From NCBI GenBank assembly GCA_040754335.1, contig JBFMCV010000002.1, forward strand, positions 558,001 through 622,000: DNA of 64,000 nucleotides. Direction: 5' to 3'. Source of the DNA: Thermodesulfobacteriota bacterium (GTDB taxonomy: Bacteria > Desulfobacterota_D > UBA1144 > Nemesobacterales > UBA2774). The notes under the pieces were generated by a model. It ran no database searches. It worked only from the letters and a program-made list of their open reading frames with translations, and was not told where the DNA came from. This document shows, piece by piece, positions 1 to 64,000 of the stretch. Position numbers and translations under genes: made by a program. Numbering within the stretch: position 1 is the first letter of the stretch; the number at the start of each line of letters is the position of its first letter.

Positions 1-687
1 ACACCCGTTCGCCCTGAAGCGCAGAACCTGCGCTCGTATATGGTCCCTGTGTCGCTCCTAAGATTTAACCGAATTATGGAGCCAATCCAGAACTGCGCGC
101 CTGTCCTGAGCGTAGTCAAAGGATCGAAGGGTTGAACGGGTTTAACAAAGTGAAAGGAAAAATCCACCCTAGCCTAATTTGGCTTAGGCCACGAACAGCC
201 GCAAATTTATTTACTTTGGTGCCTTTGTCGTTAGGGTGTCCGGTTCTTACGCTTGCTCAGAACCGTTCTTTACGAAAGGAGGGGATGAAATTAATTGCAA
301 ATGATGAGATTGCCGCGCTTTCGGCTCGCAAAGACAGATTAAAGCGAGATGCTGAATAGATCCCGTGTCGTGGCACGGGACATGGTTCAGCATGACAGAT
401 AAATGCAAAAAAGATAGATTTCTCACGTGCGTTCGAAATGACAACGTTGAAAGACGAGATTCCCGATCGGCGTCGGGAATGACAGAAAGGAAGGGACGAG
501 ATTGCCGCGGTCGCTGTGCTCCCTCGCAAAGACACACTTCGACAAGCTCAGGGCGAACGGGTTTAAAAAAGCGAAAGAGAAAATCCTCCCTGACTCTCCT
601 TTTTCTAAGGAGGGAATTAAAGATGAAAAGCAAAAGATGAGATTGCTTCGCTTCGCTCGCAAAGACAAGAATGTAATGTTCCCCCCG
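1..687. repeat. Repeat mosaic with no gene
   Basis: No convincing gene. The segment holds, in order, an inverted L element inside an F repeat (about 5-125), a J element (175-267) inside an A repeat, then C, H, D, G, F, A and G units. Small open frames here are read through repeats. Confidence 0.75.
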
Positions 688-1332
688 TCACACATTCTGG
701 AATACCCATCTCACGCGGCCGACGATTAAATTCCGGTCGAGCTCGTCGAGAGGGACCGGGTAGTCGGCAACCATTTTGTTGTCGCTCTTGATGATGATCT
801 CGCTGGGCGTGATCTCGAGGCGCTTGACGACGTAGCCCTCGTAGGGGAGGTGCAGGCAGTAGATGCCGTTGCTCACGATCTTCTTGTCGTTCGGGTCGAA
901 GCCGACGTAAGCGCCGTTGACGATCGTGGGGTACATGCTGTCCCCTTCGACCTTGAACCCGTTCGTGTAGCTCCGCACGAGCTTCGACGGGAGCGTGACG
1001 CGCTCTATCGGCTCGGCGTCGGGAGAGGTGAGCGGATTACCAGCGCCGGCGAGCTCCCATATCTTTATCTCGACGAGGCTGTCGCCGCCGAAGACGGACG
1101 ATATATCCGGAAGGAACATGTCCCCCTGGCCGCGGCGGAGCCACCTCGGGCTGATGCCGTATATTTTCTCGATGACCTTGAGGAAGTGATCGGGCGGGCG
1201 GGTGCGGCCGGACTCCCAGCTTAGCACCGTGTTGAGTGATTTCCCTATCCCCTTGCCGAACTCCTCCTGCGTCAAGTCGAGCGCTTCCCGCACAAGCTTG
1301 AGCCTCTGCCCTATTTCATTATTGTGATCCAT
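688..1332 (-). CDS. XRE-family repressor with S24 (LexA/CI-like) domain
   Basis: A 214-residue phage-type repressor. An N-terminal helix-turn-helix (about residues 5-60) is followed by a peptidase S24 fold (about 85-205). The catalytic dyad is visible as Ser132 in a GDSM motif and Lys170 in YVVKR, and an AGAG stretch at 95-98 is a plausible self-cleavage site. In this family RecA-stimulated autocleavage relieves repression after DNA damage. The gene diverges from a DUF559 gene. Three dyad sequences in the gap (1345-1446) are likely its operators, so it probably represses itself and the rightward promoter. Start is the ATG at 1332; no strong Shine-Dalgarno is seen. Identity is secure; the set of genes it controls is inferred. 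Confidence 0.93.
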   Translation of the reverse strand: MDHNNEIGQRLKLVREALDLTQEEFGKGIGKSLNTVLSWESGRTRPPDHFLKVIEKIYGISPRWLRRGQGDMFLPDISSVFGGDSLVEIKIWELAGAGNPLTSPDAEPIERVTLPSKLVRSYTNGFKVEGDSMYPTIVNGAYVGFDPNDKKIVSNGIYCLHLPYEGYVVKRLEITPSEIIIKSDNKMVADYPVPLDELDRNLIVGRVRWVFQNV

Positions 1333-1344
1333 TCTGCCCCCTGA

Positions 1345-1446
1345 TTCACAAAACTGTGATTTTACCTATTGACAAATTCCCAGTTCTGTGAATATAATAT
1401 ACATAAACAATATGACAATAGCAATATTAATACACAATACTGTGAA
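1345..1446. promoter_or_regulatory. Three operator dyads for the S24 repressor
   Basis: Three 16-bp sites share the form TTCACA-n4-TGTGAA: 1345-1360 (one mismatch), 1377-1392 (left arm TTCCCA) and 1431-1446 (left arm TACACA). The second lies in the spacer of the rightward promoter. Several half-conserved dyads between divergent genes beside a repressor are typical of a lysogeny-type switch. Binding is inferred. Confidence 0.7.
1369..1398 (+). promoter_or_regulatory. Sigma70-type promoter, operator-overlapped
   Basis: TTGACA at 1369-1374 and TATAAT at 1393-1398 with an 18-bp spacer, both boxes matching consensus. The spacer contains the 1377-1392 operator, so repressor binding should block it. 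It faces the DUF559 gene and the block beyond. Confidence 0.75.
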
Positions 1447-1462
1447 TTGCAAGTGGGGATCA

Positions 1463-1978
1463 ATGGAAATTGTGAACAGAGATGATGAAGGGAGGGGAGA
1501 TTCTTTTGTTCCTTCCCCCTTGAGGGGGGAAGGTGAGGATGGGGGTGAAGTGAATAGAAAGGCCTCCACTGACAATGCTCGCCAATTGAGGAAAAACCTG
1601 ACGGATGCTGAAAAGAAATTATGGAGACATCTACGGTTAAAGAATATTGGAGGAAACAAGTTTCGAAGGCAGCAGCCGATCGGGAAATACATTGTGGATT
1701 TTGTATGTCATGAGAGGAGGCTGGTCGTAGAGGTAGACGGCGGGCAGCATGGAGAGCAAATCGCGTATGACAATGAACGCACAGCCTGGCTCGAATCCGA
1801 AGGCTATCGCGTGCTCAGGTTTTGGAACAATGAGGTGCTTGAGGACGTAGAGATTGTATTGGAGGTAATTGTAAGAGCTTTGGAAGATGACATGCGGTGT
1901 CACCCCCACCTTACTCCTCCCCCCTCAAGGGGGAGGAAAATGAGAAGCACAGCTTGCAAAGTAGGGGAAGTCGGATGA
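1463..1978 (+). CDS. DUF559 (endonuclease-like) protein carrying repeat-derived ends
   Basis: The central region (NARQLRKNLTDAEKKLWRHL... to the FWNNEVL motif) is a DUF559 domain, a family related to Vsr-type PD-(D/E)xK nucleases. Conserved features seen are the IVDFVC strand, the VVEVDGGQH motif and the RVLRFWNNEVL segment. ATG 1463 is preferred because earlier in-frame starts lie almost on the promoter. Residues about 14-29 are encoded by a B repeat (about 1504-1550) and the C-terminal tail by another (about 1900-1945), so both ends of the frame are genomic repeat sequence. A second, broken copy lies at 3130-3551. It is the first gene under the S24-controlled promoter. Biochemical function is unknown. 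Confidence 0.85.
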   Translation: MEIVNRDDEGRGDSFVPSPLRGEGEDGGEVNRKASTDNARQLRKNLTDAEKKLWRHLRLKNIGGNKFRRQQPIGKYIVDFVCHERRLVVEVDGGQHGEQIAYDNERTAWLESEGYRVLRFWNNEVLEDVEIVLEVIVRALEDDMRCHPHLTPPPSRGRKMRSTACKVGEVG

Positions 1979-2063
1979 TGACGGAAATGACGAGATGAGA
2001 TCCTGAAACAATCCTGAAACGAGTCCGGGACATGGTTCAGGATGACAAGGCAGGGGAAGTCGG

Positions 2064-2474
2064 ATGATGACGGGAATGACTATGACGGAATTGACAGGGA
2101 GAGAATGGAGTCTGATGGGACGGATCGAGCACATAACCACGCAGCAGATAATCGGGGAGTGGGGGAGCATAGAGAATTTCGCGGCTTCGCACGGGGTGAG
2201 CCCGGCGTCGACCAAGATGGTGATATACGTGGACGGGGCGAAGAGCAGGCCCGTAGAGGATGCGCTCAGGAAGTACGGGTATCTCAACCTTCTCAGGTTC
2301 GAGAAGGAGCTCCGGAGGAGGGGGCAGACGTTTTCGGGGTACGTCGCGACTGACGGGCTCAACCCGGTGGAGCTGATAGAGACGCTCAGGATGAAGGAGC
2401 CGCACCCTGAGGTGGTGACGGGGCTCAAGAGGAGCGGGCTCTGGGAGGTGCTGGAAACAATTCCGAACGAGTGA
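2064..2474 (+). CDS. Hypothetical phage-associated protein
   Basis: About 136 residues, family not recognised. It is basic and mostly helical, with a segment (about residues 20-60) that could be a helix-turn-helix (TTQQIIGEWGSIENFAASHG). It lies between two DUF559 copies within the repressor-linked block. The first codons overlap a C-type repeat, so the true start may be a later ATG at 2076 or 2082. Codon use resembles neighbouring real genes (AGG, CTC, GAG). Confidence 0.65.
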   Translation: MMTGMTMTELTGREWSLMGRIEHITTQQIIGEWGSIENFAASHGVSPASTKMVIYVDGAKSRPVEDALRKYGYLNLLRFEKELRRRGQTFSGYVATDGLNPVELIETLRMKEPHPEVVTGLKRSGLWEVLETIPNE

Positions 2475-2664
2475 GGAATTGGTCGCCCCTGCTGATGAAG
2501 AGAGGAGTGAATGAATTATGGACGCGATGTTGAGAGAAAGGGAGAGGGGGAGGAGGGTGAATGATGAGTGGGGGTGTGCTTCGACAGGCTCAGCACGAAC
2601 GGGTTTTAAAGAATGAGACCCTGAAACGAGTTCAGGGTGACAAATAAATTGATGGGAGGCGGTC

Positions 2665-2934
2665 ATGAAGTATTCGTTGCTTAGGTACATGAGTTACGCG
2701 GTGCTGGGGTTCGGGTTCCTCTACATGACGTGGCACCTGGGGAGGGCGTATGAGGGGGGCGACGGGCGGGAAGTGACTGTGACGGCGTGCAGGGAGACCG
2801 CAGCCGGGTACGACTGCAGGGCGGTCGACGTCGAGATCGGCGAGCTCAGGCGCGCGTACGAGCGCGCGATGGAGGAAACTACCGGGCCCGTGTCCGTGCG
2901 GAATAATAATTTGCTCGAGCTCACGAAGAGGTGA
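2665..2934 (+). CDS. Small membrane-anchored hypothetical protein
   Basis: 89 residues. One hydrophobic segment (about 8-25, YMSYAVLGFGFLYM) follows a short basic N-terminus. The remainder is soluble with two cysteines (TACRETAAGYDC) and a charged helix (EIGELRRAYERAMEE). A GGGAGG Shine-Dalgarno lies just upstream of the ATG. It is not recognised. Position suggests it belongs to the accessory block. Confidence 0.65.
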   Translation: MKYSLLRYMSYAVLGFGFLYMTWHLGRAYEGGDGREVTVTACRETAAGYDCRAVDVEIGELRRAYERAMEETTGPVSVRNNNLLELTKR

Positions 2935-3129
2935 GACGGGCGGAGGCGGCACTCCTACAGAGACGGTCCCGGAGACGCTCAGGCGGCCAGTCCCCTGGCA
3001 GGCCGGGGCGCCGGGACCGCTTATATATAAGGTAGGGGGGGAGAAAGAACGAGTTTCCTCCCGCTTGGAGGAGAGGAGATTTTAGTTCCTTCCCCCCTTG
3101 AGGGGGAAGGGCAGGATGGGGGGTAAAGG

Positions 3130-3551
3130 ATGAATATAGCCAATGCTCGCCAATTGAGGAAGAACCTGACGGATGCTGAAAAGAAATTATGGAGACATCT
3201 CCGTTTAAAGAATATCGGAGGAAACAAATTCTATTTTGTTTTATGTTAGTTGTTCGCGATGATCACTAGAGATTTATGCATTCAGCAGAGGGCATCCGGT
3301 TGCTCACTTGTTTGCAACCGTGGCAGCATCCAATCGGGAAATATGTAGTGGACTTTGTGTGTCTTGAGAAGAAATTGATAGTCGAAGTGGACGGTGGTCA
3401 ACACAGCGAGAATGTTGCTTATGATTCCGAACGGACAGCGTGGCTTGAATCCTGCGGCTACCGGGTTCTTAGATTCTGGAACAATGAAGTGCTTGAGGAT
3501 GTGAAGGCTGCTTTGGAAGCAATCATAAAAGTTTTAGAAGAAAGTGGATAG
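3130..3551 (+). pseudogene. DUF559 gene split by a J element
   Basis: The 5' part (3130-3231) encodes the same NARQLRKNLTDAEKKLW start as the intact gene at 1463 and runs to GGNKF. The frame then hits a stop inside an inserted segment (3232-3320), after which the DUF559 frame resumes at HPIGKYVVDFV and continues through VDGGQH and RFWNNEVL to a normal end. The insert begins TATTTTG and ends in the hairpin GGTTGC...GCAACC, which is the signature of the J elements found between genes elsewhere. This is direct evidence that a J element has inserted into a gene. Confidence 0.85.
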
Positions 3552-3677
3552 TGTCACCCCCACCTTAATCCTCCCCCCTCAAGGGGGAGGAGATTTTTTT
3601 GATGCCTTCATCATTGAAAGGGTTGGGAAATGTGGTTGTGAGGACCGAATTCCAACGGGACTTATACGGAGACGGAG

Positions 3678-5531
3678 ATGAGCGGGGAGAACTGGGAGAG
3701 TCTGATAACGGAGAAGGGGTTCATGCGCGTGCCGAGGGCGCTCAGGCTGAAGCGAGCGGAGCTCGGGATAACGAACAACGAATATACCATATTGCTCGAC
3801 TATGTGGACTATTATTCGTTCAGCGGGACGATGAACCCGTACAGGCACCTGACCGAGGTGAGCGGGATGAGCGAGAGGGGGATCAGGAGGATCCTGACCT
3901 CGCTCGAAAACAAGGGCCTGCTCAAGCGTGTGGTGAACCTGCACGGGAACGGCAGGACAAAAGGAGTCGTGTTCAGCATAGCTCCTCTGGTCAGGAGGCT
4001 GAAGACCGTCATGAAAAAAATGTCCTCCACAGTGGGGGAAGAAATTGTCCCCTACGTAGGGGAAAAATCCGTCCCCCCAAATACAGGAGAAGAGATTAAT
4101 AAGAGAGAAGAGGATAAGAACACGTCCGTAAAAAACACGGACGTTCGCGCGCGCGAGTGCGGGGATGATTTGAACGTGAAAGAAGCTATGTCCTTGGGAG
4201 AGACTACGGAAGGACGGAATAAAAGACAGATTTCTCACGCTTCAGTTCGAAATGACAAACATGTGGGCACTGACGTCGACGGTGTTTACGACGGTGAGGG
4301 TACAGGAGAGGCGGGAGACACAAGCTGCGGCTTTATACGGGGGACCGGGGGGCCCGATCAGGAGGCTCCGCGCAATGACCGCCGTCCGGCTCGCGAAAGC
4401 GACGCCGTGACCGAGGGAGGCAAGGCGAGTCAAATCCACCTTGCGCGGGCGGGGGAGGGCCCCCAGGGTCTCGTTTCGGGGGAGGAGTACGGACGACAAC
4501 AAAATAAAATCCACCCTAACCCTCCTTTACAAAGGAGGGAATTAAACGCAAAAGATGAGATTGCTACGATTGCTGATTCAGGCGGAGGAGTGATGGATGA
4601 GTCATATCCGGGAACGGGTTCCGCGTCTTTCCGTCCTTCGACAGGCTCAGGACGAACGGTTAATGGTTCAAGTGCTGACCTAAACGATGAGCCTGCTGAA
4701 GTACCCTTAGTACCTCGCAATGACAGGAGAATTGAAAGAGGCGAGTATTCGCCGTCCCGGTGGTACAACGAGGTGTGGAGGGGGCTATACGAGGAGGCGG
4801 CGGGGCAGCCCGCGCTCACGGGCGGGCGGGAGTACGGCGCGGCGGAGACGTATTTCAGGAGGCTCCGGGAGCTCAACCCGGAGATGGAGCCGGGGGAGGT
4901 GTACGAGCTCGCGGGGGAGGGGGCAGCGTTCATGATAGCGTCCCAGCTCGAGGGGGGAGTATTCGGGTGGATGCACAAGCCGCCCGACATATGCATGCTT
5001 GCGAGCCAGGCGCAGTCGGTGGAGTGGCATCTGCGGAAGATGCGGAGGGTGGCGGAATCGCCACGAGATGATGACCCCCACCCTGATCCCCCTTCGCCGA
5101 GGCTTCGGGGGACAAGCCCTCCCCCTGGAAGGGGGAGGGAAATAATTTTAGACGTTGAGGGTTCCGAGAGTTCGGATATAAACGCAGGTTCTGTGCCTTT
5201 CCGTCCTTCGACAGGCTCAGGACGAGCGGGTAACGCCTCACCTGCTGATTCTGGTGGGAGAGAAATGAAGAAATCGTATATGTGCGCAGATTCTGCGCTC
5301 AGAGAAAGATTGCGGGAGGGACAAAATGCAAACGAACAGATCGAGAGGGTTTACGGAGAGCTCAGGGGGATCGAATGCGCATCGCGCAGCGGGGGTTTCG
5401 AAAATGACGGCGGGCGAGATTCAGGGCGGACATTTCGACCCTTCGACCCTTCGACCCTTCGACAAAGCTCAGGACAGGCAGGCTCAGGGCGAACGGTCGA
5501 GCGTCGGGCGCTTCGGCGGGGGAGGGGTTGA
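3678..5531 (+). CDS. Phage replication-like winged-helix protein with in-frame repeats
   Basis: 617 residues. Residues about 10-110 form a winged-helix domain (GITNNEYTILLDYV..., SGMSERGIRRILTSLENKGLL) like those of phage replication initiators or replisome organisers. Residues about 355-460 form a second compact domain (WYNEVWRGLYEEA to HKPPDICMLASQAQSVEWHL). The linker between them and the C-terminal tail are largely genomic repeat DNA read in frame: H (4225-4262), A (4500-4548), F (4631-4660) inside G, B with a nested K piece (5072-5152), and F again at about 5201-5230 and 5436-5500. The frame stays open throughout. GGAGACGGAG precedes ATG 3678. The last 206 bp overlap the next gene. The role in replication is an inference from domain order. 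Confidence 0.75.
   Translation: MSGENWESLITEKGFMRVPRALRLKRAELGITNNEYTILLDYVDYYSFSGTMNPYRHLTEVSGMSERGIRRILTSLENKGLLKRVVNLHGNGRTKGVVFSIAPLVRRLKTVMKKMSSTVGEEIVPYVGEKSVPPNTGEEINKREEDKNTSVKNTDVRARECGDDLNVKEAMSLGETTEGRNKRQISHASVRNDKHVGTDVDGVYDGEGTGEAGDTSCGFIRGTGGPDQEAPRNDRRPARESDAVTEGGKASQIHLARAGEGPQGLVSGEEYGRQQNKIHPNPPLQRRELNAKDEIATIADSGGGVMDESYPGTGSASFRPSTGSGRTVNGSSADLNDEPAEVPLVPRNDRRIERGEYSPSRWYNEVWRGLYEEAAGQPALTGGREYGAAETYFRRLRELNPEMEPGEVYELAGEGAAFMIASQLEGGVFGWMHKPPDICMLASQAQSVEWHLRKMRRVAESPRDDDPHPDPPSPRLRGTSPPPGRGREIILDVEGSESSDINAGSVPFRPSTGSGRAGNASPADSGGREMKKSYMCADSALRERLREGQNANEQIERVYGELRGIECASRSGGFENDGGRDSGRTFRPFDPSTLRQSSGQAGSGRTVERRALRRGRG
4631..4660. repeat. F repeat exemplar (inside a coding frame)
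   Basis: CCGTCCTTCGACAGGCTCAG then GACGAACGG. This copy is read in frame as RPSTGSGRT. The same unit flanks all L elements. Confidence 0.65.
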
Positions 5532-6651
5532 GGGCGCGGGGAGGATGGGCGGCGATTGGCCGCAGAAAATAAAAACTGATGGTGCCGGATATGCGGAGGG
5601 GGCCGGAAGCACACCCCGTTCATACTTCGACAAGCTCAGTACGAACGGGGTTGGCACTAAGGCCGGGCTAAGCAGAGGAGGCGGAGCAGGATCGGGCGCG
5701 GGCGGAGGGGAGGCGCGAGAGAATAACCCGTTCAATCCTTCGACCCTTCGACAAAGCTCAGGACAGGCGGGCTCAGGGCAGGCCAGGCTCAGCACGAACG
5801 GGTTGGGTTGTATGGATGAGTGTAAGGTAACACCCCCACCCCGGCCCTCCCCCCTTGGTAGGGGGAGGGAAGTTGTTGTTGGTGGAGAGGGAAATATATA
5901 TGGAGGAATGACGCCTAAGCGGAAGAGACTGCTCAGGGAGGCGCTGGGGTTCCTTGAAAGCGCGGGGGACAGAGGCGCCGCGAACACGCTCAAGGCGCTC
6001 TTCGCGCTATACGAGACGATAGACCCGTTCGCCGACTACATCAGGGCCGGCGAGAGGGAGTTCTTCCCGGTGCTGAAAGCGGACCGCACGCTCGACCGAT
6101 TCCTCGAAGGGTTCAAATACATCTACTACATACTCAGGCGCGCGGAGGAGAGGGTGAGGCTCGTGAACGCGTTCGACAACTTCTGGGCCAGGTGCACCGC
6201 CTACCTCCGCAAGTGCGGGTATTCGGAGAAATATATATCCGATATATGCGGGCATGACGGTATATTTTACAGGCAGAGCTTCGCCTGGTGGCGGCGCGAG
6301 TACGGGGACCGCGAGGAGGGGTTCGGGCCCATGTACGAGTATTTCCGCGCGTGCTTCGGCATAGAGGGGAACGACGACTACTGCGCCTCGGGAGGGAAGG
6401 ACGGGGTCACGTACGACTGGCGGCGGATGAAGGCGTGCTGCGAGAAGGAGAAGGACCCGCGTGCGGGCGCGGAGACGGTGTTCGTCAAGCCCGCGTGGGA
6501 GGAGTGGTCGGAGGAGACGAGGAGGCGCATGCGGGAGCTCGTGGAGTCTCTCAGGCAGGAGAGGAAGGACGGGCGCACGGGGCCGCCCGAGGCCGACATG
6601 GTCCTCGCGGAGATAAGGAGGAGGAACAGGGAGAGGGGGTATTTTGTGTGA
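5326..6651 (+). CDS. Hypothetical protein with repeat-built N-terminus
   Basis: 441 residues if started at ATG 5326, which has GGGAGGG upstream and overlaps the previous gene in another frame. Residues 1-190 are low-complexity Gly/Ser/Arg sequence encoded by F repeats (about 5430-5490, 5620-5650, 5730-5800) and a B repeat (5829-5873). From about residue 195 a real helical domain begins (RLLREALGFLESAGD), rich in aromatic and Cys residues (YIYYILRRAEERV, DNFWARCTAYLRKCGY, RRMKACCEKEKD). The true start could lie nearer 5908. Family not recognised. It probably functions with the preceding winged-helix protein. Confidence 0.65.
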   Translation: MQTNRSRGFTESSGGSNAHRAAGVSKMTAGEIQGGHFDPSTLRPFDKAQDRQAQGERSSVGRFGGGGVEGAGRMGGDWPQKIKTDGAGYAEGAGSTPRSYFDKLSTNGVGTKAGLSRGGGAGSGAGGGEARENNPFNPSTLRQSSGQAGSGQARLSTNGLGCMDECKVTPPPRPSPLGRGREVVVGGEGNIYGGMTPKRKRLLREALGFLESAGDRGAANTLKALFALYETIDPFADYIRAGEREFFPVLKADRTLDRFLEGFKYIYYILRRAEERVRLVNAFDNFWARCTAYLRKCGYSEKYISDICGHDGIFYRQSFAWWRREYGDREEGFGPMYEYFRACFGIEGNDDYCASGGKDGVTYDWRRMKACCEKEKDPRAGAETVFVKPAWEEWSEETRRRMRELVESLRQERKDGRTGPPEADMVLAEIRRRNRERGYFV

Positions 6652-7429
6652 TGTTCCGATGTAGCGGGAGGTGAGAGTGACGAGATTGCTTCGCTTTGCT
6701 CACACTTCTACTCTTAAATTGTAGGAGTGGCTTCTAGCCGCGACAAACGCGTAGTGTGGATTATGAAAAGAAAAAGAATGGTAAAAGTAATTGATTTTAT
6801 CCTTCTTTTCCTTGATGAAAAGAAGCAAAAATCATCCGACAGAACAGAATTTGCTAAAAATCTCATGTACTCGCTAAATCTTCCAATTCCACCGCATCCC
6901 GTGGAAGATTTTTAACGCTCGTACAATCGATTTTCTTAACGCAAATTCTGTAATGTCGGTAAGAGAAAGGCAAAAGATAGATTTCTCGGCGTTGCCTCGA
7001 AATGACAAAGATGACGAGACTAGAGATCGTAAGCCTGCGGGTGCTCACCCGCGAAATTACGGGTTATCGCCCTGGAGGTTGTATTTTGCGGGGACGTCTT
7101 GGTTTGAACAGGGAAGGAAAAGGAGCAATCTTCTGAGAAATTGTGCGATATGGCCCAAGAAGGGGCAAATGGGACAGGATAGGGGCTGACGGGCGCGGGA
7201 TTTCGCGGTGTATTAGATGACACATCGTAATGATTGCGGGAGGATAGGGAGGAAACAGAACCGGATGCATTATATATGCGTATGACGGGACGAGGGGGGC
7301 GCGCAACTATGCGATTTGATTGAAATTGATAATTTATAACGAAATTAGGGGATAATTGCACATTAATAAGGTATACTATTAAGTTGGTATAGTTTCCCCT
7401 TTTTAAGTGCGGCATCAGGGAAGAATCCG
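6652..7429. repeat. Repeat-filled gap with a MITE copy
   Basis: Contains a degenerate E repeat (about 6722-6750), the MITE copy at 6835-6959 with its left hairpin, an H repeat (about 6975-7010) and a GCGGGTGctcACCCGC hairpin (about 7037-7053). From 7060 to 7429 the sequence is AT-richer and not repetitive; no gene is supported there. Confidence 0.65.
6835..6959. mobile_element. MITE copy 1
   Basis: Left end TCCGACagaACAGAATTTGC and right end GCAAATTCTGTaatGTCGG form terminal inverted repeats. An inner stem (ATCTTCCA ... TGGAAGAT) lies between them. Confidence 0.75.
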
Positions 7430-7804
7430 ATGAAGGCGATCATAAAAAGAAAACTCGCGATTCACATCAGGGAAAAAATATCGCTCGATGCGGGAAGCAA
7501 GGGGGAAATTAGCGGCGGGGGCAACGAAAGACGTATGAAGGCACATTATTTTCACGAGCGGCTGGGTATCAGCTTCAGGGTCATCGGACTACTGTTCGAG
7601 GACGAGAGGTACGAGATATACCATGCCCGCAACAAGAAGTACGACAGGGACCTGATACTCCACTTCCGTAAGGAGAACGGGAGGAGGAGGTTCAACGTCC
7701 CGAACGTTAATTTCGAGAGGCATGCGCAGGCTCAGCAGGTGAAGCCTCCGAAAGAGGTCAACCTGCCCTGGGACAACAGGGTGGAGAAACTGAAGGGTCA
7801 CTAA
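7430..7804 (+). CDS. Hypothetical protein
   Basis: 124 residues, basic, family not recognised. The region from residue 36 (MKAHYFHERLGISFRVIGLLFEDERYEIYHARNKK) looks like a compact alpha/beta domain, while the first 35 residues are less convincing, so the start may be ATG 7535 instead of 7430. CAGGGAAG lies upstream of 7430. It sits in the accessory block, alone between repeat-rich gaps. Confidence 0.55.
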   Translation: MKAIIKRKLAIHIREKISLDAGSKGEISGGGNERRMKAHYFHERLGISFRVIGLLFEDERYEIYHARNKKYDRDLILHFRKENGRRRFNVPNVNFERHAQAQQVKPPKEVNLPWDNRVEKLKGH

Positions 7805-8232
7805 CCGCCGGCCGCGATCGAGGGGACGGGCGCGCAACTTGCGCACCGGGCCGCCGGCCGGGATTTCATCATAACGTTTCTGTGGAGTGGAGCGGGGATT
7901 TTGTGATTCCCGTGACGGGAGGGGTGCGTCCGGGAGGATGAATTGTCATTACCTCCTTTCGTAAAGGAGGGGTAGGGTGGATTTATCCATTCATTTTTAA
8001 ATCCCCCTTAATCCCTCCTTCGACAAGCTCAGGACAGGCTCTTTTTCTAAGGGGGAAATTAAATTGCAAACTCAGGGCATATGAGTGGGTGTAGTGTTGG
8101 TTAAGTAAATGAGCCGGGTAAGAATAGTATATGAGCACACATTGTGTGCCGCCGATTCTGTGCATGTCGCTCAAAAGACAAAACAAAGAGAAAAACGTCG
8201 GGAGATGACACATACTGCGGAGGAGGCGAGCG
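7805..8232. repeat. Repeat-rich gap with F nested in A
   Basis: After the 3' flank of the previous gene there is an A repeat (about 7947-7983), then an A repeat whose loop holds an F unit (about 7999-8057, CTTCGACAAGCTCAGG between TCCCTC and CTCTTTTT). A partial L-like unit with a GCACACATTGTGTGC hairpin follows at about 8128-8165. Confidence 0.65.
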
Positions 8233-9096
8233 ATGGAAGAGGGATTCGAACACCTGCGCTGCCCTATGTGCGGCGGGGAGCTGATATATTCGGAAGGCAC
8301 GCACGATATGTGCTGCTCGCGGAACCCGTACGAGTCGATGAGCAGCGAGGAATGGGAGGCCGCGGCAGCGCTCCGCGAGCGGCGCGGGGAATATGGAGCG
8401 GGCGGCACGGAGGGAGGGGACGGGAGGCCCCATATATATAAGGTATGGAATGAGGGGGAGAGAGGTAATTTGAGGTTGGCACTAAGGGCAGCGGCGGAGC
8501 AAGGTCATAAAAGTCCAGATTCTGCCGACGCTATGCAGGATGCAGGATCCATGATGCAGGATGACACCGAAGAATGCGAGGTTCGTCATCGTACGGAGGG
8601 GGCTTCAGCTGGAGGCGCGGACGATACGCCGGCTTCTGCTGTGCCGATACAAGGACGCGCGGAAGGGTCGGCGGTTTATGCGGATGCGGGTGAATTGTCC
8701 GCTGGAGAAGAGAATAAGGCACTACATTCCGCTGCGCCCGTAAAAGGTCACAAATGTGTCTTCGCGGTATCGTTCACGGAGAGCTCGCGGTTCGGCACGC
8801 TCTGGAGCGTGAGGATCGCGCACGGGGAGACGAACTATTTCGCGCTCATGCGGCTCATGCAGAAGATAGAGAAGAGGAGGGCCGCAGGGGAGCCGCTCGC
8901 GGCGAACAGTCCGCACCCTCCGAAGAAGCGGGAGAGGACGCGGGCGGGGAGGATCGCTTTCCACTTCGGTTTAGAGGAGGAGGACGTGTACTCGATCAAG
9001 TACAGCACCGAGACCGTGAGGAGGCTCGCCCTGTTCTACGGCATCCCGGAGAGGGACGTGAGGAGGATACAGGCGGAGGATGTGGAGGAGGAGTGA
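8233..9096 (+). CDS. Zinc-ribbon-containing hypothetical protein
   Basis: 287 residues. The N-terminus has a CPMCGGEL knuckle (Cys10, Cys13) with a CC pair near residue 28, suggesting zinc binding. The middle (about 70-165) is low complexity and includes MQDAGSMMQDD, a read-through of the ATGCAGGATGCA repeat. The C-terminal 110 residues carry two ordered stretches (KCVFAVSFTESSRFGTLWSV; GRIAFHFGLEEEDVYSIKY). GGAGGAGG precedes the ATG. It ends the accessory block. Function unknown. Confidence 0.7.
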   Translation: MEEGFEHLRCPMCGGELIYSEGTHDMCCSRNPYESMSSEEWEAAAALRERRGEYGAGGTEGGDGRPHIYKVWNEGERGNLRLALRAAAEQGHKSPDSADAMQDAGSMMQDDTEECEVRHRTEGASAGGADDTPASAVPIQGRAEGSAVYADAGELSAGEENKALHSAAPVKGHKCVFAVSFTESSRFGTLWSVRIAHGETNYFALMRLMQKIEKRRAAGEPLAANSPHPPKKRERTRAGRIAFHFGLEEEDVYSIKYSTETVRRLALFYGIPERDVRRIQAEDVEEE

Positions 9097-9114
9097 GGGG
9101 GGGGTACGTTGTAT

Positions 9115-9143
9115 TTGCATGAATCCTCGGAAAATTATATAAT
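9115..9143 (+). promoter_or_regulatory. Promoter of IPTL gene 1
   Basis: TTGCAT, 17-bp spacer, TATAAT at 9138-9143. The start codon follows at 9172 after a GGAGGA ribosome-binding site. Confidence 0.65.
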
Positions 9144-9171
9144 CTTGGCAAGTTAATTGAAGGAGGATTCC

Positions 9172-9696
9172 ATGAGATATCTGTTTAATCAATCCTTTGA
9201 TCTGCTGTGTTTTATCGTCGGTTTCTCTGTATTTATAATTATTTTCGCCTTGTTCGTGACTCTTCAGCCCGGGAAGAGCTATGCCCAGATCGGCTGTGAG
9301 GTCAGGATTGTAAAAGAGGGGATACCCGGTGACCCGACTGTCTTCCCGTTCGTAACTACCGGGACTGACTCGGACGAATTCGGGCTGGAAAACGGCGAGA
9401 GTCAAGACCTCGGGATTCCGGGAGGCGTTACGGCAACGATAGTCGAAGAGGTGCCGGACGGGTGGGTGTTGCAGAATGTGGAGTGTGAGACTGAAAATGT
9501 GATTGCGACGGAAATCGAGAACGGCATACAACTTTTCTGTTCTCCCAACGGCGGCGCGGCACAATGCTTTTTTATCAATGTACAGGTGGGTAACATTCCC
9601 ACGCTATCGGAATGGGGGATGATCGCGGCGGCTGCCGGGTTGGGATTGGTCGGCGTGTGGTTTGCGGTGAGACGTAGAAAGATGCAGGATGCATGA
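9172..9696 (+). CDS. IPTL-CTERM surface protein 1 (SpaA-like domain)
   Basis: 174 residues: signal peptide to about residue 39 (ends SYAQ), one beta-rich domain, then the tail IPTLSEWGM, a hydrophobic helix and RRRK. The IPTL tail (IPTL-CTERM family) is a C-terminal sorting signal thought to be cut by a membrane sorting enzyme. The ectodomain pattern, an initial Cys-x-(I/V)-x-(I/V)-x-K, a VPDGW turn, then EIENG and a closing CFF-IN strand, resembles SpaA/prealbumin-like folds. Four conserved cysteines could form two disulfides. ATG 9172 is chosen because GGAGGATTCC precedes it; the upstream in-frame TTG overlaps that site. The last residues, KMQDA, come from an ATGCAGGATGCA repeat. Ligand and role are unknown. 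Confidence 0.85.
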   Translation: MRYLFNQSFDLLCFIVGFSVFIIIFALFVTLQPGKSYAQIGCEVRIVKEGIPGDPTVFPFVTTGTDSDEFGLENGESQDLGIPGGVTATIVEEVPDGWVLQNVECETENVIATEIENGIQLFCSPNGGAAQCFFINVQVGNIPTLSEWGMIAAAAGLGLVGVWFAVRRRKMQDA

Positions 9697-9817
9697 TACA
9701 AGATGCATGATGCAGGATAAGAGATAAAAGAAATGGATTCCCGATTATAACTTCGGGAATGACAAATGAAAAAAAGATGAGATCCTGAAATAAATTTCAG
9801 GATGACAAGTTATTGTG

Positions 9818-9856
9818 AAGCCCCTTTCATCCAGTGCGGAGGAAGGGGCTTTTTTG
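9818..9856 (+). terminator. Intrinsic terminator
   Basis: AAGCCCCTTT-loop-AAGGGGCTTTTTT. Sister hairpins recur downstream of many IPTL genes (12755, 13539, 16389, 19304, 22092, 32621). Confidence 0.85.
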
Positions 9857-9942
9857 TTGCTTTTACAATTCGGAATTATCAACCCCTTCTTTCGCACCAG
9901 ACTGACGTCTATGAGTCAATGATCACTGCTGATTTAGAGCGA

Positions 9943-9971
9943 TTGTAATTCGGACCGGATTGCCGTAAAAT
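9943..9971 (+). promoter_or_regulatory. Promoter of IPTL gene 2
   Basis: TTGTAA, 17-bp spacer, TAAAAT at 9966-9971. Confidence 0.55.
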
Positions 9972-10015
9972 GTGTCTAGCCAATTCATTTATAACCAAAT
10001 TAAAGGAGGACGGTC

Positions 10016-10528
10016 GTGATATACAAATCTGGACGATTATTGACGAGCGTTTTATTCTTTATTCTAGTATTATCAGCAGCGGTTATGTTTACCTTCGGTG
10101 GTCAGGCATGGGGGCAGGTGCAGACCTGTAACATCGAGGTTGCGAAAGTAGCCAGGGCGGAGAATTTAGGGTTCGATTTTCAATCGGTAGACGATGGTTC
10201 GGTTTTTGATTTTACTGTCTTTAGCGGTACATCTCAGTTAATAGCATTCGATCCGGGATCCGAAATTACAGTTACGGAGACGGTGCCTCCGGGCTGGCGT
10301 CTCGAAGATATAATCTGTTTCAACGACGGCATCGCCACGACTGAGATCGAGAACGGAGTTATTGCCACATGCTTCATTCCCGGCGGCTTTGTGGAATGCG
10401 TATTCTTTAACGTGGAGACGGATGCAATTCCCACGCTATCAGAATGGGGGATGATTGCGGCGGCTGCGGGATTAGGATTGGTGGGAGTGTGGTTCGCGGC
10501 GAGAAGAAGAAGGGCGCAGGCTGTATGA
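10016..10528 (+). CDS. IPTL-CTERM surface protein 2
   Basis: 170 residues starting at GTG 10016 (AAAGGAGGACGG upstream). Signal peptide ends near GQAWGQ, about residue 36. The domain begins CNIEVAKVA and contains VPPGWRLEDIICFNDG and EIENGVIATC. It shares the WRLED-ICFNDG stretch with the protein at 18464, marking them as close paralogues. Tail IPTLSEWGM, then GLGLVGVWFAARRRRAQAV. Confidence 0.85.
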   Translation: MIYKSGRLLTSVLFFILVLSAAVMFTFGGQAWGQVQTCNIEVAKVARAENLGFDFQSVDDGSVFDFTVFSGTSQLIAFDPGSEITVTETVPPGWRLEDIICFNDGIATTEIENGVIATCFIPGGFVECVFFNVETDAIPTLSEWGMIAAAAGLGLVGVWFAARRRRAQAV

Positions 10529-10872
10529 TGCATGATACAGGATACAGGATAATGTCCTTTAACCCATCCATACTTCGACCCTTCGTCCTTCGACAGGCTC
10601 AGGATGAACGGAGCTCAGGACAGGCTCGCAGATCAGTATTATCCTTGCTCCTGTATTTGGCGAAAGCTGAGTAGTGACGGAGCAATCGCATATGAGCGCA
10701 GATTCTGCGCCTCAGTACGAACGGGTTAAAGGTAAGATTGCCGCGCTTCCCCCTTCTCTAAAGCTTCTGGGGACAGATCGCTCGCAAAGGCAGAAATGAT
10801 GAGATTCCCGATCGGGGTCGGGAATGACGGAAAGGAGAAATGGTAAAAAAATAAATTTAGGGGAGGATGATC
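10529..10872. repeat. Gap with L element in an F repeat
   Basis: ATGCATGATACAGGATACAGG repeats, double F units (about 10572-10626), the L element (10627-10715), F end, a G unit split by an insert (about 10736-10795) and a D unit (10801-10828). No promoter is obvious for the next gene. Confidence 0.6.
10627..10715 (+). mobile_element. L element 1
   Basis: Starts GCAGATCAGTATT and ends with the hairpin GCGCAGATTCTGCGC plus CTCAG. It is inserted between the GGCTC and ACGAACGGG halves of an F repeat. Confidence 0.6.
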
Positions 10873-11376
10873 GTGAATATAGTTATCAAGACTGTTTTGA
10901 AGATTTCGCTACTCGTGCTTGTTGTGACTGGGATCGCCGGGCTCACCGACAGCGCGAACGCGCAGTCATGTTTCGTCGGCTATTGCAACGTAACGGTCCA
11001 GGGGGGCCACGTTGAATTCAGTTACATACGGGATTTCGGCGGCGGAAACACAGACGAATTCTTTCTCGGAAACGGAGCATGTTCCGTATTGTTCAAAATC
11101 GGCTCGGAGGTAGTGACGCAGAACGAGACCGAGGGCTTTGTACTCGACCACGTGGAGTGCGATACCGGCAGCGGTATCCTGGTCACCGAAGTAGAGAACG
11201 GCGTCGCTCTTGAATGCATAACCCAGAGCACGGAAGGCACCTGCACGTTCTTTAACCGTCCGGTAGAGTCGAATATCCCAACGCTGTCCGAGTGGGGGAT
11301 GATCGCGGCCGCTGCAGGGTTGGGATTGGTCGGCGTGTGGTTTGCTGTGAGGAGGAGAAGAGCGCGGGCGGTTTGA
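10873..11376 (+). CDS. IPTL-CTERM surface protein 3
   Basis: 167 residues from GTG 10873; the ATG at 10867 abuts the GGGGAGG site, so GTG fits the spacing seen in the sister genes. Signal peptide ends SANAQ (about residue 28). The domain is divergent: it starts CFVGYCNVTVQGG instead of the usual C-x-I-x-K, and has the VTEVENGVALEC segment and a CTFFNR strand. Tail IPTLSEWGM, GLGLVGVWFAVRRRRARAV. Confidence 0.83.
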   Translation: MNIVIKTVLKISLLVLVVTGIAGLTDSANAQSCFVGYCNVTVQGGHVEFSYIRDFGGGNTDEFFLGNGACSVLFKIGSEVVTQNETEGFVLDHVECDTGSGILVTEVENGVALECITQSTEGTCTFFNRPVESNIPTLSEWGMIAAAAGLGLVGVWFAVRRRRARAV

Positions 11377-11490
11377 TCTCGCTTTGTGCAATTAAACTAA
11401 TGTAAACCCCCCACCCGAACCCTCCCCCCTTTCGGCAAATGGGGGAGGGAATTTGAAAGAATAATGAGATTGACGCGGTCGCATACTGCG

Positions 11491-11648
11491 TAATTTGGTT
11501 TGTGTAACTCTCGCGCATAAGTAAATGAGCGTACTTGCAATCAGCCGATAGCGACCGGTTTAATTTGGCTTCACAAGATTTTCCCAAGGAAATGAGCTGC
11601 CTTGCTCTCATTCAGCAGCGACCAACTGCTCGCTCGATCGCAGTTGTT
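11491..11648. mobile_element. Nested J pair
   Basis: An outer J starts TAATTTGG at 11491 and reaches GCGACCGGTT, where a second J (TAATTTGGCTTC at 11561) begins and ends with CAACTGC...GCAGTTG at 11648. The outer right arm is missing. The outer element is nearly the same as the one at 11776. Confidence 0.7.
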
Positions 11649-11775
11649 TCGGGAATGACAGGATAAAAATCCCTCCTGACCTCCCTTTACGAAAGGGAGG
11701 AATAAAAGGAATCGCGGCAAGATGCCGCTCCTACGGGTGCGATGTAGCATGGGATTGACGCGGTCGCATACTGCG

Positions 11776-11868
11776 TAATTTGGTTTGTGTAACTCTCGCG
11801 CATAAGTAAATGAGCGTACTTGCAATCAGCCGATAGCGACCGGTTCTTGCACACGTTCGGAACCGTTC
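11776..11868. mobile_element. J element, uninterrupted
   Basis: TAATTTGG left end and the right hairpin CCGGTTCT...GGAACCG. It sits in the middle of a G repeat, between CATACTGCG and TCGCAAAGACAG. Confidence 0.7.
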
Positions 11869-11963
11869 TCGCAAAGACAGATAAGAACTGGATTCCCGAT
11901 TAAGACATTCGGGGATGACGGAAAAGGAGAAGGGGATGGCGGACTTTCCACTGACGGTGCATA

Positions 11964-11992
11964 TTGCACACGCAACCGTTATTTAGTAAAAT
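11964..11992 (+). promoter_or_regulatory. Promoter of IPTL gene 4
   Basis: TTGCAC, 17-bp spacer, TAAAAT at 11987-11992. Confidence 0.6.
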
Positions 11993-12020
11993 TCATGCAA
12001 TTAACTTAATGGAGGATCTT

Positions 12021-12551
12021 ATGTGGAGCTTTCTCAGACCTGTTTCAGGTATTGCCCTGATATTACTCATTATTTCCGTAGCACTGCTTATTCCTTCATC
12101 CGGCGGGAGCGCCTGGGCGCAGGCAGATCCGTGCAATATCAGGATATTTAAACTTGCAGAACGTTCGGGGGACACAGTCTTCTTTTTCGAAGGGTACGAG
12201 AACGGAGTCTTGATTTTTGATGGGGGCTTGCCCGGGGACGGTATGGCACTCATAGGGGCGTCTTTCGGTTTCGGCACATTGTTGGAAGTGGTCGAGCTGC
12301 CTAGTCCCGGCTGGCAAATTGCGGAAGTGATATGTGAGGGCGTGAACGGAATTACTATCACGGAGACCGAGGAAGGTTTCACGGCGGCATGTAACGTGCC
12401 GGGCGGATTTGCTGAATGCACAGTGGTGAATGAAAGAGTGATTGTGGAGAATATTCCCACGCTTTCGGAGTGGGGGATGATTTCCGCTATCGCGGGATTG
12501 GGATTGGTTGGAGTGTGGTTTGCGGTGAGGAGGAGAAGGGCGGCTGTTTGA
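12021..12551 (+). CDS. IPTL-CTERM surface protein 4
   Basis: 176 residues from ATG 12021 (GGAGGATCTT upstream). Signal peptide ends near SAWAQ, residue 33. The domain starts CNIRIFKLAERSGD, carries PSPGWQIAEVICEG and a CTVVNERV closing strand. The tail has the variant IPTLSEWGMISAIAG. It ends RRRRAAV*, like the gene at 18464. Confidence 0.85.
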   Translation: MWSFLRPVSGIALILLIISVALLIPSSGGSAWAQADPCNIRIFKLAERSGDTVFFFEGYENGVLIFDGGLPGDGMALIGASFGFGTLLEVVELPSPGWQIAEVICEGVNGITITETEEGFTAACNVPGGFAECTVVNERVIVENIPTLSEWGMISAIAGLGLVGVWFAVRRRRAAV

Positions 12552-12673
12552 TGCAAGATACAGGATATGCTCTGCGGCCCGTTCATACTTCGACGAGCTC
12601 AGGACAGGCTCTTTTCCAAAGGGGGAAAATGCTTTTAATTCCCTCCTTAGAAAAAGGAGGGATAGGGAGGATT

Positions 12674-12708
12674 TAAAAACGAGATCCTGAAATAAATTCA
12701 GGATGACA
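12674..12708. repeat. C repeat exemplar
   Basis: GAGATCCTGAAATAAATTCA then GGATGACAA. Other copies: 13419-13447, 20814-20842, 36986-37016. Confidence 0.7.
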
Positions 12709-12717
12709 AAATATCTG

Positions 12718-12749
12718 GATTCCCGATCGGCGCCGGGAATGACAGAAAG
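12718..12749. repeat. D repeat exemplar
   Basis: GATTCCCGATCGGCGCCGGG then AATGACAGA, with arms TTCCCGA/TCGGGAA. Other copies: 10801-10828, 51188-51220. Confidence 0.7.
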
Positions 12750-12754
12750 TTGTG

Positions 12755-12791
12755 AAGCCTCTTCTTCCACTGCGGGGGAAGGGGCTTTTAT
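12755..12791 (+). terminator. Intrinsic terminator
   Basis: AAGCCTCTTCTTCC-loop-GGGGAAGGGGCTTTT. Confidence 0.75.
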
Positions 12792-12831
12792 GTTCTCTCC
12801 GACGCGCGTTTTCCCGGCTCCGAAAAAATGA

Positions 12832-12860
12832 TTGAAACGGCAATATCCGTATTGTAGTAT
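12832..12860 (+). promoter_or_regulatory. Promoter of IPTL gene 5
   Basis: TTGAAA, 17-bp spacer, TAGTAT at 12855-12860. The -10 box is weaker than in the sister genes. Confidence 0.45.
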
Positions 12861-12890
12861 TGTTCTAAACATATTTAAAGGGGGATTATT

Positions 12891-13409
12891 ATGAGGCATG
12901 AATTTAAATATGCTCTTGGTGTTTTCCTTCTGGTTCCCGTCGTATCCTTGTTGTTTCTAACCGCCGGGCCGTCGGATGCTTCAGCGCAGGATTGCGATAT
13001 CGAGATATGCAAGTCGGCCTCGGGCGATGCGGAATTTAATTTCATCGGGGAAGCTCCCTCAGGCCCGCTTGAGTTTACGCTGACCGGCGGCGGGGAAGGC
13101 TCTTGCGACACTGTCGTAAGCATACCCCTCACGCAGAGCGCGGAGGTGTTTGAAGAACCGCTTGAGGGCTGGCGGCTCGTCGATATCGATTGCTCGAATG
13201 CCGAGGGTGTTGCAGTAGGATTTCTTGAGGACGGCGTCAGCCTCATGTGTACAGGGCCTAACCTCGGTTCGGTTACGTGCACATTCTTGAACGTGCAGAC
13301 GGGTGCCATTCCGACACTGAGCGAGTGGGGAATGATTTCCGCTGTGGTTGGATTAGGATTGGTGGGAGTGTGGTTTGCGGTGCGGAGGAGAAAGATGCAG
13401 GATGCATGA
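12891..13409 (+). CDS. IPTL-CTERM surface protein 5
   Basis: 172 residues; AAAGGGGGATT precedes ATG 12891. Signal peptide ends SDASAQ (about residue 32). The domain starts CDIEICKSASGD, is acidic, and carries EPLEGWRLVDIDCSNAEG and VTCTFLNV. Tail IPTLSEWGMISAVVG, ending RRRKMQDA* where MQDA and the stop come from an ATGCAGGATGCA repeat, as in protein 1. Confidence 0.85.
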   Translation: MRHEFKYALGVFLLVPVVSLLFLTAGPSDASAQDCDIEICKSASGDAEFNFIGEAPSGPLEFTLTGGGEGSCDTVVSIPLTQSAEVFEEPLEGWRLVDIDCSNAEGVAVGFLEDGVSLMCTGPNLGSVTCTFLNVQTGAIPTLSEWGMISAVVGLGLVGVWFAVRRRKMQDA

Positions 13410-13455
13410 TTAAAAAAAGAGATCCTGAAATAAATTCAGGATGACAAAATATCTG

Positions 13456-13530
13456 GATTCCCGATCGGCGCCTACCGTGAACCATGTCCCGTACTCAATA
13501 CGGGATCTATTCAGGGTCGGGAATGACGGA
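13456..13530. repeat. C-type repeat nested in a D repeat
   Basis: ATTCCCGATCGGCGCC and GGTCGGGAATGAC are the two halves of a D unit. Between them lies a C-family palindrome (TGAACCATGTCCCGTACT ... ATACGGGATCTATTCAGG). Near-identical composites occur at 19153-19222 and 20848-20922. Confidence 0.75.
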
Positions 13531-13538
13531 AAGTTGTG

Positions 13539-13576
13539 AAGCCTCTTCTTCCACTGCGGAGGAAGGGGCTTTTTTG
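13539..13576 (+). terminator. Intrinsic terminator
   Basis: AAGCCTCTTCTTCC-loop-GGAGGAAGGGGCTTTTTTG. Confidence 0.8.
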
Positions 13577-13673
13577 TTCCGCGAATAAATTGCCCGCGAA
13601 GGTTTTATGAACGCCCGGTTAAAGCGGAAAAAATAGTATTCCAAATCTGGAATCATTTGATAGACTTTTTCTT

Positions 13674-13865
13674 ATGAGAAGCGAAATAAAAAAAGTCACA
13701 ATCGAGAAAGCGGCGCGAATACTCGGCACCAACGTCGATACCATCCTCGACGAGATACGCGAATCGGGCATCACCGTGCAGCGCGACAGGGGCTCGGGAT
13801 TCGATTACATAAGCGCCGACGATTTCGAGGACCTGAAAGAGAGCATGGGCTCAGCCGGGATTTGA
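13674..13865 (+). CDS. Small helix-turn-helix-like protein
   Basis: 63 residues. VTIEKAARILGTNVDTILDEI forms a likely helix-turn-helix resembling excisionase/MerR-type or IF2 N-terminal helices. FDYISADDFEDLKES forms the wing and last helix. It is probably a small DNA- or RNA-binding protein. It lacks a signal peptide, unlike the neighbouring array genes, and has no partner. Confidence 0.65.
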   Translation: MRSEIKKVTIEKAARILGTNVDTILDEIRESGITVQRDRGSGFDYISADDFEDLKESMGSAGI

Positions 13866-14361
13866 GCGGGGGCGGGCGGCAGTGCGGACATAAGGGATTG
13901 CCGGTGTGAGCGGAAAAGTCCGCGGCCGCCGTGGGAAGGGCATTGTGTGCGCGTCGAATGGAGGGTCGGATCCGCTAAAATCCTCCCTACCCCTCCTTTA
14001 CGAAAGGAGGGAATTTAAGATAAAGGATGAGATTGCTTCGTCACTCCGTTCCTCGCAATGACATACTGGAGGAATCGCGGCTGGAAGCCGCTCCTACGGG
14101 TGTGATGTAGCATGAGATTGCCGCGGTCGCTCCGCTCCCTCGCAAAGACAGATAATTACAAATCCTCCCTACCCCTCCTTTACGAAAGGAGGGAATATAA
14201 GATAAAGGATGAGATTGCTTCGTCACTCCGTTCCTCGCAATGACATACTGGAGGAATCGCGGATGGAAGCCGCTCCTACAGCTGAGGAGTGTGACGATAC
14301 TCGACTAGGCTGAGGAGATTCGGAAGGATCGTAAAATGACACTATGTGTCTGCGCGTGTGC
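13866..14361. repeat. Gap with duplicated A-G-E repeat block
   Basis: After a GC-rich non-repetitive stretch, a block of A, G and E units occurs twice (about 13979-14100 and 14155-14282) with a full G unit (14114-14152) between, a roughly 120 bp tandem duplication. Confidence 0.65.
14114..14152. repeat. G repeat exemplar
   Basis: GAGATTGCCGCGGTCGC-tccgc-TCCCTCGCAAAGACAGA. Widespread; often opened by J or K (11491, 11776, 21141, 41429, 45218, 50341, 56521). Confidence 0.65.
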
Positions 14362-15027
14362 TCAGTGGATCGTGTAGTCGCGGGCTCTTTGCGTGACGGC
14401 GGGGGCGGGCTCGCAGAAGAATTTGCCCGAGTGCGTTTCCTTCATCGTCCGGAGGTCGAGCGTCATTCCCTCGACGTAGAGCACTGCTTTCCCCTCCTTC
14501 TCCCATTTCTCCGCGTCGGGGCACGGTATGTTCTTCCGGGTGGCCTTGCTCGCCTTTAGCACGCGGTTATAGAGGAGCGTCCCGGCCTCGATCCTGGCGT
14601 CGGCGTACCAGTCGAAGTAGACCAGGCTCCGCTTCGCGGCGTCGATGACGAGCAGGCGCTTGTGGTCGCGCCCGGGCCACTCGTCTATGAGCAGGTAGCC
14701 CCCGTGCATTCCGGCGAACGTGTTGGCGCCCCCGAACTCGCCCGCGCTTATCGTGTAGTACGCGTTCCTCGCGGCGAGCGGGCACGGGTCGGGGACTCCG
14801 GAGCTGGGCTTGTAGACGTATATGTCCTGCCCCTCGAATGCTGGGGACTTTCTCGTATATATGATATATTTCGGATAGACGTAAGCGGTCCCGCCGCCGC
14901 ACTCCTTCTTCCACGCGGAGTCGGCGCCCGGTATCCCGAACCATCCGGCGAATTCTTCTCCATGTGCAAATGGGGTGAGTGCGATGAGCAGCGTTGATAA
15001 CAAGACGGCGGTGATATGCTTATGCAT
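14362..15027 (-). CDS. Secreted hypothetical protein, paralogue of 29007-29639
   Basis: 221 residues with a signal peptide ending near AHGEE (about residue 24). Shared with the protein at 29007 are YVYPKYIIYTRKSP / YVYREYTIYVRQTA, DIYVYKPS, a YYTISAGEF / YYSVPAGAA segment, YLLIDEW, and IPCPDAEKWEKEG / IPCPEASEWKQQG. Conserved cysteines suggest a disulfide-stabilised periplasmic or surface protein. Both copies are on the minus strand inside the IPTL array. Family not recognised. Confidence 0.75.
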   Translation of the reverse strand: MHKHITAVLLSTLLIALTPFAHGEEFAGWFGIPGADSAWKKECGGGTAYVYPKYIIYTRKSPAFEGQDIYVYKPSSGVPDPCPLAARNAYYTISAGEFGGANTFAGMHGGYLLIDEWPGRDHKRLLVIDAAKRSLVYFDWYADARIEAGTLLYNRVLKASKATRKNIPCPDAEKWEKEGKAVLYVEGMTLDLRTMKETHSGKFFCEPAPAVTQRARDYTIH

Positions 15028-15096
15028 GCTGAATAGGATACCGGCGGAGAGGAGGGGGGCAAGCGCGGGATAATGCTAGCCTTGTGTGAAAAACAT

Positions 15097-15126
15097 TTGC
15101 ATTATATTAACTATATTGGATAAGAT
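15097..15126 (+). promoter_or_regulatory. Promoter of IPTL genes 6-7
   Basis: TTGCAT, 18-bp spacer, TAAGAT at 15121-15126. Likely drives the two-gene unit that follows. Confidence 0.4.
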
Positions 15127-15174
15127 GCGGTATTGATGTAGAATGTGGATACTTTCCGCATTTAGGAGGATGAT

Positions 15175-15687
15175 ATGCACAGGAAATTTGCCCCCTTTTT
15201 CAGCCTTGTATTATTTGTAACTGTTGTTCTTGGCTTTTTTTTCGTTTCGGCGGAGAAAAGTGCCGCTCAGGGCTGTTTTATCGAAGTTACCAAGATAGCG
15301 CCAGGGGCGGAGGGCCAGGTCTTTGAATTCAACGGCGTGGTAGAAGGACAGAATATTTTTACATTTTTTGTCGCTGCGGGTGAAAGCACGTCGGGCTTTG
15401 CATCACCTGACCCGGCTACGATCACAGAAGTCCCTGTGGCAGGATGGGAGTTCGGAGGGATAGAATGTGAACCGGGGGGAGGAGTCGTCATACTTGAAGT
15501 ACTTGAGGATGGGTGGGTTGAGCAGTGCGTGAATCCGCAGGCTCCCACATTCTGCACGATATTCAACGATCCTGTGGCTGCGGCGATCCCCACGCTTTCG
15601 GAGTGGGGGATGATCGCGGCGGCGGCGGGACTGATGATGGTGGGAGCGTGGTTTGTTCTTAAAAGGAAAAAAGCACAGATCGTATAA
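15175..15687 (+). CDS. IPTL-CTERM surface protein 6
   Basis: 170 residues; AGGAGGATGAT precedes the ATG. Signal peptide ends KSAAQ (about residue 32). The domain starts CFIEVTKIAPGAEGQVFEF. It resembles protein 7 (ALEVTKIAEGAPEGQLFEF), which follows after 26 bp, so the two are probably a recent tandem duplicate transcribed together. The tail helix is followed by the lysine-rich LKRKKAQIV, not RRRK. Confidence 0.85.
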   Translation: MHRKFAPFFSLVLFVTVVLGFFFVSAEKSAAQGCFIEVTKIAPGAEGQVFEFNGVVEGQNIFTFFVAAGESTSGFASPDPATITEVPVAGWEFGGIECEPGGGVVILEVLEDGWVEQCVNPQAPTFCTIFNDPVAAAIPTLSEWGMIAAAAGLMMVGAWFVLKRKKAQIV

Positions 15688-15713
15688 ATAATATCTGCTT
15701 TTCGGAGGATGAA

Positions 15714-16229
15714 ATGCTGAGACAATCCAGACCGTTGTTCAGACTTCTCTTATTCTTCGTGGCCGCTGCCGGGGTGTTTTATTTTGGAACCGCGGAGGGA
15801 CGCGCCCAGGGGAACGCTTGTGCGTTAGAAGTGACGAAGATCGCCGAGGGGGCGCCTGAAGGTCAGCTCTTTGAATTTCAGGTGGAGTTAGATGGAAATA
15901 TAGGCTTTGCTGAATTTCCGGCGGGTATACCTGTCCCGGCCATATTTGGCCAAGCGGGGCCCGTGACTATTACAGAGATTCCCACACCCGGCTGGACTCT
16001 GGCGGACGTTGTCTGCGAACTCAACCCCGGAGTCACTGTAACGGAAATTGAAGGCGGCGCTATTTTCGAATGCCTGGACCCCGAGGGCGGTTTCAAGGGA
16101 GAGTGCACGTTCGTGAACGTGAGGGTTTCGAATATCCCGACGCTTTCGGAGTGGGGGATGATCGCGGCGGCGGCGGGACTGATGATGGCGGGAGTGTGGT
16201 TTGCGGTGAGGAGGAAGGTGCGTGCTTAG
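15714..16229 (+). CDS. IPTL-CTERM surface protein 7
   Basis: 171 residues; CGGAGGATGAA precedes the ATG. Signal peptide ends GRAQ (about residue 32). The domain starts CALEVTKIAEGAP and has a VTITEIPTPGWTL turn, EIEGGAIFEC and CTFVNV. Tail IPTLSEWGM, GLMMAGVWFAVRRKVRA, the shortest basic tail in the set. It is co-directional and close to protein 6. Confidence 0.85.
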   Translation: MLRQSRPLFRLLLFFVAAAGVFYFGTAEGRAQGNACALEVTKIAEGAPEGQLFEFQVELDGNIGFAEFPAGIPVPAIFGQAGPVTITEIPTPGWTLADVVCELNPGVTVTEIEGGAIFECLDPEGGFKGECTFVNVRVSNIPTLSEWGMIAAAAGLMMAGVWFAVRRKVRA

Positions 16230-16284
16230 AAAATAGCTGTCATTTCGAGCGTACGCGAGAAATCTGTTTTTTAGAAAGAATAAA

Positions 16285-16319
16285 GATAGATTTCTCACAC
16301 TTCGGTTCGAAATGACAAT
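16285..16319. repeat. H repeat exemplar
   Basis: AGATTTCTCACACTTCGGTT then CGAAATGACA. Other copies: about 415-442, 6975-7010, 56461-56498 and, read in frame, 4225-4262. Confidence 0.6.
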
Positions 16320-16388
16320 ATAAAAGACAAATCCTCCCTCACCCTCCTTTTTCAAAGGAGGGAATAAAAAGATGGAGTATAATTTGCA

Positions 16389-16430
16389 GAGCCTCTTTCC
16401 TCCAGTTCGGAGGAAGGGGCTTTTTTTATT
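16389..16430 (+). terminator. Intrinsic terminator
   Basis: AGAGCCTCTTTCCTCC-loop-GGAGGAAGGGGCTTTTTTT. Confidence 0.85.
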
Positions 16431-16507
16431 ATCAGGATAGAGAGGAGGGCCTACACGGGCAGGTGTAACTTTCCATAATCACTAATTCTTTCGGGAAGTC
16501 AAGGTAT

Positions 16508-16536
16508 TTGGTTTTTATTACCGGAAATAGTATAAT
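16508..16536 (+). promoter_or_regulatory. Promoter of IPTL gene 8
   Basis: TTGGTT, 17-bp spacer, TATAAT at 16531-16536. Confidence 0.6.
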
Positions 16537-16598
16537 GGTGTAAGCGGCTTCTGGCGTGAATTTAATGTCCGCGGATAAAAACTTTGCGGAGGATGGGC

Positions 16599-17351
16599 AT
16601 GGAAAGTATAAAGTCCGTGACAAAACTCCTATTCCCGGCCGCGCTCGTTGCGGTCGTGTTCCTCTCGTGGGCTCTCCCTGCCTCGGCTGGCGTAACATTT
16701 TTATTAGACAAGTCTGATTATATTGAGAACCATCCCAACCAGCTTGTGCAGAACTTCGACGCGGGGAAAGTCGATCCCGGACAGTATGAAACTTGCAACC
16801 AGCCTGTGGATGAGTTTAGCAACGACGACTGCTTCGAACCGGGTGACATATTCCCCGGTCTTGCATTCGAGACATTCCCGTTAGATGCGACCGTCATATT
16901 CCTGGGAGGAATAAATTTTCAAGGGGCGGCGAACCCTCAAAACGCGCTTGCCCGCGGGGGCGGACCGAGCACGTTTGAAATATTGTTCGAGGGCGGCGTG
17001 ACTACCGCGGGAATGGACATCGGGTGTTTTGCCGAGGGCAGCGGCTGCAATACGCTTCAGACGGTAAGGCTCCTCGACGCTAACGGCATTACCATCGATT
17101 CCATAGAAGTGAAAACCGACGACTTCTTCAGCACGTTCGTGGGATTCGATTCAACAGTCCCGGTGGTGAGGGTTGATATCTCGGGCCCGGAGGATATTGC
17201 GCAGGGCGTGGACGAGGTGAGGTTCGGGTTCGGACAACGCGTGTCTAATATCCCGACATTGTCCGAGTGGGGGATGATCGCGGCGGCGGCGGGACTGATG
17301 ATGGTTGGAGTGTGGTTCGCGGTGAGGAGAAGGAAGGCGCGGACTGTTTGA
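16599..17351 (+). CDS. IPTL-CTERM surface protein 8 with a different ectodomain
   Basis: 250 residues from ATG 16599 (GCGGAGGATGGGC upstream). Signal peptide ends PASAG (about residue 32). The ectodomain, about 185 residues, is unlike its neighbours: DKSDYIENHPNQLVQNFDAG, PGLAFETFPL, GINFQGAANPQNALARG and a VVRVDISGPEDIAQGVDEV strand pair. This resembles the jelly-roll-like ectodomains found on PEP-CTERM proteins. It has an ordinary IPTLSEWGM tail and GLMMVGVWFAVRRRKARTV. The same tail DNA on a different domain shows that the tail is modular. Confidence 0.83.
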   Translation: MESIKSVTKLLFPAALVAVVFLSWALPASAGVTFLLDKSDYIENHPNQLVQNFDAGKVDPGQYETCNQPVDEFSNDDCFEPGDIFPGLAFETFPLDATVIFLGGINFQGAANPQNALARGGGPSTFEILFEGGVTTAGMDIGCFAEGSGCNTLQTVRLLDANGITIDSIEVKTDDFFSTFVGFDSTVPVVRVDISGPEDIAQGVDEVRFGFGQRVSNIPTLSEWGMIAAAAGLMMVGVWFAVRRRKARTV

Positions 17352-17431
17352 ATCTGATTTCGTTCGTTGAAATAATGTAAACCCCCACCCAAACCCTCCC
17401 CATTAAATCAAGGGGGAGGGAAGAAAATAAG

Positions 17432-17456
17432 GAGTGGGGGATGATCGCGGCGGCTT
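17432..17456 (+). pseudogene. IPTL tail fragment R1
   Basis: GAGTGGGGGATGATCGCGGC is the 5' part of the tail code (E-W-G-M-I-A-A), 167 bp after the same point in gene 8 and directly behind a B repeat. Confidence 0.75.
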
Positions 17457-17492
17457 GATTCGGAAATAGAGTAAATAATCCAGGAGGATAAT

Positions 17493-18011
17493 ATGAAAAG
17501 AATGATCGGTGTTCGTGCTTTCGTTGCGACGGCGGCTCTGGCCGCGATTATGTTTTTCAGCGTTTCCGCCCACGCACAGCCCGGGCAATGCTTCATAGAA
17601 TTTTGCAAAGAAGCCGAGGGGGTAGTGGGCGTTCCGTTTCAGTTTATAACGTTCACGGAAGTCAATCCCGAGCCGGTGATTCGTGTGCTCGATTCTGGCG
17701 AATGCGTCTCTGTACAGCTGAGCTCCGGGGAAGGGGCCAGTACGCTGATCGAGCTGCCTACGGGCGGATGGTCGTTCTCGGGGGTCGAATGCGACGTAAC
17801 GGACGGGCTCACCGTCACCCCGATCGAGAACGGCGCCGAGATCGAATGTCAGCCTGGCTTCATCGTTGAGACCACTTGCACGATCTCAAACGTGCGTGCG
17901 GTGTCGTCCATTCCGACATTGAGCGAATGGGGCATGATCGCGGCGGCGGGGGGGCTGATGATTGTGGGAGTGTTCTTCGCAATAAGGAAGAGAAGAGCGT
18001 TTAATTCTTAA
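17493..18011 (+). CDS. IPTL-CTERM surface protein 9
   Basis: 172 residues; CAGGAGGATAAT precedes the ATG. Signal peptide ends SAHAQ (about residue 28). The domain starts CFIEFCKEAEGVVG and closes with TTCTISNV, with IELPTGGWSFSGVECD at the turn. The tail is IPTLSEWGM, then GLMIVGVFFAIRKRRAFNS*. The AFNS ending recurs in proteins 13 and 16 and in fragment R2. Confidence 0.85.
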   Translation: MKRMIGVRAFVATAALAAIMFFSVSAHAQPGQCFIEFCKEAEGVVGVPFQFITFTEVNPEPVIRVLDSGECVSVQLSSGEGASTLIELPTGGWSFSGVECDVTDGLTVTPIENGAEIECQPGFIVETTCTISNVRAVSSIPTLSEWGMIAAAGGLMIVGVFFAIRKRRAFNS

Positions 18012-18067
18012 AAGAAAAATATAAATCCCCCCGACCCCCCCTTTACGAAAGGGGGGAATGTAAGAAG

Positions 18068-18154
18068 GAATGGGGCATGATCGCGGCGGCTGCGGGATTA
18101 GGATTGGTGGGCATATTCTTTGCGGTGAAGAGAAGGAAGGCGTTTAATTCTTAA
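18068..18154 (+). pseudogene. IPTL tail copy R2
   Basis: Encodes EWGMIAAAAGLGLVG, a hydrophobic stretch, KRRKAFNS and stop. It starts 143 bp after the equivalent point in gene 9. No start codon or ribosome site of its own. Confidence 0.85.
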
Positions 18155-18211
18155 AAAGAGAAAAGAATAAATCCTCCCTAACCCTCCTTTTTCTAAGGAG
18201 GGAATTAAAGG

Positions 18212-18273
18212 CAGGGTTGGCGATGGCGGGAGTGTGGTTTGCGGTGAGGAGAAGGAAGGCGCGGACTGTTTGA
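18212..18273 (+). pseudogene. IPTL tail fragment R3
   Basis: 3' part only, ending VWFAVRRRKARTV and stop, the same ending as gene 8. Its 5' half is replaced by an A repeat. Confidence 0.8.
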
Positions 18274-18353
18274 ATCTGATTTCGTTCGTTGAAATAATGT
18301 AAACCCCCACCCAAACCCTCCCCCTTAAATCAAGGGGGAGGGAAGAAAATAAG

Positions 18354-18382
18354 GAGTGGGGGATGATCGCGGCGGCGGCGGG
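18354..18382 (+). pseudogene. IPTL tail fragment R4
   Basis: 5' part only (E-W-G-M-I-A-A-A), behind a B repeat. With R3 it duplicates the gene 8 end plus R1. Confidence 0.75.
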
Positions 18383-18402
18383 AGGGGGGATTTAAAATAA
18401 TC

Positions 18403-18431
18403 TTGAATTAAGACTGAATTTGATCTAAAAT
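18403..18431 (+). promoter_or_regulatory. Promoter of IPTL gene 10
   Basis: TTGAAT, 17-bp spacer, TAAAAT at 18426-18431. Confidence 0.6.
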
Positions 18432-18463
18432 CCGGTTTAATTACATGATTGAAGGAGGATTGC

Positions 18464-18979
18464 ATGTATAAAAAATCAGGCAGTTTTCTTGCTTTTCTTC
18501 TATTAATTTCCTTCACAGCAGGCGCAGTTCTCGTGACGGGCCCAGCTAAAGACGCATGGGGTCAGCAGGGGTGTCAGATCGAGGTTATCAAGGCGGCGAT
18601 AGGTGAGGATACGAGTTTCGATTTCACCCGCATGGAGGGGGACTTGGTCCTCGGGGGGTTCACTCTTGTCCCCTTCGATGGAGCTTTTGTTACGGTAATA
18701 GGGCCGGGTACCCCCCTCACGGTTGTTGAGAATGTGCCTGACGGATGGCGGCTCGAGGACGTAATCTGTTTCAACGACGGCGTAGCCATTGAAGAGATCG
18801 AGAACGGGTTTATTGCGACTTGCACAGCCCCGGGGGAAGGTTTTGCGGAATGCACATTCTATAACGTGCAGCTGGATGTGATACCCACGCTGTCCGAGTG
18901 GGGTATGATCGCGGCTGCGGCGGGGTTGATGATCGTCGGTGTGTTCTTTGCGGTGAGGAGGAGACGGGCGGCTGTTTGA
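18464..18979 (+). CDS. IPTL-CTERM surface protein 10
   Basis: 171 residues from ATG 18464 (GAAGGAGGATTGC upstream). Signal peptide ends DAWGQQ (about residue 34). Close paralogue of protein 2 in CQIEVIKAAIGED, VPDGWRLEDVICFNDG and EIENGFIATC, although the stretch between residues 55 and 85 differs. Tail IPTLSEWGM, GLMIVGVFFAVRRRRAAV. Confidence 0.85.
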   Translation: MYKKSGSFLAFLLLISFTAGAVLVTGPAKDAWGQQGCQIEVIKAAIGEDTSFDFTRMEGDLVLGGFTLVPFDGAFVTVIGPGTPLTVVENVPDGWRLEDVICFNDGVAIEEIENGFIATCTAPGEGFAECTFYNVQLDVIPTLSEWGMIAAAAGLMIVGVFFAVRRRRAAV

Positions 18980-19047
18980 TGCAAGATGCAGGATATGCTC
19001 TGCGGCCCGTTCATACTTCGACCCTTCGACTTCGCTCAGGACAGGCT

Positions 19048-19135
19048 CGCAGATCAGTATTATCCTTGCTCCTGTATTTGGCGAAAGCTGAGTAGTGACG
19101 GAGCAATCGCGTATGAGCGCAGATTCTGCGCCTCA
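19048..19135 (+). mobile_element. L element 2
   Basis: Nearly identical to 10627-10715 and in the same position within an F repeat. Confidence 0.65.
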
Positions 19136-19303
19136 GTACGAACGGGTTTATGGATTCCCGATCGGCGCCTGCCCTGAACCATGTCCCGTACTTGATACGG
19201 GATCTATTCAGGGTCGGGAATGACAGATGTTAAAAGACAAAACGAGATGCTGAATAGATCACGGCTCGCAGGCCGGGACGTCGTTCAGCATGACAAGAAT
19301 GCG

Positions 19304-19341
19304 GAAGCCTCTTCCTCCGGTGCGGGGAAGGGGCTTTTTTT
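19304..19341 (+). terminator. Intrinsic terminator
   Basis: AAGCCTCTTCCTCC-loop-GGGGAAGGGGCTTTTTTT. Confidence 0.8.
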
Positions 19342-19421
19342 GGTGAGGCCCTCAAGTTTCATCGAGCTGGACAGGCCGGGTTAACGGTCTGTTAACGAGG
19401 GATGTAATTAATTAAAACTGA

Positions 19422-19450
19422 TTGATTACTCCCTGAAAATATTGTAAAAT
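19422..19450 (+). promoter_or_regulatory. Promoter of IPTL gene 11
   Basis: TTAAAA, 17-bp spacer, TAAAAT at 19445-19450. Confidence 0.45.
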
Positions 19451-19481
19451 CTCCCCAAGAAGCTCTTAAAAGGAGGATCCA

Positions 19482-19988
19482 ATGAGGAAAGTTTCGAGCC
19501 TTTCTGCCTGTCTTTTTCTATTATTTTTAATCGTTTCAGTATATTCCATCACACTTTTAAAGACGCCCGACGCAAGCGCGCAGCAGTGCGGCATAGGCAT
19601 CGGGAAATCCGCGCCCGGCGGGGGTAGCACTGAATTCGGGTTCGAGTTCACGGTCGACGGCGACGGACCCAATTTCGGAACCTTAGCGGACGGACAGTCT
19701 GATGGCGGGGGTTTTTCATCGACCGTCGTCGTGACTGAGCTGCCGCTTGAGGGATGGGAGCTTGTGGACATAGATTGCGAGAGCATCGGCGGAATACTGT
19801 TCGAAATTACTGATAACGGTTTCACGGCTGAATGCGTTGGGATCGGCGAAGGGTTCTGTGTGTTTTTTAACGTGCAGACGAGGAATATCCCCACGCTTTC
19901 GGAGTGGGGTATGATCGCGGCGGCTGGGGGGCTGATGCTGGTGGGAGTGTGGTTTGCGGTGAGGAGAAGGAAGGCTTTAAACATATAA
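19482..19988 (+). CDS. IPTL-CTERM surface protein 11
   Basis: 168 residues; AAAAGGAGGATCC precedes the ATG. Signal peptide ends DASAQQ (about residue 29). The domain starts CGIGIGKSAPGGGSTEF and has VTELPLEGWELVDIDCES, close to protein 5 in this region, and CVFFNV. Tail IPTLSEWGM, GLMLVGVWFAVRRRKALNI. Confidence 0.85.
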   Translation: MRKVSSLSACLFLLFLIVSVYSITLLKTPDASAQQCGIGIGKSAPGGGSTEFGFEFTVDGDGPNFGTLADGQSDGGGFSSTVVVTELPLEGWELVDIDCESIGGILFEITDNGFTAECVGIGEGFCVFFNVQTRNIPTLSEWGMIAAAGGLMLVGVWFAVRRRKALNI

Positions 19989-20045
19989 AAGAATAAATAC
20001 AAATCCTCCCTTGCCCTCCTTTGCCAAAGGAGGGAATTAAAATAT

Positions 20046-20132
20046 AAATGGGGGATGATCGCGGCGGCGGGGGGATTAGGATTGGCAGGAGTGTTCTTCG
20101 CTATAAGGAAGAGAAGAGCGCAGATCGTTTAA
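20046..20132 (+). pseudogene. IPTL tail copy R5
   Basis: Complete tail code (WGMIAAAGGLGLAGV..., RKRRAQIV, stop) starting exactly 144 bp after the equivalent codon of gene 11, with an A repeat between. Confidence 0.85.
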
Positions 20133-20209
20133 ATACTGTTGATTTATAAATGTAAGGTAACACCCCCACCCCAACCCTCCCCCCTTGATATGGGGAGGGA
20201 AATTAAAAG

Positions 20210-20240
20210 GAGTGGGGGATGATCGCGGCGGCTGGGGGAG
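20210..20240 (+). pseudogene. IPTL tail fragment R6
   Basis: 5' part only (E-W-G-M-I-A-A-A-G-G) behind a B repeat (about 20155-20205). Confidence 0.75.
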
Positions 20241-20273
20241 GCAGATATTCAATAGAGTATTGAGGAGGAAATT

Positions 20274-20783
20274 ATGCGTAAGGTTATCGCATCGATCTTG
20301 AGTTTTTTTCTTTTCCTTTTCGCTATATCCAGCGTATTTGCTGACAGGGCGGAGGCCGGCGGCGGTCAGCAAGCTTGTTCGATCGCGATCGCCAAAGAGG
20401 CAACTGTAGCGGGCATACTTTTCGAATTCCTCGTGGAGCCGTCGGTTGGGGATGATTTAATGATCAATACGGTTTCAGGTTCGTCGACCGGGTTTAATTT
20501 GAACTTCGGTCAGTCAGCCGTCGTATCCGAGATCGTGCCCGAGGGATGGAGGCTCGTTGACGTCACTTGTGAATCCGGTCCCGGTATTGCCATAATCATC
20601 GACGAAGAAAACAACGTGCTGATTAATTGCCTGACCGTCAGTGAGGGCGTATGCACTTTTACAAACGTACCGGCGGAGAACATACCCACGCTCAGCGAAT
20701 GGGGGATGATCGCGGCGGCTGGGGGGTTGATGATTGTGGGAGTGTGGTTTGCGGTGAGGAGAAGAAGGGGAAGGGCTGTCTGA
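20274..20783 (+). CDS. IPTL-CTERM surface protein 12
   Basis: 169 residues; GAGGAGGAAATT precedes the ATG. Signal peptide ends near ADRAEAGG (about residue 30). The domain starts CSIAIAKEATVAG and has VSEIVPEGWRLVDVTCESG and CTFTNV. Tail IPTLSEWGM, GLMIVGVWFAVRRRRGRAV. The gene follows fragment R6 by only about 30 bp, so its promoter must overlap the repeat zone or be shared. Confidence 0.85.
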   Translation: MRKVIASILSFFLFLFAISSVFADRAEAGGGQQACSIAIAKEATVAGILFEFLVEPSVGDDLMINTVSGSSTGFNLNFGQSAVVSEIVPEGWRLVDVTCESGPGIAIIIDEENNVLINCLTVSEGVCTFTNVPAENIPTLSEWGMIAAAGGLMIVGVWFAVRRRRGRAV

Positions 20784-21032
20784 CGAAGGATGCACGATGC
20801 AGGATGAAAAAACGAGATCCTGAAACAAGTTCAGGATGACAAGAATGTGAAATTCCCGATCGGTGCCTGCCCTGAACCGTGTCCCGTACTTGATACGGGA
20901 TCTATTCAGGGTCGGGAATGACAACCTTTGAAATCCCCCTTAGTCCCTCCTTCGACCCTTCGTCCTTCGACAGGCTCAGGATGAACGGAGCTCAGGACAG
21001 GCTCTTTTTCTAAGGGGGGAATGAAATGATAA

Positions 21033-21120
21033 GCGGGGGATGATCGCGGCGGCGGCCGGGCTGATGCTGGCGGGAGTGTGGTTTGCGGTACGCAGAAGAA
21101 AGATGCAGGATGCGGGATAA
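21033..21120 (+). pseudogene. IPTL tail copy R7
   Basis: GMIAAAAGLMLAGVWFAV, RRRKMQDAG and stop. The ending is that of proteins 1 and 5, not of the gene directly upstream. Confidence 0.8.
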
Positions 21121-21140
21121 AAGACGAGATTGCCGCGCTG

Positions 21141-21245
21141 CACTCGTATTCACTCGTAGATATATACGGAAAGTTCTTTGCAATGCATAGTTACTTTCTC
21201 ATACTCGGCCGAGAGCGACCGATTCCTCCCTCGGTCGAAATCGTT
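21141..21245. mobile_element. J element in a G repeat
   Basis: Lies between GAGATTGCCGCGCTGC and CTCGCAATGACAGG. The right hairpin is GACCGATTCCTC...GAAATCGTT; the left end is less like the consensus. Confidence 0.5.
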
Positions 21246-21367
21246 GCTCGCAATGACAGGCAACTGAAAATGTAAACCCTCTCACCGAAGAGATGATTTC
21301 GGCGGAGGCGAGTCAGAGAAGGATTGTTAAAAAATAATGCTATCAAACTTTTTTTCAGGAGGATCGT

Positions 21368-21874
21368 ATGCGTAACGTGTTAAATACATTATTGGGGCTT
21401 TCGCTCTTTGTTTTCGTAATACTCGGCATCTCGGGCAGCGCGAGCGCGCAGCAGTGTTTCCTGGAAATATGCAAGTTCGCGGAAGGCGCAGGAGAGACGG
21501 GCTTTACGATCAATTTCGACGAGGGAGGACAGACATTCTCGGTGGAGCTCTTCGACGGCGGCGATTGTTTTACAGAGTCTTTTGGTCCGTCACCCGATCT
21601 TGAGGTGACTGAAACGCCAACGCCTGGCTGGACGCTCCTAGATGTCGTCTGCCAAGGCAGCAGCGATATCTCGTTTACGAGCATACCAGAAGGTATAGAC
21701 GCCGATTGCAACACGACGGCAGAGGCATCAGCGACATGCACGTTCGTAAATGGACGGGGAGTGGCAGCTAATGTTCCAACGCTTTCTGAATGGGGGATGA
21801 TCGCGGCGGCGGGGGGATTAGTCTTGATCGGCGTGTTCTTCGCTCTTAGGAGAAGAAGAGCGTTTAATTCTTAA
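21368..21874 (+). CDS. IPTL-CTERM surface protein 13
   Basis: 168 residues; CAGGAGGATCGT precedes the ATG. Signal peptide ends SASAQQ (about residue 25). The domain starts CFLEICKFAEGAGETGF, with the ETPTPGWTLLDVVCQGS turn and CTFVNG. The tail is the variant VPTLSEWGM (Val for Ile), GLVLIGVFFALRRRRAFNS. No clear -35/-10 pair could be placed upstream. Confidence 0.85.
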   Translation: MRNVLNTLLGLSLFVFVILGISGSASAQQCFLEICKFAEGAGETGFTINFDEGGQTFSVELFDGGDCFTESFGPSPDLEVTETPTPGWTLLDVVCQGSSDISFTSIPEGIDADCNTTAEASATCTFVNGRGVAANVPTLSEWGMIAAAGGLVLIGVFFALRRRRAFNS

Positions 21875-21929
21875 AGGAAGAGAAAAATCCCCCCGACCCC
21901 CCCTTTACGAAAGGGGGGAATGAAAAGAT

Positions 21930-21995
21930 GAATGGGGGTTGATGATTGTGGGCGTGTGGTTCGCTGTGAGGAGGAGAAGGGCGTTAAACGGATGA
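21930..21995 (+). pseudogene. IPTL tail fragment R8
   Basis: Starts with the E-W-G codons 142 bp after the same point in gene 13 but lacks the IAAA codons; continues LMIVGVWFAVRRRRALNG and stop. Confidence 0.75.
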
Positions 21996-22056
21996 ACGAA
22001 TAACTGAAAATCCCCCTTAGTCCCCCTTTGCTAAAGGGGGGAATTAAAGAAAAGTA

Positions 22057-22077
22057 GGGATCGCGGCGGCGGGGGGA
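22057..22077 (+). pseudogene. IPTL tail fragment R9
   Basis: Only the GATCGCGGCGGCGGGGGG stretch, the piece missing from R8, behind another A-like repeat. Confidence 0.6.
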
Positions 22078-22091
22078 ATAACGAGATATAT

Positions 22092-22132
22092 GGAGCCCCT
22101 TCTCTCTAACCGGAGGGAAGGGGCTTTTTTTT
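22092..22132 (+). terminator. Intrinsic terminator
   Basis: GAGCCCCTTCTCTC-loop-GAGGGAAGGGGCTTTTTTTT. Closes the first run of IPTL genes. Confidence 0.85.
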
Positions 22133-22165
22133 GCGGCAATGGGGACGATAGTTTAATATTTAAGT

Positions 22166-22405
22166 ATGACCATGTTTGAAAAACCCGCGTGCCCGGAATG
22201 CGGCTCGCACGACGTCCTGCCGATAGTTTACGGCCTCCCGGGCCCGGAGCTCGAAGCGAGGGCCGTGAGGGGAGAGGTCGTGCTCGGCGGGTGCATCGTG
22301 TACGACAGCGCCCCCGACCTCCACTGCAAATCCTGCAATGCGGAATGGAATGACCAGAGGGCCAAGCGTCTTTTCGAGGAGCACGAGGGGGAGGACGAGT
22401 CATGA
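22166..22405 (+). CDS. Small zinc-ribbon protein
   Basis: 79 residues with a four-cysteine zinc ribbon: CPECG near residue 9 and CKSC near residue 54. Between them is GCIVYDSAPDLH. Similar small bacterial proteins are annotated only as zinc-ribbon proteins. No signal peptide. The start may be the second Met (residue 3). Terminator at 22583 downstream. Confidence 0.75.
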   Translation: MTMFEKPACPECGSHDVLPIVYGLPGPELEARAVRGEVVLGGCIVYDSAPDLHCKSCNAEWNDQRAKRLFEEHEGEDES

Positions 22406-22582
22406 TTCAGGATTTAGAATGCAGAAAAGCATTTTCCCCCTTTAGCAAAGGGGGATACAGGGGGATTTAAAACTAAATCCTCCCTAGCCCTCCTTATTCA
22501 AAGGAGGGAATTGAAAGACAAAAGATGAGAAGCTGAAACGATCCTGAAACAAGTTCAGGACATGGTTCAGCATGACTAATAA

Positions 22583-22620
22583 AAAGCCCCTACACTAGAT
22601 TCAGGTGAAAGGGGTTTTTT
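22583..22620 (+). terminator. Intrinsic terminator
   Basis: AAAAAGCCCCT-loop-AGGGGTTTTTT; a run of A before the stem may let it act in both directions. Confidence 0.75.
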
Positions 22621-22704
22621 GTTGTAATTTGAATATATCGCGGCTGGAAGCCGCTCCTACAGCATGGGAGTTGGAAGGAATCGAATACGAGCGCAGGTTC
22701 TGCG

Positions 22705-23175
22705 CTATTCGATGAAGCGGCGGCAGTCGGGGACCTTGAAGCTCTTGCCTATTACGTCCGACTCGGAGCGCAGCATCTCCGTGAATATTCCCCGGTAGTC
22801 GTTGTCCACCTTCGCGTCGTCGACCTTGAGCATGCAGGTCCCGGAATTGAGCGTCCCACGCGAGCTCACGTACACGGTATGATCGAAGAGCACGTATTCG
22901 AACGGGTTCTTCATCACCTGCCTGTTCCTGAGAGCGGCTATTCCGAAGACCGAGTAGAGGTCTTTCCCGGCGGGGTCGACAGTGAGCGTCTCGAGCGTCC
23001 CGAGCCTCTCGTTCCCGACGCACCTTAACGCGCAGAACGCCTTTATCTGCTCGTCGAGCACGGTCTCCTTTATCACCTGGTCCCTGATGTCTTTGGCGGC
23101 GATGAGCGCGGGGATGAAAAGCGACGCGCCCAGTAGGGCGAGCGCCGCGCACGCGAATTCGAGCGGCCGGTTCAT
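22705..23175 (-). CDS. Secreted or membrane-anchored hypothetical protein
   Basis: 156 residues from the ATG at 23175; earlier in-frame codons come from repeat-like DNA. An N-terminal hydrophobic helix (ACAALALLGASLFIPALIAA) is a signal or anchor. The mature part has several cysteines (CALRCVG, GTCMLKVDD, PDCRRF) and segments such as DLYSVFGIAALRNRQVM. Family not recognised. Confidence 0.7.
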   Translation of the reverse strand: MNRPLEFACAALALLGASLFIPALIAAKDIRDQVIKETVLDEQIKAFCALRCVGNERLGTLETLTVDPAGKDLYSVFGIAALRNRQVMKNPFEYVLFDHTVYVSSRGTLNSGTCMLKVDDAKVDNDYRGIFTEMLRSESDVIGKSFKVPDCRRFIE

Positions 23176-23606
23176 GGGTATAAGTTTAACCGCCGGGCGC
23201 GGGGATGAAAAGATGAGATTGCCGCGGTTGCTTCCGGCTACGCCATTCACCTTCGCTAATCTCCCGGCGGCTCAAAGCCTTTGGGCGGCGTACCGAGCTT
23301 CGGAGGATAAAAAGCTGCGCCGGACAAGCCGCAACCTCGCAACGACAGGAAAATTCATGTACACCCCCGCCCGCGCCGCCTCCGCTATCGCCCTTCGTTT
23401 AAACTTCGGTTGATAAAACGCTTCGGTTGCTTGCCCTCCCCCCTCAGTCGAGGGGGAGGCAAACTAATATGCGGGCGGAGGGGTCGGGCCGCCGGATTAT
23501 GCTGAGTAGCTGGATTGAGTCGTAAGATCACGCCGCGCGTGGTGTGCGCACCCATACTGGTATATACTTGCATGCAGATGTTCTACAGCCGAACACGGAG
23601 GCGGAT
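23176..23606. repeat. Gap with a K insert in a G repeat
   Basis: A G unit (GAGATTGCCGCGGTTGC ... CCTCGCAACGACAGG) is split by K-type sequence (about 23230-23330). A B-like palindrome lies at about 23437-23460. The rest holds nothing I can identify. Confidence 0.6.
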
Positions 23607-24044
23607 ATGAAGATTATCAGGACGGCGTTATTCACGGCGGTACTCCTGTCGGGCGTATGCGCGGCATACGCCGGGGACTCGATGAGCGAGGGCGAGAAGC
23701 TCGAGAGGAAGATGTGGACGATGATCATTGCCGGAAACATGGCCGCGGTCGAGTCGATGATCGCGCCCGGATTCCAGAGCGTCCACGGGGACGGGGCCAG
23801 GGACAGGGACGCGGAGATCAAGCTCCTCAAAGGGCTCGACCCGCTCAAGGTGCAGTTTTCCGATTTCAAGGTTACGGAGCAGGGGGACACCATCATTGTC
23901 ACCTACAGCGTGTCTGTCGCCGAGACAATCGACGGCAGGAGCCTCACGAACCCCGAGCCTACGCCGAGGCAGAGCGTGTGGATAAGAACTCCGTCGGGCT
24001 GGCAGTGGATCGCGCACGCGAACCTGAACCCGATGACGAAGTGA
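23607..24044 (+). CDS. Secreted NTF2-like (DUF4440-type) protein
   Basis: 145 residues. ACGGAGGCGG precedes ATG 23607; signal peptide ends CAAYAG (about residue 23). The remainder matches the NTF2-like/SnoaL fold of DUF4440 proteins: an EKLERKMWTMIIAGNMAAVESMI helix, the APGFQSVH strand, a DGAR-x-RDAEIKLLKG motif, then VTYSVSVAE and SGWQWIAHANL. Members are often ketosteroid-isomerase-like binding domains without known activity. The next gene starts 81 bp downstream on the same strand. Confidence 0.8.
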   Translation: MKIIRTALFTAVLLSGVCAAYAGDSMSEGEKLERKMWTMIIAGNMAAVESMIAPGFQSVHGDGARDRDAEIKLLKGLDPLKVQFSDFKVTEQGDTIIVTYSVSVAETIDGRSLTNPEPTPRQSVWIRTPSGWQWIAHANLNPMTK

Positions 24045-24125
24045 CCGCCCCCGGGCCGGGCACGATTCTCCACTGGTTTTCAGGGGCCGGTTTGGTATAT
24101 AATGTGAACGAACGGGCCCAGGGAG

Positions 24126-25508
24126 ATGAAAGGGGTTAGGACAACCTTTTATACGGCCTTCGCCTTAACCTTACTGATTTTAGGCGCGGTCCTCGTATGG
24201 AAGCTCCTCATACGCGGGGAGAGGCCCGGTTTTATAATCATCGGGCTCTCCGCCGTCCTCGCCGCACTCGCGGCGCTTTGCCTCTACTCCGCGGAGGCGG
24301 CCGCCAGGGGCCGGGGAAGGGCCGCGGGGCGGCTCTGGCTCTTCATCGCGACCCTCGTAATCACATACGCGGTCGTCGATATCGCAGGCGGCGCGATATT
24401 CATCCGTACCGTCTTGTTCCACAACTACCCTGACAAGTACGTCCATCACAAGATGCCCCCGCGCATGCGGTACCTGATGGAAAACCCTTACGGCGACTAT
24501 AGCGTCGAAATGGTCACCAACAACATGGGGTTCAGGGGGAGGGACATCGGGAAGAAAGCGCCCGGCACGTACCGCATCGTTATGCTCGGCGACTCCTTCA
24601 CGATGGGGGAAGGTGTGGAGGACGCGAGCACGTTCCCGTGGCTTACTGAGGAGTATCTGAACGGAAGGGGGGGAAGGAAGTACGAGGTGATCAACCTCGG
24701 GGTCGAGAGCTATGCGCCTGTGCTCGAGTATTCGCTCCTTAAGAGGGTTATCCGTGAGCTCGGGCCCGACATGGTCATACTCAATTTCGACATGTCCGAC
24801 CTGCTCAACGAATACGCCTACCGCCGGGCTGCCGTTTTCGACGACAAGGGCGACATAATCGCGGTGGACGGTTTTCCGGAATACGAGAGGAGGAGGGAGA
24901 GCGTGACCGAAAGGACGATCAAATGGGTAAGGGAGCGGCTCTTCATAACGGGGATACTGTACGAGACGCTCAACAGGCGGGCGCTTAACCGGGCGGAGCC
25001 GGAAGCCGGGGACCTGAGCTTGAGGAACGCAGTCGAGAGGGGGAGCGGGATGCAGCTCCTGCATACGCTCGACGCTCCCCAGCTCCCGCAGTCGGAGGAG
25101 ATGTACAGGATGGTCGGGGACAGCATACTGAGGGCGAAGCGGCTCTGCGACATGTACGGGTGTACATTCATCCTCTCCGTGTACCCGTGGGGGCACCAGG
25201 TGAACGACGAAGAATGGGTGCCGGGCAGGTACGGATATATCCCGGAGGGGGCGCGGATATCGGACAGGACTGTGGAGAAGCTCGGGGAGTTCGCACGTGA
25301 AAACGGCATCGATTTTTTCAACGCGTTCCCATGCTTCAGGGAGTATAGGGGCGGGGAGCGGCTCTATTTCAGACACGACATGCACTGGACGCCCGCGGGG
25401 CAGAGGCTCATGGCGAAGTCTCTCGACAGGTTCATCGAAAAAGAGCTGGGGATCAAGGAACGGCCGCGCGCGACGTTCTATCCGACGGGGGAGCGGGAAC
25501 ACTTTTGA
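24126..25508 (+). CDS. Membrane-anchored SGNH/GDSL hydrolase
   Basis: 460 residues. Three hydrophobic segments (about 8-27, 35-55, 70-92) precede an SGNH domain. The nucleophile is Ser157 in RIVMLGDSFTMGEGV; the C-terminal catalytic pair is DMHWTPAGQRLMA (Asp-x-x-His near residue 430). A VILNFDMSD strand occupies the block III position. The layout recalls AlgJ/AlgX-like and polysaccharide O-acetyl enzymes, so acyl transfer to, or removal from, an exported glycan is plausible. That would fit a neighbourhood of surface proteins. Substrate is not visible. Confidence 0.8.
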   Translation: MKGVRTTFYTAFALTLLILGAVLVWKLLIRGERPGFIIIGLSAVLAALAALCLYSAEAAARGRGRAAGRLWLFIATLVITYAVVDIAGGAIFIRTVLFHNYPDKYVHHKMPPRMRYLMENPYGDYSVEMVTNNMGFRGRDIGKKAPGTYRIVMLGDSFTMGEGVEDASTFPWLTEEYLNGRGGRKYEVINLGVESYAPVLEYSLLKRVIRELGPDMVILNFDMSDLLNEYAYRRAAVFDDKGDIIAVDGFPEYERRRESVTERTIKWVRERLFITGILYETLNRRALNRAEPEAGDLSLRNAVERGSGMQLLHTLDAPQLPQSEEMYRMVGDSILRAKRLCDMYGCTFILSVYPWGHQVNDEEWVPGRYGYIPEGARISDRTVEKLGEFARENGIDFFNAFPCFREYRGGERLYFRHDMHWTPAGQRLMAKSLDRFIEKELGIKERPRATFYPTGEREHF

Positions 25509-26119
25509 GGGGGGCAGCCCTGCGGGAGTGAAACCCTTTCATGCTTCGATCCTTCGTCCTTCGACCCTTCGACTTCGTTCAGGACAGGCTCGCAGATCAG
25601 TATTGTCCTTGCTCCGTTATTTGGCGAAAGCTGAGGAGTGACGGAGCAATCATATATGAGCGCAGATTCTGCGCCTCAGGGCGAACGGAGCTCAGGACAG
25701 GCGCGTAGTTCAGGGCCGGCTCCATTGTATGGCTAAGGCAGAGGAGTAACTGTGAGACTGTATACGAGCGCAGGTTCTGCGCCTCAGGGCGAACGGGTTA
25801 TATTTGATGGATGAATGAAAGGCGACACCCCCATCCTGTCCTTCCCCCTTGCATGGGGGAAGGAAATTAAGAGAAAAGATGAGATTGCCGCGGTCGCGAT
25901 CCTGAACGATCCCGAAATAAATCCTGAAACAAGTTCAGGACGGCGTTCAGGGCATGATTCGGGACAGGCTCCTGGCCCTCTCCCCTCGTGTGGAGGGAGA
26001 GGGAACTTCTTGGTTGGGCCGAGGAGTCGGATGGAATCATTAAACACACTATGTGTATGCGCGATAGAAAATTACGAAAAATCCGGCATAATTAAAAGTG
26101 ATTTTCAGGAGGGTGAGAA
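25509..26119. repeat. Gap with two L elements
   Basis: F units flank L elements at 25591-25679 and about 25702-25786; then B (25823-25868), a long C-type composite (about 25900-25965) and a second B-like unit. A CATAAT at 26087-26092 may be the -10 of the next gene. Confidence 0.6.
25591..25679 (+). mobile_element. L element 3
   Basis: GCAGATCAGTATT start and GCGCAGATTCTGCGC hairpin end, inside F. A diverged relative with GCGCAGGTTCTGCGC follows at about 25702-25786, also inside F. Confidence 0.6.
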
Positions 26120-26725
26120 ATGAAAATGATCGATCTGAAATTTGCAGCAGTCATAGCGCTTTCACTCGCAGCCCTGGCCGCGGGGTGCAACAAGAACGCA
26201 CCCGGGCAGGCGAGCGCGCCTGCGTATACGGCGGCGTCTTTCACGGCCGACCAGGTGACGCGGGGCGCCGAGCTGGTGAACGAGTGGAAGTGCAACTTCT
26301 GCCACACGCCCGAGCTCAAGGGCCCCGACGGGAAGCCGATACCCAACCCGGAAAAACTGCTTTCCGGCCACCCGCAGGACGAGCCTGTGCCGGACGTGGC
26401 CGAAATGGTCATAACATCGGACGCGTTCATGGAATTCCTCGACAACCTCGACAACACGACGTGGGCGTCTAACGACACGCTCGTCTTCTCGGCGAACCTC
26501 ACGCCCGACATGGAGACGGGAATAGGGGCGTGGACGCCCGATCAGTTCGTCGCGACGATAAGGCAGGGGCAGCACATGGGACTCGGCAAGAGGCTGCTGT
26601 ACCCGATGCCGTGGCAGGAGCTCGCGGAGCTTCCGGACGCTGACCTCGTATCCATATACGCGTATCTCCGTACAATCGACCCCGTAAGCAACAAGGTCCC
26701 GCCGCCCGTGATGCTTTACAGGTGA
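26120..26725 (+). CDS. Monohaem cytochrome c lipoprotein
   Basis: 201 residues. Lipobox LAAGC with Cys23 marks lipidation. One haem site, CNFCH at 58-62, and a distal-Met candidate in the YPMPWQEL motif. The NLTPDMETGIGAWTPDQFVA and DADLVSIYAYLRTIDPV segments match the cytochrome c subunits that accompany membrane dehydrogenases. It should carry electrons in the periplasm, anchored to a membrane. AGGAGGG precedes the ATG. No dehydrogenase partner lies nearby. Confidence 0.85.
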   Translation: MKMIDLKFAAVIALSLAALAAGCNKNAPGQASAPAYTAASFTADQVTRGAELVNEWKCNFCHTPELKGPDGKPIPNPEKLLSGHPQDEPVPDVAEMVITSDAFMEFLDNLDNTTWASNDTLVFSANLTPDMETGIGAWTPDQFVATIRQGQHMGLGKRLLYPMPWQELAELPDADLVSIYAYLRTIDPVSNKVPPPVMLYR

Positions 26726-26780
26726 GGGGGGAGGACGCAGGCGTTACAGGACTGGATGGCGAAAATGAGAGTCTGATTGG

Positions 26781-27641
26781 CTATGGGGTTCCGTAAATAC
26801 CTTTTTTTAGTTCTATCAAAAGGGTTTTACATTTGTCGAGATCTCTGTCGAATGTGATTGATCGTCCGACCATTGTTGTTGCTAATTTAAATTGTCCGGC
26901 TTCATCCGTTTCTTCGTCAAGAATACGGAGGATCAATTCTTTCGTTTCTTGTTTGACTATCGCTTCTATATCGTGTCCAAGAAGCCTCGCGCCTGCCTCT
27001 TCTATACGGTGGTCGAGCTCTTCCATGATATTGTATTTTTCATTGAAGAGACGGTCTTCATTACCCGCCTGGTAATAGTGCTTTATTATGTGCGCCAGGT
27101 CTGAGGCGTCTCTGTCCTCACCCGCTCTCCTATCATTCCATGAAATGAGTTTCAGCGCCGTCAGTCCGGGGAGAGATGCCACCTTTGCATCGAGCACGGG
27201 TTCAGCCCTTAACCTGACCCTGAGAGTGTTTTCATACGCCTCACTGAATCCGATAACACTCATGGAGGTTTCGTTCTCAGGCGGCCATGTGATTTCACCT
27301 TCAGAGTTCTGAATCTGTCCGAATGGAATTATGTCGATGTATTGTTCTTCTTTATATATAAAGCTGTGTGGGCTTCGATCCTTTCTGAATCGTCCCGTTT
27401 CGAGCAGCGCTGCTGAAAGAATATTATATTGCTCCCAGTTTTCGACTTGTATTGCCAGGTCGAGATCCCTGGTCGCCCTGAAGGAACGTATTCCGTATCC
27501 CAGCTCGAGTATTAGATCCCTTGCTGTCGCACCAATAACGAAGAAGGGTATTCCCAACGAGCCCGCGATCCTGGATATGTCTTCGAATATCGGAATTAAC
27601 CCGTCAGTTCTCCCCGATAAGTCCAGCAATCTCTCTGTCAT
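26781..27641 (-). CDS. AbiEii-type nucleotidyltransferase (type IV toxin)
   Basis: 287 residues from the ATG at 27641; an earlier ATG at 27674 is possible. The nucleotidyltransferase motif is GATARD (37-42) with RATRDLDLAI (Asp59, Asp61). The central SLPGLTALKLISWNDR motif is typical of AbiEii/AbiGii-like toxins. In type IV systems this protein modifies a target nucleic acid and limits phage or growth, countered by the upstream antitoxin. It overlaps the antitoxin gene by about 38 bp, so they are translationally coupled. Confidence 0.85.
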   Translation of the reverse strand: MTERLLDLSGRTDGLIPIFEDISRIAGSLGIPFFVIGATARDLILELGYGIRSFRATRDLDLAIQVENWEQYNILSAALLETGRFRKDRSPHSFIYKEEQYIDIIPFGQIQNSEGEITWPPENETSMSVIGFSEAYENTLRVRLRAEPVLDAKVASLPGLTALKLISWNDRRAGEDRDASDLAHIIKHYYQAGNEDRLFNEKYNIMEELDHRIEEAGARLLGHDIEAIVKQETKELILRILDEETDEAGQFKLATTMVGRSITFDRDLDKCKTLLIELKKGIYGTP

Positions 27642-28758
27642 ATAAAATTCCTGCCGTCTCGATGTTTCGGGCATCGCCTGTCGCCAGCAGATCGGCGTAA
27701 ACGATTATTAGAGGAGCGATACCAAGATGTTCGTTCTGATTATCAGGATTAAATCTGTCGTCCCAGAATTGCCGCAGTATCTCGACATTGACTTTCGGAT
27801 CGTGTCTCATCTGCAGATCGCGTAACAATTGAACCGGCATTTGTTTCGCATAAATCGTTGCGGCCCCGGGCTTGAGGTGACCAGTGAGTTTTGCCGCAGC
27901 GACCTCCCCGCCCCAAAGTGCGCCGTAATTTCTGATATCTGTATTCTGCCACCAGTAATCTTGCATAGCGGTATAACGTCCGAGAGTGAGTGCCGGCCTT
28001 AATTTCTCGTTGTATTCCTCGACCCATTTGTCGAGTAATTTTTTTCTGTCGACGAGTCTGCGGTGCTTGCGTCTTTGCTCTTTTTTAATTTCGACTAAGA
28101 ACCCCTGCTCTTTGAGGTGTCTTATGACCCATCCGACCGTGCCCAGAGCCACGTCTGCGGTTTTTGCTATTTTACGATACGGGGCATTTACGAGATCCCT
28201 GTCACAGAGAAGAGCAAAGACAACTTTTAAACCTGCGGGTTGAAACGCTTGGTTCCTCGGCTCTCTCATAAAAAGAGCGGGGGGAAAGAATTCTGGAGTA
28301 AGCTGTAAAAGCGGCGCGCCTATTGTTTGAGTTTTATTCTCGTTCTCGAATTCATAAGTCCTCGTGTGTTCGCCGGGTTTATTGCCCTTAATGAATATAT
28401 GCAAGCCCGGCTCTTTTAAATATGCGTTCCCCACAGCGTCAATGTAAGCAATATCTAATTCCTTTAATTTGTCGGCTATATTCGGATTAACGTAATCCGT
28501 GATGATCAGACCCTTTCGCGTGAATCTGCGGATTCGGTCAATTACCGTGCCGAGTATGGGCTTGGTGAGTCTCGCTTTGACTTCGACGGCGTAGAGGTAT
28601 TCTACTCCGTCCTTTTTCAAGCGTACTAAGGCATCCGGCACTTGTCCCGGTGTATCTTTATCAATTTGATCGAGACGATAGTCCACCCCAGTGGTATTTT
28701 TAAATACCTCCAGTGCATATCGCAGCAAACCAGTCTCTAATTTCACCCTTTTCATCAT
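27604..28758 (-). CDS. AbiEi-family antitoxin with nuclease-like N-terminus
   Basis: About 385 residues. The N-terminal 150 residues have an EYLYAVEVKARL strand (E-x-K) and GLIITDYVNPNIADKLKEL, an arrangement seen in PD-(D/E)xK-like domains of AbiEi_2 regulators. A winged helix follows (ALLCDRDLVNAPYRKIAKTADVALGTVGWVI, in part), then a C-terminal region ending near DLLATGDARNIETAGILYD. It should bind its own operator. GAAG lies 6 bases before the ATG at 28755; ATGs at 28758 and 28773 are alternatives. TTGTACAA repeats lie just upstream. The two-gene unit is a phage-defence or stability module. Confidence 0.83.
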   Translation of the reverse strand: MMKRVKLETGLLRYALEVFKNTTGVDYRLDQIDKDTPGQVPDALVRLKKDGVEYLYAVEVKARLTKPILGTVIDRIRRFTRKGLIITDYVNPNIADKLKELDIAYIDAVGNAYLKEPGLHIFIKGNKPGEHTRTYEFENENKTQTIGAPLLQLTPEFFPPALFMREPRNQAFQPAGLKVVFALLCDRDLVNAPYRKIAKTADVALGTVGWVIRHLKEQGFLVEIKKEQRRKHRRLVDRKKLLDKWVEEYNEKLRPALTLGRYTAMQDYWWQNTDIRNYGALWGGEVAAAKLTGHLKPGAATIYAKQMPVQLLRDLQMRHDPKVNVEILRQFWDDRFNPDNQNEHLGIAPLIIVYADLLATGDARNIETAGILYDREIAGLIGEN

Positions 28759-28772
28759 ACGCTTCAGATGCA

Positions 28773-28894
28773 TTGTACAATATAGATTATTGTACAATAT
28801 TATTGAACATACGGATTATTTGTACAAATGTCAAGATACTTGTTCAATATTGTCTTGTGTTCAATATTATTGTACTCATTGTCAGATTGTACAA
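28773..28894. promoter_or_regulatory. TTGTACAA operator array
   Basis: Perfect TTGTACAA dyads at 28773-28780, 28790-28797, 28820-28827 and 28887-28894, with near matches (TTGTTCAA) at 28840-28847 and GTGTTCAA at 28857-28864. They fill the region upstream of the antitoxin gene. Autoregulation is inferred. Confidence 0.7.
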
Positions 28895-29006
28895 TTACAG
28901 AATATGTTGAAGAATATCAGGATAATACGAGGTTATCGGAGCATTTAGGATTGGATTTCCCTCCTAAGCACTAACCTTTAATAGGGGGTTGTCATCGAGT
29001 ATCTTT

Positions 29007-29639
29007 TCAATTCGCGGGGGAGCAGCGGAAGACGCGGAGCGGGGTTAATTTCCCCGTCTCTAGATCGAAGGAAATTTTCTCTTCGTACTCGACGCCGAGC
29101 CCCTGCTGTTTCCATTCGGACGCCTCGGGGCAGGGAATCTTCGCGAGCGCGCCCTCAATCTCGTCACGCGTCTCGTAATACGTAAAGACGCCGTCCTCTA
29201 TCTTCGCGTCCGAGTACCTGACAGCGCGGAGCGGATATGTCTTCTCTCTCATGTCGAGGATGCTGATCGTGCGGTATGACGGGCCCGTGCCCTGGTCTAT
29301 GAAGAGGTATCTCCCCGAGACGCCCGCGAAGAAGCCGGCGTCCGCCGCGCCTGCAGGGACGGAGTAATACCTGGCGCCCTTGACGGCTCCGCAGGGGTCG
29401 GCAACCTTCTCGGAGGGCTTGTATACGTCTATGTCCCGGCCGGGCGTGTCCGCTGTTTGCCTTACATATATGGTATATTCCCTATAGACATAGGCCGCGC
29501 CGTCCGGGCACACGGCCGCTTCCGGCGTGTCCGTGCCGGGGAGGAGCGAGACCGACGGGGGCGCGGGGGCATCTTCGCCTCCAGCGCTCATGAGGAGCGA
29601 CGAGAGAAAGAGGGCCGCCGCGGGGAGGGCTTTACGCAT
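29007..29639 (-). CDS. Secreted hypothetical protein, paralogue of 14362-15027
   Basis: 210 residues; signal peptide through about residue 20 (LFLSSLLMSAGGE). It shares the IYxR, DIDVYKPS, YYSVPAG, YLFIDQ and IPCPEASEWKQQG landmarks with the protein at 14362. An internal insertion replaces the N-terminal region. It lies just left of the second IPTL run, as its paralogue lies within the first. Function unknown. Confidence 0.75.
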   Translation of the reverse strand: MRKALPAAALFLSSLLMSAGGEDAPAPPSVSLLPGTDTPEAAVCPDGAAYVYREYTIYVRQTADTPGRDIDVYKPSEKVADPCGAVKGARYYSVPAGAADAGFFAGVSGRYLFIDQGTGPSYRTISILDMREKTYPLRAVRYSDAKIEDGVFTYYETRDEIEGALAKIPCPEASEWKQQGLGVEYEEKISFDLETGKLTPLRVFRCSPAN

Positions 29640-29703
29640 CCGGGTGATTATACACGGACGCGGGAGCGGGCGGAAAGGGGGCGGGCGCCCTTAATTTGCG
29701 CGC

Positions 29704-29732
29704 TTGCAAAAGATTTTCAAAAATCGTAAAAT
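29704..29732 (+). promoter_or_regulatory. Promoter of IPTL gene 14
   Basis: TTGCAA, 17-bp spacer, TAAAAT at 29727-29732. Confidence 0.6.
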
Positions 29733-29763
29733 AGGAACAATCTGATCATTGAGGAGGATTGGA

Positions 29764-30297
29764 ATGGCCAGACTCGCGATACGGTTTTTCCTTATGTTTT
29801 CAGTAGCTTCCGGCTTTCTGACACTATCGTCGCAGGGAGGGGAGATAATTATCCCCCCTGGAAATTGCGCATTTGCCATTTTTAAACTTACACCGCAATT
29901 CGAAGGCTCTATACCGTTCGAATTCATCCAGTCGGTGAACGGGGTCGAAACCCAGATCACTGTCAACTCGAATTTCGTAGGGCCGCCCGATTTTATTTTC
30001 GTCGACCAGGGAGACACCGTAAGCTTCACGGAGCTGCCGCAGGAAGGGTGGACACTTGAGGAGATCGACTGCTTCGAGGGAGTTGGCGTCGAGATCACGA
30101 AGTCTGAGGACTCCGTAACCTTCGAATGCGTCAATCCGGTCGGTGAATTATCCGGTGCGTTCTGCGGCTTCTTTAACAGGGTGTCGGCGGATAAGATTCC
30201 GACGCTGTCTGAGTGGGGAATGATCTCAGCCGCGGCGGGGCTGGGATTGATAGGTGTGTTCTTTGCGGTGCGGAGGAGAAGGGCGATTAATTCTTAA
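29764..30297 (+). CDS. IPTL-CTERM surface protein 14
   Basis: 177 residues from ATG 29764 (GAGGAGGATTGG upstream). Signal peptide ends near SSQGGE (about residue 24). The domain starts CAFAIFKLTPQ and is closely related to protein 16: both have IPFEFIQ / VPFEFIQ, NGVET, the ELPQEGWTLEEI turn and DSVTFECVNP. Tail IPTLSEWGMISAAAG ending RRRRAINS. It begins a three-unit 144-bp tandem repeat of its own 3' end. Confidence 0.85.
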   Translation: MARLAIRFFLMFSVASGFLTLSSQGGEIIIPPGNCAFAIFKLTPQFEGSIPFEFIQSVNGVETQITVNSNFVGPPDFIFVDQGDTVSFTELPQEGWTLEEIDCFEGVGVEITKSEDSVTFECVNPVGELSGAFCGFFNRVSADKIPTLSEWGMISAAAGLGLIGVFFAVRRRRAINS

Positions 30298-30354
30298 AGA
30301 AAGAAATGCAAATCCCCCCGAACCCCCCTTTAAGAAAGGGGGGAATGAAAAGAT

Positions 30355-30441
30355 GAGTGGGGGATGATCTCGGCGGCGGCGGGATTGGGATTGATAGGCG
30401 TGTTCTTCGCGGTGAGAAGGAGAAGGGCGATTAATTCTTAA
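30355..30441 (+). pseudogene. IPTL tail copy R10
   Basis: Full tail code from E-W-G-M to RRRRAINS and stop, 144 bp after gene 14's copy; same ending and same following A-like repeat. Confidence 0.88.
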
Positions 30442-30498
30442 AGAAAGAAATGCAAATCCCCCCGAACCCCCCTTTAAGAAAGGGGGGAATGAAAAGAT

Positions 30499-30585
30499 GA
30501 GTGGGGAATGATCTCAGCCGCAGCGGGGCTTGGGCTGATCGGAGTGTTCTTTGCGGTGCGGAGGAGAAGGGCGCAGTCTGTATAA
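30499..30585 (+). pseudogene. IPTL tail copy R11
   Basis: Full tail code, 144 bp after R10, but ending RRRRAQSV, a different tail. Confidence 0.88.
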
Positions 30586-30701
30586 AAGCGACCAAGAAGA
30601 GATAGAAGATGAGATCTTGAGTTGGATCAAGATGATTGAAAAATTGAGCTCCTTTCCTCAGGGAAGGAGTTAAAGCAGCTAGATCTTTGAGGAGGATTGG
30701 A

Positions 30702-31214
30702 ATGGTTAAATTCATATTCAATTCTTTGGTTATCCTGCTAACGGCCGCGGGGATGCTGGCGATTACGGCCGGTACCGGCTTTTCACAGCAAGACCAGTGC
30801 AGAATTGTCATTACAAAATCTACTGAGCCCGATTCTTCGGAGGTGTTCGATTTCATCAGCATCGTCAACGGTGTCGAAACACAATTTAGTGTGGCCGCTG
30901 GTGGTCAGGAGGACGGCGCGATAGTAAACGAGGGAGAGTCCGTCATTGTGACCGAGGTGCCGCGTGAGGGATGGCGGCTCGAAGAGGCCGATTGTTTTTT
31001 CCTCGACGGAGCGGTAGCCCTGCCATACCCGGGCGGTGTTCAGGTTTTGTGCACCGAGGGGGGAGAGTTTAACGGCGCAAACTGCATTTTCCGCAACAGG
31101 CAGATTCCTGAAATTCCCACGCTCTCCGAGTGGGGTATGATCTCTGCGGCGGCGGGGCTTGGATTGATCGGCGTGTTCTTTGCTGTGAGGCGGAGGAGGA
31201 TGCACGCTGTTTGA
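30702..31214 (+). CDS. IPTL-CTERM surface protein 15
   Basis: 170 residues from ATG 30702 (TTGAGGAGGATTGG upstream). Signal peptide ends near GFSQQ (about residue 28). The domain starts CRIVITKSTEPDSSEVFDF, with EVPREGWRLEEADCFF and CIFRNRQ. Tail IPTLSEWGMISAAAG, GLIGVFFAVRRRRMHAV. No separate promoter is obvious; it could be read from the promoter of gene 14. Confidence 0.85.
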   Translation: MVKFIFNSLVILLTAAGMLAITAGTGFSQQDQCRIVITKSTEPDSSEVFDFISIVNGVETQFSVAAGGQEDGAIVNEGESVIVTEVPREGWRLEEADCFFLDGAVALPYPGGVQVLCTEGGEFNGANCIFRNRQIPEIPTLSEWGMISAAAGLGLIGVFFAVRRRRMHAV

Positions 31215-31260
31215 TTTAGTCGGATCTTTTATAAAGTAAGGTAAACCCCCACCCGATCCT

Positions 31261-31432
31261 GATTTGGTTTAGGTGAGATTGAGTCTGTGGTCGATGTGTT
31301 TTGTGCCTTCGTTCGAGGGCGACCGATTGCGCAATTTGTATTAATGTTCCAATTACCATACACACTCCCTCAATAGTAATCAGCCGGAAGTGACCAGTTC
31401 TTACGCTTGCTCAGAACTGTTGCTTGCAATCG
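31261..31432. mobile_element. Nested J pair
   Basis: Outer arms GACCGATTGC (to about 31330) and GCTTGCAATCGT (from about 31421) pair with each other. Between them an inner J runs from AATTTGTATT to the hairpin CCAGTTCT...AGAACTG. Confidence 0.7.
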
Positions 31433-31688
31433 TCTCTCAAGGGAGAGGGAAAAAGCAATCGCGTCTGGAAGCCGCTCCTACAGCTTATTAAAGGCGAGAT
31501 TCCCGATCAGGTCGGGAATGACAAAGAAAAGAATGAGATTGCCGCGTCGCATACTGCGCTCCTCGCAACGACAGGCCAGGGCGATATTGCCGCGGTCGCG
31601 ATCCTGACACGGGGAAAGGGTTTCTTTTAAGAGTATTTGCGTCCCCGTACGGGGCGATCGGGGGCCGGTAACTGCCTGCTCCATAATA

Positions 31689-31717
31689 TTGAAAAAATTG
31701 TCCCGAAATCGTATAAT
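31689..31717 (+). promoter_or_regulatory. Promoter of IPTL gene 16
   Basis: TTGAAA, 17-bp spacer, TATAAT at 31712-31717; one of the best in the set. Confidence 0.7.
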
Positions 31718-31746
31718 TGATCAACTTGTCTTGAAGGAGGATCGAT

Positions 31747-32277
31747 ATGGTTAAACACTCTTTGAGATTTTTCCTTATGATTACAGTGGTTTCCTGTTTT
31801 ATGGCTGTTTCGGCGAGAGCCGGGGTGTTCCAGATACCTGATGACAATTGTGGATTTGCAATTATTAAAGTCACGCCCCAGACGGAAAGCGTACCTTTCG
31901 AATTCATACAGAACCTGAACGGGGTCGAAACCGAGATCACTCTCTTCTCGAATCCCGAGAAAGAGCCCGAAATCCTGTTCCTCGACCAGGGGGACTTCTT
32001 AACATTCACGGAGCTGCCCCAGGAAGGGTGGACGCTCGAGGAAATAACATGTTTCGAAGGCGCGGGCGTGGATATAACCCAGACCGAGGACAGCGTGACA
32101 TTCGAATGCGTCAACCCGGCCGGAGAATTTTCGCTGGCGTTCTGCCTGTTCGCCAACAGGATTTCTGCGGACAAGATTCCGACGCTGTCTGAGTGGGGAA
32201 TGATCTCAGCCGCGGCGGGGCTGGGATTGATAGGTGTGTTCTTCGCTCTTCGCAGGAGAAGGGCGTTTAATTCTTAA
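31747..32277 (+). CDS. IPTL-CTERM surface protein 16
   Basis: 176 residues; GGAGGATCGAT precedes the ATG. Signal peptide ends SARAG (about residue 25). Sister of protein 14 across the whole domain (CGFAIIKVTPQ, ELPQEGWTLEEITCFEG, DSVTFECVNPAGE). About 75 bp of tail-coding DNA are almost identical to gene 14 while the ectodomains differ more. Ends LRRRRAFNS. Confidence 0.86.
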   Translation: MVKHSLRFFLMITVVSCFMAVSARAGVFQIPDDNCGFAIIKVTPQTESVPFEFIQNLNGVETEITLFSNPEKEPEILFLDQGDFLTFTELPQEGWTLEEITCFEGAGVDITQTEDSVTFECVNPAGEFSLAFCLFANRISADKIPTLSEWGMISAAAGLGLIGVFFALRRRRAFNS

Positions 32278-32327
32278 AAGATAAATCCCCCTTAATCCCC
32301 CTTTTTCTAAGGGGGAAATGGAAAGAT

Positions 32328-32414
32328 GAGTGGGGGATGATCTCTACGGCGGCGGGGCTGGGATTGATCGGAGTGTTCTTCGCGGTGAGGAGAAGAAGGG
32401 AAAGGGCTGTCTGA
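32328..32414 (+). pseudogene. IPTL tail copy R12
   Basis: Full tail code (EWGMISTAAGLGLIGVFFAV, then RRRRERAV and stop), 137 bp after the equivalent point in gene 16. Confidence 0.85.
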
Positions 32415-32435
32415 ATTCACTTGGATTATTAATGT

Positions 32436-32486
32436 GAGGTAAACCCCCACCCAAACCCTCCCCCTTCTCAAAGGGGGAGGGAATTT
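32436..32486. repeat. B repeat exemplar
   Basis: AAACCCCCACCCAAACCC then TCCCCCTTctcaAAGGGGGA and GGGAA. Other copies: about 11403-11453, 36011-36064, 40267-40313, 41791-41838, 48151-48190, 62484-62530. Confidence 0.75.
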
Positions 32487-32620
32487 AAAGACAAAGATGA
32501 GATTCCCGATCGAGTCGGGAATGACAAAACTTAAAGATTAGATTCTGAAACAATCCTGAAATAAATCCTGAAACAAGTTCAGGACGGCGTTCAGGACATG
32601 GTTCAGAATGACTGATAGTT

Positions 32621-32659
32621 GACCCCTTTTCTTCGACACAGAGGGAAGGGGCTTTTTTG
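32621..32659 (+). terminator. Intrinsic terminator
   Basis: GACCCCTTTTCTTC-loop-GAGGGAAGGGGCTTTTTTG. Closes the second run of IPTL genes. Confidence 0.8.
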
Positions 32660-32879
32660 TTGACTAATGAACGGCAATTGATGTTCGACGCGATTTCTTA
32701 ATTCCGGTTCCGCGCAAAGCGAACTTTCGCTCACAGGTTTAACTCACCCCCGCGCAATATTGAGGTGTATAATTACCGTGCCCGCGATTATCGGGGACGT
32801 GTTGAACCTGGCGGGATAATATAGTAATATCGTGTGAGCAAGGGGAGTTAACAAATCCATTTAAGGGAGGAATTAGATT

Positions 32880-33398
32880 ATGGAGAGTATCAGATCGTTT
32901 AAGAAGTTCGCCGCCGCAGCTGTCTTCGGCGCGTTTGTAATCGCCATTACGGCATCGGCCGTTTTCGCTCAGCCCGTTTATCCACAGCCCCAGCCTGCGC
33001 CTCCGCCTCCGCCCTCGCCCTGCTCGTCGCAGGAAGGGATTTCGTGCTCGGAGACATGCGTGCCGATGGTCGTCAACGTGGAGACGGTCAAGTCGAGCGG
33101 GGTCGCGATATCTGAGGTCGTCGAGAGCCAGCAGATTAGCATGATTGCGGGGAAGGCGGTAGATTTCACGGCGCATTGTCCCGCGGGGTCGTTCGCGCTG
33201 GGCGGCGGTTATACGCTCGTCCCGGAAGACTCGACCATAGATATGAAGGAGATCAGGGTGTCGTCGAGCGTCGCCGACAACATGAACCCGAGCGGATGGA
33301 ACGGATGGAAGGTATCCGTGTTCAGGAAGGAAGGCGCCGGGTCGCCCGACAACTGTCTCAAGGTCCAGGTACGCGCCTACTGCGTGCAGGGGCAGTAA
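32880..33398 (+). CDS. Secreted proline-rich hypothetical protein
   Basis: 172 residues. AAGGGAGGAATT precedes the ATG. Signal peptide ends AVFAQ (about residue 31), followed by a Pro-rich linker (about 33-47). The mature domain has CSSQEGISCSETC and a beta-rich part with AHCPAGSFALGGGY, SGWNGWKVSVF and VQVRAYCVQGQ. The CPAG-x(4)-GGGY motif occurs in small secreted bacterial proteins of unknown role. No IPTL tail although it directly follows the array. Confidence 0.75.
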   Translation: MESIRSFKKFAAAAVFGAFVIAITASAVFAQPVYPQPQPAPPPPPSPCSSQEGISCSETCVPMVVNVETVKSSGVAISEVVESQQISMIAGKAVDFTAHCPAGSFALGGGYTLVPEDSTIDMKEIRVSSSVADNMNPSGWNGWKVSVFRKEGAGSPDNCLKVQVRAYCVQGQ

Positions 33399-33522
33399 GC
33401 TGGTGAGTCGAGGACGGGTGTGGAGTGTAGCGCCCGCGAGCTGCCGGGTGATAAATTAAATTGCAGTACCCCCTCACCCTGGCCCTCTCCCTCAAGGGGA
33501 GAGGGAAATTATTAAAGACAAA

Positions 33523-33568
33523 GCGCTCCCCGCTCCGCTGGAAAAGGTGGAGTGGGGAGTTTTTTTTG
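33523..33568 (+). terminator. Intrinsic terminator
   Basis: GCGCTCCCCGCTCC-loop-GGTGGAGTGGGGAGTTTTTTTT, downstream of the Pro-rich secreted protein gene. Confidence 0.75.
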
Positions 33569-33613
33569 TAATGGAGAAGGATGGCCGTGTCGAACCTGTA
33601 CTGAAATACCAAT

Positions 33614-33690
33614 GTGTAGGAGCGGCTTTCCTGAATTGATCCTGAAATAAATTCAGGACATGGTTCAGGACAAGCCAGCCGCGATTTATA
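33614..33690. repeat. C-type repeat nested in an E repeat
   Basis: GTAGGAGCGGCTT and GCCAGCCGCGATTTA are the two arms of an inverted E unit. TCCTGAATTGATCCTGAAAT and further C-type sequence fill its loop. Confidence 0.75.
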
Positions 33691-33825
33691 TTTCTTTCCT
33701 CCCCCATGAGGGGGGAGGATATAGGTGGGGGCGATAAACACCCGATCTCAGTCATCAATCGCGACACACACGTAGTGTTGTATATGAAATGACAAAGGAA
33801 GGAGAAAGGCTGTATTTTTTATCCT

Positions 33826-33873
33826 TCTTTTCCTTTCCTGAAACAAGTTCAGGACAGGGATGAAAAGAAGCAC
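33826..33873. repeat. C-type repeat nested in the MITE-flank hairpin
   Basis: CCTTCTTTTCCTT and TGAAAAGAAGC are hairpin arms that elsewhere (6800, 47880, 60735) enclose only a few bases. Here TCCTGAAACAAGTTCAGGAC lies between them. The same composite recurs at about 41190-41260. Confidence 0.75.
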
Positions 33874-33984
33874 ACACATAGTGTGTTTTATGATTGTTAA
33901 GCAGCCACAGGTGCAAATATTATAATTGAAGAAATTGAGCAGAAGCGGAGATTAGAGATCGTATACCTGCGGGTGCTCACCCGC

Positions 33985-34094
33985 ACAGAATTTGCTAAAA
34001 ATCTTATGTTTAAGCTAAAATCTTTCAAATGGGAAGCTGAAAGATTTTCACGCTTAAACACGCGATTTTCTTGACGCAAATTCTGTAATGTCGG
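33985..34094. mobile_element. MITE copy 2
   Basis: ACAGAATTTGC left end and GCAAATTCTGTaatGTCGG right end; inner stem GTTTAAGC ... GCTTAAAC with AATCTTTCA ... TGAAAGATT. The outer TCCGAC is replaced by a GCGGGTGctcACCCGC hairpin. Confidence 0.75.
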
Positions 34095-34254
34095 GAAGAG
34101 AAAGACGAGATTGACGCGGCTCCTTCGCACATTGCTTCCGTCTCCGCTAGAGCTACTCCGGACAAGTCGGAGCCTCGCAACGACAGGAATTATTTTGTAC
34201 ACCCCCACCCTAGCCCTCCCCCCTCAAGGGGGAGGGGATTTTATTTGAAGGCGC

Positions 34255-35613
34255 TTATACGACATTCCTCATGCGGAGGTATCTGACGCCGCGGAATACG
34301 GCCTGATATATGAAGGGGAGGGCCATGAGCCCGGCGATGAACCAGAGGTCTTTTCTGTTTGCGGGGCTCCGGGCCGTCTCGGCGATCATCACCGCGAGAG
34401 CAGCGAGGCACACCGCGGCAGCCGTGAGCGATACGCGCCTGCTCGATCCCGTCTCTTTCGCGAGCTTCGCTGAGGCTATGTTGACCATGAGGAATATGAC
34501 GATGAACCCGGCGCTCGCCGCGGCCGAGAGCGAATGGAGGTCGAGGAAGTTCGCGATCAGCAGCACCAGCGCCGAGATCACGACAAGACCTACGGGACGG
34601 CGCCCCTTGTACTCCCACAGATATACTGGAGGGGCCTCCTCTGTCCGGGCTAGTATGACGGGGAGCTTCGACGCGCCGAAGAGCCCAGCGTTTATCGCGG
34701 AGGCGGTCGCGAGCACCGCTCCTGCCGCGAGGAGCACGAAGCCCGGCCTGCCCATGAACAGCTCGGCCGCGGCCGAGAGCGTGTAGTCGCGCGACGCCGT
34801 GACGGCGTCGAAGCTCATGTGCCCGAGCACGACTATGATTATCAGCACGTAGAACGCGAGGGCCGTGCCGACGGAGCCGTAATAGGCGAGCGGGAGGTTC
34901 CTCTCCCTGTCCCTCACCTGGTCGGACACGTTCGCTATGAGCTCGAACCCTTCGTAGCTGAGGAAGACCAGCATGCCCGCGGCTATTATGCCGGGCGCGG
35001 AGACCCATTCGGAAGGCTCCATACGCGCGAACGTGAGGCCGGACGCGAAAAACCCGAAGACGACGAAGACGAGGAGTATGAGAAGTTTGCTCAGGTTGAA
35101 GAAGCCTTCCGACCTTTCGACGAGGGCGGGGCCCGTGAAATTGACGAAGGCTAGGGCAACGACTACCGCCGAGACTAAGACCCTGTGCCAGAGTGCGTAT
35201 TCGCCGCGCGGAAAGAACGTTGCGGCCGCGTAGTTGGCGAAGGCGTAGGCGTAGACTGAGAGGAGGACGGCGTAGCTCATCACGAGAAGGACGTTTAGGG
35301 AGCCCGTGAAGAACCCGGGGCCGAAGGCTTTGTTGAGGAACGTGACCGTGCCGCCCTTGCCCGGATAGGCGAGCGAGAGCCTGACGTACGAGTACGCGGT
35401 GAGGAGAGCGACAAGGCCGCCGATGAGGAACGAGATGAAGGTAGCGCCTCTGGATTCGACTGTCGCGAGGCCGAGAGTCGCGAAAATTCCGCCCCCGACG
35501 ATGCCTCCTATGCCGATAGAAAACGCGCCCATGAAGCCTATTGCGCCGCTTCCGCCCGCTATGTCTTCGTCAGGGTTGTCGAGTCGCCTTCTGATCCTCG
35601 ATATGAGCGCCAT
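34255..35613 (-). CDS. APC-superfamily amino-acid permease
   Basis: 452 residues, about 12 predicted membrane helices. The first helix has GAFSIGIGGIVGGGIFATLG, matching the glycine-rich helix 1 of amino acid-polyamine-organocation carriers. FLSYEGFELIANVSDQVRDRERNLP is the conserved loop after helix 6. It should move amino acids or related compounds across the inner membrane, coupled to ion gradients. GAGG precedes the ATG. It stands alone. Substrate cannot be told from sequence. Confidence 0.92.
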   Translation of the reverse strand: MALISRIRRRLDNPDEDIAGGSGAIGFMGAFSIGIGGIVGGGIFATLGLATVESRGATFISFLIGGLVALLTAYSYVRLSLAYPGKGGTVTFLNKAFGPGFFTGSLNVLLVMSYAVLLSVYAYAFANYAAATFFPRGEYALWHRVLVSAVVVALAFVNFTGPALVERSEGFFNLSKLLILLVFVVFGFFASGLTFARMEPSEWVSAPGIIAAGMLVFLSYEGFELIANVSDQVRDRERNLPLAYYGSVGTALAFYVLIIIVVLGHMSFDAVTASRDYTLSAAAELFMGRPGFVLLAAGAVLATASAINAGLFGASKLPVILARTEEAPPVYLWEYKGRRPVGLVVISALVLLIANFLDLHSLSAAASAGFIVIFLMVNIASAKLAKETGSSRRVSLTAAAVCLAALAVMIAETARSPANRKDLWFIAGLMALPFIYQAVFRGVRYLRMRNVV

Positions 35614-36187
35614 AAGTCCTCGCTGTGCGGGGTCCTGAGCCCGCGACGGAATTTATATAACACATGGGAGGGAAAAAGATAGCGGGCATCCCCTGTGTGG
35701 TTTATGAGAAGACGAAGAGAAGGGACGATTATATTTCCCTTCTTTTCCTTGATGAAAATACGTACTGTGGCACACAATGTGTAATTTGTAACAAGTCAAG
35801 GAAAGAGAAAAGGCAACATATTATTTTCTTCTTTGTCTGGATACAAAGAAGCAAAAATCATCCGACTACAAAATTTGCTAAAAATCTCATGTACTCGCTA
35901 AATCTTCCAATTCCACCCCAGCCCGTGGAAGATTTTTCACACTCGTACAATCGATTTTCTTAACGCAAATTCTGTAATGTCGGGAAGGAAAGACCTTCCG
36001 ATTGATTGTGGGTCTAAGGTAAACCCCCCACCCATACCCTCCCCCCTTCATAAGGGGGAGGGTAATAGAGAGTTGGGGAGGATGCCGCGGTGTGTCCTCA
36101 ATAGTAGCAATAATAGATAGAAACAATGTATGGACAAATGTAATACAATGTATTATTATGTGTCGAGAGCGGATCAAGGAGGACGGA
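35614..36187. repeat. Gap with MITE copy 3 and upstream region of the RelB gene
   Basis: MITE copy 3 (35861-35983), a B repeat (about 36011-36064), then about 120 bp of AT-rich sequence with a perfect AATACA-a-TGTATT dyad (36142-36154) close to the antitoxin gene, a possible operator. Confidence 0.65.
35861..35983. mobile_element. MITE copy 3
   Basis: TCCGACtacAAAATTTGC left end, GCAAATTCTGTaatGTCGG right end; inner stem ATCTTCCA ... TGGAAGAT as in copy 1. Confidence 0.75.
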
Positions 36188-36409
36188 ATGGGAAAGGATT
36201 CCACCATATACGTAAGGATAGAGGAAGGGGAGAAGAGGGAGTTCGAGAGGCTGGCGGAGAGCCTGGGGATGACCCCGTCGGGGGCGGTGAGGCTCTTCAT
36301 AAAGAAGGCGCTCGCCGTGAAGGCGATACCGTTCAGGGTAGGGCTCCCCGAGGAAGGGAATGCGGACGACCCGGAGGAGAAGGAGGACTACGAGAGTCTC
36401 TTCAGGTGA
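36188..36409 (+). CDS. RelB/DinJ-family antitoxin, no adjacent toxin
   Basis: 73 residues; AAGGAGGACGG precedes ATG 36188. STIYVRIEEGEKREFERLAE is the ribbon-helix-helix start and LGMTPSGAVRLFIKKAL the second helix, characteristic of RelB/DinJ. The acidic tail is where a toxin would bind. No RelE/YafQ-like gene follows; the next gene is a secreted DUF3617 protein 97 bp away. It is an orphan antitoxin or one that acts with a toxin elsewhere. Confidence 0.82.
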   Translation: MGKDSTIYVRIEEGEKREFERLAESLGMTPSGAVRLFIKKALAVKAIPFRVGLPEEGNADDPEEKEDYESLFR

Positions 36410-36506
36410 GGGAATCGGATCGTCAGGCGCCTGTTGTTGATGAAAGGCGGTTCGTGCACTATAATCTTTCATCTTCGATCATGCTGATAACGGAGGAAGT
36501 TCTAAA

Positions 36507-36944
36507 ATGAAAATCGCGTTAAAGTATGTGACGGTTATGTTTCTGGCGGCATTGCCGATGACGGGAGCGTCGGCGCAGGATGCGGTGCTCGACGTGACGC
36601 CAGGGAATTACAAAATCAGCAGGGAAACCACCTCGAGTGATACCGCAGAGCCGATAGTCAATAACGAGGAGAGATGCATCAGAGATAAAGTGTTCAACCC
36701 GGTGAGCGCGCTCCCGCAAAACAGAGGCTGCACTGCCAAAAACGTGAAGAAGAGCGGTAACACAGTAACCTTCGACATCACCTGCACGGGCGGGGCCGAG
36801 ATGCCGCCTATGACGGGCAAAGCCGAGTATAGCTCTAACGGTATGGCGATAGGCTGGAACATTGAGTTCAAAGTCGATGTCGAGGGGAAGACTTTGACGA
36901 TCGTCAACAAGGCCGAGGGGAAGCGGGTGGGGGACTGCAAGTAG
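36507..36944 (+). CDS. Secreted DUF3617-family protein
   Basis: 145 residues; GGAGGAAGTTCT precedes the ATG. Signal peptide ends GASAQ (about residue 23). The LDVTPGNYKISRETTSS opening, EERCIRDKVFNP, the paired cysteines (GCTAKNV, ITCTGG) and the late GKAEYSS strand match DUF3617, a periplasmic family of unknown role common in Proteobacteria. Confidence 0.8.
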   Translation: MKIALKYVTVMFLAALPMTGASAQDAVLDVTPGNYKISRETTSSDTAEPIVNNEERCIRDKVFNPVSALPQNRGCTAKNVKKSGNTVTFDITCTGGAEMPPMTGKAEYSSNGMAIGWNIEFKVDVEGKTLTIVNKAEGKRVGDCK

Positions 36945-37435
36945 TGGTGCGACGCAGGGTGTGTGTATGTTGGTTAATACAAAAGCGAGACCCTGAAACG
37001 AGTTCAGGGTGACAAGATTTATTAGTTATTTTAAGGTACACCCCTACCCTGAAACAAGTTCAGGGCAGGCTCCTGGCCCTCCCCCCTATGCAGGCGAGGG
37101 AAGTAAAGAGAACAAATAAATCCTCCCTGGCCATTTTGACTCAAGCAGCATATAGCCGGGAGTTGATTTGCACTTGAGCCGTTGTTGTAAATGCGACCGG
37201 TTTAATTTGGCTTCACAGGATTTTCCCAAAGGAATGGGCGATCTTGCACTCAGCCAGCGGCGACCAATTGCTTGCTTGCTCGCAATTGTTTCACGCTCAG
37301 AACCGTTATCCGGGAATGACAGAATATTAAATCCACCCTAGCCCTCCTTTACAAAAGGAGGGAACTAAAGGCAAAGAATATATTTCTCGCCCGGCTCGAA
37401 ATGACGGATTAAAAGTTATGGATGGTTGAGAGTGG
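36945..37435. repeat. Repeat mosaic with a nested J pair
   Basis: C (36986-37016), a B repeat opened by C (about 37033-37105), the J pair (37133-37307) lying between the left part of an A repeat and a D-like end, then A (37329-37368) and H units. Confidence 0.7.
37133..37307. mobile_element. Nested J pair
   Basis: The outer J runs from ATTTTGAC to GCGACCGGTT, then an inner J (TAATTTGGCTTC, ending CCAATTGCT...CGCAATTG) interrupts it, then TCACGCTCAGAACCGTT restores the outer hairpin. Confidence 0.75.
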
Positions 37436-37708
37436 TCAGTCGCAGATCGTGTATTTAGTGCAGAGGACTGTTTTGTAGTTCCGGCTGACGAGTATCTGGT
37501 TCGTGAACACTGGCGGCTTCAGGTACGTTATCTTCGTGTCGCTCCCGGATTCCGTTACTTCCTGCCGATAGGGGATGACGTAGATGTACGATATCACGTC
37601 GTCCGGGTAGGAAGTGTAGACTATCACTTCCCCGGACCCTTCGCTGCCCATGGTAAGGGCAGGGGCTGTCATCAGCACCGCGATTAAAGCGAGAATTACC
37701 TTCTTCAT
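37436..37708 (-). CDS. Small secreted hypothetical protein
   Basis: 90 residues from the ATG at 37708 (upstream in-frame codons lack support). Signal peptide about residues 1-22 (VILALIAVLMTAPALTMG). The mature part is beta-rich with VIVYTSYPDD, YIYVIPYRQEV and a C-terminal VLCTKYTICD pair of cysteines. Not recognised. Confidence 0.65.
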   Translation of the reverse strand: MKKVILALIAVLMTAPALTMGSEGSGEVIVYTSYPDDVISYIYVIPYRQEVTESGSDTKITYLKPPVFTNQILVSRNYKTVLCTKYTICD

Positions 37709-38235
37709 AAGCCTAAACAAATACCTGTTTCTCCGATGTGTCAATATCTGCAACTAAAATACGACTGAAATTTGTAAACGGATTCAGAAAAATTGTTACA
37801 GAGGGACAGGGAAGGGGAGGGGATTGATATATGTAATGGGGAAAGGGGGTTAGGGGGGCTACCCTCATTCTGTCATCGCGAGGCGATGTAATGGCCGCGG
37901 CGATCTCGCTATTTCATAAGATTGCCGCGGCTCCTCCGGAGCCTCGCAATGACAAATAAAAAATATATCGCGGCTGGAAGCCGCTCCTACGGGTTTTAGA
38001 AGATCTGGATTCCCGGCTTCCCCCTTCGCCATCCTCCTTCGCTAATTCCCCGACGGCTCATAGCCTTTGGGCGACGTGCCGAGCTTCCCCCTACGCTTAA
38101 GCTTCGGGGGACAAGTCGGGGGACAAGCAGCACGAACGGGATTTGTTGGATGAATGAGTGAAAGGTAACACCCCCATCCTCACCTTCCCCCTTGATTGGG
38201 GGAAGGAAACTTATAGCGTGTGCTCATCTTCTATG
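37709..38235. repeat. Repeat-rich gap
   Basis: A G-rich non-repetitive stretch, G-type units (about 37876-37952), an E repeat (37967-37995), a D unit opened by K-type sequence (about 38005-38130) and a B repeat (38160-38210). Confidence 0.65.
37967..37995. repeat. E repeat exemplar
   Basis: ATCGCGGCTGGAAGCCGCTC then CTAC; stem GCGGCT/AGCCGC. Other copies: 22637-22664, 48279-48304, 51358-51384, 56763-56790, 57902-57926, 58799-58827. Confidence 0.7.
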
Positions 38236-38973
38236 CTATGTATGTTTGTATTTGAATACGGTGTAGAGGCCGGTCGGGTCTGAGTATGCCTCTTCCGCCG
38301 TGCGGAAGCCGGCTTCGGCGCCGAGGCGAATCCACTCCGAAGGAAGCTCCGGGATGTCGGATTTCTTCACGTGGTCGAAAACGATATCGAGCTCTTCGGG
38401 CGTGAGGCTCGTCCAGTTGCGTTTTACGACGTCGCTGAACCTGTCGAAGTATGTCGTCCTGTCTTCGCCCTCCGTGAGCGTGGGCTCGTATATCATGTAC
38501 ACGCCGTCTTCGGGGAGCGCGGCATATACCTTCCTCATGAACTTTTCCTTTTCGCCGGTCTCGAGGTGGTGCACCGAAAGCCCGACCCACACGACGTCGG
38601 GCGGTATGTCCATCAGCGTGTCGAACTCCTCGAAATCGCCCGTGATGAGGCGGTGCTCGGCGTGGAGCCGCTCGAGCTCCTTCCCGGCTATCTCAAGCGC
38701 CCATTCGGAGAGGTCGATGCCCGTGTACTCGCTTACGCTCGTGCCCAGGAGGCTGCGGGAAGTCCAGTATGCGTCCCCGCAAGCGAGGTCGGCGAACGAG
38801 AAGGGCCAGTCTATCTCTGTGTTCAGTATTTCGTGGAGTCTGCCGTACGCGGCTTTGTGGGACATGTAGTCGTGCTCGACCACTTTCCTGTATATGTCCC
38901 AATGGCGGCGGAATATCTCCGTTACTTCTTCAGGGGTGTGTCCGTTCCTGAGCGGGTGATGGAATCCCGGCAT
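38236..38973 (-). CDS. Class I SAM-dependent methyltransferase
   Basis: 245 residues. Motif I is SFADLACGDAYWTSR (about 59-73), motif II GIDLSEWALEIAG, motif IV PPDVVWVGLSVHHLE and post-motif YAALPEDGVYMIYEPTL. GGAGGG precedes the ATG. An N-terminal helical region (GHTPEEVTEIFRRHWDIYRK) probably shapes the substrate site. Substrate unknown. Confidence 0.85.
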   Translation of the reverse strand: MPGFHHPLRNGHTPEEVTEIFRRHWDIYRKVVEHDYMSHKAAYGRLHEILNTEIDWPFSFADLACGDAYWTSRSLLGTSVSEYTGIDLSEWALEIAGKELERLHAEHRLITGDFEEFDTLMDIPPDVVWVGLSVHHLETGEKEKFMRKVYAALPEDGVYMIYEPTLTEGEDRTTYFDRFSDVVKRNWTSLTPEELDIVFDHVKKSDIPELPSEWIRLGAEAGFRTAEEAYSDPTGLYTVFKYKHT

Positions 38974-39073
38974 TGCGCGAGCCCTCCGTGCGGGTTTTGA
39001 GTAAGGATACTGCCTCCGGGCGGAGAGGGGAAGGGGTGGGATTCCCCGCGCCGCCGTACGCGTTTCGTGCTGA

Positions 39074-39823
39074 CTAGACCTGCGCCATGCCGCCGTCTGC
39101 GGTGATTTCCGAGCCGGTGATGTAGGATGAATCTCCCGAAGCCAGGAACACCGCTACCGCGGCGATCTCGTCCGCCGTACCGAAACGCCCGAGGGGCACC
39201 ATGGCGCCTATATTTTTCTGAAACTCGTCAAGCTCTTTCTGAGAGAGGCCCGTTTTGCCGAAGATCGGCGTATCTATCGGGCCGGGGCTGAGCGCATTCA
39301 CGCGGATCCCTCTAGGAGCGAGCTCCGCAGCGAGCGTGCGGGTGAAGGAACGGAGTGACGCCTTCGCCGCCGAATAAACACCGAATCCGGGTACGCCTTT
39401 CACGTCGGCGACCGAGGTCGTAAAAATTATCGACGAGCCCTCTTTCAGGAGCGGGAGGGCTTTCTGCACCGTGAAATAAGCCCCCTTGACGTGGACATTG
39501 AAAAGGTCGTCGAATGACGCCTCGTCCTGCTTGTCAATGGTCGCGGATAGAGTATTGCCGGCGTTGAGAAACAGGATATCCAGACTTCCGTAGAGCTTTT
39601 TTACTTTTTTGATGAGAGGCTCAATGTCTTCAAGCTTCCCCGCGTCGGCGACAATGCCCGATGCGTTCGGGCCCAGCTCGCGGGCGGCTTTCTCCACCGC
39701 ATCGGCGCGTCTCCCGGTGATCGCCACCCTTGCGCCTTCGCTGATAAAGCGCCTTGCGGAGGCGAAGCCTATTCCGCTGTTCGCGCCCGTTATTAACGCG
39801 GTCTTGCCTTCTAATCTGCCCAT
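39074..39823 (-). CDS. Short-chain dehydrogenase/reductase
   Basis: 249 residues, usual SDR length. TGANSGIG (12-19) binds the nucleotide; NAG at 87-89; catalytic Ser137, Tyr150 and Lys154 (GVYSAAK); SPGPIDTPIF after strand 6; GSEITADGGMAQV at the end. The basic ITGRRADAV segment after strand 2 suggests NADP(H). AAAGGAGT precedes the ATG. Substrate cannot be assigned. Confidence 0.92.
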   Translation of the reverse strand: MGRLEGKTALITGANSGIGFASARRFISEGARVAITGRRADAVEKAARELGPNASGIVADAGKLEDIEPLIKKVKKLYGSLDILFLNAGNTLSATIDKQDEASFDDLFNVHVKGAYFTVQKALPLLKEGSSIIFTTSVADVKGVPGFGVYSAAKASLRSFTRTLAAELAPRGIRVNALSPGPIDTPIFGKTGLSQKELDEFQKNIGAMVPLGRFGTADEIAAVAVFLASGDSSYITGSEITADGGMAQV

Positions 39824-39908
39824 TATTAGACTCCTTTCGGAACTGATGTCGATATACCTTTAGTAGCATCTAAGCGCCCGGGGATTCACAGCGAGACGCA
39901 TCCCGGAA

Positions 39909-40142
39909 TCACTGCTTTATTTCGACGGGCAAAGAGTTGTAGACGGAGGTGCCGTTCACTTCCTCTATGTTCACGTCGAGGACCTTGTCTATGCTCGAGC
40001 CGTCTATCTGCTTCAGGTTGACGTCGATGATCCCGGTCGTCGCGTCAGACTCCTTCGTTTCGAAGAACGGGTAAAGGAATATGCCCCAGAGCGCGAGCGC
40101 AATGAGGGTGAGGACTACTTTGGTGTAGGTGTCTATTTTCAT
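39909..40142 (-). CDS. Single-pass membrane hypothetical protein
   Basis: 77 residues; GGGAGGC precedes the ATG. One N-terminal membrane helix (VVLTLIALALWGIFLYPFF). The short soluble part contains two similar segments (IIDVNLKQIDGSSI and VLDVNIEEVNGTSV), an internal repeat of about 18 residues. Not recognised. Confidence 0.7.
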   Translation of the reverse strand: MKIDTYTKVVLTLIALALWGIFLYPFFETKESDATTGIIDVNLKQIDGSSIDKVLDVNIEEVNGTSVYNSLPVEIKQ

Positions 40143-40408
40143 GTGATGCCTCCCGGGGATAGTTTAACCCGGGATGGGGAAGGATACAGGATGCAAAATG
40201 CAGGATGCAAGATACAGGATTAATGAAGTCGATTCCCGATTTCTCGGGAATGACAGAGTTAATATGGTAAACCCCCACCTACGCCCTCCCCCTTTCTTAA
40301 AGGGGGAGGGAATTAAAAATCCGTGCTTCGACAAGCTCAGCACGAACGGGTGGGTGGAAATTTTTCCGCCTGTTGCAAATACACTACCGAGCGAGAATAC
40401 TTCCTCAC

Positions 40409-41107
40409 ATGAGGACGTTCGTAATTGGCGACATACACGGGAACCTTCGCGCGCTCAGACAGGTGTTCGAGCGCTCGGGGTTCGATCCGGACAGGGACAG
40501 GCTCGTTTCGTTAGGCGACGTGTACGACGGCCATCCTCATTCAGCCGAATGCGTCGACGAGCTGATGAAGGTGAAGCGCCTCGTCTGGTGCATGGGGAAC
40601 CACGACGCGCTCGCGCTCACGTGGCTACGGGGCGAGTGGGACGGCAGGCGGTCGCTCGGGAAGTGGAGCGTCGGGGACCTGGCCGCGATCGCGCTCTCTT
40701 ACGGAGACGGGCGGACGGAGGCCGACCGGGAACGGATGAGGAAGCATCTGGAATTCGCCTGGGGGAAGTGCGTTCCCTACTACGCGGACGAGGAAGGGAG
40801 GTTCTACGTGCACGCGGGGATCGACTGGAATTATCCGCCTGACAGGCAGCCCGACCCGGAGGTCTATTACACGGACAGGAATACGTACGCGGTGCTCGCG
40901 CAGCTCTACGAGCTAGGCGGGCTCAGGTTCCCTTACAAGGACGTTTTTATCGGGCACACGAAGACGATCATCGAGCATCCGGACGGGAAGCCCGTGAGGC
41001 GGGCCAACCTCTGGAACCTCGACACGGGCGCGGGGACGTACGGGAAACTCACGATAATGGACGCGGGGACGTACGAGTACTGGCAGAGCGATTGGGGGGA
41101 GGAGTAG
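40409..41107 (+). CDS. Metallophosphoesterase (calcineurin-like)
   Basis: 232 residues from ATG 40409. Metal ligands are GDIHG (7-11), GDVYDG (36-41) and GNHD (63-66), then HAGIDW and GHTKT. This set matches the PPP-like phosphoesterases related to bacterial serine/threonine phosphatases and diadenosine tetraphosphatases. The GHTKTIIEHPDGKPV end with WNLDTGAG fits that group. Cytoplasmic. Real substrate unknown. Confidence 0.9.
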   Translation: MRTFVIGDIHGNLRALRQVFERSGFDPDRDRLVSLGDVYDGHPHSAECVDELMKVKRLVWCMGNHDALALTWLRGEWDGRRSLGKWSVGDLAAIALSYGDGRTEADRERMRKHLEFAWGKCVPYYADEEGRFYVHAGIDWNYPPDRQPDPEVYYTDRNTYAVLAQLYELGGLRFPYKDVFIGHTKTIIEHPDGKPVRRANLWNLDTGAGTYGKLTIMDAGTYEYWQSDWGEE

Positions 41108-41268
41108 GCGAGGGGGTAGGGGGGAGGAATCGCCCGCGCTGTGTAGATTATGAAAAAAAATAAGAAAGGTGAAATAGATTATTTTTATCCTTCTTTTCCT
41201 TTCCTGAAATGATCCTGAATCAAGTTCAGGACTTGGTTCGGGACAGGGATGAAAAGAAGCAAAAATCA

Positions 41269-41394
41269 TCCGACTGTACAGAATTGGCTAAAAATCCCAA
41301 GTTAACGCTAAAATGTTTTAATTCCTCCCACACACCTAAAACATTTCTTAACGCGTTAACAGCTGATTTTCTTAACGCAAATTCTGTAATGTCG
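41269..41394. mobile_element. MITE copy 4
   Basis: TCCGACtgtACAGAATTGGC left end and GCAAATTCTGTaatGTCG right end. The inner stem differs from the other copies but pairs: GTTAACGC ... GCGTTAAC and AAATGTTTT ... AAAACATTT. Confidence 0.75.
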
Positions 41395-41428
41395 TGGAAG
41401 GAAAAAAAGCGAGATTGCCGCGTCGCTA

Positions 41429-41517
41429 CGGTTCGTTTGACAGTTACTATTAGCAAAGATCAGTCGCATTTCCGCCATTTTTCAAGTGCGACCAATTCCT
41501 CGCACGCTCGAAATCGT
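41429..41517. mobile_element. J element in a G repeat
   Basis: Between GAGATTGCCGCGTCGCTACG and CTCGCAATGACG; right end GCGACCAATTCCTCGC...CGAAATCGTT. A related unit follows at about 41601-41692 (AATTTGACAG to CCGATTCC...GAAATCG). Confidence 0.5.
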
Positions 41518-41855
41518 TCTCGCAATGACGATGTGGGGAGGCAGAGGAGGTTCACTAGAATCGGATATGAGCACACATTGTGTGCCGCAGATTCCGCGCC
41601 GTAAATTTGACAGTAGGAAATATCAGAGCCAAGAAAGCATCATGCATGCTATTAGGAGAGAGAGACCGATTCCTCACTCGTTCGAAATCGTTCAGTAATG
41701 TCCCTATTGCCCGCCGTAAAACGGCGGGCAATAGTAGAATTATAAGTTGCTACCTCGCCATGTTAATGAGCTTGGGTGGGTATATTACTGTAAATCCCCC
41801 ACCCAGACACTCCCCCTTTCTAAAAAGGGGGGGAAATTGTTGAGAGTGGTTCGAG

Positions 41856-42785
41856 ATGAGGTTCAGGAACGTACACGTGATAGTTAATCCGGCGTCGGGG
41901 ACGGAGCCCGCGGACGTGGAGATGATAAGGTCGAAGCTCGCGGCCTCGGATTCCGTGTTCAGGATCGCGCTCACGGAGACGGACACGGGGCCTGAGGTCC
42001 TCGCCCGGAAGGCTGTCGAGGAAGGCGCCGACCTCGTCGTGGCAGCCGGAGGAGACGGTACGGTGCTCGGCACGGCGGAAGGGCTTATCGGGACGGGCGT
42101 TCCGCTTGGCGTCATTCCCGAGGGGACGGCGAACGTCTTCGCAGCCGAGATGGGAATACCTTCTGACAGCGGCAAGGCGCTCGACCTTCTGCTTGGAGAC
42201 GAATGCGAGGTGAGGCAGATAGACGTGGGAGCCGTCGTCGGCGAGCATTTCCTTCTCAGGGTCGGGATCGGGATCGAAGCCGCGATGACGGTGCTCACCG
42301 AGCCCGAGCTCAAAAGCAGGTTCGGAGTGCTCGCCTACATGTGGACCGCGTACAGACATTCGCGGCAAGCGGGGCGGACGCTCTACGAGCTCGATATAGA
42401 CGGGCGGAAGATGCGGATGAGGGGCGTCACGTGCGTCGTGTGCAACTCGGGGAACCTCGGACTCCCGGGATTGAAGCTCATGCCGGAGATAGATCCTGAT
42501 GACGGATACCTGAACGTCGTCGTCGTGAGGCAGGCGACGCTCCCCGCTCTCTGGTGTATCGTCTCGAACGCGGTGAGGGGACTTATTTCCGTGAAGAAGG
42601 GGTGGGGGGAGAGGAAGGACATACATCTCTATTCGGCCCCGGCGCGGGAGGTCTCGGTCAATCCGATACCGGCGCAGATAGTGGCGCGGGACGGTGAGCA
42701 GATCGACTCGCGCTTCCCTCTAACGATTACGATAGAGCCCGGAGCGCTCCGTGTCGCGGTTCCGCGGAAAGAGGTTATAAAATAA
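41856..42785 (+). CDS. Diacylglycerol kinase-family lipid kinase
   Basis: 309 residues, the usual length for YegS/DagK/BmrU lipid kinases. IVNPASG (9-15), GGDGT (65-69) and GVIPEGTANVFA mark the nucleotide site. The C-terminal beta domain has CNSGNLGLPGLKLMPEIDPDDGYLNVV (in part). It should phosphorylate diacylglycerol or a related lipid at the inner membrane. The next gene begins 3 bp after its stop, so the pair is an operon with a phosphatase. Confidence 0.92.
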   Translation: MRFRNVHVIVNPASGTEPADVEMIRSKLAASDSVFRIALTETDTGPEVLARKAVEEGADLVVAAGGDGTVLGTAEGLIGTGVPLGVIPEGTANVFAAEMGIPSDSGKALDLLLGDECEVRQIDVGAVVGEHFLLRVGIGIEAAMTVLTEPELKSRFGVLAYMWTAYRHSRQAGRTLYELDIDGRKMRMRGVTCVVCNSGNLGLPGLKLMPEIDPDDGYLNVVVVRQATLPALWCIVSNAVRGLISVKKGWGERKDIHLYSAPAREVSVNPIPAQIVARDGEQIDSRFPLTITIEPGALRVAVPRKEVIK

Positions 42786-42788
42786 GAC

Positions 42789-43337
42789 ATGAGCTTTTTC
42801 ACCGAATTGCGGAGACTCTATCTCCACTTCAAGTACCAGGGCGCCCGGAAGGGGATGCTCGCCGCTTACGACAAGATCGCGAGGTACGTTACGGGAGGGC
42901 CGCTCACGAGGTTCTGCCGCATCACGAAAGACCTCTGGATAGGCGGGCAGCCGCGCGGGGCTGGAATGAGGACGCTGAGATCGCACGGAGTCACGGCAGT
43001 CGTGAACATGCGGAGTGAGTACGACTACCCGGAGCTTGCGAACATCCACGAGCTCAAATACCTGAGGCTCCCGACGGACGACAACGGCGCGCCCGCGCTC
43101 GAGGATCTCGCCAAGGGCGTCCGGTTCATCGCGGACGAGATCGAGGGCGGCGGCAGGGTTTACGTCCACTGCTGGGAAGGGATTGGAAGGAGCGCGACGA
43201 TGGCGGCCGCGTATCTGGTCAGCAAGGGAAGCACTCCGGGAAGCGCGTGGAAAGAGATACAAAGGGTGCGCCCGTTCATAAGGCCGACCGAGACTCAGTT
43301 AAAACGTGTGGAAGAGTACGCGGATTTGCACTGCTGA
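42789..43337 (+). CDS. Dual-specificity phosphatase-like protein
   Basis: 182 residues. The PTP signature HCWEGIGRS places the catalytic Cys at 128 and Arg at 134; the likely general acid is Asp97 or Asp98 (LPTDDNGAP). Start of the fold at RFCRITKDLWIGGQPR. The direct link to a lipid kinase suggests a lipid phosphate substrate, as for PTPMT1-like enzymes that act on phosphatidylglycerophosphate, but protein phosphatase activity cannot be excluded. Confidence 0.85.
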   Translation: MSFFTELRRLYLHFKYQGARKGMLAAYDKIARYVTGGPLTRFCRITKDLWIGGQPRGAGMRTLRSHGVTAVVNMRSEYDYPELANIHELKYLRLPTDDNGAPALEDLAKGVRFIADEIEGGGRVYVHCWEGIGRSATMAAAYLVSKGSTPGSAWKEIQRVRPFIRPTETQLKRVEEYADLHC

Positions 43338-43398
43338 GAGAGTCACCCGGGCCCGACGGGGACAATGCAAACAGAATTCTTTTTTTCCTCCAGAAAAT

Positions 43399-43426
43399 AA
43401 AGGGGCGTGAATGGTCACGCCCCTTT
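43399..43426 (-). terminator. Intrinsic terminator between convergent genes
   Basis: AAAGGGGCGTGA-atgg-TCACGCCCCTTT. Read leftward the hairpin is followed by a U-rich run, so it mainly serves the histone-like gene. Confidence 0.75.
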
Positions 43427-43436
43427 GGTGTAACGC

Positions 43437-43697
43437 TTACTTCTTTTTAGCAGCGGTCTTCTTCTTCGGTGCTGCTTTCTTTGCCGGTTTCTTCTTTGCA
43501 GCAGCCTTTTTCGGAGCAGCTTTCTTAGCCGTCTTCTTAGGAGCCGCTTTCTTCTTCGGCGCAGCCTTCTTCTTCGGCGCAGCCTTCTTCGCCGTCGCCA
43601 TGAACGCTACCGAATGACGCGCCATCTTCGACTTCTTCTTCGCCGGCTTCTTCGCCGCTTTCTTTACTGCCTTCTTAGCTGGTTTCTTTGTAGCCAT
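43437..43697 (-). CDS. Histone H1-like Lys/Ala/Pro-rich DNA-binding protein
   Basis: 86 residues, almost wholly Lys, Ala and Pro in PAKKA/PKKKA-type repeats, with one less repetitive stretch in the middle (SKMARHSVAFMATA). This composition matches bacterial H1-like tail proteins that coat DNA. ACAGGAGATT precedes the ATG. Its 5' region (43698-43970) holds a CCCGTCAT...ATGACGGG hairpin. Repeat-rich coding makes length variation between strains likely. Confidence 0.8.
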   Translation of the reverse strand: MATKKPAKKAVKKAAKKPAKKKSKMARHSVAFMATAKKAAPKKKAAPKKKAAPKKTAKKAAPKKAAAKKKPAKKAAPKKKTAAKKK

Positions 43698-44038
43698 TTA
43701 CTAATCTCCTGTTTAAGTGGATTTTTACAGATAAAAGATAAATAGACTTACTAACCCGGTTGTCTCGCAGCAGATACGTTATATCGGGCCGACTATAACC
43801 ACCGCTGCTTCCGTAAAACGCCCGTCATGCAACGACAACCTTATTGCACTTGTATGACGGGGGTCTATTTTCTCATCTATGCAATCCTCCTTTCAGTGAA
43901 ATTACTGACATAATACAACACTGACAGATTTTTGTCAAATAAAATTACCTGTTAATTTATCTGTCAGCCTTGCTTGATTTCTTCGGCGGACAGATTATAT
44001 TTATCCCAGCACTATTTTTGAACCGGAGAACCGGCCTC
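43698..44038. promoter_or_regulatory. Divergent intergenic region
   Basis: Holds a CCCGTCAT ... ATGACGGG dyad (43825-43861). AT-rich sequence with CTGTCAG, CTGACA and TGACAG motifs (about 43905-43967) precedes the rightward gene. None of the dispersed repeats is seen here, unusual for a gap in this window. Confidence 0.45.
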
Positions 44039-44824
44039 ATGACCGAGAAAAATCCCGAATCGAAATACAAGGCGCCGGCGGAAGGAATAGCCGGCGGGAA
44101 GTCGAAGAAGCGGAGTCCTAATTTCCCATGCATCGATCTTGAAAAGGCGCTCGAGCTGACGGAGAAGATATACTCCGTCGACAAGAGGGCCCCAATTCCC
44201 GTGAACCTGCTCATAGCGAGGTGGGGTCTGCCCAAGTACAATAGCTATGTCAGACAGCTTATTGCGGCTCTTACCTACTATGGCTTGTTAGAATCGACGG
44301 CCAAGGGCGAAAACAGGCGCGTTGCCGTTTCGGACAGGGGGTACAGGATACTCGAGAAGGCGCCCGACAGGGCGAAGCTGCTCAGGACGGCGGCGCTCGA
44401 GCCCAAGCTCTTCAACGAGGTCTGGCAGCATTACAAGTCGAGGGGGCTTCCGAGCAACGACGTGCTCGAAAGGGACCTCGTCTGGCAGAACAGCTTCGCC
44501 AACACCAGGTTCACCAAGAACGGGGCGAAGATGTTCATCGCCAACCTGAAATCTACCATCAATTTCGCTAAGATTTTACCGGACAATATCATATACGGCG
44601 AGGACAACAAGTCCGAAGTCATAGACGTGATGATCCACGAGCAGAGCGGGACGGCCTCGACGGGGTCGTTCAGGAGGCTCGACCTAACCCTGGGGAGCGG
44701 GGAGGTCGCCACTATACAGATACCCACCTCTATAACCATGAAGGAGATAAGATACCTTCAGGACGGTATAAATCTCATAAGAGGGGACCTCTTCCCCGAA
44801 TCGAAGGACGACGGGAACAAGTAA
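44039..44824 (+). CDS. Winged-helix (DUF5343-like) protein
   Basis: 261 residues from ATG 44039 (an in-frame TTG at 43970 is unlikely). FPCIDLEKALELTEKIYSVD, then LLIARWGLPKYNSYVRQLIAALTYYGLLE, is a winged-helix-like pattern near that of DUF5343. RRVAVSDRGYRILE forms the wing. The C-terminal 130 residues include LVWQNSFANTRFTKNGAKMF and end with a strand (GEVATIQIPTSITMKEI). Probably a regulator or effector of a small system; no partner is adjacent. Confidence 0.7.
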   Translation: MTEKNPESKYKAPAEGIAGGKSKKRSPNFPCIDLEKALELTEKIYSVDKRAPIPVNLLIARWGLPKYNSYVRQLIAALTYYGLLESTAKGENRRVAVSDRGYRILEKAPDRAKLLRTAALEPKLFNEVWQHYKSRGLPSNDVLERDLVWQNSFANTRFTKNGAKMFIANLKSTINFAKILPDNIIYGEDNKSEVIDVMIHEQSGTASTGSFRRLDLTLGSGEVATIQIPTSITMKEIRYLQDGINLIRGDLFPESKDDGNK

Positions 44825-45715
44825 ATACCTGCCTTCGAGCGCCCGGAAGCCCGTAAAAAGGGCCTCCCGGTAAATTTCCTGTAAAATTCTACGGAACAGA
44901 ATCTGACGGGAAACCGTTTTTTAACGGACAGGATGGGGTGTAAAATTTCACTGCCAAGGATGGATGAGGGTTGGGTTTAAAAGTTAAAGTAACCCTATTG
45001 GAGACGGCCTGTCTAACAGGGAAACTGACAGGTGGTTCATGTAGCACAGGCCGGAAAGCCGGTACAGTCAGGGAGATTGGCGGGGAGGGAGATGTTTGCG
45101 AGTCCGGTAGGGGCTTAGGCGAAGGGGGTTTATTGGATCGATGGGTGAAAGGTAACACCCCCACCCTTGACCCTCCCCCTTGATAAGGGGAGGGAAATAG
45201 AGAAACATGAGATTGCCGCGCTGCTTCCGGCTTCGCTTAAAGGCGGCTACGCCGGGATAAATCGCAGCTCGCAATGACAAAATACTATGAACCCGTTCAA
45301 CCCTTCGACAAGCTCCCGGCTTCGTTAAGGCTACGCCGGATTACCCTACGGCTCATAGCCTCCGGGCGACGTGCCGCGAGCAGGACAAACGGAAAAAACT
45401 AAATCCTCCCTAGCCCTCCTTTGCTAAAGGAGGGAATGAAAGAAAAAAGACGAGATTGCCGCGCTACACTCACAATAGCTCGTTCCGCTCGCAAGGACAG
45501 TCTTGTTTCGCGGCTGGAAGCCGCTCCTGCGGACAGGATGCAGGATTCAATATACAAGATTAAAGAAATGGATTCCCGATCGGGGTCGGGAATGACAAAA
45601 ACTTAGATTCTGAAACAAGTTCAGAATGACGACAATACTTGGATACCCTATCTAGACTTTCGGGAATGACAAACTATTAGTTCACCGCACTGCTTTAGAT
45701 TGACAGGAATAATAA
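44825..45715. repeat. Long gap: structured unique part then repeats
   Basis: 44825-45130 is largely non-repetitive and contains several hairpins (44848-44876, ACGG-gaaa-CCGT with a T run at 44906-44922, CCTGT-cta-ACAGG near 45010-45022, CCGG-aaag-CCGG near 45051-45062). From 45150 on: B, G with K insert (about 45210-45280), F with K insert (about 45300-45392), A (45403-45437), G, E, D and C units. No gene is supported. Confidence 0.6.
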
Positions 45716-46654
45716 TCAGACTGGGACTGCGAGGTTGATGAGGACATCGCCGGTGTTTACCGGCTTGGCGTGTCTGACCGAGAGCGCGAATCCGTCATCG
45801 CGCGCGGTAAGTTCGGCACGATCTCCGCTCTCCGGATTTGAAACGGCAGCGAGTATGTCTCCCTTCCTGACTTCGGCGCCGCACTTGACGCGCGGGTCGA
45901 AGTCTCCCGCGCCGGCTGCTCTCACAGGCGAGCATTTTCTGAGGACCCTGGTCTCGTTCCTCTCGGGCGCGCCCGAGGTTGTCATGCCCAGATAGTCCAT
46001 GAGCCTGAGTATGCCGTTCATACATTCCGAGACGGCGAATTCCGATATGCGGCGGGACTCGCCTCCTTCATAAACGAGCACGCTCTTTCCGCTTAGCCGG
46101 GCCGCCTTTCTGAACGTGCCTTCCATGAGCGGGGAGTCGAGTATGAAGGGCGGAGCGAAAGCGCGGGCGAGCTCCATGTCGACGGGCGCGCCGGCCGTGC
46201 ACCTTATGTGCGGGTAGTTCTCGCTGACCCCGCCCGAGTGGAGGTCGAGACCGCAGTCGGCCGCCGGGAGCAGGTCCCGCATGACCGCGAGCGCGATCTT
46301 CTGCGAGAGCGTGCCCGAGCGGGCGCCGGGGAAGCCCCTGTTGAGGTCCATGCCGTCGGGCAGGAAACGGGAGGAGTTGAGAAAGCCCCATACGTTCGCT
46401 ATCGGGAGCGCGATGACAGTGCCGGTATCAGGCACGATGGATCCCGACGCGATCATGCGCCTGAGCGTCTCGACGCCGTTCAGCTCGTCCCCGTGGAGCC
46501 CAGCCGTGATGAGCAGCACGGGGCCGTCCTCCTCGCCCCTCCAGACGCAGACGGGGAGCCTGACCGCGCTCCTGTGCGAGGCGACCTCGATGCGGAGGAA
46601 TTCCTTCCCGCCCCTCGGGATGAGTCTGCCGTTTATCTTTATCGCCCTTTTCAT
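45716..46654 (-). CDS. Succinylglutamate desuccinylase/aspartoacylase-family protein
   Basis: 312 residues, M14-like zinc fold. Metal ligands are His54 and Glu57 in TAGLHGDELNG and the later His in GLDLHSGG (about 145). The C-terminal domain (VRAAGAGDFDPRVKCGAEVRKGD) resembles the biotinyl-like C-terminal lobe of this family. It begins directly after the stop of the RimK-like ligase gene, so both should act on one amino-acid-modified product. Hydrolysis of an N-acyl or glutamyl amide is likely; the exact substrate is not evident. Confidence 0.85.
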   Translation of the reverse strand: MKRAIKINGRLIPRGGKEFLRIEVASHRSAVRLPVCVWRGEEDGPVLLITAGLHGDELNGVETLRRMIASGSIVPDTGTVIALPIANVWGFLNSSRFLPDGMDLNRGFPGARSGTLSQKIALAVMRDLLPAADCGLDLHSGGVSENYPHIRCTAGAPVDMELARAFAPPFILDSPLMEGTFRKAARLSGKSVLVYEGGESRRISEFAVSECMNGILRLMDYLGMTTSGAPERNETRVLRKCSPVRAAGAGDFDPRVKCGAEVRKGDILAAVSNPESGDRAELTARDDGFALSVRHAKPVNTGDVLINLAVPV

Positions 46655-47563
46655 CTACACCCTTATGCGGTCGCGCCTCATGCTGCGCACGTGAGCGTTG
46701 TCTTCTATGAATTTAATAATCCTGGAGGCGACGTCAATCCCTGTGGCGGCCTCTATGCCTTCGAGGCCCGGCGAGGAATTTACCTCGAGTACCATCGGGC
46801 CTTTCGAGGACTGGAGCATGTCCACTCCCGCGACGTTCAGGCCGAGGAGCCTCGCCGCGTCCACGGCCGTCTTCAGCTCCTGGCGCGTGAGCTTTATCAT
46901 CTTCGCGGAGCCGCCCCTGTGGAGGTTCGAGCGGAACTCGCCCTCGGCGCCCTGACGCTTCATAGCGCCTATGACCTCGCCGCCCACGACGAACGCCCTC
47001 ACGTCCGAGCCCTTCGCCTCCTTGATGAACTCCTGGATGAGCATGTTCGCCTTGACGCCGTAGAACGCCTCCATGACGGAGCGCGCGGCCTTCCTGTTCT
47101 CGGCGAGCACGACCCCTATGCCCTGTGTGCCGTGGAGGAGCTTTATGACGAGCGGGGTGCCTCCCACGAGCTCGATGATGTGATTCATATCGGTGGGGTC
47201 TGAGGCGAATGCGGTCACGGGCATGCCTATCCCCGCCCGGGCGAGTATCTGCATGCTGCGGAGCTTGTCGCGTGACCTCGCTATCGCCTGCGATTCGTTC
47301 ACCGAGAAGACGTGCATCATCTCGAACTGGCGGACTACAGCGGTGCCGTAGAACGTGCGGGATGCCCCGATGCGTGGGATGACGGCGTCTACGCCCTTGA
47401 GCTTCTTCCCGTAGTGGTAGATCTCGGGGTTGCCCCGTTTTATCGCCATGTAGCATTTGAGGAAATCTATTACCTCGACTTCGTGCCCCATCATGCCTGC
47501 AGCCTCGACGAGACGGCGAGTGGAATAGAGCTTCTTGTTTCTCGATAGCACGACAATTTTCAT
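46655..47563 (-). CDS. rimK: RimK-family ATP-grasp ligase
   Basis: 302 residues from the ATG at 47563 (AGGGGTG upstream). RimK landmarks: [76 protein letters not shown] (ATP-grasp lysine and glycine loop) and [15 protein letters not shown] (metal-binding Glu and Asn). RimK adds glutamate to the C-terminus of ribosomal protein S6; relatives act on other amino acids. The zero-gap M14-type partner argues for a shared modification pathway. Confidence 0.9.
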
Positions 47564-47909
47564 AAAACACCCCTGTGCGTAATGCAATGCCTGTTACGAA
47601 ATTCGAACTCCGGTCGGTCAGGCGTCGTGCCTGACGATATCTGCGGTTGATTGCCTGCGGAAGCTTCTCTCTCGGGAATAGTATGACATAAAAAAGGGGA
47701 AGCGGAAGCGGGAATTTTTTTTGGGGGAAGACAGAACCCTCGCTTCCCCGGAGCTAATGAAAAAGACAAACAAGCAAAAAGGAAAAGGCAATTTTTTTAT
47801 CCCTCTTTTCTTTGATGAAACGCGCGTAATGTGTTCTATGAAAAGACACGGGGGAGAAAAAAGAGTTAATTTTATCCTACTTTTCCTTGATGAAAAGTAG
47901 CAAAAATCA

Positions 47910-48033
47910 TCCGACTACAGAATTTACTAAAAATCTCATGTTTACGCTAAAACATTTTTATTCCACCGCAGCCCAAAAATGTTTTTTAACGCGTAAACAA
48001 TCGATTTTCTTAACGTAAATTCCGTAATGTCGG
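47910..48033. mobile_element. MITE copy 5
   Basis: TCCGACtacAGAATTTAC left end and GTAAATTCCGTaatGTCGG right end. The inner stem is GTTTACGC ... GCGTAAAC and AACATTTTT ... AAAAATGTT. Both TIRs carry the same compensating change (TTTAC/GTAAA). Confidence 0.78.
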
Positions 48034-48474
48034 GGGAAAGACAAAGACGGGATTGCCGCGCACCGCTAAGTTTCGTTCGCTACGCTCGCAATGACAAGAA
48101 AAGACTGGATTCCCGATCGGTGTCGGGAATAACAAGGAAAATTTGGGTGAACCCCCACCCAAGCCCTCCCCCTCAATATGAGGGGGAATGAGGTAAAAGA
48201 CTGGATTTCCGATTTCGCGGGAATGACAGAAAAAAATCCCTCCCGGCCTCCCTTTGCTAAAGGGAGGGGATTAAAGGTATCGCGGCTGGAAGCCGCTCCT
48301 ACGGGCGCGATGGAGCAGGAGGTTGCCGCGGTCTCGCAAGTCGCTCCCTCGCAATGACAGATAAAAGCGAGATTCCCGATTTCTCGGGAATGACAGAATA
48401 TTTATGTACACCCCCACCCTTAGCCCTCCCCCTTAATAGGGGGAGGGAAGTAAAGAGGAAAACCAAATCCACCC

Positions 48475-48649
48475 TAATTTGGATTTACTAACTGCGTTAC
48501 TCCGATTAAGGCATTTCTTTGCCATTTATCAACACCGACCAATTCCTCCGATTTGGCTTCAGCGACATTGGGTGGATGGATGATACGTTCGTGCCCTCAA
48601 CCAGGTGTGACCAATTCCTCGCTTGCTCGGAATTGTTGCTCGGAATTGT
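48475..48649. mobile_element. Nested J pair inside an A repeat
   Basis: A-repeat halves AAATCCACCCTAA and CCTCCTTTTTCTAAGGAGGG flank it. Outer J arms GACCAATTCCTCCG and TGCTCGGAATTGTC enclose an inner J that runs from ATTTGGCTTCAG to CCAATTCCTCGC...CGGAATTG. Confidence 0.78.
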
Positions 48650-48842
48650 CCTCCTTTTTCTAAGGAGGGAATTAACTACGAAATACAAAGCTTCCAGGGA
48701 TGCTGCGAATCCTGTTAATGAGTCGAGGCGTATTCAGTGTGAAGGGCTCTGTAGCGCGGGCTTGTCCCTGTTCACCTGTTTGAATTAGAATATCTCACGG
48801 GAGCGGCTTCGGATAGGTTCTCCACCCGTGGCCGGAAGCGAT

Positions 48843-49907
48843 ATGACCGGACAGAAAAAAACGGCGGTTATGAAGAAAGGCCTCCATCCGGGGGCCCTCA
48901 TACACGTGGGCGAGAGGAAGGTCGAGAAGGTCAGGCTTACCGTCATCGACTACGACCAGGATATGTTCGTCGAGAGGGAGTTCGGGGGAGTTGAAGAGTG
49001 CCTCGAATACGCCGACAGGGAGACAGTAACGTGGATAAACGTGAACGGCCTCCACGATACGGGAATAATCAACAGGATCGGCGAGCACTTCGGCATACAC
49101 TCGCTCGTGCTCGAGGACATACTGGACACGGACAAGCGGCCCGAGCTCGACGATTACGTCGATTACATATTTATTATCCTCAAGATGGTGCTCGTCGACA
49201 AGGAGACGGGGAGGATAGACGCCGAGCAGGTGAGCATGCTGCTGTGCAAGAATACGGTCATCTCGTTCCAGGAAGGGGAAGCGGACGTGTTCGAGTTCAT
49301 AAGGGAGAGGATAAGGACGGGGAAAGGGCGGATACGGAAGTACGGCGCCGATTATCTCGTATACGCGCTCACTGACGCGGTGGTCGACAACTACTTCGTC
49401 GCGCTCGAGGAAATAGGGGAGCTCATAGAGGAGATAGAAGACGAGCTGTTAGCGGACCCGGGCGCGGAGACGCTCCGGGACATATACGGGCTCAAGCGGG
49501 AGCTCGTGCTCCTGAGGAAATACACGTTCCCGCTCAGGGAGCTCGTGCACAAGTTCCAGATATCGGAGTCGCCGCTCATCGACAGGAACACGAAGCTCTA
49601 CATACGAGACCTCTACGACCACGCGATGCAGATCATGGACACGACTGACTCGTACAGGGATATGATCGCAGGGATGCTCGAGACGTATCTCTCGATTTCG
49701 AGCAACCGCATGAACGAGGTGATGAAGGTGCTCACCGTGATGGCGACCATATTCATACCGCTCACGTTCATCGCGGGCATCTACGGGATGAATTTCGAGA
49801 ACATGCCGGAGCTCAGGCACCGGCTGGGGTATCCGGGGGTGATGGTGCTGATGCTGATTGTCGCGCTCGTAATGCTCTATTATTTCAGGAGGAGGAAGTG
49901 GATATGA
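48843..49907 (+). CDS. corA: CorA-family Mg2+/Co2+ transporter
   Basis: 354 residues from ATG 48843. Large cytoplasmic domain (VTWINVNGLHDTGIINRIGEHFGIHSLVLEDI, in part), a long helix (SPLIDRNTKLYIRDLYDHAMQIMD region) and two C-terminal membrane helices with the selectivity motif GMN at 315-317. Forms pentameric divalent-cation channels in the inner membrane. A GTG/ATG further upstream (48828) is an alternative start. Stands alone. Confidence 0.93.
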   Translation: MTGQKKTAVMKKGLHPGALIHVGERKVEKVRLTVIDYDQDMFVEREFGGVEECLEYADRETVTWINVNGLHDTGIINRIGEHFGIHSLVLEDILDTDKRPELDDYVDYIFIILKMVLVDKETGRIDAEQVSMLLCKNTVISFQEGEADVFEFIRERIRTGKGRIRKYGADYLVYALTDAVVDNYFVALEEIGELIEEIEDELLADPGAETLRDIYGLKRELVLLRKYTFPLRELVHKFQISESPLIDRNTKLYIRDLYDHAMQIMDTTDSYRDMIAGMLETYLSISSNRMNEVMKVLTVMATIFIPLTFIAGIYGMNFENMPELRHRLGYPGVMVLMLIVALVMLYYFRRRKWI

Positions 49908-50527
49908 GGATGAAGATGTAATTTCCACGCAGCTATTCGTATCTCGGATTGGTGAGGAGTAAGACAAAGAAAGGAGAAAGGCAATTTATTTATCCTTCTT
50001 TTCCTTGATGAAACGCGCTTAATGTGTTCTATGAAAAGGCTCAGCTCAAGTTTCTACTTTTGAGAGATCAAAAGTAGCAAAAATCTTTTGGGGACTACGG
50101 GAAGTTTGCTAAAAATCTTGTGTTTAAGCGAAAATCTTTCAAATGGGAAGCTGAAAGATTTTTTACGCTTAAACACGCGATTTTCTTGACGCAAATTCTG
50201 TAATGTCGGAAGGCAAAGAAAATTCAAATCCTCCCTAACCCTCCTTTGCTAAAGGAGGGAATTAAAGGAAAAGACAAAAGTTGAGATTGCCGCGTAGCTT
50301 CGCAGCTCGAAATGACAAGATAAGGAAAGATTGCCGCGTCGCTTCCGGCTTCGCCAAAAGACTACGCCGGGATAAACCGCTCCTCGCAAAGACAGATTAA
50401 AACACACGACTTGGAGAGGGTGACGGGAATATTCGCGCAGACGCTAGCCAGTCTCGATGTTCGCACATGCCTGAAACCGTTGTATAATGTTCCCTATATC
50501 AATAGCCAAGGCGCAGGGAGCAGGGTA
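49908..50527. repeat. Gap with MITE copy 6 and the ppa promoter
   Basis: MITE copy 6 (50088-50210) with its left hairpin, A (50228-50264), G, G with K insert (about 50328-50392). TATAAT at 50483-50488 with a weak -35 (TTCGCA at 50460-50465, 17-bp spacer) probably starts the ppa transcript. Confidence 0.65.
50088..50210. mobile_element. MITE copy 6
   Basis: Left end degraded (GGGGACtacGGGAAGTTTGC), right end GCAAATTCTGTaatGTCGGA intact; inner stem GTTTAAGC ... GCTTAAAC as in copies 2 and 7. Confidence 0.72.
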
Positions 50528-51067
50528 ATGGAGAAGGACAACGAGACAGTAACCGTGATGGTGGAGATCACGAAGGGGTCGAGGAACAAGTACGAGTACG
50601 ACAAGGTGAAGAAGCGGATCAAGTTCGACCGCCTCCTTTACGCGTCGGTCCATTATCCGAGTGATTACGGGTTCATAGAGGACACGCTCGGCGGGGACGG
50701 GGACCCGCTCGACGCGCTAGTGCTGCTCTGGGAGCCTACGTTCCCGGGGTGCATAATACTGTCGAAGCCCATAGGGATGTTCATGATGGGGGACGAGAAA
50801 GGGCCCGACGAGAAGATACTCTGCGTGCCCGTGGACGACCCGCACTGGAACCATATCGAGAAGCTGACCGAGATACCGCCCCATCTGCTCCGGGAGATAG
50901 AGCACTTCTTCGCGTCTTACAAGACGCTCGAGAAGAAGAACGTGCACGTGGAGGGGTGGAGGAACAAGGAGGCGGCGCTTCAGACGATCGAGGAGGCGCG
51001 GGAGAGGTATAAGGAGAAGGGGAAGAAGAAGAAAAAGAAGGTGAAGAAGGCGGCTGATTGGCTGTGA
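50528..51067 (+). CDS. ppa: Inorganic pyrophosphatase
   Basis: 179 residues from ATG 50528. The family I signature DGDPLDALV supplies Asp57, Asp59 and Asp62 for metal binding, and HYPSDYGFIEDT is the substrate-binding segment. Hydrolyses pyrophosphate to drive biosynthesis. The C-terminus carries an unusual Lys-rich run (KEKGKKKKKKVKKAADWL), not part of the catalytic fold. Upstream in-frame codons overlap the promoter, so this ATG is favoured. Confidence 0.95.
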   Translation: MEKDNETVTVMVEITKGSRNKYEYDKVKKRIKFDRLLYASVHYPSDYGFIEDTLGGDGDPLDALVLLWEPTFPGCIILSKPIGMFMMGDEKGPDEKILCVPVDDPHWNHIEKLTEIPPHLLREIEHFFASYKTLEKKNVHVEGWRNKEAALQTIEEARERYKEKGKKKKKKVKKAADWL

Positions 51068-51764
51068 GGAGACACATTATGCACGATGCATGATGGGAAA
51101 TAAGATTCCGGGTAAACACTATTGAGAATGACTAAAATAAAATCCTCCCTAACCCTCCTTTGCTAAAGGAGGGAATTAATGGCACAAGACGAGATTCCCG
51201 ATCGGTGTCGGGAATGACAAAGAAAATTAAGGTACACCCCCATCCTGAAACAAGTTCAGGACAGGCTCCTTGACCCTCCCCCCTCTAGGGGGAGGGAAGT
51301 AAAGAAAAAAGACAAATCCTCCCTAACCCTCCTTTGCTAAAGGAGGGGATTAAAAAATTATCGCGGCAAGATCCCGCTCCTACGGTAACTATGCAAGATG
51401 CAGGATTCAAGATACAGGATGAGATTGCCGGGCTGCGCTCGCAAAGACAGATAATTTGTCCTTCGACTGCACACTGTGTGTGCGCTCAGGACGTACTGGG
51501 CTGACATTAAATCCACCCTAACCCTCCTTTATGAAAGGAGGGAAAGAAAAGACAAAAGATGAGATCCTGAATAGATCCTGGCTCGGAGTCCGGGAAATGG
51601 TTCAGAATGACAGAATTTTTGGATTCCCGATAAAGGCACTCGGGAATGACAAAAAACTAAATCCTCCCTAACCCTCCTTTTCCAAAGGAGGGGATTGAAA
51701 GAAAAGGCGAAAGATGAGATCCTGAATCGAGTTCAGGATGACGGAATAAAAAGACTTGGATTAA
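51068..51764. repeat. Repeat-only gap
   Basis: A (51141-51178), D (51188-51220), B with C insert (about 51230-51297), A (51316-51353), E (51358-51384), ATGCAGGAT repeat, G, F with a GCACACTGTGTGTGC-like hairpin insert (51460-51500), A (51513-51546), C, D, A (51660-51697), C. No gene. Confidence 0.75.
51141..51178. repeat. A repeat exemplar
   Basis: AATCCTCCCTAACCCTCCTT then tgctAAAGGAGGGAATT; a palindrome of about 38 bp. Other copies include 4500-4548, 13979-14012, 22482-22514, 45403-45437, 50228-50264, 56286-56323 and 58760-58796. Confidence 0.8.
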
Positions 51765-52499
51765 TCAGCGGTTGAGGATCAGGTTGAGGCCGATGATGAG
51801 AAGTATTATCAGCACGGCGATGCGGAACCTCGACTCCGAGATGTGGTATCTGAGCTTGCTGCCGAGGTAGATGCCGAGGGCTACGGGCGCGATCCCCGCG
51901 ACCGATATTCCGATTATGTCGAGAGAGAGGAAGTCGAACTTGCCCAGCAGCGCGAGGAGCGTCAGCGTCGACACCGTGAAGCCGATGTTGATCGCGCCGA
52001 TGAGGAGGTCCCTGTGGAGCCGGAGCGAGATCAGGTATGGGAGCATGGGCATGACCTGTGTGCCCGTGAGCCCGTTCAGGAACCCGTTCACGAGCCCGAG
52101 CGGGACGTTCAGGAACCTCTCGTATTTGTTTCCGACCGAAATGTTGACGTCGAGCAGCAGGTAGAGCGAGTACGCGATCGAAAGCGCGCCGAGCACGGCC
52201 TTCGCTATAGAGTTCCCCGTCTGGTGGAGGAGGCTCACTCCGGCGTACAGGCCGGGGAGCGCCGAGAGGTAAAGCGGCCAGAACCTCCTCAGGCTCTCCC
52301 TTGTCCTCCCCGCCTGCGCTATGACTATCACGTTGCTCGCGAGAGAGGGGATTATGACGAGCGGTATGGCGACGGTGATGTCGGTGAAGCTCGATATGAG
52401 CGGGAGGCATATGCTCATGAACCCGAGGCCCGTCACGCCCTTCAAAAAGGCCGCCCCGAAGAAGGAGACGAATGCGATGATGAGGATGTGCGTTTCCAT
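51765..52499 (-). CDS. TauE/SafE-family membrane permease
   Basis: 244 residues from the ATG at 52499, about 8 hydrophobic segments. FFGAAFLKGVTGLGFMSICLP carries the glycine motif of the first repeat, and VNGFLNGLTGTQVMPMLPYL that of the second, the two-fold pattern of TauE/SafE. Members export sulfite, sulfoacetate or other small organic anions. Substrate unknown. Stands alone, flanked by repeats. Confidence 0.87.
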   Translation of the reverse strand: METHILIIAFVSFFGAAFLKGVTGLGFMSICLPLISSFTDITVAIPLVIIPSLASNVIVIAQAGRTRESLRRFWPLYLSALPGLYAGVSLLHQTGNSIAKAVLGALSIAYSLYLLLDVNISVGNKYERFLNVPLGLVNGFLNGLTGTQVMPMLPYLISLRLHRDLLIGAINIGFTVSTLTLLALLGKFDFLSLDIIGISVAGIAPVALGIYLGSKLRYHISESRFRIAVLIILLIIGLNLILNR

Positions 52500-52974
52500 G
52501 CGGGTCCGGGCAGGGCTCGAGATTCTGAGAATATAATGAGGAGGGGAGGGGAAGGCAAGCACAGCTTGAATCGATGATGGTATATATGAATGTTCAAAGA
52601 GAGGATAAAGGCAATTATTCTTATCCTTCTTTTCCTTTCCTGAAATGATCCTGAACGCCGTCCTGAACTTGTTTTAGGATTATTTCAGGATCTATTCAGG
52701 AAAGCCGCTCCTACGTGTGCGAAGTAGCATGAGATTGCCGCGCACCCTCGCAATAGCTTCCGTCTTCGCTTCGGACTCCGCTAAAGCTCCGACCGACGAG
52801 AAAGTTAAGCCGGACGAGTCGGGTGCTCGCAATGACAGTTAAAAAGCTGGATTCCCGAACGTGGTCGGGGATGACAGAATTATGAGGTAACCCTTCACCC
52901 GCAACCTACCCTTGAAAAGTGAGGGGGGGAATATGAATAAAAGTATGAATTATTTATTAATCGCTCTTGATTAA
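52500..52974. repeat. Repeat-rich gap
   Basis: A MITE-flank hairpin arm holding a long C-type composite that continues into an E repeat half (about 52617-52717), G with K insert (about 52731-52838), D (about 52849-52875) and a B-like unit. No promoter is evident. Confidence 0.65.
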
Positions 52975-53880
52975 ATGCGAAAAAGGGTATTTACTTTGTC
53001 GCTAATGAAGCCGCGACTCTTGCATCTGCTTATTCCCGTACTCGCGCTGGTCGCTGCCCTCAATATTTCGGACATAGCTTCCGCTGCGGACAAGAAAGGC
53101 AACGTCGAGGTCAATTTCATATACGCGTTCCAGCTCGGGTTCGGCTCCTACAACGTGGGCGGGTTAGACGTGCAGGTGTACAGCCTCCCCCTCTCTTATA
53201 CGTTCGACGATTTCCTCGGGAACGAGAAGCTGAAGCTCGTTGTCGATGCGCCTGTTTTCTACGGGCGGTTCAGGTTCAGGGAGAATGTTCCGGACGGTAC
53301 GAGGATCAAGGTGGACCAGGACATGATGAGCGTCATCCCCGGAGTGGAGCTCCAGTGGGAGCCGGTCGAGCACTGGCACATAAAGCCGTTCATCAACATG
53401 GGGCTCGCGTGGCAGGTCTACGACAGCTCGACCCCTAACGGGCTAAGCGTGGACGACTCGTTCGTGCTCGTATACGCGACCGGGCTCGGGAGCCTCTACC
53501 AGGTGTTCTGGGATAAGTTCACGTTCAGCCTAGGGAACAGGATGTCGTGGGCGGGGAACACGAACTTCCACGAGAGCGTCGAGCAGTCGTTCGCGCTTCT
53601 CGAGAACGGCGTCGACGTTAAGCACCCGCTCGGGTTTTCGTACAAGGGATACGAGCCCGACGTGAGCGTCTTCTTCAACTGGTACTACTTCATTCCCGAT
53701 ACGACTTTCGACAGGGCGTTCAAGGACCCTCTAAAGGTGGAGAACCAGTTCGAGATCGCGGGGACCGTCGGTTTCGCGAAACCGACCAAGGTCTGGATAC
53801 TGTCCGACCCGAGGATAGGTGTCGGGTACAGGTTCGGGGACCTGGACGCGTTCGCGGTGAACTTCGGATTTCCGTTTTAG
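52975..53880 (+). CDS. Predicted outer-membrane beta-barrel protein
   Basis: 301 residues. Signal peptide to about residue 38 (LVAALNISDIASAAD); ATG 53005 is a possible shorter start. The rest alternates hydrophobic and polar residues in strands (VEVNFIYAFQLGFGSYNVGG, WHIKPFINMGLAWQVY, FTFSLGNRMSWAG) and ends with Phe (VNFGFPF), the usual signal for barrel insertion. Function unknown; no operon partner. Confidence 0.75.
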   Translation: MRKRVFTLSLMKPRLLHLLIPVLALVAALNISDIASAADKKGNVEVNFIYAFQLGFGSYNVGGLDVQVYSLPLSYTFDDFLGNEKLKLVVDAPVFYGRFRFRENVPDGTRIKVDQDMMSVIPGVELQWEPVEHWHIKPFINMGLAWQVYDSSTPNGLSVDDSFVLVYATGLGSLYQVFWDKFTFSLGNRMSWAGNTNFHESVEQSFALLENGVDVKHPLGFSYKGYEPDVSVFFNWYYFIPDTTFDRAFKDPLKVENQFEIAGTVGFAKPTKVWILSDPRIGVGYRFGDLDAFAVNFGFPF

Positions 53881-54434
53881 GGAGGGCTGAGTTCGCCGTA
53901 TTAGAGAACGCCGGGGTTTCCTTCCAGGGAAAGTCGAGATTCCCATTAAAACTTCGGGAATGACAGAAAAAAATTAGATTGCCGCGGTCGCTTTGCTCCC
54001 TCGCAAAGACAGATCAAAGAAATGAAAACAAAGACGAGATGCTGAATATCTTGGATTCTTCAAGGGATAACCGGGGAATAATTGCATCGTTGCAATCTAC
54101 CTCATGTGTCCGGTTCTTGCTAATTTGGCTACTGTAACGATGGTATGACGTGATATTTCCGTGCGTGCTCTCAACCATTAGAGACCATTTCTTCGCTCGC
54201 TCAGAAATGTTGTTCAGAACCGTAGTTCAGCATGACAATATTTGTGGATCCCCGACTAAAGCGTTAGGGAATGACGCCGTTCTATCCTTCGACAAGCTCA
54301 GGACGAACGGGTTGGATTGAGCAGATTAGGTGTCCGCGGGTGCACACCCGCCGCAAATTCTGTAATGTCGGGGGAAGGCAAAATAAAATCCTACCTATCC
54401 CTCCTTTACGAAAGGAGGGAATTAAAAAGAAAGA
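53881..54434. repeat. Gap with doubly nested J in a C repeat
   Basis: D and G units, then GAGATGCTGAA and CAGCATGACAA halves of a C repeat enclosing a J pair (54047-54223). Then D, F (about 54286-54312), a GCGGGTGcacACCCGC hairpin joined to a MITE right-end remnant (about 54333-54372), and A (54388-54425). Confidence 0.75.
54047..54223. mobile_element. Nested J pair inside a C repeat
   Basis: Outer arms GTCCGGTTCTTGC (ends 54120) and TTCAGAACCGT (from about 54213) pair with each other. The inner J starts TAATTTGGCTAC at 54121 and ends with CCATTTCT...AGAAATG. Confidence 0.8.
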
Positions 54435-55631
54435 TTACAGCTTGAAGCGGAGGATTGCGCCTGTGCCGCGGACGTTCTTTTTGTAGGGCTCGTCCTGGAT
54501 CATCTCGACCTCGGCGCCCTGGCTGAAAGCTTCCTCTATCGCACGCTCGACGAGGTCGGTCACGGGGACGGCTTCGCCGCCGCCCGGGCATTTCTCGCCA
54601 GCGTCGGTGAGGTAGTCGCCCGTATCGGGGCAGAGGAACCCCGGCTGTTTGAACCCTTCCTCGACCAGTAGCACCCGCACCTGGCTGTTCTTGAGCGCTT
54701 CGAGCGAGGCCCGGAGGCCGTCGACAGCGTAGCCCACGGGGAGCTTGTCCGCGAATTCCTGCATCAGCTTCTTCTGCCTCTCGGCCCGCGTCTTCTCGAG
54801 CACGTCGAGGGAAGCTTCCGTGACGAGCGAGGGCTTCACGCGCTCGAGGTCCATCGTGACAGTCCCCGCCAGCTTCTCGTGCAGACTGGTCGGGAGGTGG
54901 TGAGAGAATTCGGTGATGTTCTCCTCGGTGCCGCCGAGTATGAGCCAGTGGACGTTCTCCTTCCGGCAGTAGTCGTTCAATTTCTGCGCGACGTATTTGA
55001 AGTGCTGCTGCACCTCGTTCTCGATCATCCTGTTGAACCTGAACTCGCCGAACCCCTGCGAGAAGTTCCTGGTGCCAGCGAGGGAGGTCGATTTCTTATT
55101 GTATTTCCCCTGGGGGTTGTGGAACTTGGTCGAGCGCTCGGCTGCGGGGTAGAAGTAATCGAGCACCTCTTTCGTGCCGTCGAGGTCTATGCCGAATCCG
55201 CGCGCCTTCTTCCTGTCGACGAGCACGGTGAGGATGCGCGTGTAATCGTCGTCCACCTTGAAGAGCTGGCCCATGACCGGGGAGCGGTCTATCAGGAGCT
55301 GGTTCCGGTAGAGGGAGGGGAGCTTGAGCACCTCCCAGAGCCCGCCGCCGGTGCATGAGTATACCGCTATGCCCCTGCAATCGGCGAGGCCTTCCGGGTT
55401 TTCAACGAAGCTCTGTATCTTCGCGAGGTCCGCTTCCACGGATTCGAGGGCGTCCTTCGAGATGCCCCTTTTGCCTATTTCGTCCCTGAGCCCTTTGGCG
55501 AGGTTCTTGAACGTGATTTTGTAGCCGAAGTTTTCCCTTTCTCTCGGCCCGAGCTTGAGATAAAGCGTCGTGACCGGCTGTTTGTCGTTGTAATATCCGC
55601 TAAGCTTGTTGACCGATTCTTCGAAACCCAT
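54435..55631 (-). CDS. Bacterial archaeo-eukaryotic release factor-like protein (baeRF)
   Basis: 398 residues from the ATG at 55631 (ACAGGGGTACC upstream). An N-terminal domain (VTTLYLKLGPRERENFGYK) and the central eRF1 domain-2-like part (RGIAVYSCTGGGLWEVLKLP; VDRKKARGFGIDLDG; HWLILGGTEENITEFSHHL) match the bacterial eRF1/Pelota-like families. The C-terminal region has FLCPDTGDYLTDAGEKCPGG, a shortened zinc-ribbon-like insert, and VEMIQDEPYKKNVRGTGAILRF. Related proteins bind the ribosomal A site in rescue or hibernation. No GGQ motif is seen, so peptide release is unlikely. Confidence 0.8.
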   Translation of the reverse strand: MGFEESVNKLSGYYNDKQPVTTLYLKLGPRERENFGYKITFKNLAKGLRDEIGKRGISKDALESVEADLAKIQSFVENPEGLADCRGIAVYSCTGGGLWEVLKLPSLYRNQLLIDRSPVMGQLFKVDDDYTRILTVLVDRKKARGFGIDLDGTKEVLDYFYPAAERSTKFHNPQGKYNKKSTSLAGTRNFSQGFGEFRFNRMIENEVQQHFKYVAQKLNDYCRKENVHWLILGGTEENITEFSHHLPTSLHEKLAGTVTMDLERVKPSLVTEASLDVLEKTRAERQKKLMQEFADKLPVGYAVDGLRASLEALKNSQVRVLLVEEGFKQPGFLCPDTGDYLTDAGEKCPGGGEAVPVTDLVERAIEEAFSQGAEVEMIQDEPYKKNVRGTGAILRFKL

Positions 55632-56961
55632 GTGGTACCCCTGTGAGTTGTTTATTTTTCCGACCCCGGCAGCAATGCCCCGGCCGGTTTTCAGAGTATA
55701 AGAGAATACCAGAAAGCGGGGCGATTTCGAGGGGTTAAATTTAGGGACGGTGAGGGTGGTGCGAACGTGACTCCTGAGCCTGTGCCGGCCGCCGGTTTGC
55801 CTGTAGTTCTCACGTCGTCTGCTGATCATCTCTCGAAAAATACGGGATATGCCCCGGAATTTAGAATCCGAGCCATGAATTGGCTGCAATGTTTATGAAC
55901 TGGGGCCGGCTTGAACTTAGGAGCTTCAGGGACCGGACCGGAGGGCCGGGAGGAGAGTCTCCGCCCCCCGTTCCGCCCCCGAAATCACTACCGGGTATGG
56001 ACAACCCATTCCGTCATGCGCTTTACCCGGGGGATTCGCGGGTCATGGCCGGAATCCCGAATACCCTTCTGTATCCCAAATAATACAACATTATAGAGTA
56101 ATATCAATTAGTATATATAAATATTGATTATTGTAATGTACACGGAACTGTTGCCCGCAATCGTTTCGGGGATGACAGGGAATAATAAGGTAAACCCCAA
56201 CCCTGAAACAATCCTGAAACGATCCCGGATCACGTCCGGGACATGGTTCAGGATAACAGATAAAAGTAAAGACTGGGAAAAGAAAATCCTCCCTGACCCT
56301 CCTTTTCCAAAGGAGGGAATTGAAGGCACAAAATGAGATTGCCGCGCTGCGCTTAATTTCATTCACTCCGCTCGCAATGACGGAGAGATTAATGTAAACC
56401 CCCGCCCTGAAACAATCCTGAAACGAGTTCAGGACAGGCGGAGGGAATTAAAAGAAAAAGCAAGCAATAGATTTCTCACGCTTCGGTTCGAAATGACAAG
56501 ATAAGGATGAGATTGCCGCGGTCGCTTCCGGCTTCCCGGCTACGGCTCGGCCTACGCCGTGACGAGCGCCAAAAGGCTACGCCGGGATAAAGCGCTCCCT
56601 CGCAAAGAGAGGAAAAGTGTAGATTCCCGATCGGCGTCGGGAATCACAAGCATAATAAGGTACACCCCCACCCTGAATTGATCCCGTATCAAGTACGGGA
56701 CATGGTTCGGGGCAGGCTCCTAGCCCTCCCTCTCATTAAGGGGGAGGGGAAAGAATTAATGAAATCGCGGCTGGAAGCCGCTCCTACAGATTTAAAGGAA
56801 GATCCTGAAACAATCCCGGATCGGAGTCCGGGACATGGTTCAGGATGACAAGATTTTTAGTGATGTACACCATCCACCGAGGAGGTGAGAAATTGGTGAT
56901 TAAAGCGGGGAGAGAGCGGTTATACTTTCTACTCATCAAATCACGGCGAAGGAGCGACGAC
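55632..56961. repeat. Long gap: unique 5' region then repeat mosaic
   Basis: 55632-56100 is mostly unique and GC-rich; the open frames there lack support. From 56150: B/C composites (56187-56255), A (56286-56323), G, B, H (56461-56498), G with K insert (about 56510-56610), D, B with C insert (about 56660-56750), E (56763-56790), C. Confidence 0.65.
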
Positions 56962-57597
56962 ATGAAGCGGAGCGGAATGATTCATGGAGCGTTGATAGTG
57001 CTGGGCATCGGGTCCATGCTGCTGTGGGCGCACGCGGGAGCCGGGGCGGCGGAGGCGCAGGCCGGGAAGAAAGCCCCGGAATTTGCGTTCACGGACATAG
57101 AGGGGACGCAGGCGAAGCTATCAGATTTCAGGGGGAAGTACGTCGTGGTCGAGTGGTTCAATCACGGGTGCCCGTTCGTCGGAAAGCACTACAAGAGCGA
57201 CAAGATGCAGGACCTCCAGAGGAAGTACACCGAGGCCGGCGTCGTGTGGATAGCGGTGAACTCGACAAGCGACGGGCACGACAACTACAGGGACGCAGAG
57301 ACATCGAAGAAGGAGGCAGAGACGAAGGGGACTTCCGCCACTTACATCGTGCTCGATCCCTCGGGGGAGATAGGGAAGCTCTACGGCGCGAAGACGACGC
57401 CTGACATATTCATCATAAATCCGGAAGGGGTGATCATTTATACGGGCGCAGCGGACAGCATCAATTCGACGGACACCGGGGATATAGAGAAGGCGACCAA
57501 CTACATCGACAAGGCGCTCACCGAAGCGCTCGCGGGGAAGCCCGTCACGACGCCCGAGACGAAGCCCTACGGGTGCAGCGTGAAGTATAAGGAGTAG
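56962..57597 (+). CDS. Secreted redoxin/thioredoxin-like protein
   Basis: 211 residues from ATG 56962 (GAAGGAGCGACGAC upstream). Signal peptide ends near GAAEAQ (about residue 33). Thioredoxin fold with the active site WFNHGCPFVGKHY, a single cysteine (Cys70) in place of CxxC. IAVNSTSDGHDNYRD, ATYIVLDPSGEIGKLYGAKTTPDIFIINPEG (in part) and a late PYGCSVKYKE cysteine match the one-Cys redoxin family common in deltaproteobacteria and Bacteroidetes. Periplasmic thiol chemistry is likely; the two distant cysteines could form a disulfide. Confidence 0.87.
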   Translation: MKRSGMIHGALIVLGIGSMLLWAHAGAGAAEAQAGKKAPEFAFTDIEGTQAKLSDFRGKYVVVEWFNHGCPFVGKHYKSDKMQDLQRKYTEAGVVWIAVNSTSDGHDNYRDAETSKKEAETKGTSATYIVLDPSGEIGKLYGAKTTPDIFIINPEGVIIYTGAADSINSTDTGDIEKATNYIDKALTEALAGKPVTTPETKPYGCSVKYKE

Positions 57598-58198
57598 GGG
57601 GATTGGCAGTTTTGCGCATGTCTGGAGAAGGCTTTCTTGATTGAATGAATAATAATGTACACCCCCACCCGAACAATTTTGGCTTAGGCAACTTAGTCCC
57701 GGAAGTTTATGGGCTTCAGTAACGTTGCTGAGATAGCGACCAGTTGCTCGCTTGCTTGCAACTGTCCCCCCTTGTTAGGGGGAGGGAATTATCAAGAGGA
57801 CGAACGGGTGAGGTGCGGGCGTAGAGAGACATAACCCGTCCATGCTTCGATCCTTCGACGGGCTCAGGACAGGCTAAGCTCAGCACGAACGGGTTTTGTT
57901 ATCGCGGCTGGAAGCCGCTCCTACGGATTTAAAAGACGAGATTCCCGATCGGTTCCTGAACCATCTCCTGAATACTGAATCAAGTTCAGCACAGGCTTGT
58001 TTCAGGATCTATTCAGGAAAGCCGCTCCTACAAAATTAATCTAAATTAGAAAGGCGATTAAATTTTCGGGAATGACAAATTAAATAATTCTCTCTGACCC
58101 TCCCACGAGTGTTCGTATTGATTAGCCGAGATAAATAAATTGTGTAAAATAATTTCTATTGTCTCACGCGGCGGGCACGAGAAGGGAGCTTGTGGAGA
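57598..58198. repeat. Gap with J in a B repeat
   Basis: B halves ACACCCCCACCCGAAC and CCCCCCTTGTTAGGGGGAGG enclose a J element (57675-57765). F units, E (57902-57926), D and C composites follow. The last 100 bp before the next gene are unique. Confidence 0.7.
57675..57765. mobile_element. J element in a B repeat
   Basis: AATTTTGGCTTAGG left end; right hairpin GACCAGTTGCT...TGCAACTGT. Confidence 0.75.
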
Positions 58199-58648
58199 AT
58201 GGACGGCACGGAGCTTTTCGACAGACACCTGAAAGAGCACACGGCGAACGGCAACATACATCCGGGCGAGAACTGGTACGAGCGCGATTTCCGGGAAGGC
58301 GAGCACATATTGGGCGGATTCAGCGACCTCGACTGGCACTCGCTCAAGAAGATGTTCGGGCAGAGGACTCACATATGGCAGGAGGCCTGCGTATACGTGC
58401 TGGGCGAGTCGGGCTACCCGGGGTCGGCGAATATGCTCGCGGACATTTTCGTGAGGGGCCAGGACAATATATCCTGCTACTCCTCGGTATTCCTCGCGGA
58501 GCAGAACCTCGACACGTTCCCCGATGAAACGAAGCGCCAGATCAGGCTGAGGGCGCACGACCTGTTCAAGGACGGGAAGTACAAGCAGTTCGGCGACCAC
58601 TACCGCATACACCTCGAGAATATTCGCGAGAAGCTGAGGCCTGTTTAG
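58199..58648 (+). CDS. Hypothetical cytoplasmic protein
   Basis: 149 residues from ATG 58199 (AAGGGAG 10 bases upstream; TTG 58190 is an alternative). Mostly helical, with ENWYERDFREGEHILGGF, WHSLKKMFGQRTHIWQEACVYV and ANMLADIFVRGQDNISCYS. The charge pattern suggests a soluble HEAT-like or helical-bundle fold. Family not recognised. Confidence 0.7.
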   Translation: MDGTELFDRHLKEHTANGNIHPGENWYERDFREGEHILGGFSDLDWHSLKKMFGQRTHIWQEACVYVLGESGYPGSANMLADIFVRGQDNISCYSSVFLAEQNLDTFPDETKRQIRLRAHDLFKDGKYKQFGDHYRIHLENIREKLRPV

Positions 58649-59365
58649 GGGAGGGCCCACCTCACGGTTCTTGTCGGGACTGTTGCTCGGAAATAGCGCA
58701 ATGAAAAGATGAGATCCTGAATCAAGTTCAGGACAGGCGGGAATGACAGAAAAGATAAATCCTCCCTAACCCTCCTTTTTCTAAGGAGGGAATTAAAGGA
58801 ATCGCGGCTGGAAGCCGCTCCTACAAATTTTAAAAATGGGATTCTGAAACGATCCCGGATCACGTCCGGGACATGGTTCAGGACATGGTTAAGGATGACA
58901 GAATCAAGAAGATGGATTTCTCCCGTTGGTCGAAATGACGAGATAAGGATGAGATTGCCACGGTCGCGGAAAGCGCTCCCTCGCAAAGACAGGATAAATT
59001 TATACGTCCTTCGACAGGCTCAGGACGAACGGTATGGTTAAGTTGAGGGATTAAGCAGCGGAGATGGAGGGAACCGTAGATTCACACAACGTGTGCACGG
59101 GGGAAAATATTTGTGGTATCCGGGAAAGGTGTGGGGTAATCTTTTAACCGGAAATAGATTTAGCAGAAAACCGCGTTACACATCAGACTGAAAATTTCCT
59201 GCGTTCCTATCCCGGGTCCGTTCCCTCCACCTACCGCCATCTTGGATTCCAGGATGGAACGCAGGACCAAAAAGAGCCCGATCCCGCAAACCTGTAAATT
59301 ATTATACTTGCATCAGTCTCAGGGACACGAACCAGGGGTTGTTTTTAAATATCGGACGGGGGATG
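58649..59365. repeat. Gap: repeats then a unique zone with a long stem
   Basis: C, A (58760-58796), E (58799-58827), C, H, G and F units up to about 59035. From 59100 to 59365 no dispersed repeat is seen; a perfect 10-bp stem (CCTGCGTTCC at 59198-59207, GGAACGCAGG at 59256-59265) lies within it. Confidence 0.65.
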
Positions 59366-59394
59366 TTCAAAAACGAAGAAAAATGATTTAATAT
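59366..59394 (+). promoter_or_regulatory. Promoter for the candidate small RNA
   Basis: TTCAAA, 17-bp spacer, TAATAT at 59389-59394. The terminator hairpin lies about 85 bp downstream with no gene between. Confidence 0.45.
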
Positions 59395-59400
59395 AGAGTG

Positions 59401-59515
59401 AGGCAGGATATGTTATGTAATGTCGTTAAAGAGCGCAATTAACAAAGGGTATGGGCAACCCTAATTGCGGCATTCGAGTGCTGCCTGGCTTAACGGCCCG
59501 GGCAGCACTTTTTTT
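59401..59515 (+). ncRNA. Candidate small structured RNA
   Basis: About 115 nt between a promoter-like sequence and a strong terminator. A stem GCAATT ... AATTGC (about 59433-59468) encloses an AGGGT ... ACCCT hairpin, followed by the terminator AGTGCTGCC ... GGCAGCACT with a T run (59477-59515). No open frame with a ribosome site is seen. It matches no RNA family I can recall. It could also be a leader of the gene at 59731, but the terminator precedes that gene by 200 bp. Confidence 0.4.
59477..59515 (+). terminator. Intrinsic terminator
   Basis: AGTGCTGCC-loop-GGCAGCACT followed by seven T; a perfect 9-bp stem. Confidence 0.8.
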
Positions 59516-59730
59516 CTCCCCTCAAATCGCATGAACCCGGCCCGCGGATTTCGGCCAAAACGGATAAATACGCATGATACGGAAATGCTGCGGGGTCGTT
59601 CTCTCCATTTGTCCGCACCGCTTTAATTTGTTATGGCGTGAGAATTATTATACGGTATAGTATTAGTGGATATTCATTTACAGTATTGATAGTTGGTTTG
59701 AGTGCTTTGGCAAGATTTAGGAGGGGATAT

Positions 59731-60054
59731 ATGAAATATCTTGTTATGGGGACCGAGGGCCCCGGGTATTTTTCGCCCGAGGAGGAAGTAGAGGTCCTCG
59801 AAAGCGTGGTTATACCCGCTTTCGACGAGCTAAAGGATCTTGAGGACGAGGGGACTATAGTAGGGGGTCTCCCGGTCGGCGACCGCGCGTTCGTATTCGT
59901 CGCGGAGGCCGATTCTCACGACGATCTCGACCGGATGCTGAGGTCGCTTCCCATCTGGGGGGTGCTGGAGTGGGAGGTTACCCCGCTTCAGGACTTCGAA
60001 GCGAGGGCGAGACAGGAAAGGGGAATTCTCAAGAGCTTGAAAGCGGAAGGCTGA
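59731..60054 (+). CDS. Muconolactone isomerase-like (dimeric alpha/beta barrel) protein
   Basis: 107 residues from ATG 59731 (AGGAGGGGATAT upstream). The DRAFVFVAEADSHDDLDRMLRSLPIWGVLEWEVTPL region (in part) is the pattern of muconolactone delta-isomerase and related YciI-like small ferredoxin-fold proteins. Catalysis is uncertain; many such proteins are only structural relatives. No catabolic neighbours. Confidence 0.75.
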   Translation: MKYLVMGTEGPGYFSPEEEVEVLESVVIPAFDELKDLEDEGTIVGGLPVGDRAFVFVAEADSHDDLDRMLRSLPIWGVLEWEVTPLQDFEARARQERGILKSLKAEG

Positions 60055-60332
60055 TATTCAGGTTTGTTTGTCAATACAATTTCGAATTCAACCGATCGTT
60101 ACTTATTGCGCGCGCTCTCTTGATACTCGAACTGAACCACTTGCGGGATTTCAATACACATAACGGAAACGACGAACATTAGCACGCGTATTTTCCGCCG
60201 GTCTAAACTGTTTTGACAAGCTTGATTTCAATCCGCCGGCTCCGGCTGCCGTAAAGCCGGATTAGGTGAATCTTCCGATCACGCGGGACGGCGGCGCTGT
60301 CCTGCGCAAAGGCTAGCTGCGCCCGGGGTTTC
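60055..60332. other. Unique gap
   Basis: No dispersed repeats recognised. TCCGCCGG and CCGGCTGC-type short inverted pieces occur near 60190-60330, possibly part of a terminator for the flanking convergent genes. Confidence 0.4.
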
Positions 60333-60539
60333 TCAGGGCGTCTTTTTACTCTTCTCGATGAACTTCTGCCAGTGGGAGGGGAGCTCGTCCTCAATGAGAT
60401 GCGCGCCGTCCGCGCAGTGCCCGCACACCCCGCATTCGGCGCATTCGTCGAGTCCTATTATGCACTCTTCGGGGCAGCGGCCCGCGGGCTTGTCCGCGGC
60501 TGACGGGGTGGTTTGTTTTTTGTCGGTCATTTCGGGCAT
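60333..60539 (-). CDS. Small cysteine-rich protein
   Basis: 68 residues (start MPEMTDKK at 60539; the second Met is also possible). RCPEECIIGLDECAECGVCGHCADGAH packs six cysteines and His, suggesting a zinc- or iron-sulfur-binding knuckle, before a helix (LPSHWQKFIEKSKK). No strong ribosome site. Family not recognised. Confidence 0.65.
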   Translation of the reverse strand: MPEMTDKKQTTPSAADKPAGRCPEECIIGLDECAECGVCGHCADGAHLIEDELPSHWQKFIEKSKKTP

Positions 60540-60903
60540 ATCTGATAGATTAGCATAATTCTGCGTGCGTGTCTCGGTTATGCTTCTGCACAGGTTACGG
60601 CTTAGATTTCCTATCCCTCCCGCATCACCTGAAAGGAAAAAGCAAGGCATCTTTTATTTCTTCTTTTCCCGTATGAAAAGGCACACGTAATGTGTTTTAT
60701 GAGAAGACAAAGAAAAGAGAAAGGCTATTTTTTATCCTACTTTTCCTTGATGAAAAGTAGCAAAAATCATCCGACTACATAATTTGCTAAAAATCTTGTG
60801 TTTAAGCTAAAATCTTTCAAATGGGAAGCTGAAAGATTTTCACGCTTAAACACGCGATTTTCTTAACGCAAATTCTGTAATGTCGGGAGATGAGAAAGAA
60901 CAA
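60540..60903. repeat. Gap with MITE copy 7
   Basis: A hairpin with TTTTCC and GAAAAG arms, an ACTTTTCCTTGATGAAAAGT hairpin (about 60738-60760) and MITE copy 7. Confidence 0.7.
60770..60886. mobile_element. MITE copy 7
   Basis: TCCGACtacATAATTTGC left end and GCAAATTCTGTaatGTCGG right end; inner stems GTGTTTAAGC ... GCTTAAACAC and AATCTTTCA ... TGAAAGATT pair fully. Confidence 0.8.
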
Positions 60904-62334
60904 TCAGGTGCCGGAGATTTTTTCGGCGAGGGACTTGCGCTCGTCGATGTCGTACTTGCGCATGATCTCGAGGCGCGTGGCCTCGGGAGATCCGCCGCCG
61001 GATATGCTTATCACGGAATACCAGCCGCCCTGGTAGGAAGCCGTTATGTCCTCGAGCAGCCTCGCGACTGAGAGCCTGTAGTCCGCCGGTATGTCTTCCC
61101 GGCCCTGGAGATACCTGGCGAGCCTCTCGCCCGCGGCGGGGGCTTCCATGTCTTCCGGGTAGGGGGACGCGACGAGTATGCCGCCCGCGGTATCGTGGAC
61201 TATCCTGAACATATCGTAAATGTGCACGCCCTGGAGCAGCTTCCCGATGTTGGAATACACGGGGTCGGGGATGAAATTGCCGGCGCGGGTCTCCTTTCCG
61301 AATACGGACGCCGTGACTCCGCACGCGTATGAGGACTCGACATACTTGATGAGGTCGGAGATCTTGTCTCTCACGTGCCCTGTCTTCCGAGGGTCGAGGC
61401 CGTTCGCTTCGGCGAGCGCCGCGGACGCGCCGATGAGCATGTCTCCCAGGCCGGCGCGCGCTCCGATGCATGAGACCCTATGGTGCGTGGCGAAGCTCTC
61501 CGTGAGCGAGCCCGCCATCTCCCACTCGCCCGCGAGGAAGACCCTCTCCCACGGCACGAACACGTCGTCGAAGAGGATCTGCGCCGTCGCCTGCCCGTAG
61601 CGGGACGTGAGCGGGGCGCCCGATTCTCCGGGCCTTCCGGCCTGGCGTGAGACGAGCTCGACGCCTTCGGTGTCTATAGGTATGGCGAACGACAGGGCGT
61701 AGTCTTCGTCCTCGGCCGTCATGCCGCGGGTGGGGAGTACGATTATTTCGTGGGTGTACGGAGCGCCCGTGACTATGGCCTTGATGCCTCTCACCTTGAT
61801 GCCGTCGTCGTCGCGGCCGACGATGCGGAGGTAGAGGTCGGGGTCGTGCTGCTCGTGGGGGCGCCTGGAGCGGTCTCCCTTGGCGTCGGTCATGGCTACG
61901 CACGTCGTGAGGTCCGCGTCCTGGAGGTATTCGAGATAGGTGAGGAACTTCACATGATAGTCCGTGCCGAAGTGGAGGTCGGTGTTGTGGGTCGTCTCGT
62001 AGAGCGCGTTCAGTGCGTCGTGGCAGAGGTAGCGCTGGGCGCACCCGGTCTCGCGACAGAGCAGGCGCACCATTTCGAGCTTTTTGAGGAGGTCGTTCTG
62101 GGCGGTGTTGATGTGCAGCAGCCGGTTGACCTTCCTGCCAGTGACGTGCGAGACGGCGGTCATCGTGTCCGAATACTCGGGAAGGAGCGCGAACTCGTAC
62201 GTGACCGAGACCGCGTTTATGCCGGGCTCGAGCAGAGGCTCATCAGGGACGCTCTCTATGCGTTTGCCCCTGATGTAGACGACCGGGTCGAGCTCTCTGA
62301 GGCTCTCTACGTATTCTTCCGGGGTCTTGAGCAC
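60904..62334 (-). CDS. HpaB/AbfD-superfamily flavoprotein
   Basis: 476 residues from GTG 62334 (AGGGAGAAAAC upstream). Sequence of the 4-hydroxyphenylacetate 3-hydroxylase/4-hydroxybutyryl-CoA dehydratase superfamily: MTDAKGDRSRRP, VRGIKAIVTGAPYTHEIIVLP, FDDVFVPWERVFLAGEWE, GARAGLGDMLIGASA. Cys93, Cys98 and Cys104 lie near the first cluster-binding region, but after His285 the position of the dehydratase cluster cysteine (H-x6-C) holds Ala292. A canonical Fe-S dehydratase is therefore doubtful; an FADH2-using hydroxylase or another FAD enzyme fits better. Stands alone, without the reductase partner HpaC. Confidence 0.85.
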   Translation of the reverse strand: MLKTPEEYVESLRELDPVVYIRGKRIESVPDEPLLEPGINAVSVTYEFALLPEYSDTMTAVSHVTGRKVNRLLHINTAQNDLLKKLEMVRLLCRETGCAQRYLCHDALNALYETTHNTDLHFGTDYHVKFLTYLEYLQDADLTTCVAMTDAKGDRSRRPHEQHDPDLYLRIVGRDDDGIKVRGIKAIVTGAPYTHEIIVLPTRGMTAEDEDYALSFAIPIDTEGVELVSRQAGRPGESGAPLTSRYGQATAQILFDDVFVPWERVFLAGEWEMAGSLTESFATHHRVSCIGARAGLGDMLIGASAALAEANGLDPRKTGHVRDKISDLIKYVESSYACGVTASVFGKETRAGNFIPDPVYSNIGKLLQGVHIYDMFRIVHDTAGGILVASPYPEDMEAPAAGERLARYLQGREDIPADYRLSVARLLEDITASYQGGWYSVISISGGGSPEATRLEIMRKYDIDERKSLAEKISGT

Positions 62335-62885
62335 GGGCGTTTTCTCCCTTGTCAGGCGAGGCGCGGAACGTTAAGTGCGCCTATCTAGAGATAGTCTCAT
62401 AAAGGGGGGGCTGTGTCAATCGGGGGGTGGTCTGTGTGCGTATTATGGGGAAGAAAAGGCTTTCTAGTATGATAAGAATACTAAGGTAAACCCCCCACCC
62501 GAACCCTCCCCCTCAAGGGGGGAGGGAATTTATTTGCGGTTACTGATCCGCCGCCGATTCTGTGAATGTCGGGAAAGGCTACGTCCTTCGACCCTTCGTC
62601 CTTCGACAGGCTCAGGATGAACGGAGCTCAGGACAGGCTCGCAGATTAGTATTATCAGGGCTCCATTGTCTGGCGAAAGCTGAGGAGTAACAGAGTAATC
62701 ATATATGAGCGCAGATTCTGCGCCTCAGAACGAACGGGTTGGGTTGAACAGATTGATTGAAGGCACACCCTCATCATATCCCCCTTCACCGAGGCTTCGG
62801 GGGACAAGCCCTCCCCCCTCCTGTTGAGGGGGAGGGAAAAAATTTATGATGTGTAGATAATAAGGATTGAAGCCGATATGGTTTA
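62335..62885. repeat. Gap with L element and B repeats
   Basis: B (62484-62530), a MITE right-end-like remnant (about 62560-62575), double F units with an L element (62641-62727), and a B repeat holding a K-type insert (about 62762-62838). Confidence 0.65.
62641..62727 (+). mobile_element. L element 4
   Basis: GCAGATTAGTATT start and GCGCAGATTCTGCGC hairpin end, inside an F repeat between GACAGGCTC and AGAACGAACGGG. Confidence 0.6.
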
Positions 62886-63314
62886 TCAGAGGCGGGGGCG
62901 TTCGCTCTCGATTATGGAGGCGACGTCGGACATCTCCCTGCCCAGAAGATAGATAACGTCGTCGAGGGTGATGATCCCTTTTATCGCTCCGTTATCGTCC
63001 ACGATCGGGAAGCGGCGGACGCTGCTCCCGCTCTCCTTTATCTGCTCGAGCGCGTCATATAAGCCCGTGCTCTGCTTGAGCGTTACGACCTCCAAGGACA
63101 TGATATCGCCGACCGAGCATTCGGCCGGGTTGAGTTTTTTATTGACCACCCTGAGCACGACGTCCCTGTCCGTGACTATGCCGACCGGCCTGTCGTTCTG
63201 TATGACTACTACGCTGCCTACGTTCATTTCCTCCATCATCTCGGTCGCTTCGAGCACCCTGGTGTTGACATCGACGCAAACTATCTCTCTCCTGCATAGT
63301 GATTCGAGACTCAT
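62886..63314 (-). CDS. Two-CBS-domain protein
   Basis: 142 residues from the ATG at 63314 (AAAGGAGGTACAC upstream). Two CBS motifs: VCVDVNTRVLEATEMMEEMNVGSVVVIQ (in part) with GIVTDRDVVLRVV, and VTLKQSTGLYDALEQIKESG with RRFPIVDDNGAIKGIITLDDVI (in part). Such stand-alone pairs bind adenosine nucleotides and regulate partners. No partner is adjacent. Confidence 0.9.
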   Translation of the reverse strand: MSLESLCRREIVCVDVNTRVLEATEMMEEMNVGSVVVIQNDRPVGIVTDRDVVLRVVNKKLNPAECSVGDIMSLEVVTLKQSTGLYDALEQIKESGSSVRRFPIVDDNGAIKGIITLDDVIYLLGREMSDVASIIESERPRL

Positions 63315-63564
63315 GTGTGTACCTCCTTTTATTATTTTAACATGCGGTGCGAGTAAGTCTTGTCCATATGTGCAATGATCGTGCCGCATAGCCGCCGCCT
63401 CTGTAACCCGCCGGAGATATTGCTGATTTGTGCGTATTGCCCGTATCCGTGCGAGGCGCGCACGCCCTGCGGTGTCAGGAATCAGGACATACGACGTTTG
63501 CGGACGGGCGGGTCCGCGGCAGAAAAAATGTTTACGCATACCGGGAAAAACCGGTCAAACTATA

Positions 63565-64000
63565 ATGGTGGCGGCAAGAGTCAGGAGGGAAGCCTCCGAG
63601 GATATACGGGATATATATAATATAAACCTCCGGGCGTTTGGAAGGGAGGACGAGGGGAGGCTGGTCGACAAACTCAGGGGAGCGGTGAGCCCTTTCATAT
63701 CGCTCGTCGCCGAGGACGGGGACGGCGCTCTCACGGGGCACATACTGTTCTCTCCCGTGACGGTGGGAGATTCCCCGGTAAAGGCCGCCGGGCTCGGCCC
63801 CATGTCGGTGCTGCCGGAGCGTCAGGGGACGGGCACGGGCTCGGTGCTCATCAGGGAGGGACTCCGCGCGTGCGCCGGGGAAGGGGTAGGGGCGGTGTTT
63901 GTGCTGGGGCATCCGGAGTATTATTCCAGGTTCGGGTTCAGCCACGCCTCGGCCAGGGGGATCTACTGGAAGAGCGACGAGTTTGCGCCTTATTTCTTCG
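63565..64000 (+). CDS. GNAT N-acetyltransferase (truncated by the window end)
   Basis: At least 145 residues, open at the window edge. VRREASEDIRDIYNINLRAFGREDEGRLVDKLR (in part), a central AAGLGPMSVLPERQGTGTGSVLIREGLRA (acetyl-CoA loop) and LGHPEYYSRFGFSHA match YhbS-like GNATs. TATAAT overlaps the ATG at 63565-63567, so the transcript may be leaderless or the true start may lie downstream; AGGAGG inside codons 7-8 leaves this open. Confidence 0.85.
   Translation, partial: MVAARVRREASEDIRDIYNINLRAFGREDEGRLVDKLRGAVSPFISLVAEDGDGALTGHILFSPVTVGDSPVKAAGLGPMSVLPERQGTGTGSVLIREGLRACAGEGVGAVFVLGHPEYYSRFGFSHASARGIYWKSDEFAPYFF

Follow-up and report, generated by a model that had tools for sequence, protein, structure and literature searches.

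In integrons, gene cassettes made up of a coding sequence and a palindrome are inserted serially at one site, the newest first. ICEs, prophages, and genomic islands that insert at gene 3' ends carry an end that restores the gene, while the original end is displaced. In the silent cassettes of pilS and vlsE, promoterless fragments adjoin expressed genes, with conversion tracts between them. In Rhs/CDI systems, orphans are C-terminal coding fragments that resemble displaced gene ends and lie downstream without start signals (PMC3967940). What is displaced there is a toxin domain accompanied by an immunity gene, the bounding homology is 522 bp at 95%, and an rhs-CT orphan has been shown in Salmonella to fuse back to the main gene by recombination (PMC3967940). 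GTAG REP elements are short palindromes that often lie just after coding regions, some of them inside genes (PMC3733652). Our literature search found nothing on displaced CTERM tails, and IPTL-CTERM itself is scarcely mentioned in the papers searched.

Here, we analyze orphan tails of IPTL-CTERM genes in a 64,000-nucleotide stretch of DNA (the window; contig JBFMCV010000002.1, positions 558,001 to 622,000), together with related genomes. In this Dadabacteria genome, the genes of surface-sorted proteins carry as their 3' end an exchangeable piece of roughly 144-160 bp, with an older tail behind it as a fossil, and these bacteria appear to have replaced protein sorting tails by insertion at one fixed codon.

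Tails and palindromes in the window

The gene products end in an IPTLxEWG motif, a transmembrane stretch, and a basic end, as expected of IPTL-CTERM proteins. Several genes score above the curated cut-off of the TIGR04174/PF18203 profiles and others just under it, and the exosortase XrtH (TIGR04177) exceeds its cut-off in four of four genomes of the genus, that of the window included.

Twelve stop-terminated stretches of IPTL tail DNA, whole or in part, lie 3' of genes, each preceded by a palindrome of type A or B. Six are full-length (starting at 18071, 20049, 21034, 30358, 30502, and 32331), two are partial, keeping the 3' part alone or carrying an internal deletion (18216 and 21933), and four are short 5' pieces (17435, 18357, 20213, and ~22057). 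All genes, tails, and palindromes of these arrays are on the + strand. Array positions are counted from the W codon of SEWGM, three bases after the starts (at GAG) used by an earlier, sequence-only reading, whose genes 8, 9, 11, 12, 13, 14, and 16 are our g7, g8, g10, g11, g12, g14, and g16.

The g14 array is the most regular. The gene (29764..30297), whose body matches SpaA weakly and below the Pfam cut-off, has its tail at 30214-30297 (INS ending). Palindrome A (30323..30343), orphan o14.1 (30358..30441), a second palindrome A (30467..30487) with a flank identical to the first, and orphan o14.2 (30502..30585, QSV ending) follow, both steps being exactly 144 bp. The two A spacers do not differ, nor do the first two tails at their 3' ends. 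Relative to g14, o14.1 has nine synonymous and no nonsynonymous differences, and o14.2 has six and none over 24 codons; o14.2 is presumably the oldest tail of g14. Downstream, g16 (31747..32277; tail 32194-32277, FNS ending) is followed by palindrome A (32296..32316) and o16.1 (32331..32414, ERAV ending), a step of 137 bp.

Other arrays are more heterogeneous. The g7 tail (WGMIAAAAGLMMVGVWFAVRRRKARTV and a stop, 17268..17351) is followed by palindrome B (17384..17420) and the truncated 5' piece R1 (17435..17457). Behind the g8 tail (17928..18011, FNS ending) lie a palindrome A stem-loop (18036..18056) and, at a step of 143 bp, o8.1 (WGMIAAAAGLGLVGIFFAVKRRKAFNS and a stop, 18071..18154), whose nearest tail is that of g2, not g8. 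Palindrome A (18182..18202) separates it from o8.2 (18216..18274, 3' part only, RTV ending), after which come palindrome B (18316..18342) and the truncated 5' piece R4 (18357..18383); o8.2, this B, and R4 together copy 17288-17454 at 95%. The g10 tail (19905..19988, LNI ending) is followed by palindrome A (20014..20034) and, 144 bp on, by o10.1 (20049..20132, QIV ending), which is nearest to the tail of g12, not g10; palindrome B (20175..20199) and the truncated 5' piece R6 (20213..20238) close the array. After g11 the step is 334 bp (20700 to 21034), with other repeats intervening; o11.1 (21034..21120), which reads RGMI...MQDAG and a stop, carries a W to R change and has an interrupted palindrome A upstream. 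The g12 tail (21791..21874, FNS ending) precedes palindrome A (21898..21918), the internally deleted o12 (21933..21995; step 142 bp), another palindrome A (22022..22040), and the short piece R9 (22057..22080).

These positions bear out the twelve copies and the 142-144-bp steps that the sequence-only reading had reported, the latter for the g8, g10, g12, and g14 arrays, and its endings INS, INS, QSV, and MQDAG are correct. It had also held that the copies have no start codon: in-frame upstream starts are indeed absent in the window, but every WGM-type tail contains an ATG as its third codon, a few bases past the GAR codon. BLAST E-values for non-self copies of the unit within the genome are as low as 1e-42, so the tail repeats are not due to chance. 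A second array lies outside the window in the same genome (C2:528616-529020), and two further genomes have the same structure.

We counted 88 A/B palindromes in the 567 kb of the genome covered, with flanks AAATCC.../...AATTAAA. In two species, tail ending tracks palindrome type (xNS, LNI, and FNT with A; xV and xI with B; one A follows MQDA), and the distance from palindrome to stop is nearly fixed. The GAR/TGGGG junction is constant bar small variants, three genomes have this junction codon in common, and in g8, g12, g14, and g16 the orphan shares the GAR spelling of its own gene. Tandemly duplicated intergenic modules harbor other palindromes of the window, at 11680 (97 bp, 99%) and 14173 (83 bp, 96%). 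An Rfam scan of 8-40 kb gave no match, and outside the genus the palindrome-plus-tail pattern had no matches beyond what the reversed-pattern control gave.

Divergence and exchange of tails

Full-length orphans and the tail next to them diverge by 8-32% (6-23 of 72 bases), yet the orphans retain frame and coding constraint as real gene tails do (pN/pS in the window: 0.35 for orphans, 0.31 for genes). In simulations, the observed constraint permits only ~5% neutral decay. Thus, the orphans are not decayed copies of the adjacent tail, as slippage followed by neutral decay would have left them, although conversion after duplication could still mask their origin. The suggestion that they are debris of palindrome slippage likewise fails to explain their coding-like state. 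For exchange between tails, g14 and g16 share an identical 71-nt run (30193..30263 and 32173-32243) that takes in IPTLSE plus the tail's first half, against a background identity of 74%. A PHI recombination test on the tails gave P = 0.005 at the shortest scan width (9 nt) only and was nonsignificant at the others; it carries no information, as the sites are nearly saturated with incompatibilities.

Four genomes of the genus were compared, of which three are fragmented, and two of them provide an empty and a filled site. In G001 (C30), two tandem genes have tails of the form WGLGIFVALxGIAA.WALRRR, with no palindrome and no orphan. In the syntenic locus of G003 (C42), two genes have tails of the form WGMIASA.GLMLIG.YFALKRKKIQVI, followed by palindrome B and then by an orphan, WGLGIFAAxFGxAAVWALRRR. 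The locus is also present in G000 (C8). Between G001 and G003, the downstream flank is 89% identical over 1.07 kb and the gene bodies 69% over 806 nt. In the alignment, the G003 inserts, each comprising a tail unlike the WGLGIF type, its stop, and palindrome B, measure 160 and 161 bp and lie exactly at the SE/WG codons. In the first G003 orphan, 52-56 of 69 nt agree with the G001 tails, versus 23 of 69 with the present tail of its own gene. The two inserts are 96% identical to each other and the orphans behind them 83%; the inserts are therefore more recent than the tails that they displaced.

Bodies and tails at this locus have different histories. Bodies group by orthology, with 60-65% amino acid identity across species; tails group by genome, with 84-93% within G001 and G003 and 27-40% for G001 versus the other two. 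At a second locus the body is 68% identical in amino acids and the tail unrelated. The comparison shows that tails have been swapped between species at the SE/WG codon. The empty site comes from this locus and not from the window genes, which have no close orthologue in any of the three congeners (bodies at most 45%). Elsewhere, an IPTL tail with palindrome A stands without a body in G003 (C144), palindrome B and a tail occur without an intact gene in G001 (C42), and a G001 gene (C15) that looks frameshifted or fused, and that was set aside, has a tail without the IPTL motif.

Proposed insertion of 3'-end cassettes and its alternatives

We propose that the unit is an insertable 3'-end cassette of ~137-167 bp, comprising a tail from the WG codons, a stop, palindrome A or B, and a terminal GAR. 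Its point of entry into an IPTL-CTERM gene would be the precise boundary of the SE and WG codons (GAR/TGGGG), and the tail of the unit would become the new exosortase-H sorting signal, leaving the protein sortable. The old tail would move behind the palindrome as a start-less, stop-terminated orphan. Serial insertion would build arrays in which the gene-joined tail is the newest and the last the oldest, and orphans would then erode to short 5' pieces or disappear, completing the swap. Candidate mechanisms, acting at a shared 8-bp core, GAGTGGGG, are template switching during replication and a recombinase. Insertion at SE/WG with displacement of the old tail probably explains the orphan arrays, a reading that rests on the empty and filled site, the constraint on orphans, the common junction codon, and the discordance of body and tail. 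Because codon junction, palindromes, and spacing repeat from array to array in the window and match those of the G003/G001 site, we infer that the window arrays arose by insertion at GAR/TGGGG, as at the G003 locus. Of the earlier proposal, the tail-plus-palindrome unit and the exchange of tails are thus real, while the data are better modeled otherwise than by repeated duplication of the tail that a gene already has, since at least one locus shows a foreign tail and palindrome inserted before the old tail. A role of the orphans as a donor store of 3' ends, which that proposal also raised, is conjectural.

Local tandem duplication is nonetheless a possible, if somewhat unlikely, origin. Replication slippage at the palindrome, using GAG/TGAG microhomology between its right flank and GAGTGGGG, would duplicate tail and palindrome, after which conversion with other IPTL genes would overwrite the tails and leave the spacers identical. 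The exact steps and identical spacers of the g14 array, the agreement of orphan and gene in GAR spelling, the duplicated intergenic modules, and the clear g14/g16 conversion tract all agree with this; the spacer and 3'-end identity and the GAR spelling are to that extent points against cassette insertion. So are the lack of any recombinase linked to the cassettes, the want of close orthologues of the window genes among congeners, and the shortness of an 8-bp core for ordinary homologous recombination. Duplication leaves the empty and filled sites of G001 and G003 unexplained, where the gene-joined tail is foreign and the native type lies behind the palindrome, and o8.1 and o10.1 each have their nearest match in a distant gene, not in the adjacent one.

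Orphans could also be the ends of lost neighbor genes whose bodies were deleted between the palindrome flank and their GAGTGGGG. The tandem arrangement of the genes and the tails without an intact gene in G003 and G001 fit such fossils, which are improbable because deletions would have to stop precisely at the same codon again and again, including two events within G003, and because the same body carries an LGIF tail in G001 and a MIAS tail in G003. It is more doubtful still that orphans are expressed from the WGM ATG as membrane peptides of ~25 amino acids, selected for themselves. Their coding constraint, the in-frame ATG of G000 and G001 orphans, and the purine-rich GAR or GGAG immediately before that ATG would suit this. 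The SEWGM codons incidentally create the same context in every IPTL gene, however, while G003 orphans read TGG GGG TTA at that place and several orphans are truncated. Misassembly of short repeats, named beforehand as what would overturn the observation, has a negligible probability: 144-bp repeats are a classic hazard in draft assemblies such as these, but full-length orphans differ from the adjacent tail as described above, the contig spans 644 kb, and the arrangement recurs in two further species that were assembled independently.

A stronger version of cassette insertion, in which a dedicated site-specific system moves units of ~150 bp between IPTL-CTERM genes at the 8-bp GAGTGGGG, so that arrays record tail history with the newest first, is speculative and unlikely. 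Under it, the sorting motif would itself be the integration site, since the core is fixed by SEWG codons that every target must keep. Cassette insertion in general would give bacteria a concrete route for exchanging sorting tails among many surface proteins, and would explain how the CTERM tails of one genome can be more alike than the protein bodies that carry them. The empty and filled sites allow the ends of the unit to be read.

Comparison with known displacement systems

Like GTAG REP/RAYT palindromes, those of the tail unit are short and often directly 3' of coding regions. The A/B palindromes lack a GTAG (or CGTC) foot tag (88 palindromes, 567 kb). The single Y1 transposase of the genome (Y1_Tnp) is flanked by GTAG hairpin modules of the GTAGGAGCGGCTTCCAGCCGC type, not directly by A/B, and with a different hairpin family around the gene a RAYT is unsupported as their mover. 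Serial insertion at one site, newest first, of a unit of coding DNA and palindrome recalls integron cassettes, but the tail unit carries the end of a gene alone, not a whole gene. No integron integrase exceeded its family cut-off; tyrosine recombinases appeared only below cut-off, likewise in all control genomes.

As with elements that insert at gene 3' ends, the tail unit would supply a replacement end and displace the original. Unlike ICEs, prophages, and islands, the entire element is ~150 bp and non-coding except for the tail; if mobile by itself, it would be among the smallest known elements that preserve host gene function via a replacement end. Promoterless fragments beside expressed genes and conversion tracts are shared with pilS and vlsE, where the exchanged part is an antigenic variable part and not, as here, a conserved sorting signal.

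In behavior the system resembles Rhs/CDI, in that start-less downstream orphan ends match the ends of intact genes elsewhere (the G003 orphans are of the G001 tail type). The displaced part here is a 27-aa sorting tail, in a unit with a palindrome and with a core of 8 bp at one documented site. The orphans hold no toxin domain or immunity gene, only 27-codon sorting tails, and the system thus works like Rhs/CDI displacement without being a member of it. It would represent a further case of C-terminal displacement, outside toxin systems, with a target site set by a protein motif.

Extra tails behind the IPTL-CTERM genes

The window (G000:C2:558001-622000) is part of a Candidatus Dadabacteria draft genome of 3.26 Mb. 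A row of genes for short secreted proteins occupies roughly 9 to 32 kb; every product has a C-terminal IPTL-CTERM sorting tail, and some match a SpaA-like prealbumin fold weakly, below the cut-off. The genome also encodes the exosortase XrtH, which is expected to recognize this tail.

The sequence-only reading had claimed twelve extra tail copies behind these genes, and we confirm all of them, with their positions and step lengths. Full-length copies account for six of these orphans (start-less, stop-terminated tail copies 3′ of a gene); in two others the 5′ part or the middle is missing, and the remaining four are reduced to a 5′ stretch of ~20 to 30 nt. A whole-genome profile search finds 43 tails, about ten of them in short open frames; the latter are confined to the window and to a second array elsewhere on its contig (C2:528616-529020). 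The intergenic repeat ATGCAGGATGCA supplies the codons for the KMQDA or MQDAG ending of several tails (window positions 9682-9730, 13385-13410, and 21090-21125; L024 17670-17700). The protein end of these tails is former intergenic repeat DNA.

Tail insertion and displacement between species

Insertion of a new tail, displacement of the old one, and the resulting swap are shown by a locus in the congeneric genome G003 and by body/tail discordance across species. A search with an unusual orphan tail of G003 (contig C42) reached a syntenic contig of another congener, G001:C30, with 89% identity over the downstream 1.07 kb and 69% in the gene bodies. G001 has two tandem genes with the tail WGLGIFVALxGIAA.WALRRR, and neither palindrome nor orphan behind them. 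Both G003 genes have the tail WGMIASA.GLMLIG.YFALKRKKIQVI, followed by palindrome B (A and B are the two hairpin types between tails) and then by a start-less (W/R)GLGIFAAxFGxAAVWALRRR, a tail of the kind that the G001 genes carry. The alignment has one insert, positioned between the SE and WG codons and measuring 160 and 161 bp, W codon to W codon, in the two G003 genes. Of 69 bases, the first G003 orphan shares 52-56 with the G001 tails but only 23 with the new tail of its own gene. Identity is 96% between the two inserts and 83% between the two orphans; thus, the displaced tails are older than the inserts. All that both sides of the inserts have in common is 8 bp (GAGTGGGG), which makes template switching or a recombinase likelier than ordinary recombination over long homology. 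Tails are also subject to ordinary gene conversion: the window genes g14 and g16 share 71 identical bases over IPTLSE and the first tail half, against a background of 74%.

The window genome's own version of this locus (contig C8) comprises four genes, whose tails are of a third type, with no A or B palindromes or orphans just 3′ of them. Across the three versions, bodies group by orthology across species, whereas tails group by genome. At a second locus, bodies are 68% identical in amino acids, but the tail is unrelated from the W codon onward. The contig of a tail-swapped gene in G003 (C18; L079) stops a few bases past the tail's stop codon, as expected if a repeated unit were next in line. 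The comparison covered four genomes of the genus, of which three are fragmented; they contain no close orthologue of any window gene (bodies at most 45%).

Origin of the window arrays

We propose, as the most likely route, that a unit of tail (from the WG codons), stop, and palindrome inserts between GAR and TGGGG, the codons for E and WG of SEWG. Its tail would then become that of the protein, and the previous one would become an orphan behind the palindrome. Further insertions at this junction would place newer units in front, building arrays with steps of ~137-167 bp, in which the truncated 5′ pieces R1, R4, R6, and R9 would be eroded old tails. For the window arrays we infer the route seen in G003, since they have the identical junction, the same kind of unit, and orphans under constraint.

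Orphans differ from the adjoining tail at 6 to 23 of 72 bases. The g14 tail differs from its orphans at nine sites (o14.1) and six sites (o14.2), all synonymous. Relative to gene tails, pN/pS is 0.35 for the eight full-length orphans (six from the window, two from the second array); gene against gene, it is 0.31. In simulated neutral decay of random gene tails, the observed ratio without stops occurred in 24% of trials at 3% decay, 6% at 5%, 0.3% at 8%, and none at 10%. Orphans are coding sequence rather than decaying copies. An old duplicate of the neighboring tail is expected to have diverged far beyond what the simulation allows. The best relatives of o8.1 and o10.1, behind g8 and g10, are the genes g2 and g12, located elsewhere.

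Slippage followed by conversion may have made some copies. It accounts for the shared GAR spelling, the exact 144-bp steps, and the identical spacers of the g14 array, where units 1 and 2 have identical palindromes and 3′ ends and nine differences in the first part of the tails. It leaves the G003 site unexplained. Were orphans the ends of neighboring genes whose bodies had been deleted, codon-precise deletions would be required again and again. Misassembly is very unlikely. Expression as small peptides is possible in principle, since a purine-rich stretch precedes an ATG in every WGM tail, but this ATG is absent from the G003 orphans.

Palindromes and known systems

Tail ending and palindrome type travel together. 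In two species, xNS, LNI, and FNT endings are followed by palindrome A, 8-17 nt after the stop, and V or I endings by palindrome B, 29-33 nt after the stop; the lone exception is Lg1 (MQDA with A). Palindromes A and B, of which the window has 52, have a third pyrimidine box upstream, a mirror image of the hairpin arm (e.g., 13971-14034, 30303-30343, and 32427-32480). This box covaries with arm type (mirror match 0.814 versus 0.698 ± 0.009 for shuffled partners). Such a pattern suggests that the palindromes could form a hairpin with a third strand (triplex).

The palindrome statistics rest on 567 kb of the genome. Palindromes are strongly clustered, with 52 in the 64-kb window versus only 4 in 400 kb of another contig (C1:1-400000; L049-L068). 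At 11602-11886 and 13978-14284 of the window, other palindromes fall within repeat modules that are wholly intergenic and have recently been duplicated in tandem (97 bp at 99% and 83 bp at 96%). In G001:C42 (L029 4245-4500), palindrome B is split by another module, with an orphan tail behind, a RAV-stop remnant on its 5′ side, and no IPTL gene remaining. In G003:C144 (L099 1845-1977), a full IPTL tail that ends in FNT and is followed by palindrome A stands without a gene body, immediately 5′ of another IPTL-tailed gene.

A search of the genome found no integron integrase above the family cut-off. The palindromes do not qualify as GTAG REPs (PMC3733652): they have no tag, and the sole Y1 transposase gene has a hairpin of another, GTAG-type family on its flanks. 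This Y1/RAYT-like gene lies between inverted GTAGGAGCGGCTTCCAGCCGC-type modules (L028 13475-14080, contig C8 at about 99.5-100.1 kb), which occur in the window at 14066, 14248, 22629, 31450, and 37959. At Rhs loci, orphan fragments downstream of full-length genes look like displaced ends of such genes and can return by recombination (PMC3967940). The tail units are not Rhs members: they lack both toxin and immunity gene, and they carry a sorting tail of 27 residues and an internal palindrome. By analogy, Rhs displacement is the closest parallel, with C-terminal ends likewise displaced to downstream orphans.

What the first reader, a model, noticed from the sequence alone, without database searches (positions are those of the whole stretch)
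54047..54223. J elements inserted inside the hairpin of other J elements
Five loci (11491, 31261, 37133, 48475, 54047) hold a J whose terminal hairpin is split by a second J. At 54047 the arms CCGGTTCTTGC and TCAGAACCG flank a complete inner J, all within a C repeat, giving three nested layers. The inner left end is always A(A/T)TTTG. Seen directly; a site-specific, self-targeting insertion is inferred.
Basis: seen in the sequence. Interest (0 to 1): 0.78.

Follow-up and report, generated by a model that had tools for sequence, protein, structure and literature searches.

The report
Tiny DNA repeats nested in hairpins
In one family of uncultured bacteria (Candidatus Dadabacteria), a roughly 90-letter gene-less DNA repeat has repeatedly inserted itself into the tips of DNA hairpins, including the hairpin at the end of its own copies, although no known transposition enzyme is shared by the genomes that carry it.

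Summary
J is a ~90-nt element (T[A/T][A/T]TTTGG ... 7-bp terminal hairpin ... CGTT), abundant in one GTDB family of Candidatus Dadabacteria (14 of 60 genomes searched, all in that family; own genome at least 71 copies). The nested layout is real: excising an inner J restores a same-strand outer J for 17/98 own copies and 6/88 copies from relatives, always at the apex of the terminal hairpin (random excisions 0/1960). At 54047 the layers are CTGAA hairpin > J > J; deeper nests exist. Four of the five listed loci are complete; 11491 lacks the outer 3' arm. Across species, seven host hairpins occur with and without J (1-7 loop nt replaced). Two inner pairs are 98% and 95% identical inside outers only 78% and 62% identical, so inner copies moved independently. 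Orientation in host repeats is fixed (40:1); J strand follows GC skew, not neighbouring genes. The 5' body predicts the host-hairpin class (95% vs 14%). No Y1, IS110, TnpB or reverse-transcriptase gene is shared by J-rich genomes. Best reading: a non-autonomous, structure-targeting, probably ssDNA-based element with unknown machinery, closest to CGTC-type REPs and cyanobacterial SDRs. Enzyme, and gain versus loss per site, unproven.

The parts
54036..54046 (+). left arm of CTGAA-class host hairpin (GAGATGCTGAA)
   Evidence: simple host repeats with the same paired stem variants (TG..CA, TC..GA) counted
54047..54120 (+). outer J, 5' part, ending in left hairpin arm CCGGTTCTTGC
   Evidence: profile positions 3-73; simple forms L016, L017, L027
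54121..54212 (+). inner J, complete, own terminal hairpin at about 54186-54209
   Evidence: (profile 2-88)
54213..54223 (+). outer J, 3' hairpin arm TTCAGAACCGT
   Evidence: restored on excision, E=9e-10
54224..54236 (+). right arm of host hairpin (AGTTCAGCATGAC)
48475..48549 (+). outer J 5' part in an AATCCACCC/GGAGGGAATT host repeat
48550..48637 (+). inner J (left end GATTTGG)
48638..48649 (+). outer J 3' arm GCTCGGAATTGT
37133..37202 (+). outer J 5' part
37203..37290 (+). inner J
37291..37307 (+). outer J 3' arm TCACGCTCAGAACCGTT
31260..31331 (+). outer J 5' part in a CACCC/GGGAGAGGG (B) host repeat
31333..31421 (+). inner J, diverged 5' half
   Evidence: profile 41-89 scored
31422..31433 (+). 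outer J 3' arm GCTTGCAATCGT
11491..11560 (+). outer J 5' part, cut at CCGGTT; 3' arm absent
   Evidence: identical over 93 nt (with host arm) to the simple copy at 11752-11879
11561..11649 (+). inner J followed by half of another repeat (TCGGGAATGACAG)
11775..11866 (+). simple J in a GATTGCC-class host repeat
174..267 (+). simple J in a GGAGGG (A) host repeat
3231..3322 (+). simple J
21169..21244 (+). partial or diverged J
41451..41517 (+). partial or diverged J in a GATTGCC-class repeat
41636..41691 (+). partial or diverged J
57674..57766 (+). simple J in a B host repeat
2457..2492 (-). J 3' end, the only minus-strand copy found in the window

Best explanation
J is a small non-autonomous mobile element. 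Shown: its ends are fixed (TTTGG at the left, CGT(T) after a 7-bp covarying terminal hairpin at the right); it occupies the apex of stem-loops that exist without it in related species, in one orientation, replacing about 1-7 loop nucleotides and leaving no target duplication; because it ends in a hairpin, its own copies are targets, which gives J-in-J and J-in-J-in-J nests; J has distinct lineages, each largely confined to one host-hairpin class, one of them to J hairpins. Inferred: insertion happens on single-stranded DNA, most likely on the lagging-strand template at the replication fork where hairpins can extrude, because J and host repeats share a strand bias that follows GC skew and not gene direction. 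Not known: the enzyme. Either a lost or unrecognised recombinase, or host repair or recombination proteins (a conserved third Xer-like recombinase is one untested candidate), acts on the hairpin tip.
For: Nesting by excision: 17/98 and 6/88, same strand, profile positions 67-74, control 0/1960. Independent movement: inner pairs 0.98/0.95 identical, outers 0.78/0.62, host classes differing in one pair. Interspecies host hairpins with and without J: L090, L045 and L230 (same site), L047, L051, C2:170446, C2:293853, C2:636281; at L090 and C2:293853 the recipient's own loop bases run up to the J end. Orientation in host repeats 40:1. GC-skew strand bias: skew >0.02, 80:23; skew < -0.01, 3:20; Fisher p=1e-8; stratified by neighbouring gene directions p=8.5e-7. 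Body-to-host-class agreement 95% vs 14% shuffled. Recent dispersal: copies 94-97% identical on different contigs with unrelated outer flanks. Terminal stem covaries: 6 of 7 pairs with changes on both sides. Confined to one GTDB family; pattern hits only in Dadabacteria.
Against: No transposase partner: Y1 occurs only in G000 among the J-rich genomes and sits beside GTAG-type repeats, not J; IS110, RVT_1 and TnpB are absent from nearly all or all of them. At L055 the whole composite (host plus J) is present or absent, so some copies move or vanish with the host repeat. Gain was not polarised against loss at any single site. The amount of loop lost varies, which is unusual for a transposase. GC skew is only a proxy for replication direction, and J's strand bias may be inherited from the host repeats, which show the same bias. 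One copy scored opposite in orientation.
Confidence: 0.6

Rival explanations
1. Composite amplification: J entered each host class once, and host arms plus J (and nested forms) then spread as one palindromic unit.
For: J lineages match host classes; L055 shows a whole composite present in one species and absent in another; three-layer CTGAA composites like 54047 recur at C2:258474 and C1:673216 and in G001 and G002.
Against: Host hairpin retained without J at seven orthologous sites; inner J nearly identical inside strongly diverged outers, once in different host classes; host stem variants in J-bearing repeats resemble those of simple repeats.
Confidence: 0.2
2. Template switching or gene conversion between hairpins with matching arms copies J from one host repeat into another without any transposase.
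For: Explains host-class confinement, fixed orientation, lack of target duplication, absence of a common transposase, and strand bias at forks.
Against: At L090 and C2:293853 the recipient's loop bases continue up to the exact J end, so exchange would have to begin at the J boundary rather than in the arms; inner J in unlike outers share only short hairpin arms.
Confidence: 0.25
3. J is a miniature derivative of an IS200/IS605-type (Y1/RAYT) transposon.
For: Terminal hairpin, no target duplication, GC-skew strand bias, and one RAYT in G000.
Against: No Y1 gene in J-rich G001, G002, G003, G005, G006, G009; the single RAYT is flanked by GTAG-type repeats; no conserved target word on the left; a hairpin at one end only.
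Confidence: 0.1
4. J is a miniature IS110/IS1111 element guided by an encoded bridge RNA.
For: IS110-type elements are known to target REP palindromes (general knowledge) and J has class-specific bodies.
Against: No DEDD transposase in G000, G002, G003, G005, G006, G009; no excess complementarity between J bodies and their own flanks (permutation fraction 0.2-0.8).
Confidence: 0.03

Closest known systems
CGTC-tagged REPs, including Neisseria dRS3 and Rickettsia RPE-4/6 (Di Nocera et al. 2013, PMC3733652)
   Same: The main host repeats (TGTCATTCCCGA..TCGGGAATC and kin) fit the description: TGTC/CGTC tag, stem starting A-T, short loop, no dedicated transposase. That paper also reports REP dimers inside longer palindromes.
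   Different: J is about 90 nt, asymmetric, has fixed ends and class-specific bodies, and sits in the loops of such REPs and of other hairpins; nesting within itself is not reported in the passages read.
SDR elements of Nostoc and relatives (Elhai et al. 2008, Genome Res 18:1484; paper not held, recalled; cited in PMC4390886)
   Same: Very small, apparently mobile, hairpin-forming repeats of unknown machinery; from memory, some lie within copies of themselves. PMC4390886 states that SDR5 inserts precisely between the third and fourth bases of HIP1.
   Different: SDRs are recalled as 21-27 nt in cyanobacteria; J is about 90 nt in Dadabacteria and targets hairpin tips. No sequence comparison was made.
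IS200/IS605 elements and RAYT-mobilised REPs/REPINs
   Same: Terminal hairpin, no target duplication, strand bias expected of ssDNA targets.
   Different: No Y1 gene in most J-bearing genomes, no GTAG tag, no conserved target word.
Group IIC introns and other retroelements that insert near stem-loops
   Same: Hairpin-directed insertion.
   Different: No reverse transcriptase domain in any J-bearing genome searched; J is far too short for an intron.

Membership tests
IS200/IS605 or RAYT-dependent miniature element | Y1 (HUH) transposase in the carrying genomes | tested here: not met
   PF01797 absent from G001-G003, G005, G006, G009; present once in G000 beside GTAG-type repeats
IS200/IS605 or RAYT-dependent miniature element | insertion 3' to a conserved short target word | tested here: not met
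   left flank differs by host class
IS200/IS605 or RAYT-dependent miniature element | replication-strand bias | tested here: met
   J strand follows GC skew within gene-direction strata, p=8.5e-7; GC skew used as a proxy
IS110/IS1111-derived miniature element | DEDD transposase in the carrying genomes | tested here: not met
   PF01548 absent from G000, G002, G003, G005, G006, G009; one in G001
IS110/IS1111-derived miniature element | guide complementarity to the target | tested here: not met
   no class-specific complementarity
Retroelement or group II intron derivative | reverse transcriptase in the genome | tested here: not met
   RVT_1 absent from all J-bearing genomes searched
Described RNA family | match to an Rfam covariance model | tested here: not met
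   no hit at gathering score in the window
Classic MITE of a DDE transposon | terminal inverted repeats and target-site duplication | tested here: not met
   left TTTGG and right CGT ends are not inverted repeats; no duplication at seven compared sites
CGTC REP (host repeats, not J) | C/TGTC tag, 8-9 bp stem starting A-T, short loop, no dedicated transposase | tested here: met
   host repeats as read against the description in PMC3733652; judged by eye, for the GATTCCC-type repeats
SDR element | 21-27 nt, sequence family of Nostocales | not tested
   source paper not held; J differs in length and host

The most novel reading that the evidence does not exclude
A class of tiny ssDNA elements that recognise DNA hairpin tips by structure, with host-class choice carried by their 5' body, moved by machinery that is neither a Y1, IS110, TnpB-associated nor reverse-transcriptase system, and able to build stacks of themselves because each copy carries its own target.
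Probability: 0.35. Interest if true: 0.85.

Novelty: new variant of a known kind. Interest (0 to 1): 0.66.

Why it matters
How REP-like palindromes without a dedicated transposase spread is an open question (stated for CGTC REPs in PMC3733652). J gives a readable record: empty and filled hairpins at orthologous sites, fixed polarity, strand bias, and nested layers that date events relative to one another. If hairpin tips are the true target, any hairpin becomes a landing site and self-nesting follows automatically, which could help explain mosaic intergenic regions in several phyla.

Tried and rejected
Rfam: nothing. RAYT in G000 as driver: flanked by GTAG-type repeats and absent from the other J-rich genomes. 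IS110, reverse transcriptase and TnpB as drivers. Guide-RNA-like complementarity of J body to flanks: no signal. Generic duplex energy of J flanks against random genomic positions: uninformative because coding DNA differs in G+C. Conserved RNA structure of the body: only the terminal hairpin and, in some classes, the host stem are clearly predicted. A larger autonomous element with J ends: none noticed in the stretches read; the left-only partial hits inspected on C2 were outers of nests. Ortholog of the 54047 locus in G006: flanking genes kept but no J found there, so no direct empty site for that locus.

Full report
Observation. At 54047-54223 the sequence is as described: a CTGAA-class hairpin (GAGATGCTGAA ... 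TTCAGCATGAC) holds an outer J whose terminal hairpin (CCGGTTCTTGC ... TTCAGAACCG) is split by a complete second J. The loci at 31260, 37133 and 48475 have the same layout. A profile built from J copies finds these layers independently: outer copies stop at profile positions 68-73 and inner copies begin at 1-3 (at 31260 only the 3' half of the inner copy scores).

Statistics of nesting. Full-length J copies were cut out in a script and the joined flanks searched again. In 1.46 Mb of this genome 17 of 98 excisions, and in relatives' loci 6 of 88, restore a J spanning the cut; all 23 lie on the same strand as the inner copy and all cuts fall at positions 67-74 of 87, the tip of the terminal hairpin; 0 of 1960 random excisions did so. 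Deeper nests exist: C2:534717-535020 in this genome has three J inside a TTCCCGA-class repeat, and L047 (G003) has at least three J nested in a B repeat whose syntenic place in this genome seems to hold a single J (orthology there is likely, not certain, because the matching flank is short and repeat-like).

Anatomy. J is about 90 nt: T[A/T][A/T]TTTGG, a variable body, a G[C/T]G[A/T]CC motif, a 7-bp stem with an 11-nt loop, then CGTT. Six of the seven stem pairs show changes on both sides with pairing kept. No structure shared by all classes was found in the body. Nothing in the window matches Rfam.

Hosts. J lies between the arms of several palindromic repeat classes: GATTGCC..GCAATGACA, GATTCCC..GGGAATGACA, GATTTC..GAAATGACA, CTGAA..TTCAG, AATCCTCCC..AAGGAGGG (two insertion points, used by two J lineages), CACCC..GGGAGAGGG, and J's own hairpin. 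The nearest relative of a J body sits in the same host class in 95% of cases against 14% for shuffled labels, even when copies more than 88% identical are ignored; the terminal hairpin carries much less of this signal. No base-pairing between bodies and their own flanks beyond that with other classes was found. Orientation relative to hosts with readable polarity is 40 to 1.

Distribution. A DNA pattern of the J hairpin hit 26 loci in the GTDB-based collection, all Candidatus Dadabacteria.

Evidence for movement. Syntenic intervals between species show the host hairpin with J in one genome and without J in another at seven sites: L090, L045 (shared by L230), L047, L051, and C2:170446, C2:293853 and C2:636281. 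Example: G003 GGTCGCAAAG|TAATTTGG...AAATCGT|CCTCGCAATGACA against this genome GGTCGCAAAG-TGCGCTC-CCTCGCAATGACA. One to about seven loop bases are replaced in the clear cases and nothing is duplicated. In one case (L055) the whole composite is absent from the other genome. Inner J copies in C2:258474 and C1:673216 are 98% identical while their outers are 78% identical; inner copies in L105 and L061 are 95% identical while their outers are 62% identical and lie in different host classes. Copies 94-97% identical with unrelated outer flanks lie on different contigs. Direction (gain or loss) at single sites was not established.

Strand. On contigs C1 and C2, J lies on the G-rich strand where skew is above 0.02 (80 to 23) and on the opposite strand where skew is below -0.01 (3 to 20); the relation holds overall when stratified by the arrangement of neighbouring genes (odds ratio 16, p=8.5e-7). 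Host repeats share the bias. The G-rich strand is, from general knowledge, usually the lagging-strand template, where hairpins can form in single-stranded DNA. This makes a replication-coupled ssDNA mechanism attractive but is inference.

Machinery. Y1 transposases, IS110 transposases, reverse transcriptases and TnpB-type proteins are missing from all or nearly all J-rich genomes, several of which are 92-98% complete. The single RAYT of this genome (NF047646) is flanked by GTAG-type repeats. All genomes searched carry tyrosine recombinases, among them, in this genome and G002, a third Xer-like 292-aa protein beside an rpoD-like gene. Similar-length hits occur in genomes with few J, so it is only a candidate.

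Comparison. The GATTCCC-type hosts fit the CGTC REP superfamily, for which no transposase is known and for which insertion of REPs within palindromes has been noted (PMC3733652). Very small cyanobacterial SDR elements, recalled as nesting within themselves, are the nearest behavioural parallel, but the source paper was not available. J fails at least one tested defining feature of every transposon family considered.

Verdict. A real, clade-restricted, hairpin-tip-targeting small mobile element with self-nesting. The machinery is unknown; composite spread contributes but cannot explain the nests on its own.

Noticed in passing
L050:330-620; L030 (C1:164546) about 240-530; C2 about 72470-72660 (minus strand); C2:420602: Short J-like units lie in tandem directly after tRNA genes, each unit ending in a copy of the last ~14 nt of the tRNA (e.g. 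TCCCTCCGGGCGCG), so here the target end is duplicated, unlike in hairpins.
   Followed up: partly
L031:1276-1902 (G000 C8 near 99575): Single RAYT-type transposase gene flanked by GTAGGAGCGGC..GCCGCGAT palindromes, the only Y1 gene of this genome.
   Followed up: yes
C2:520000-640000: Host palindromes without regard to J are as strongly strand-biased as J (TGACA-type motifs 129:10, GGAGGGAA motifs 65:3 in three 40-kb bins), and J is far denser here than in most of C1.
   Followed up: partly
window 9500-21900 and 30150-32300: Many repeated gene ends coding for a PTLSEWG..RRR-like C-terminal tail (looks like IPTL-CTERM sorting signals) next to A- and B-type repeats; recognised by eye only.
   Followed up: no
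L297:1678-2556 (G000 C3 near 310516), L298:1091-1969: A third Xer-like tyrosine recombinase of 292 aa in a conserved place between purN-like and rpoD-like genes; scores well below the XerC/XerD cut-offs.
   Followed up: partly
window 11467-11560 and 11752-11845: 93 nt identical between a simple J copy and a J broken by an inner J, pointing to a recent local duplication.
   Followed up: partly
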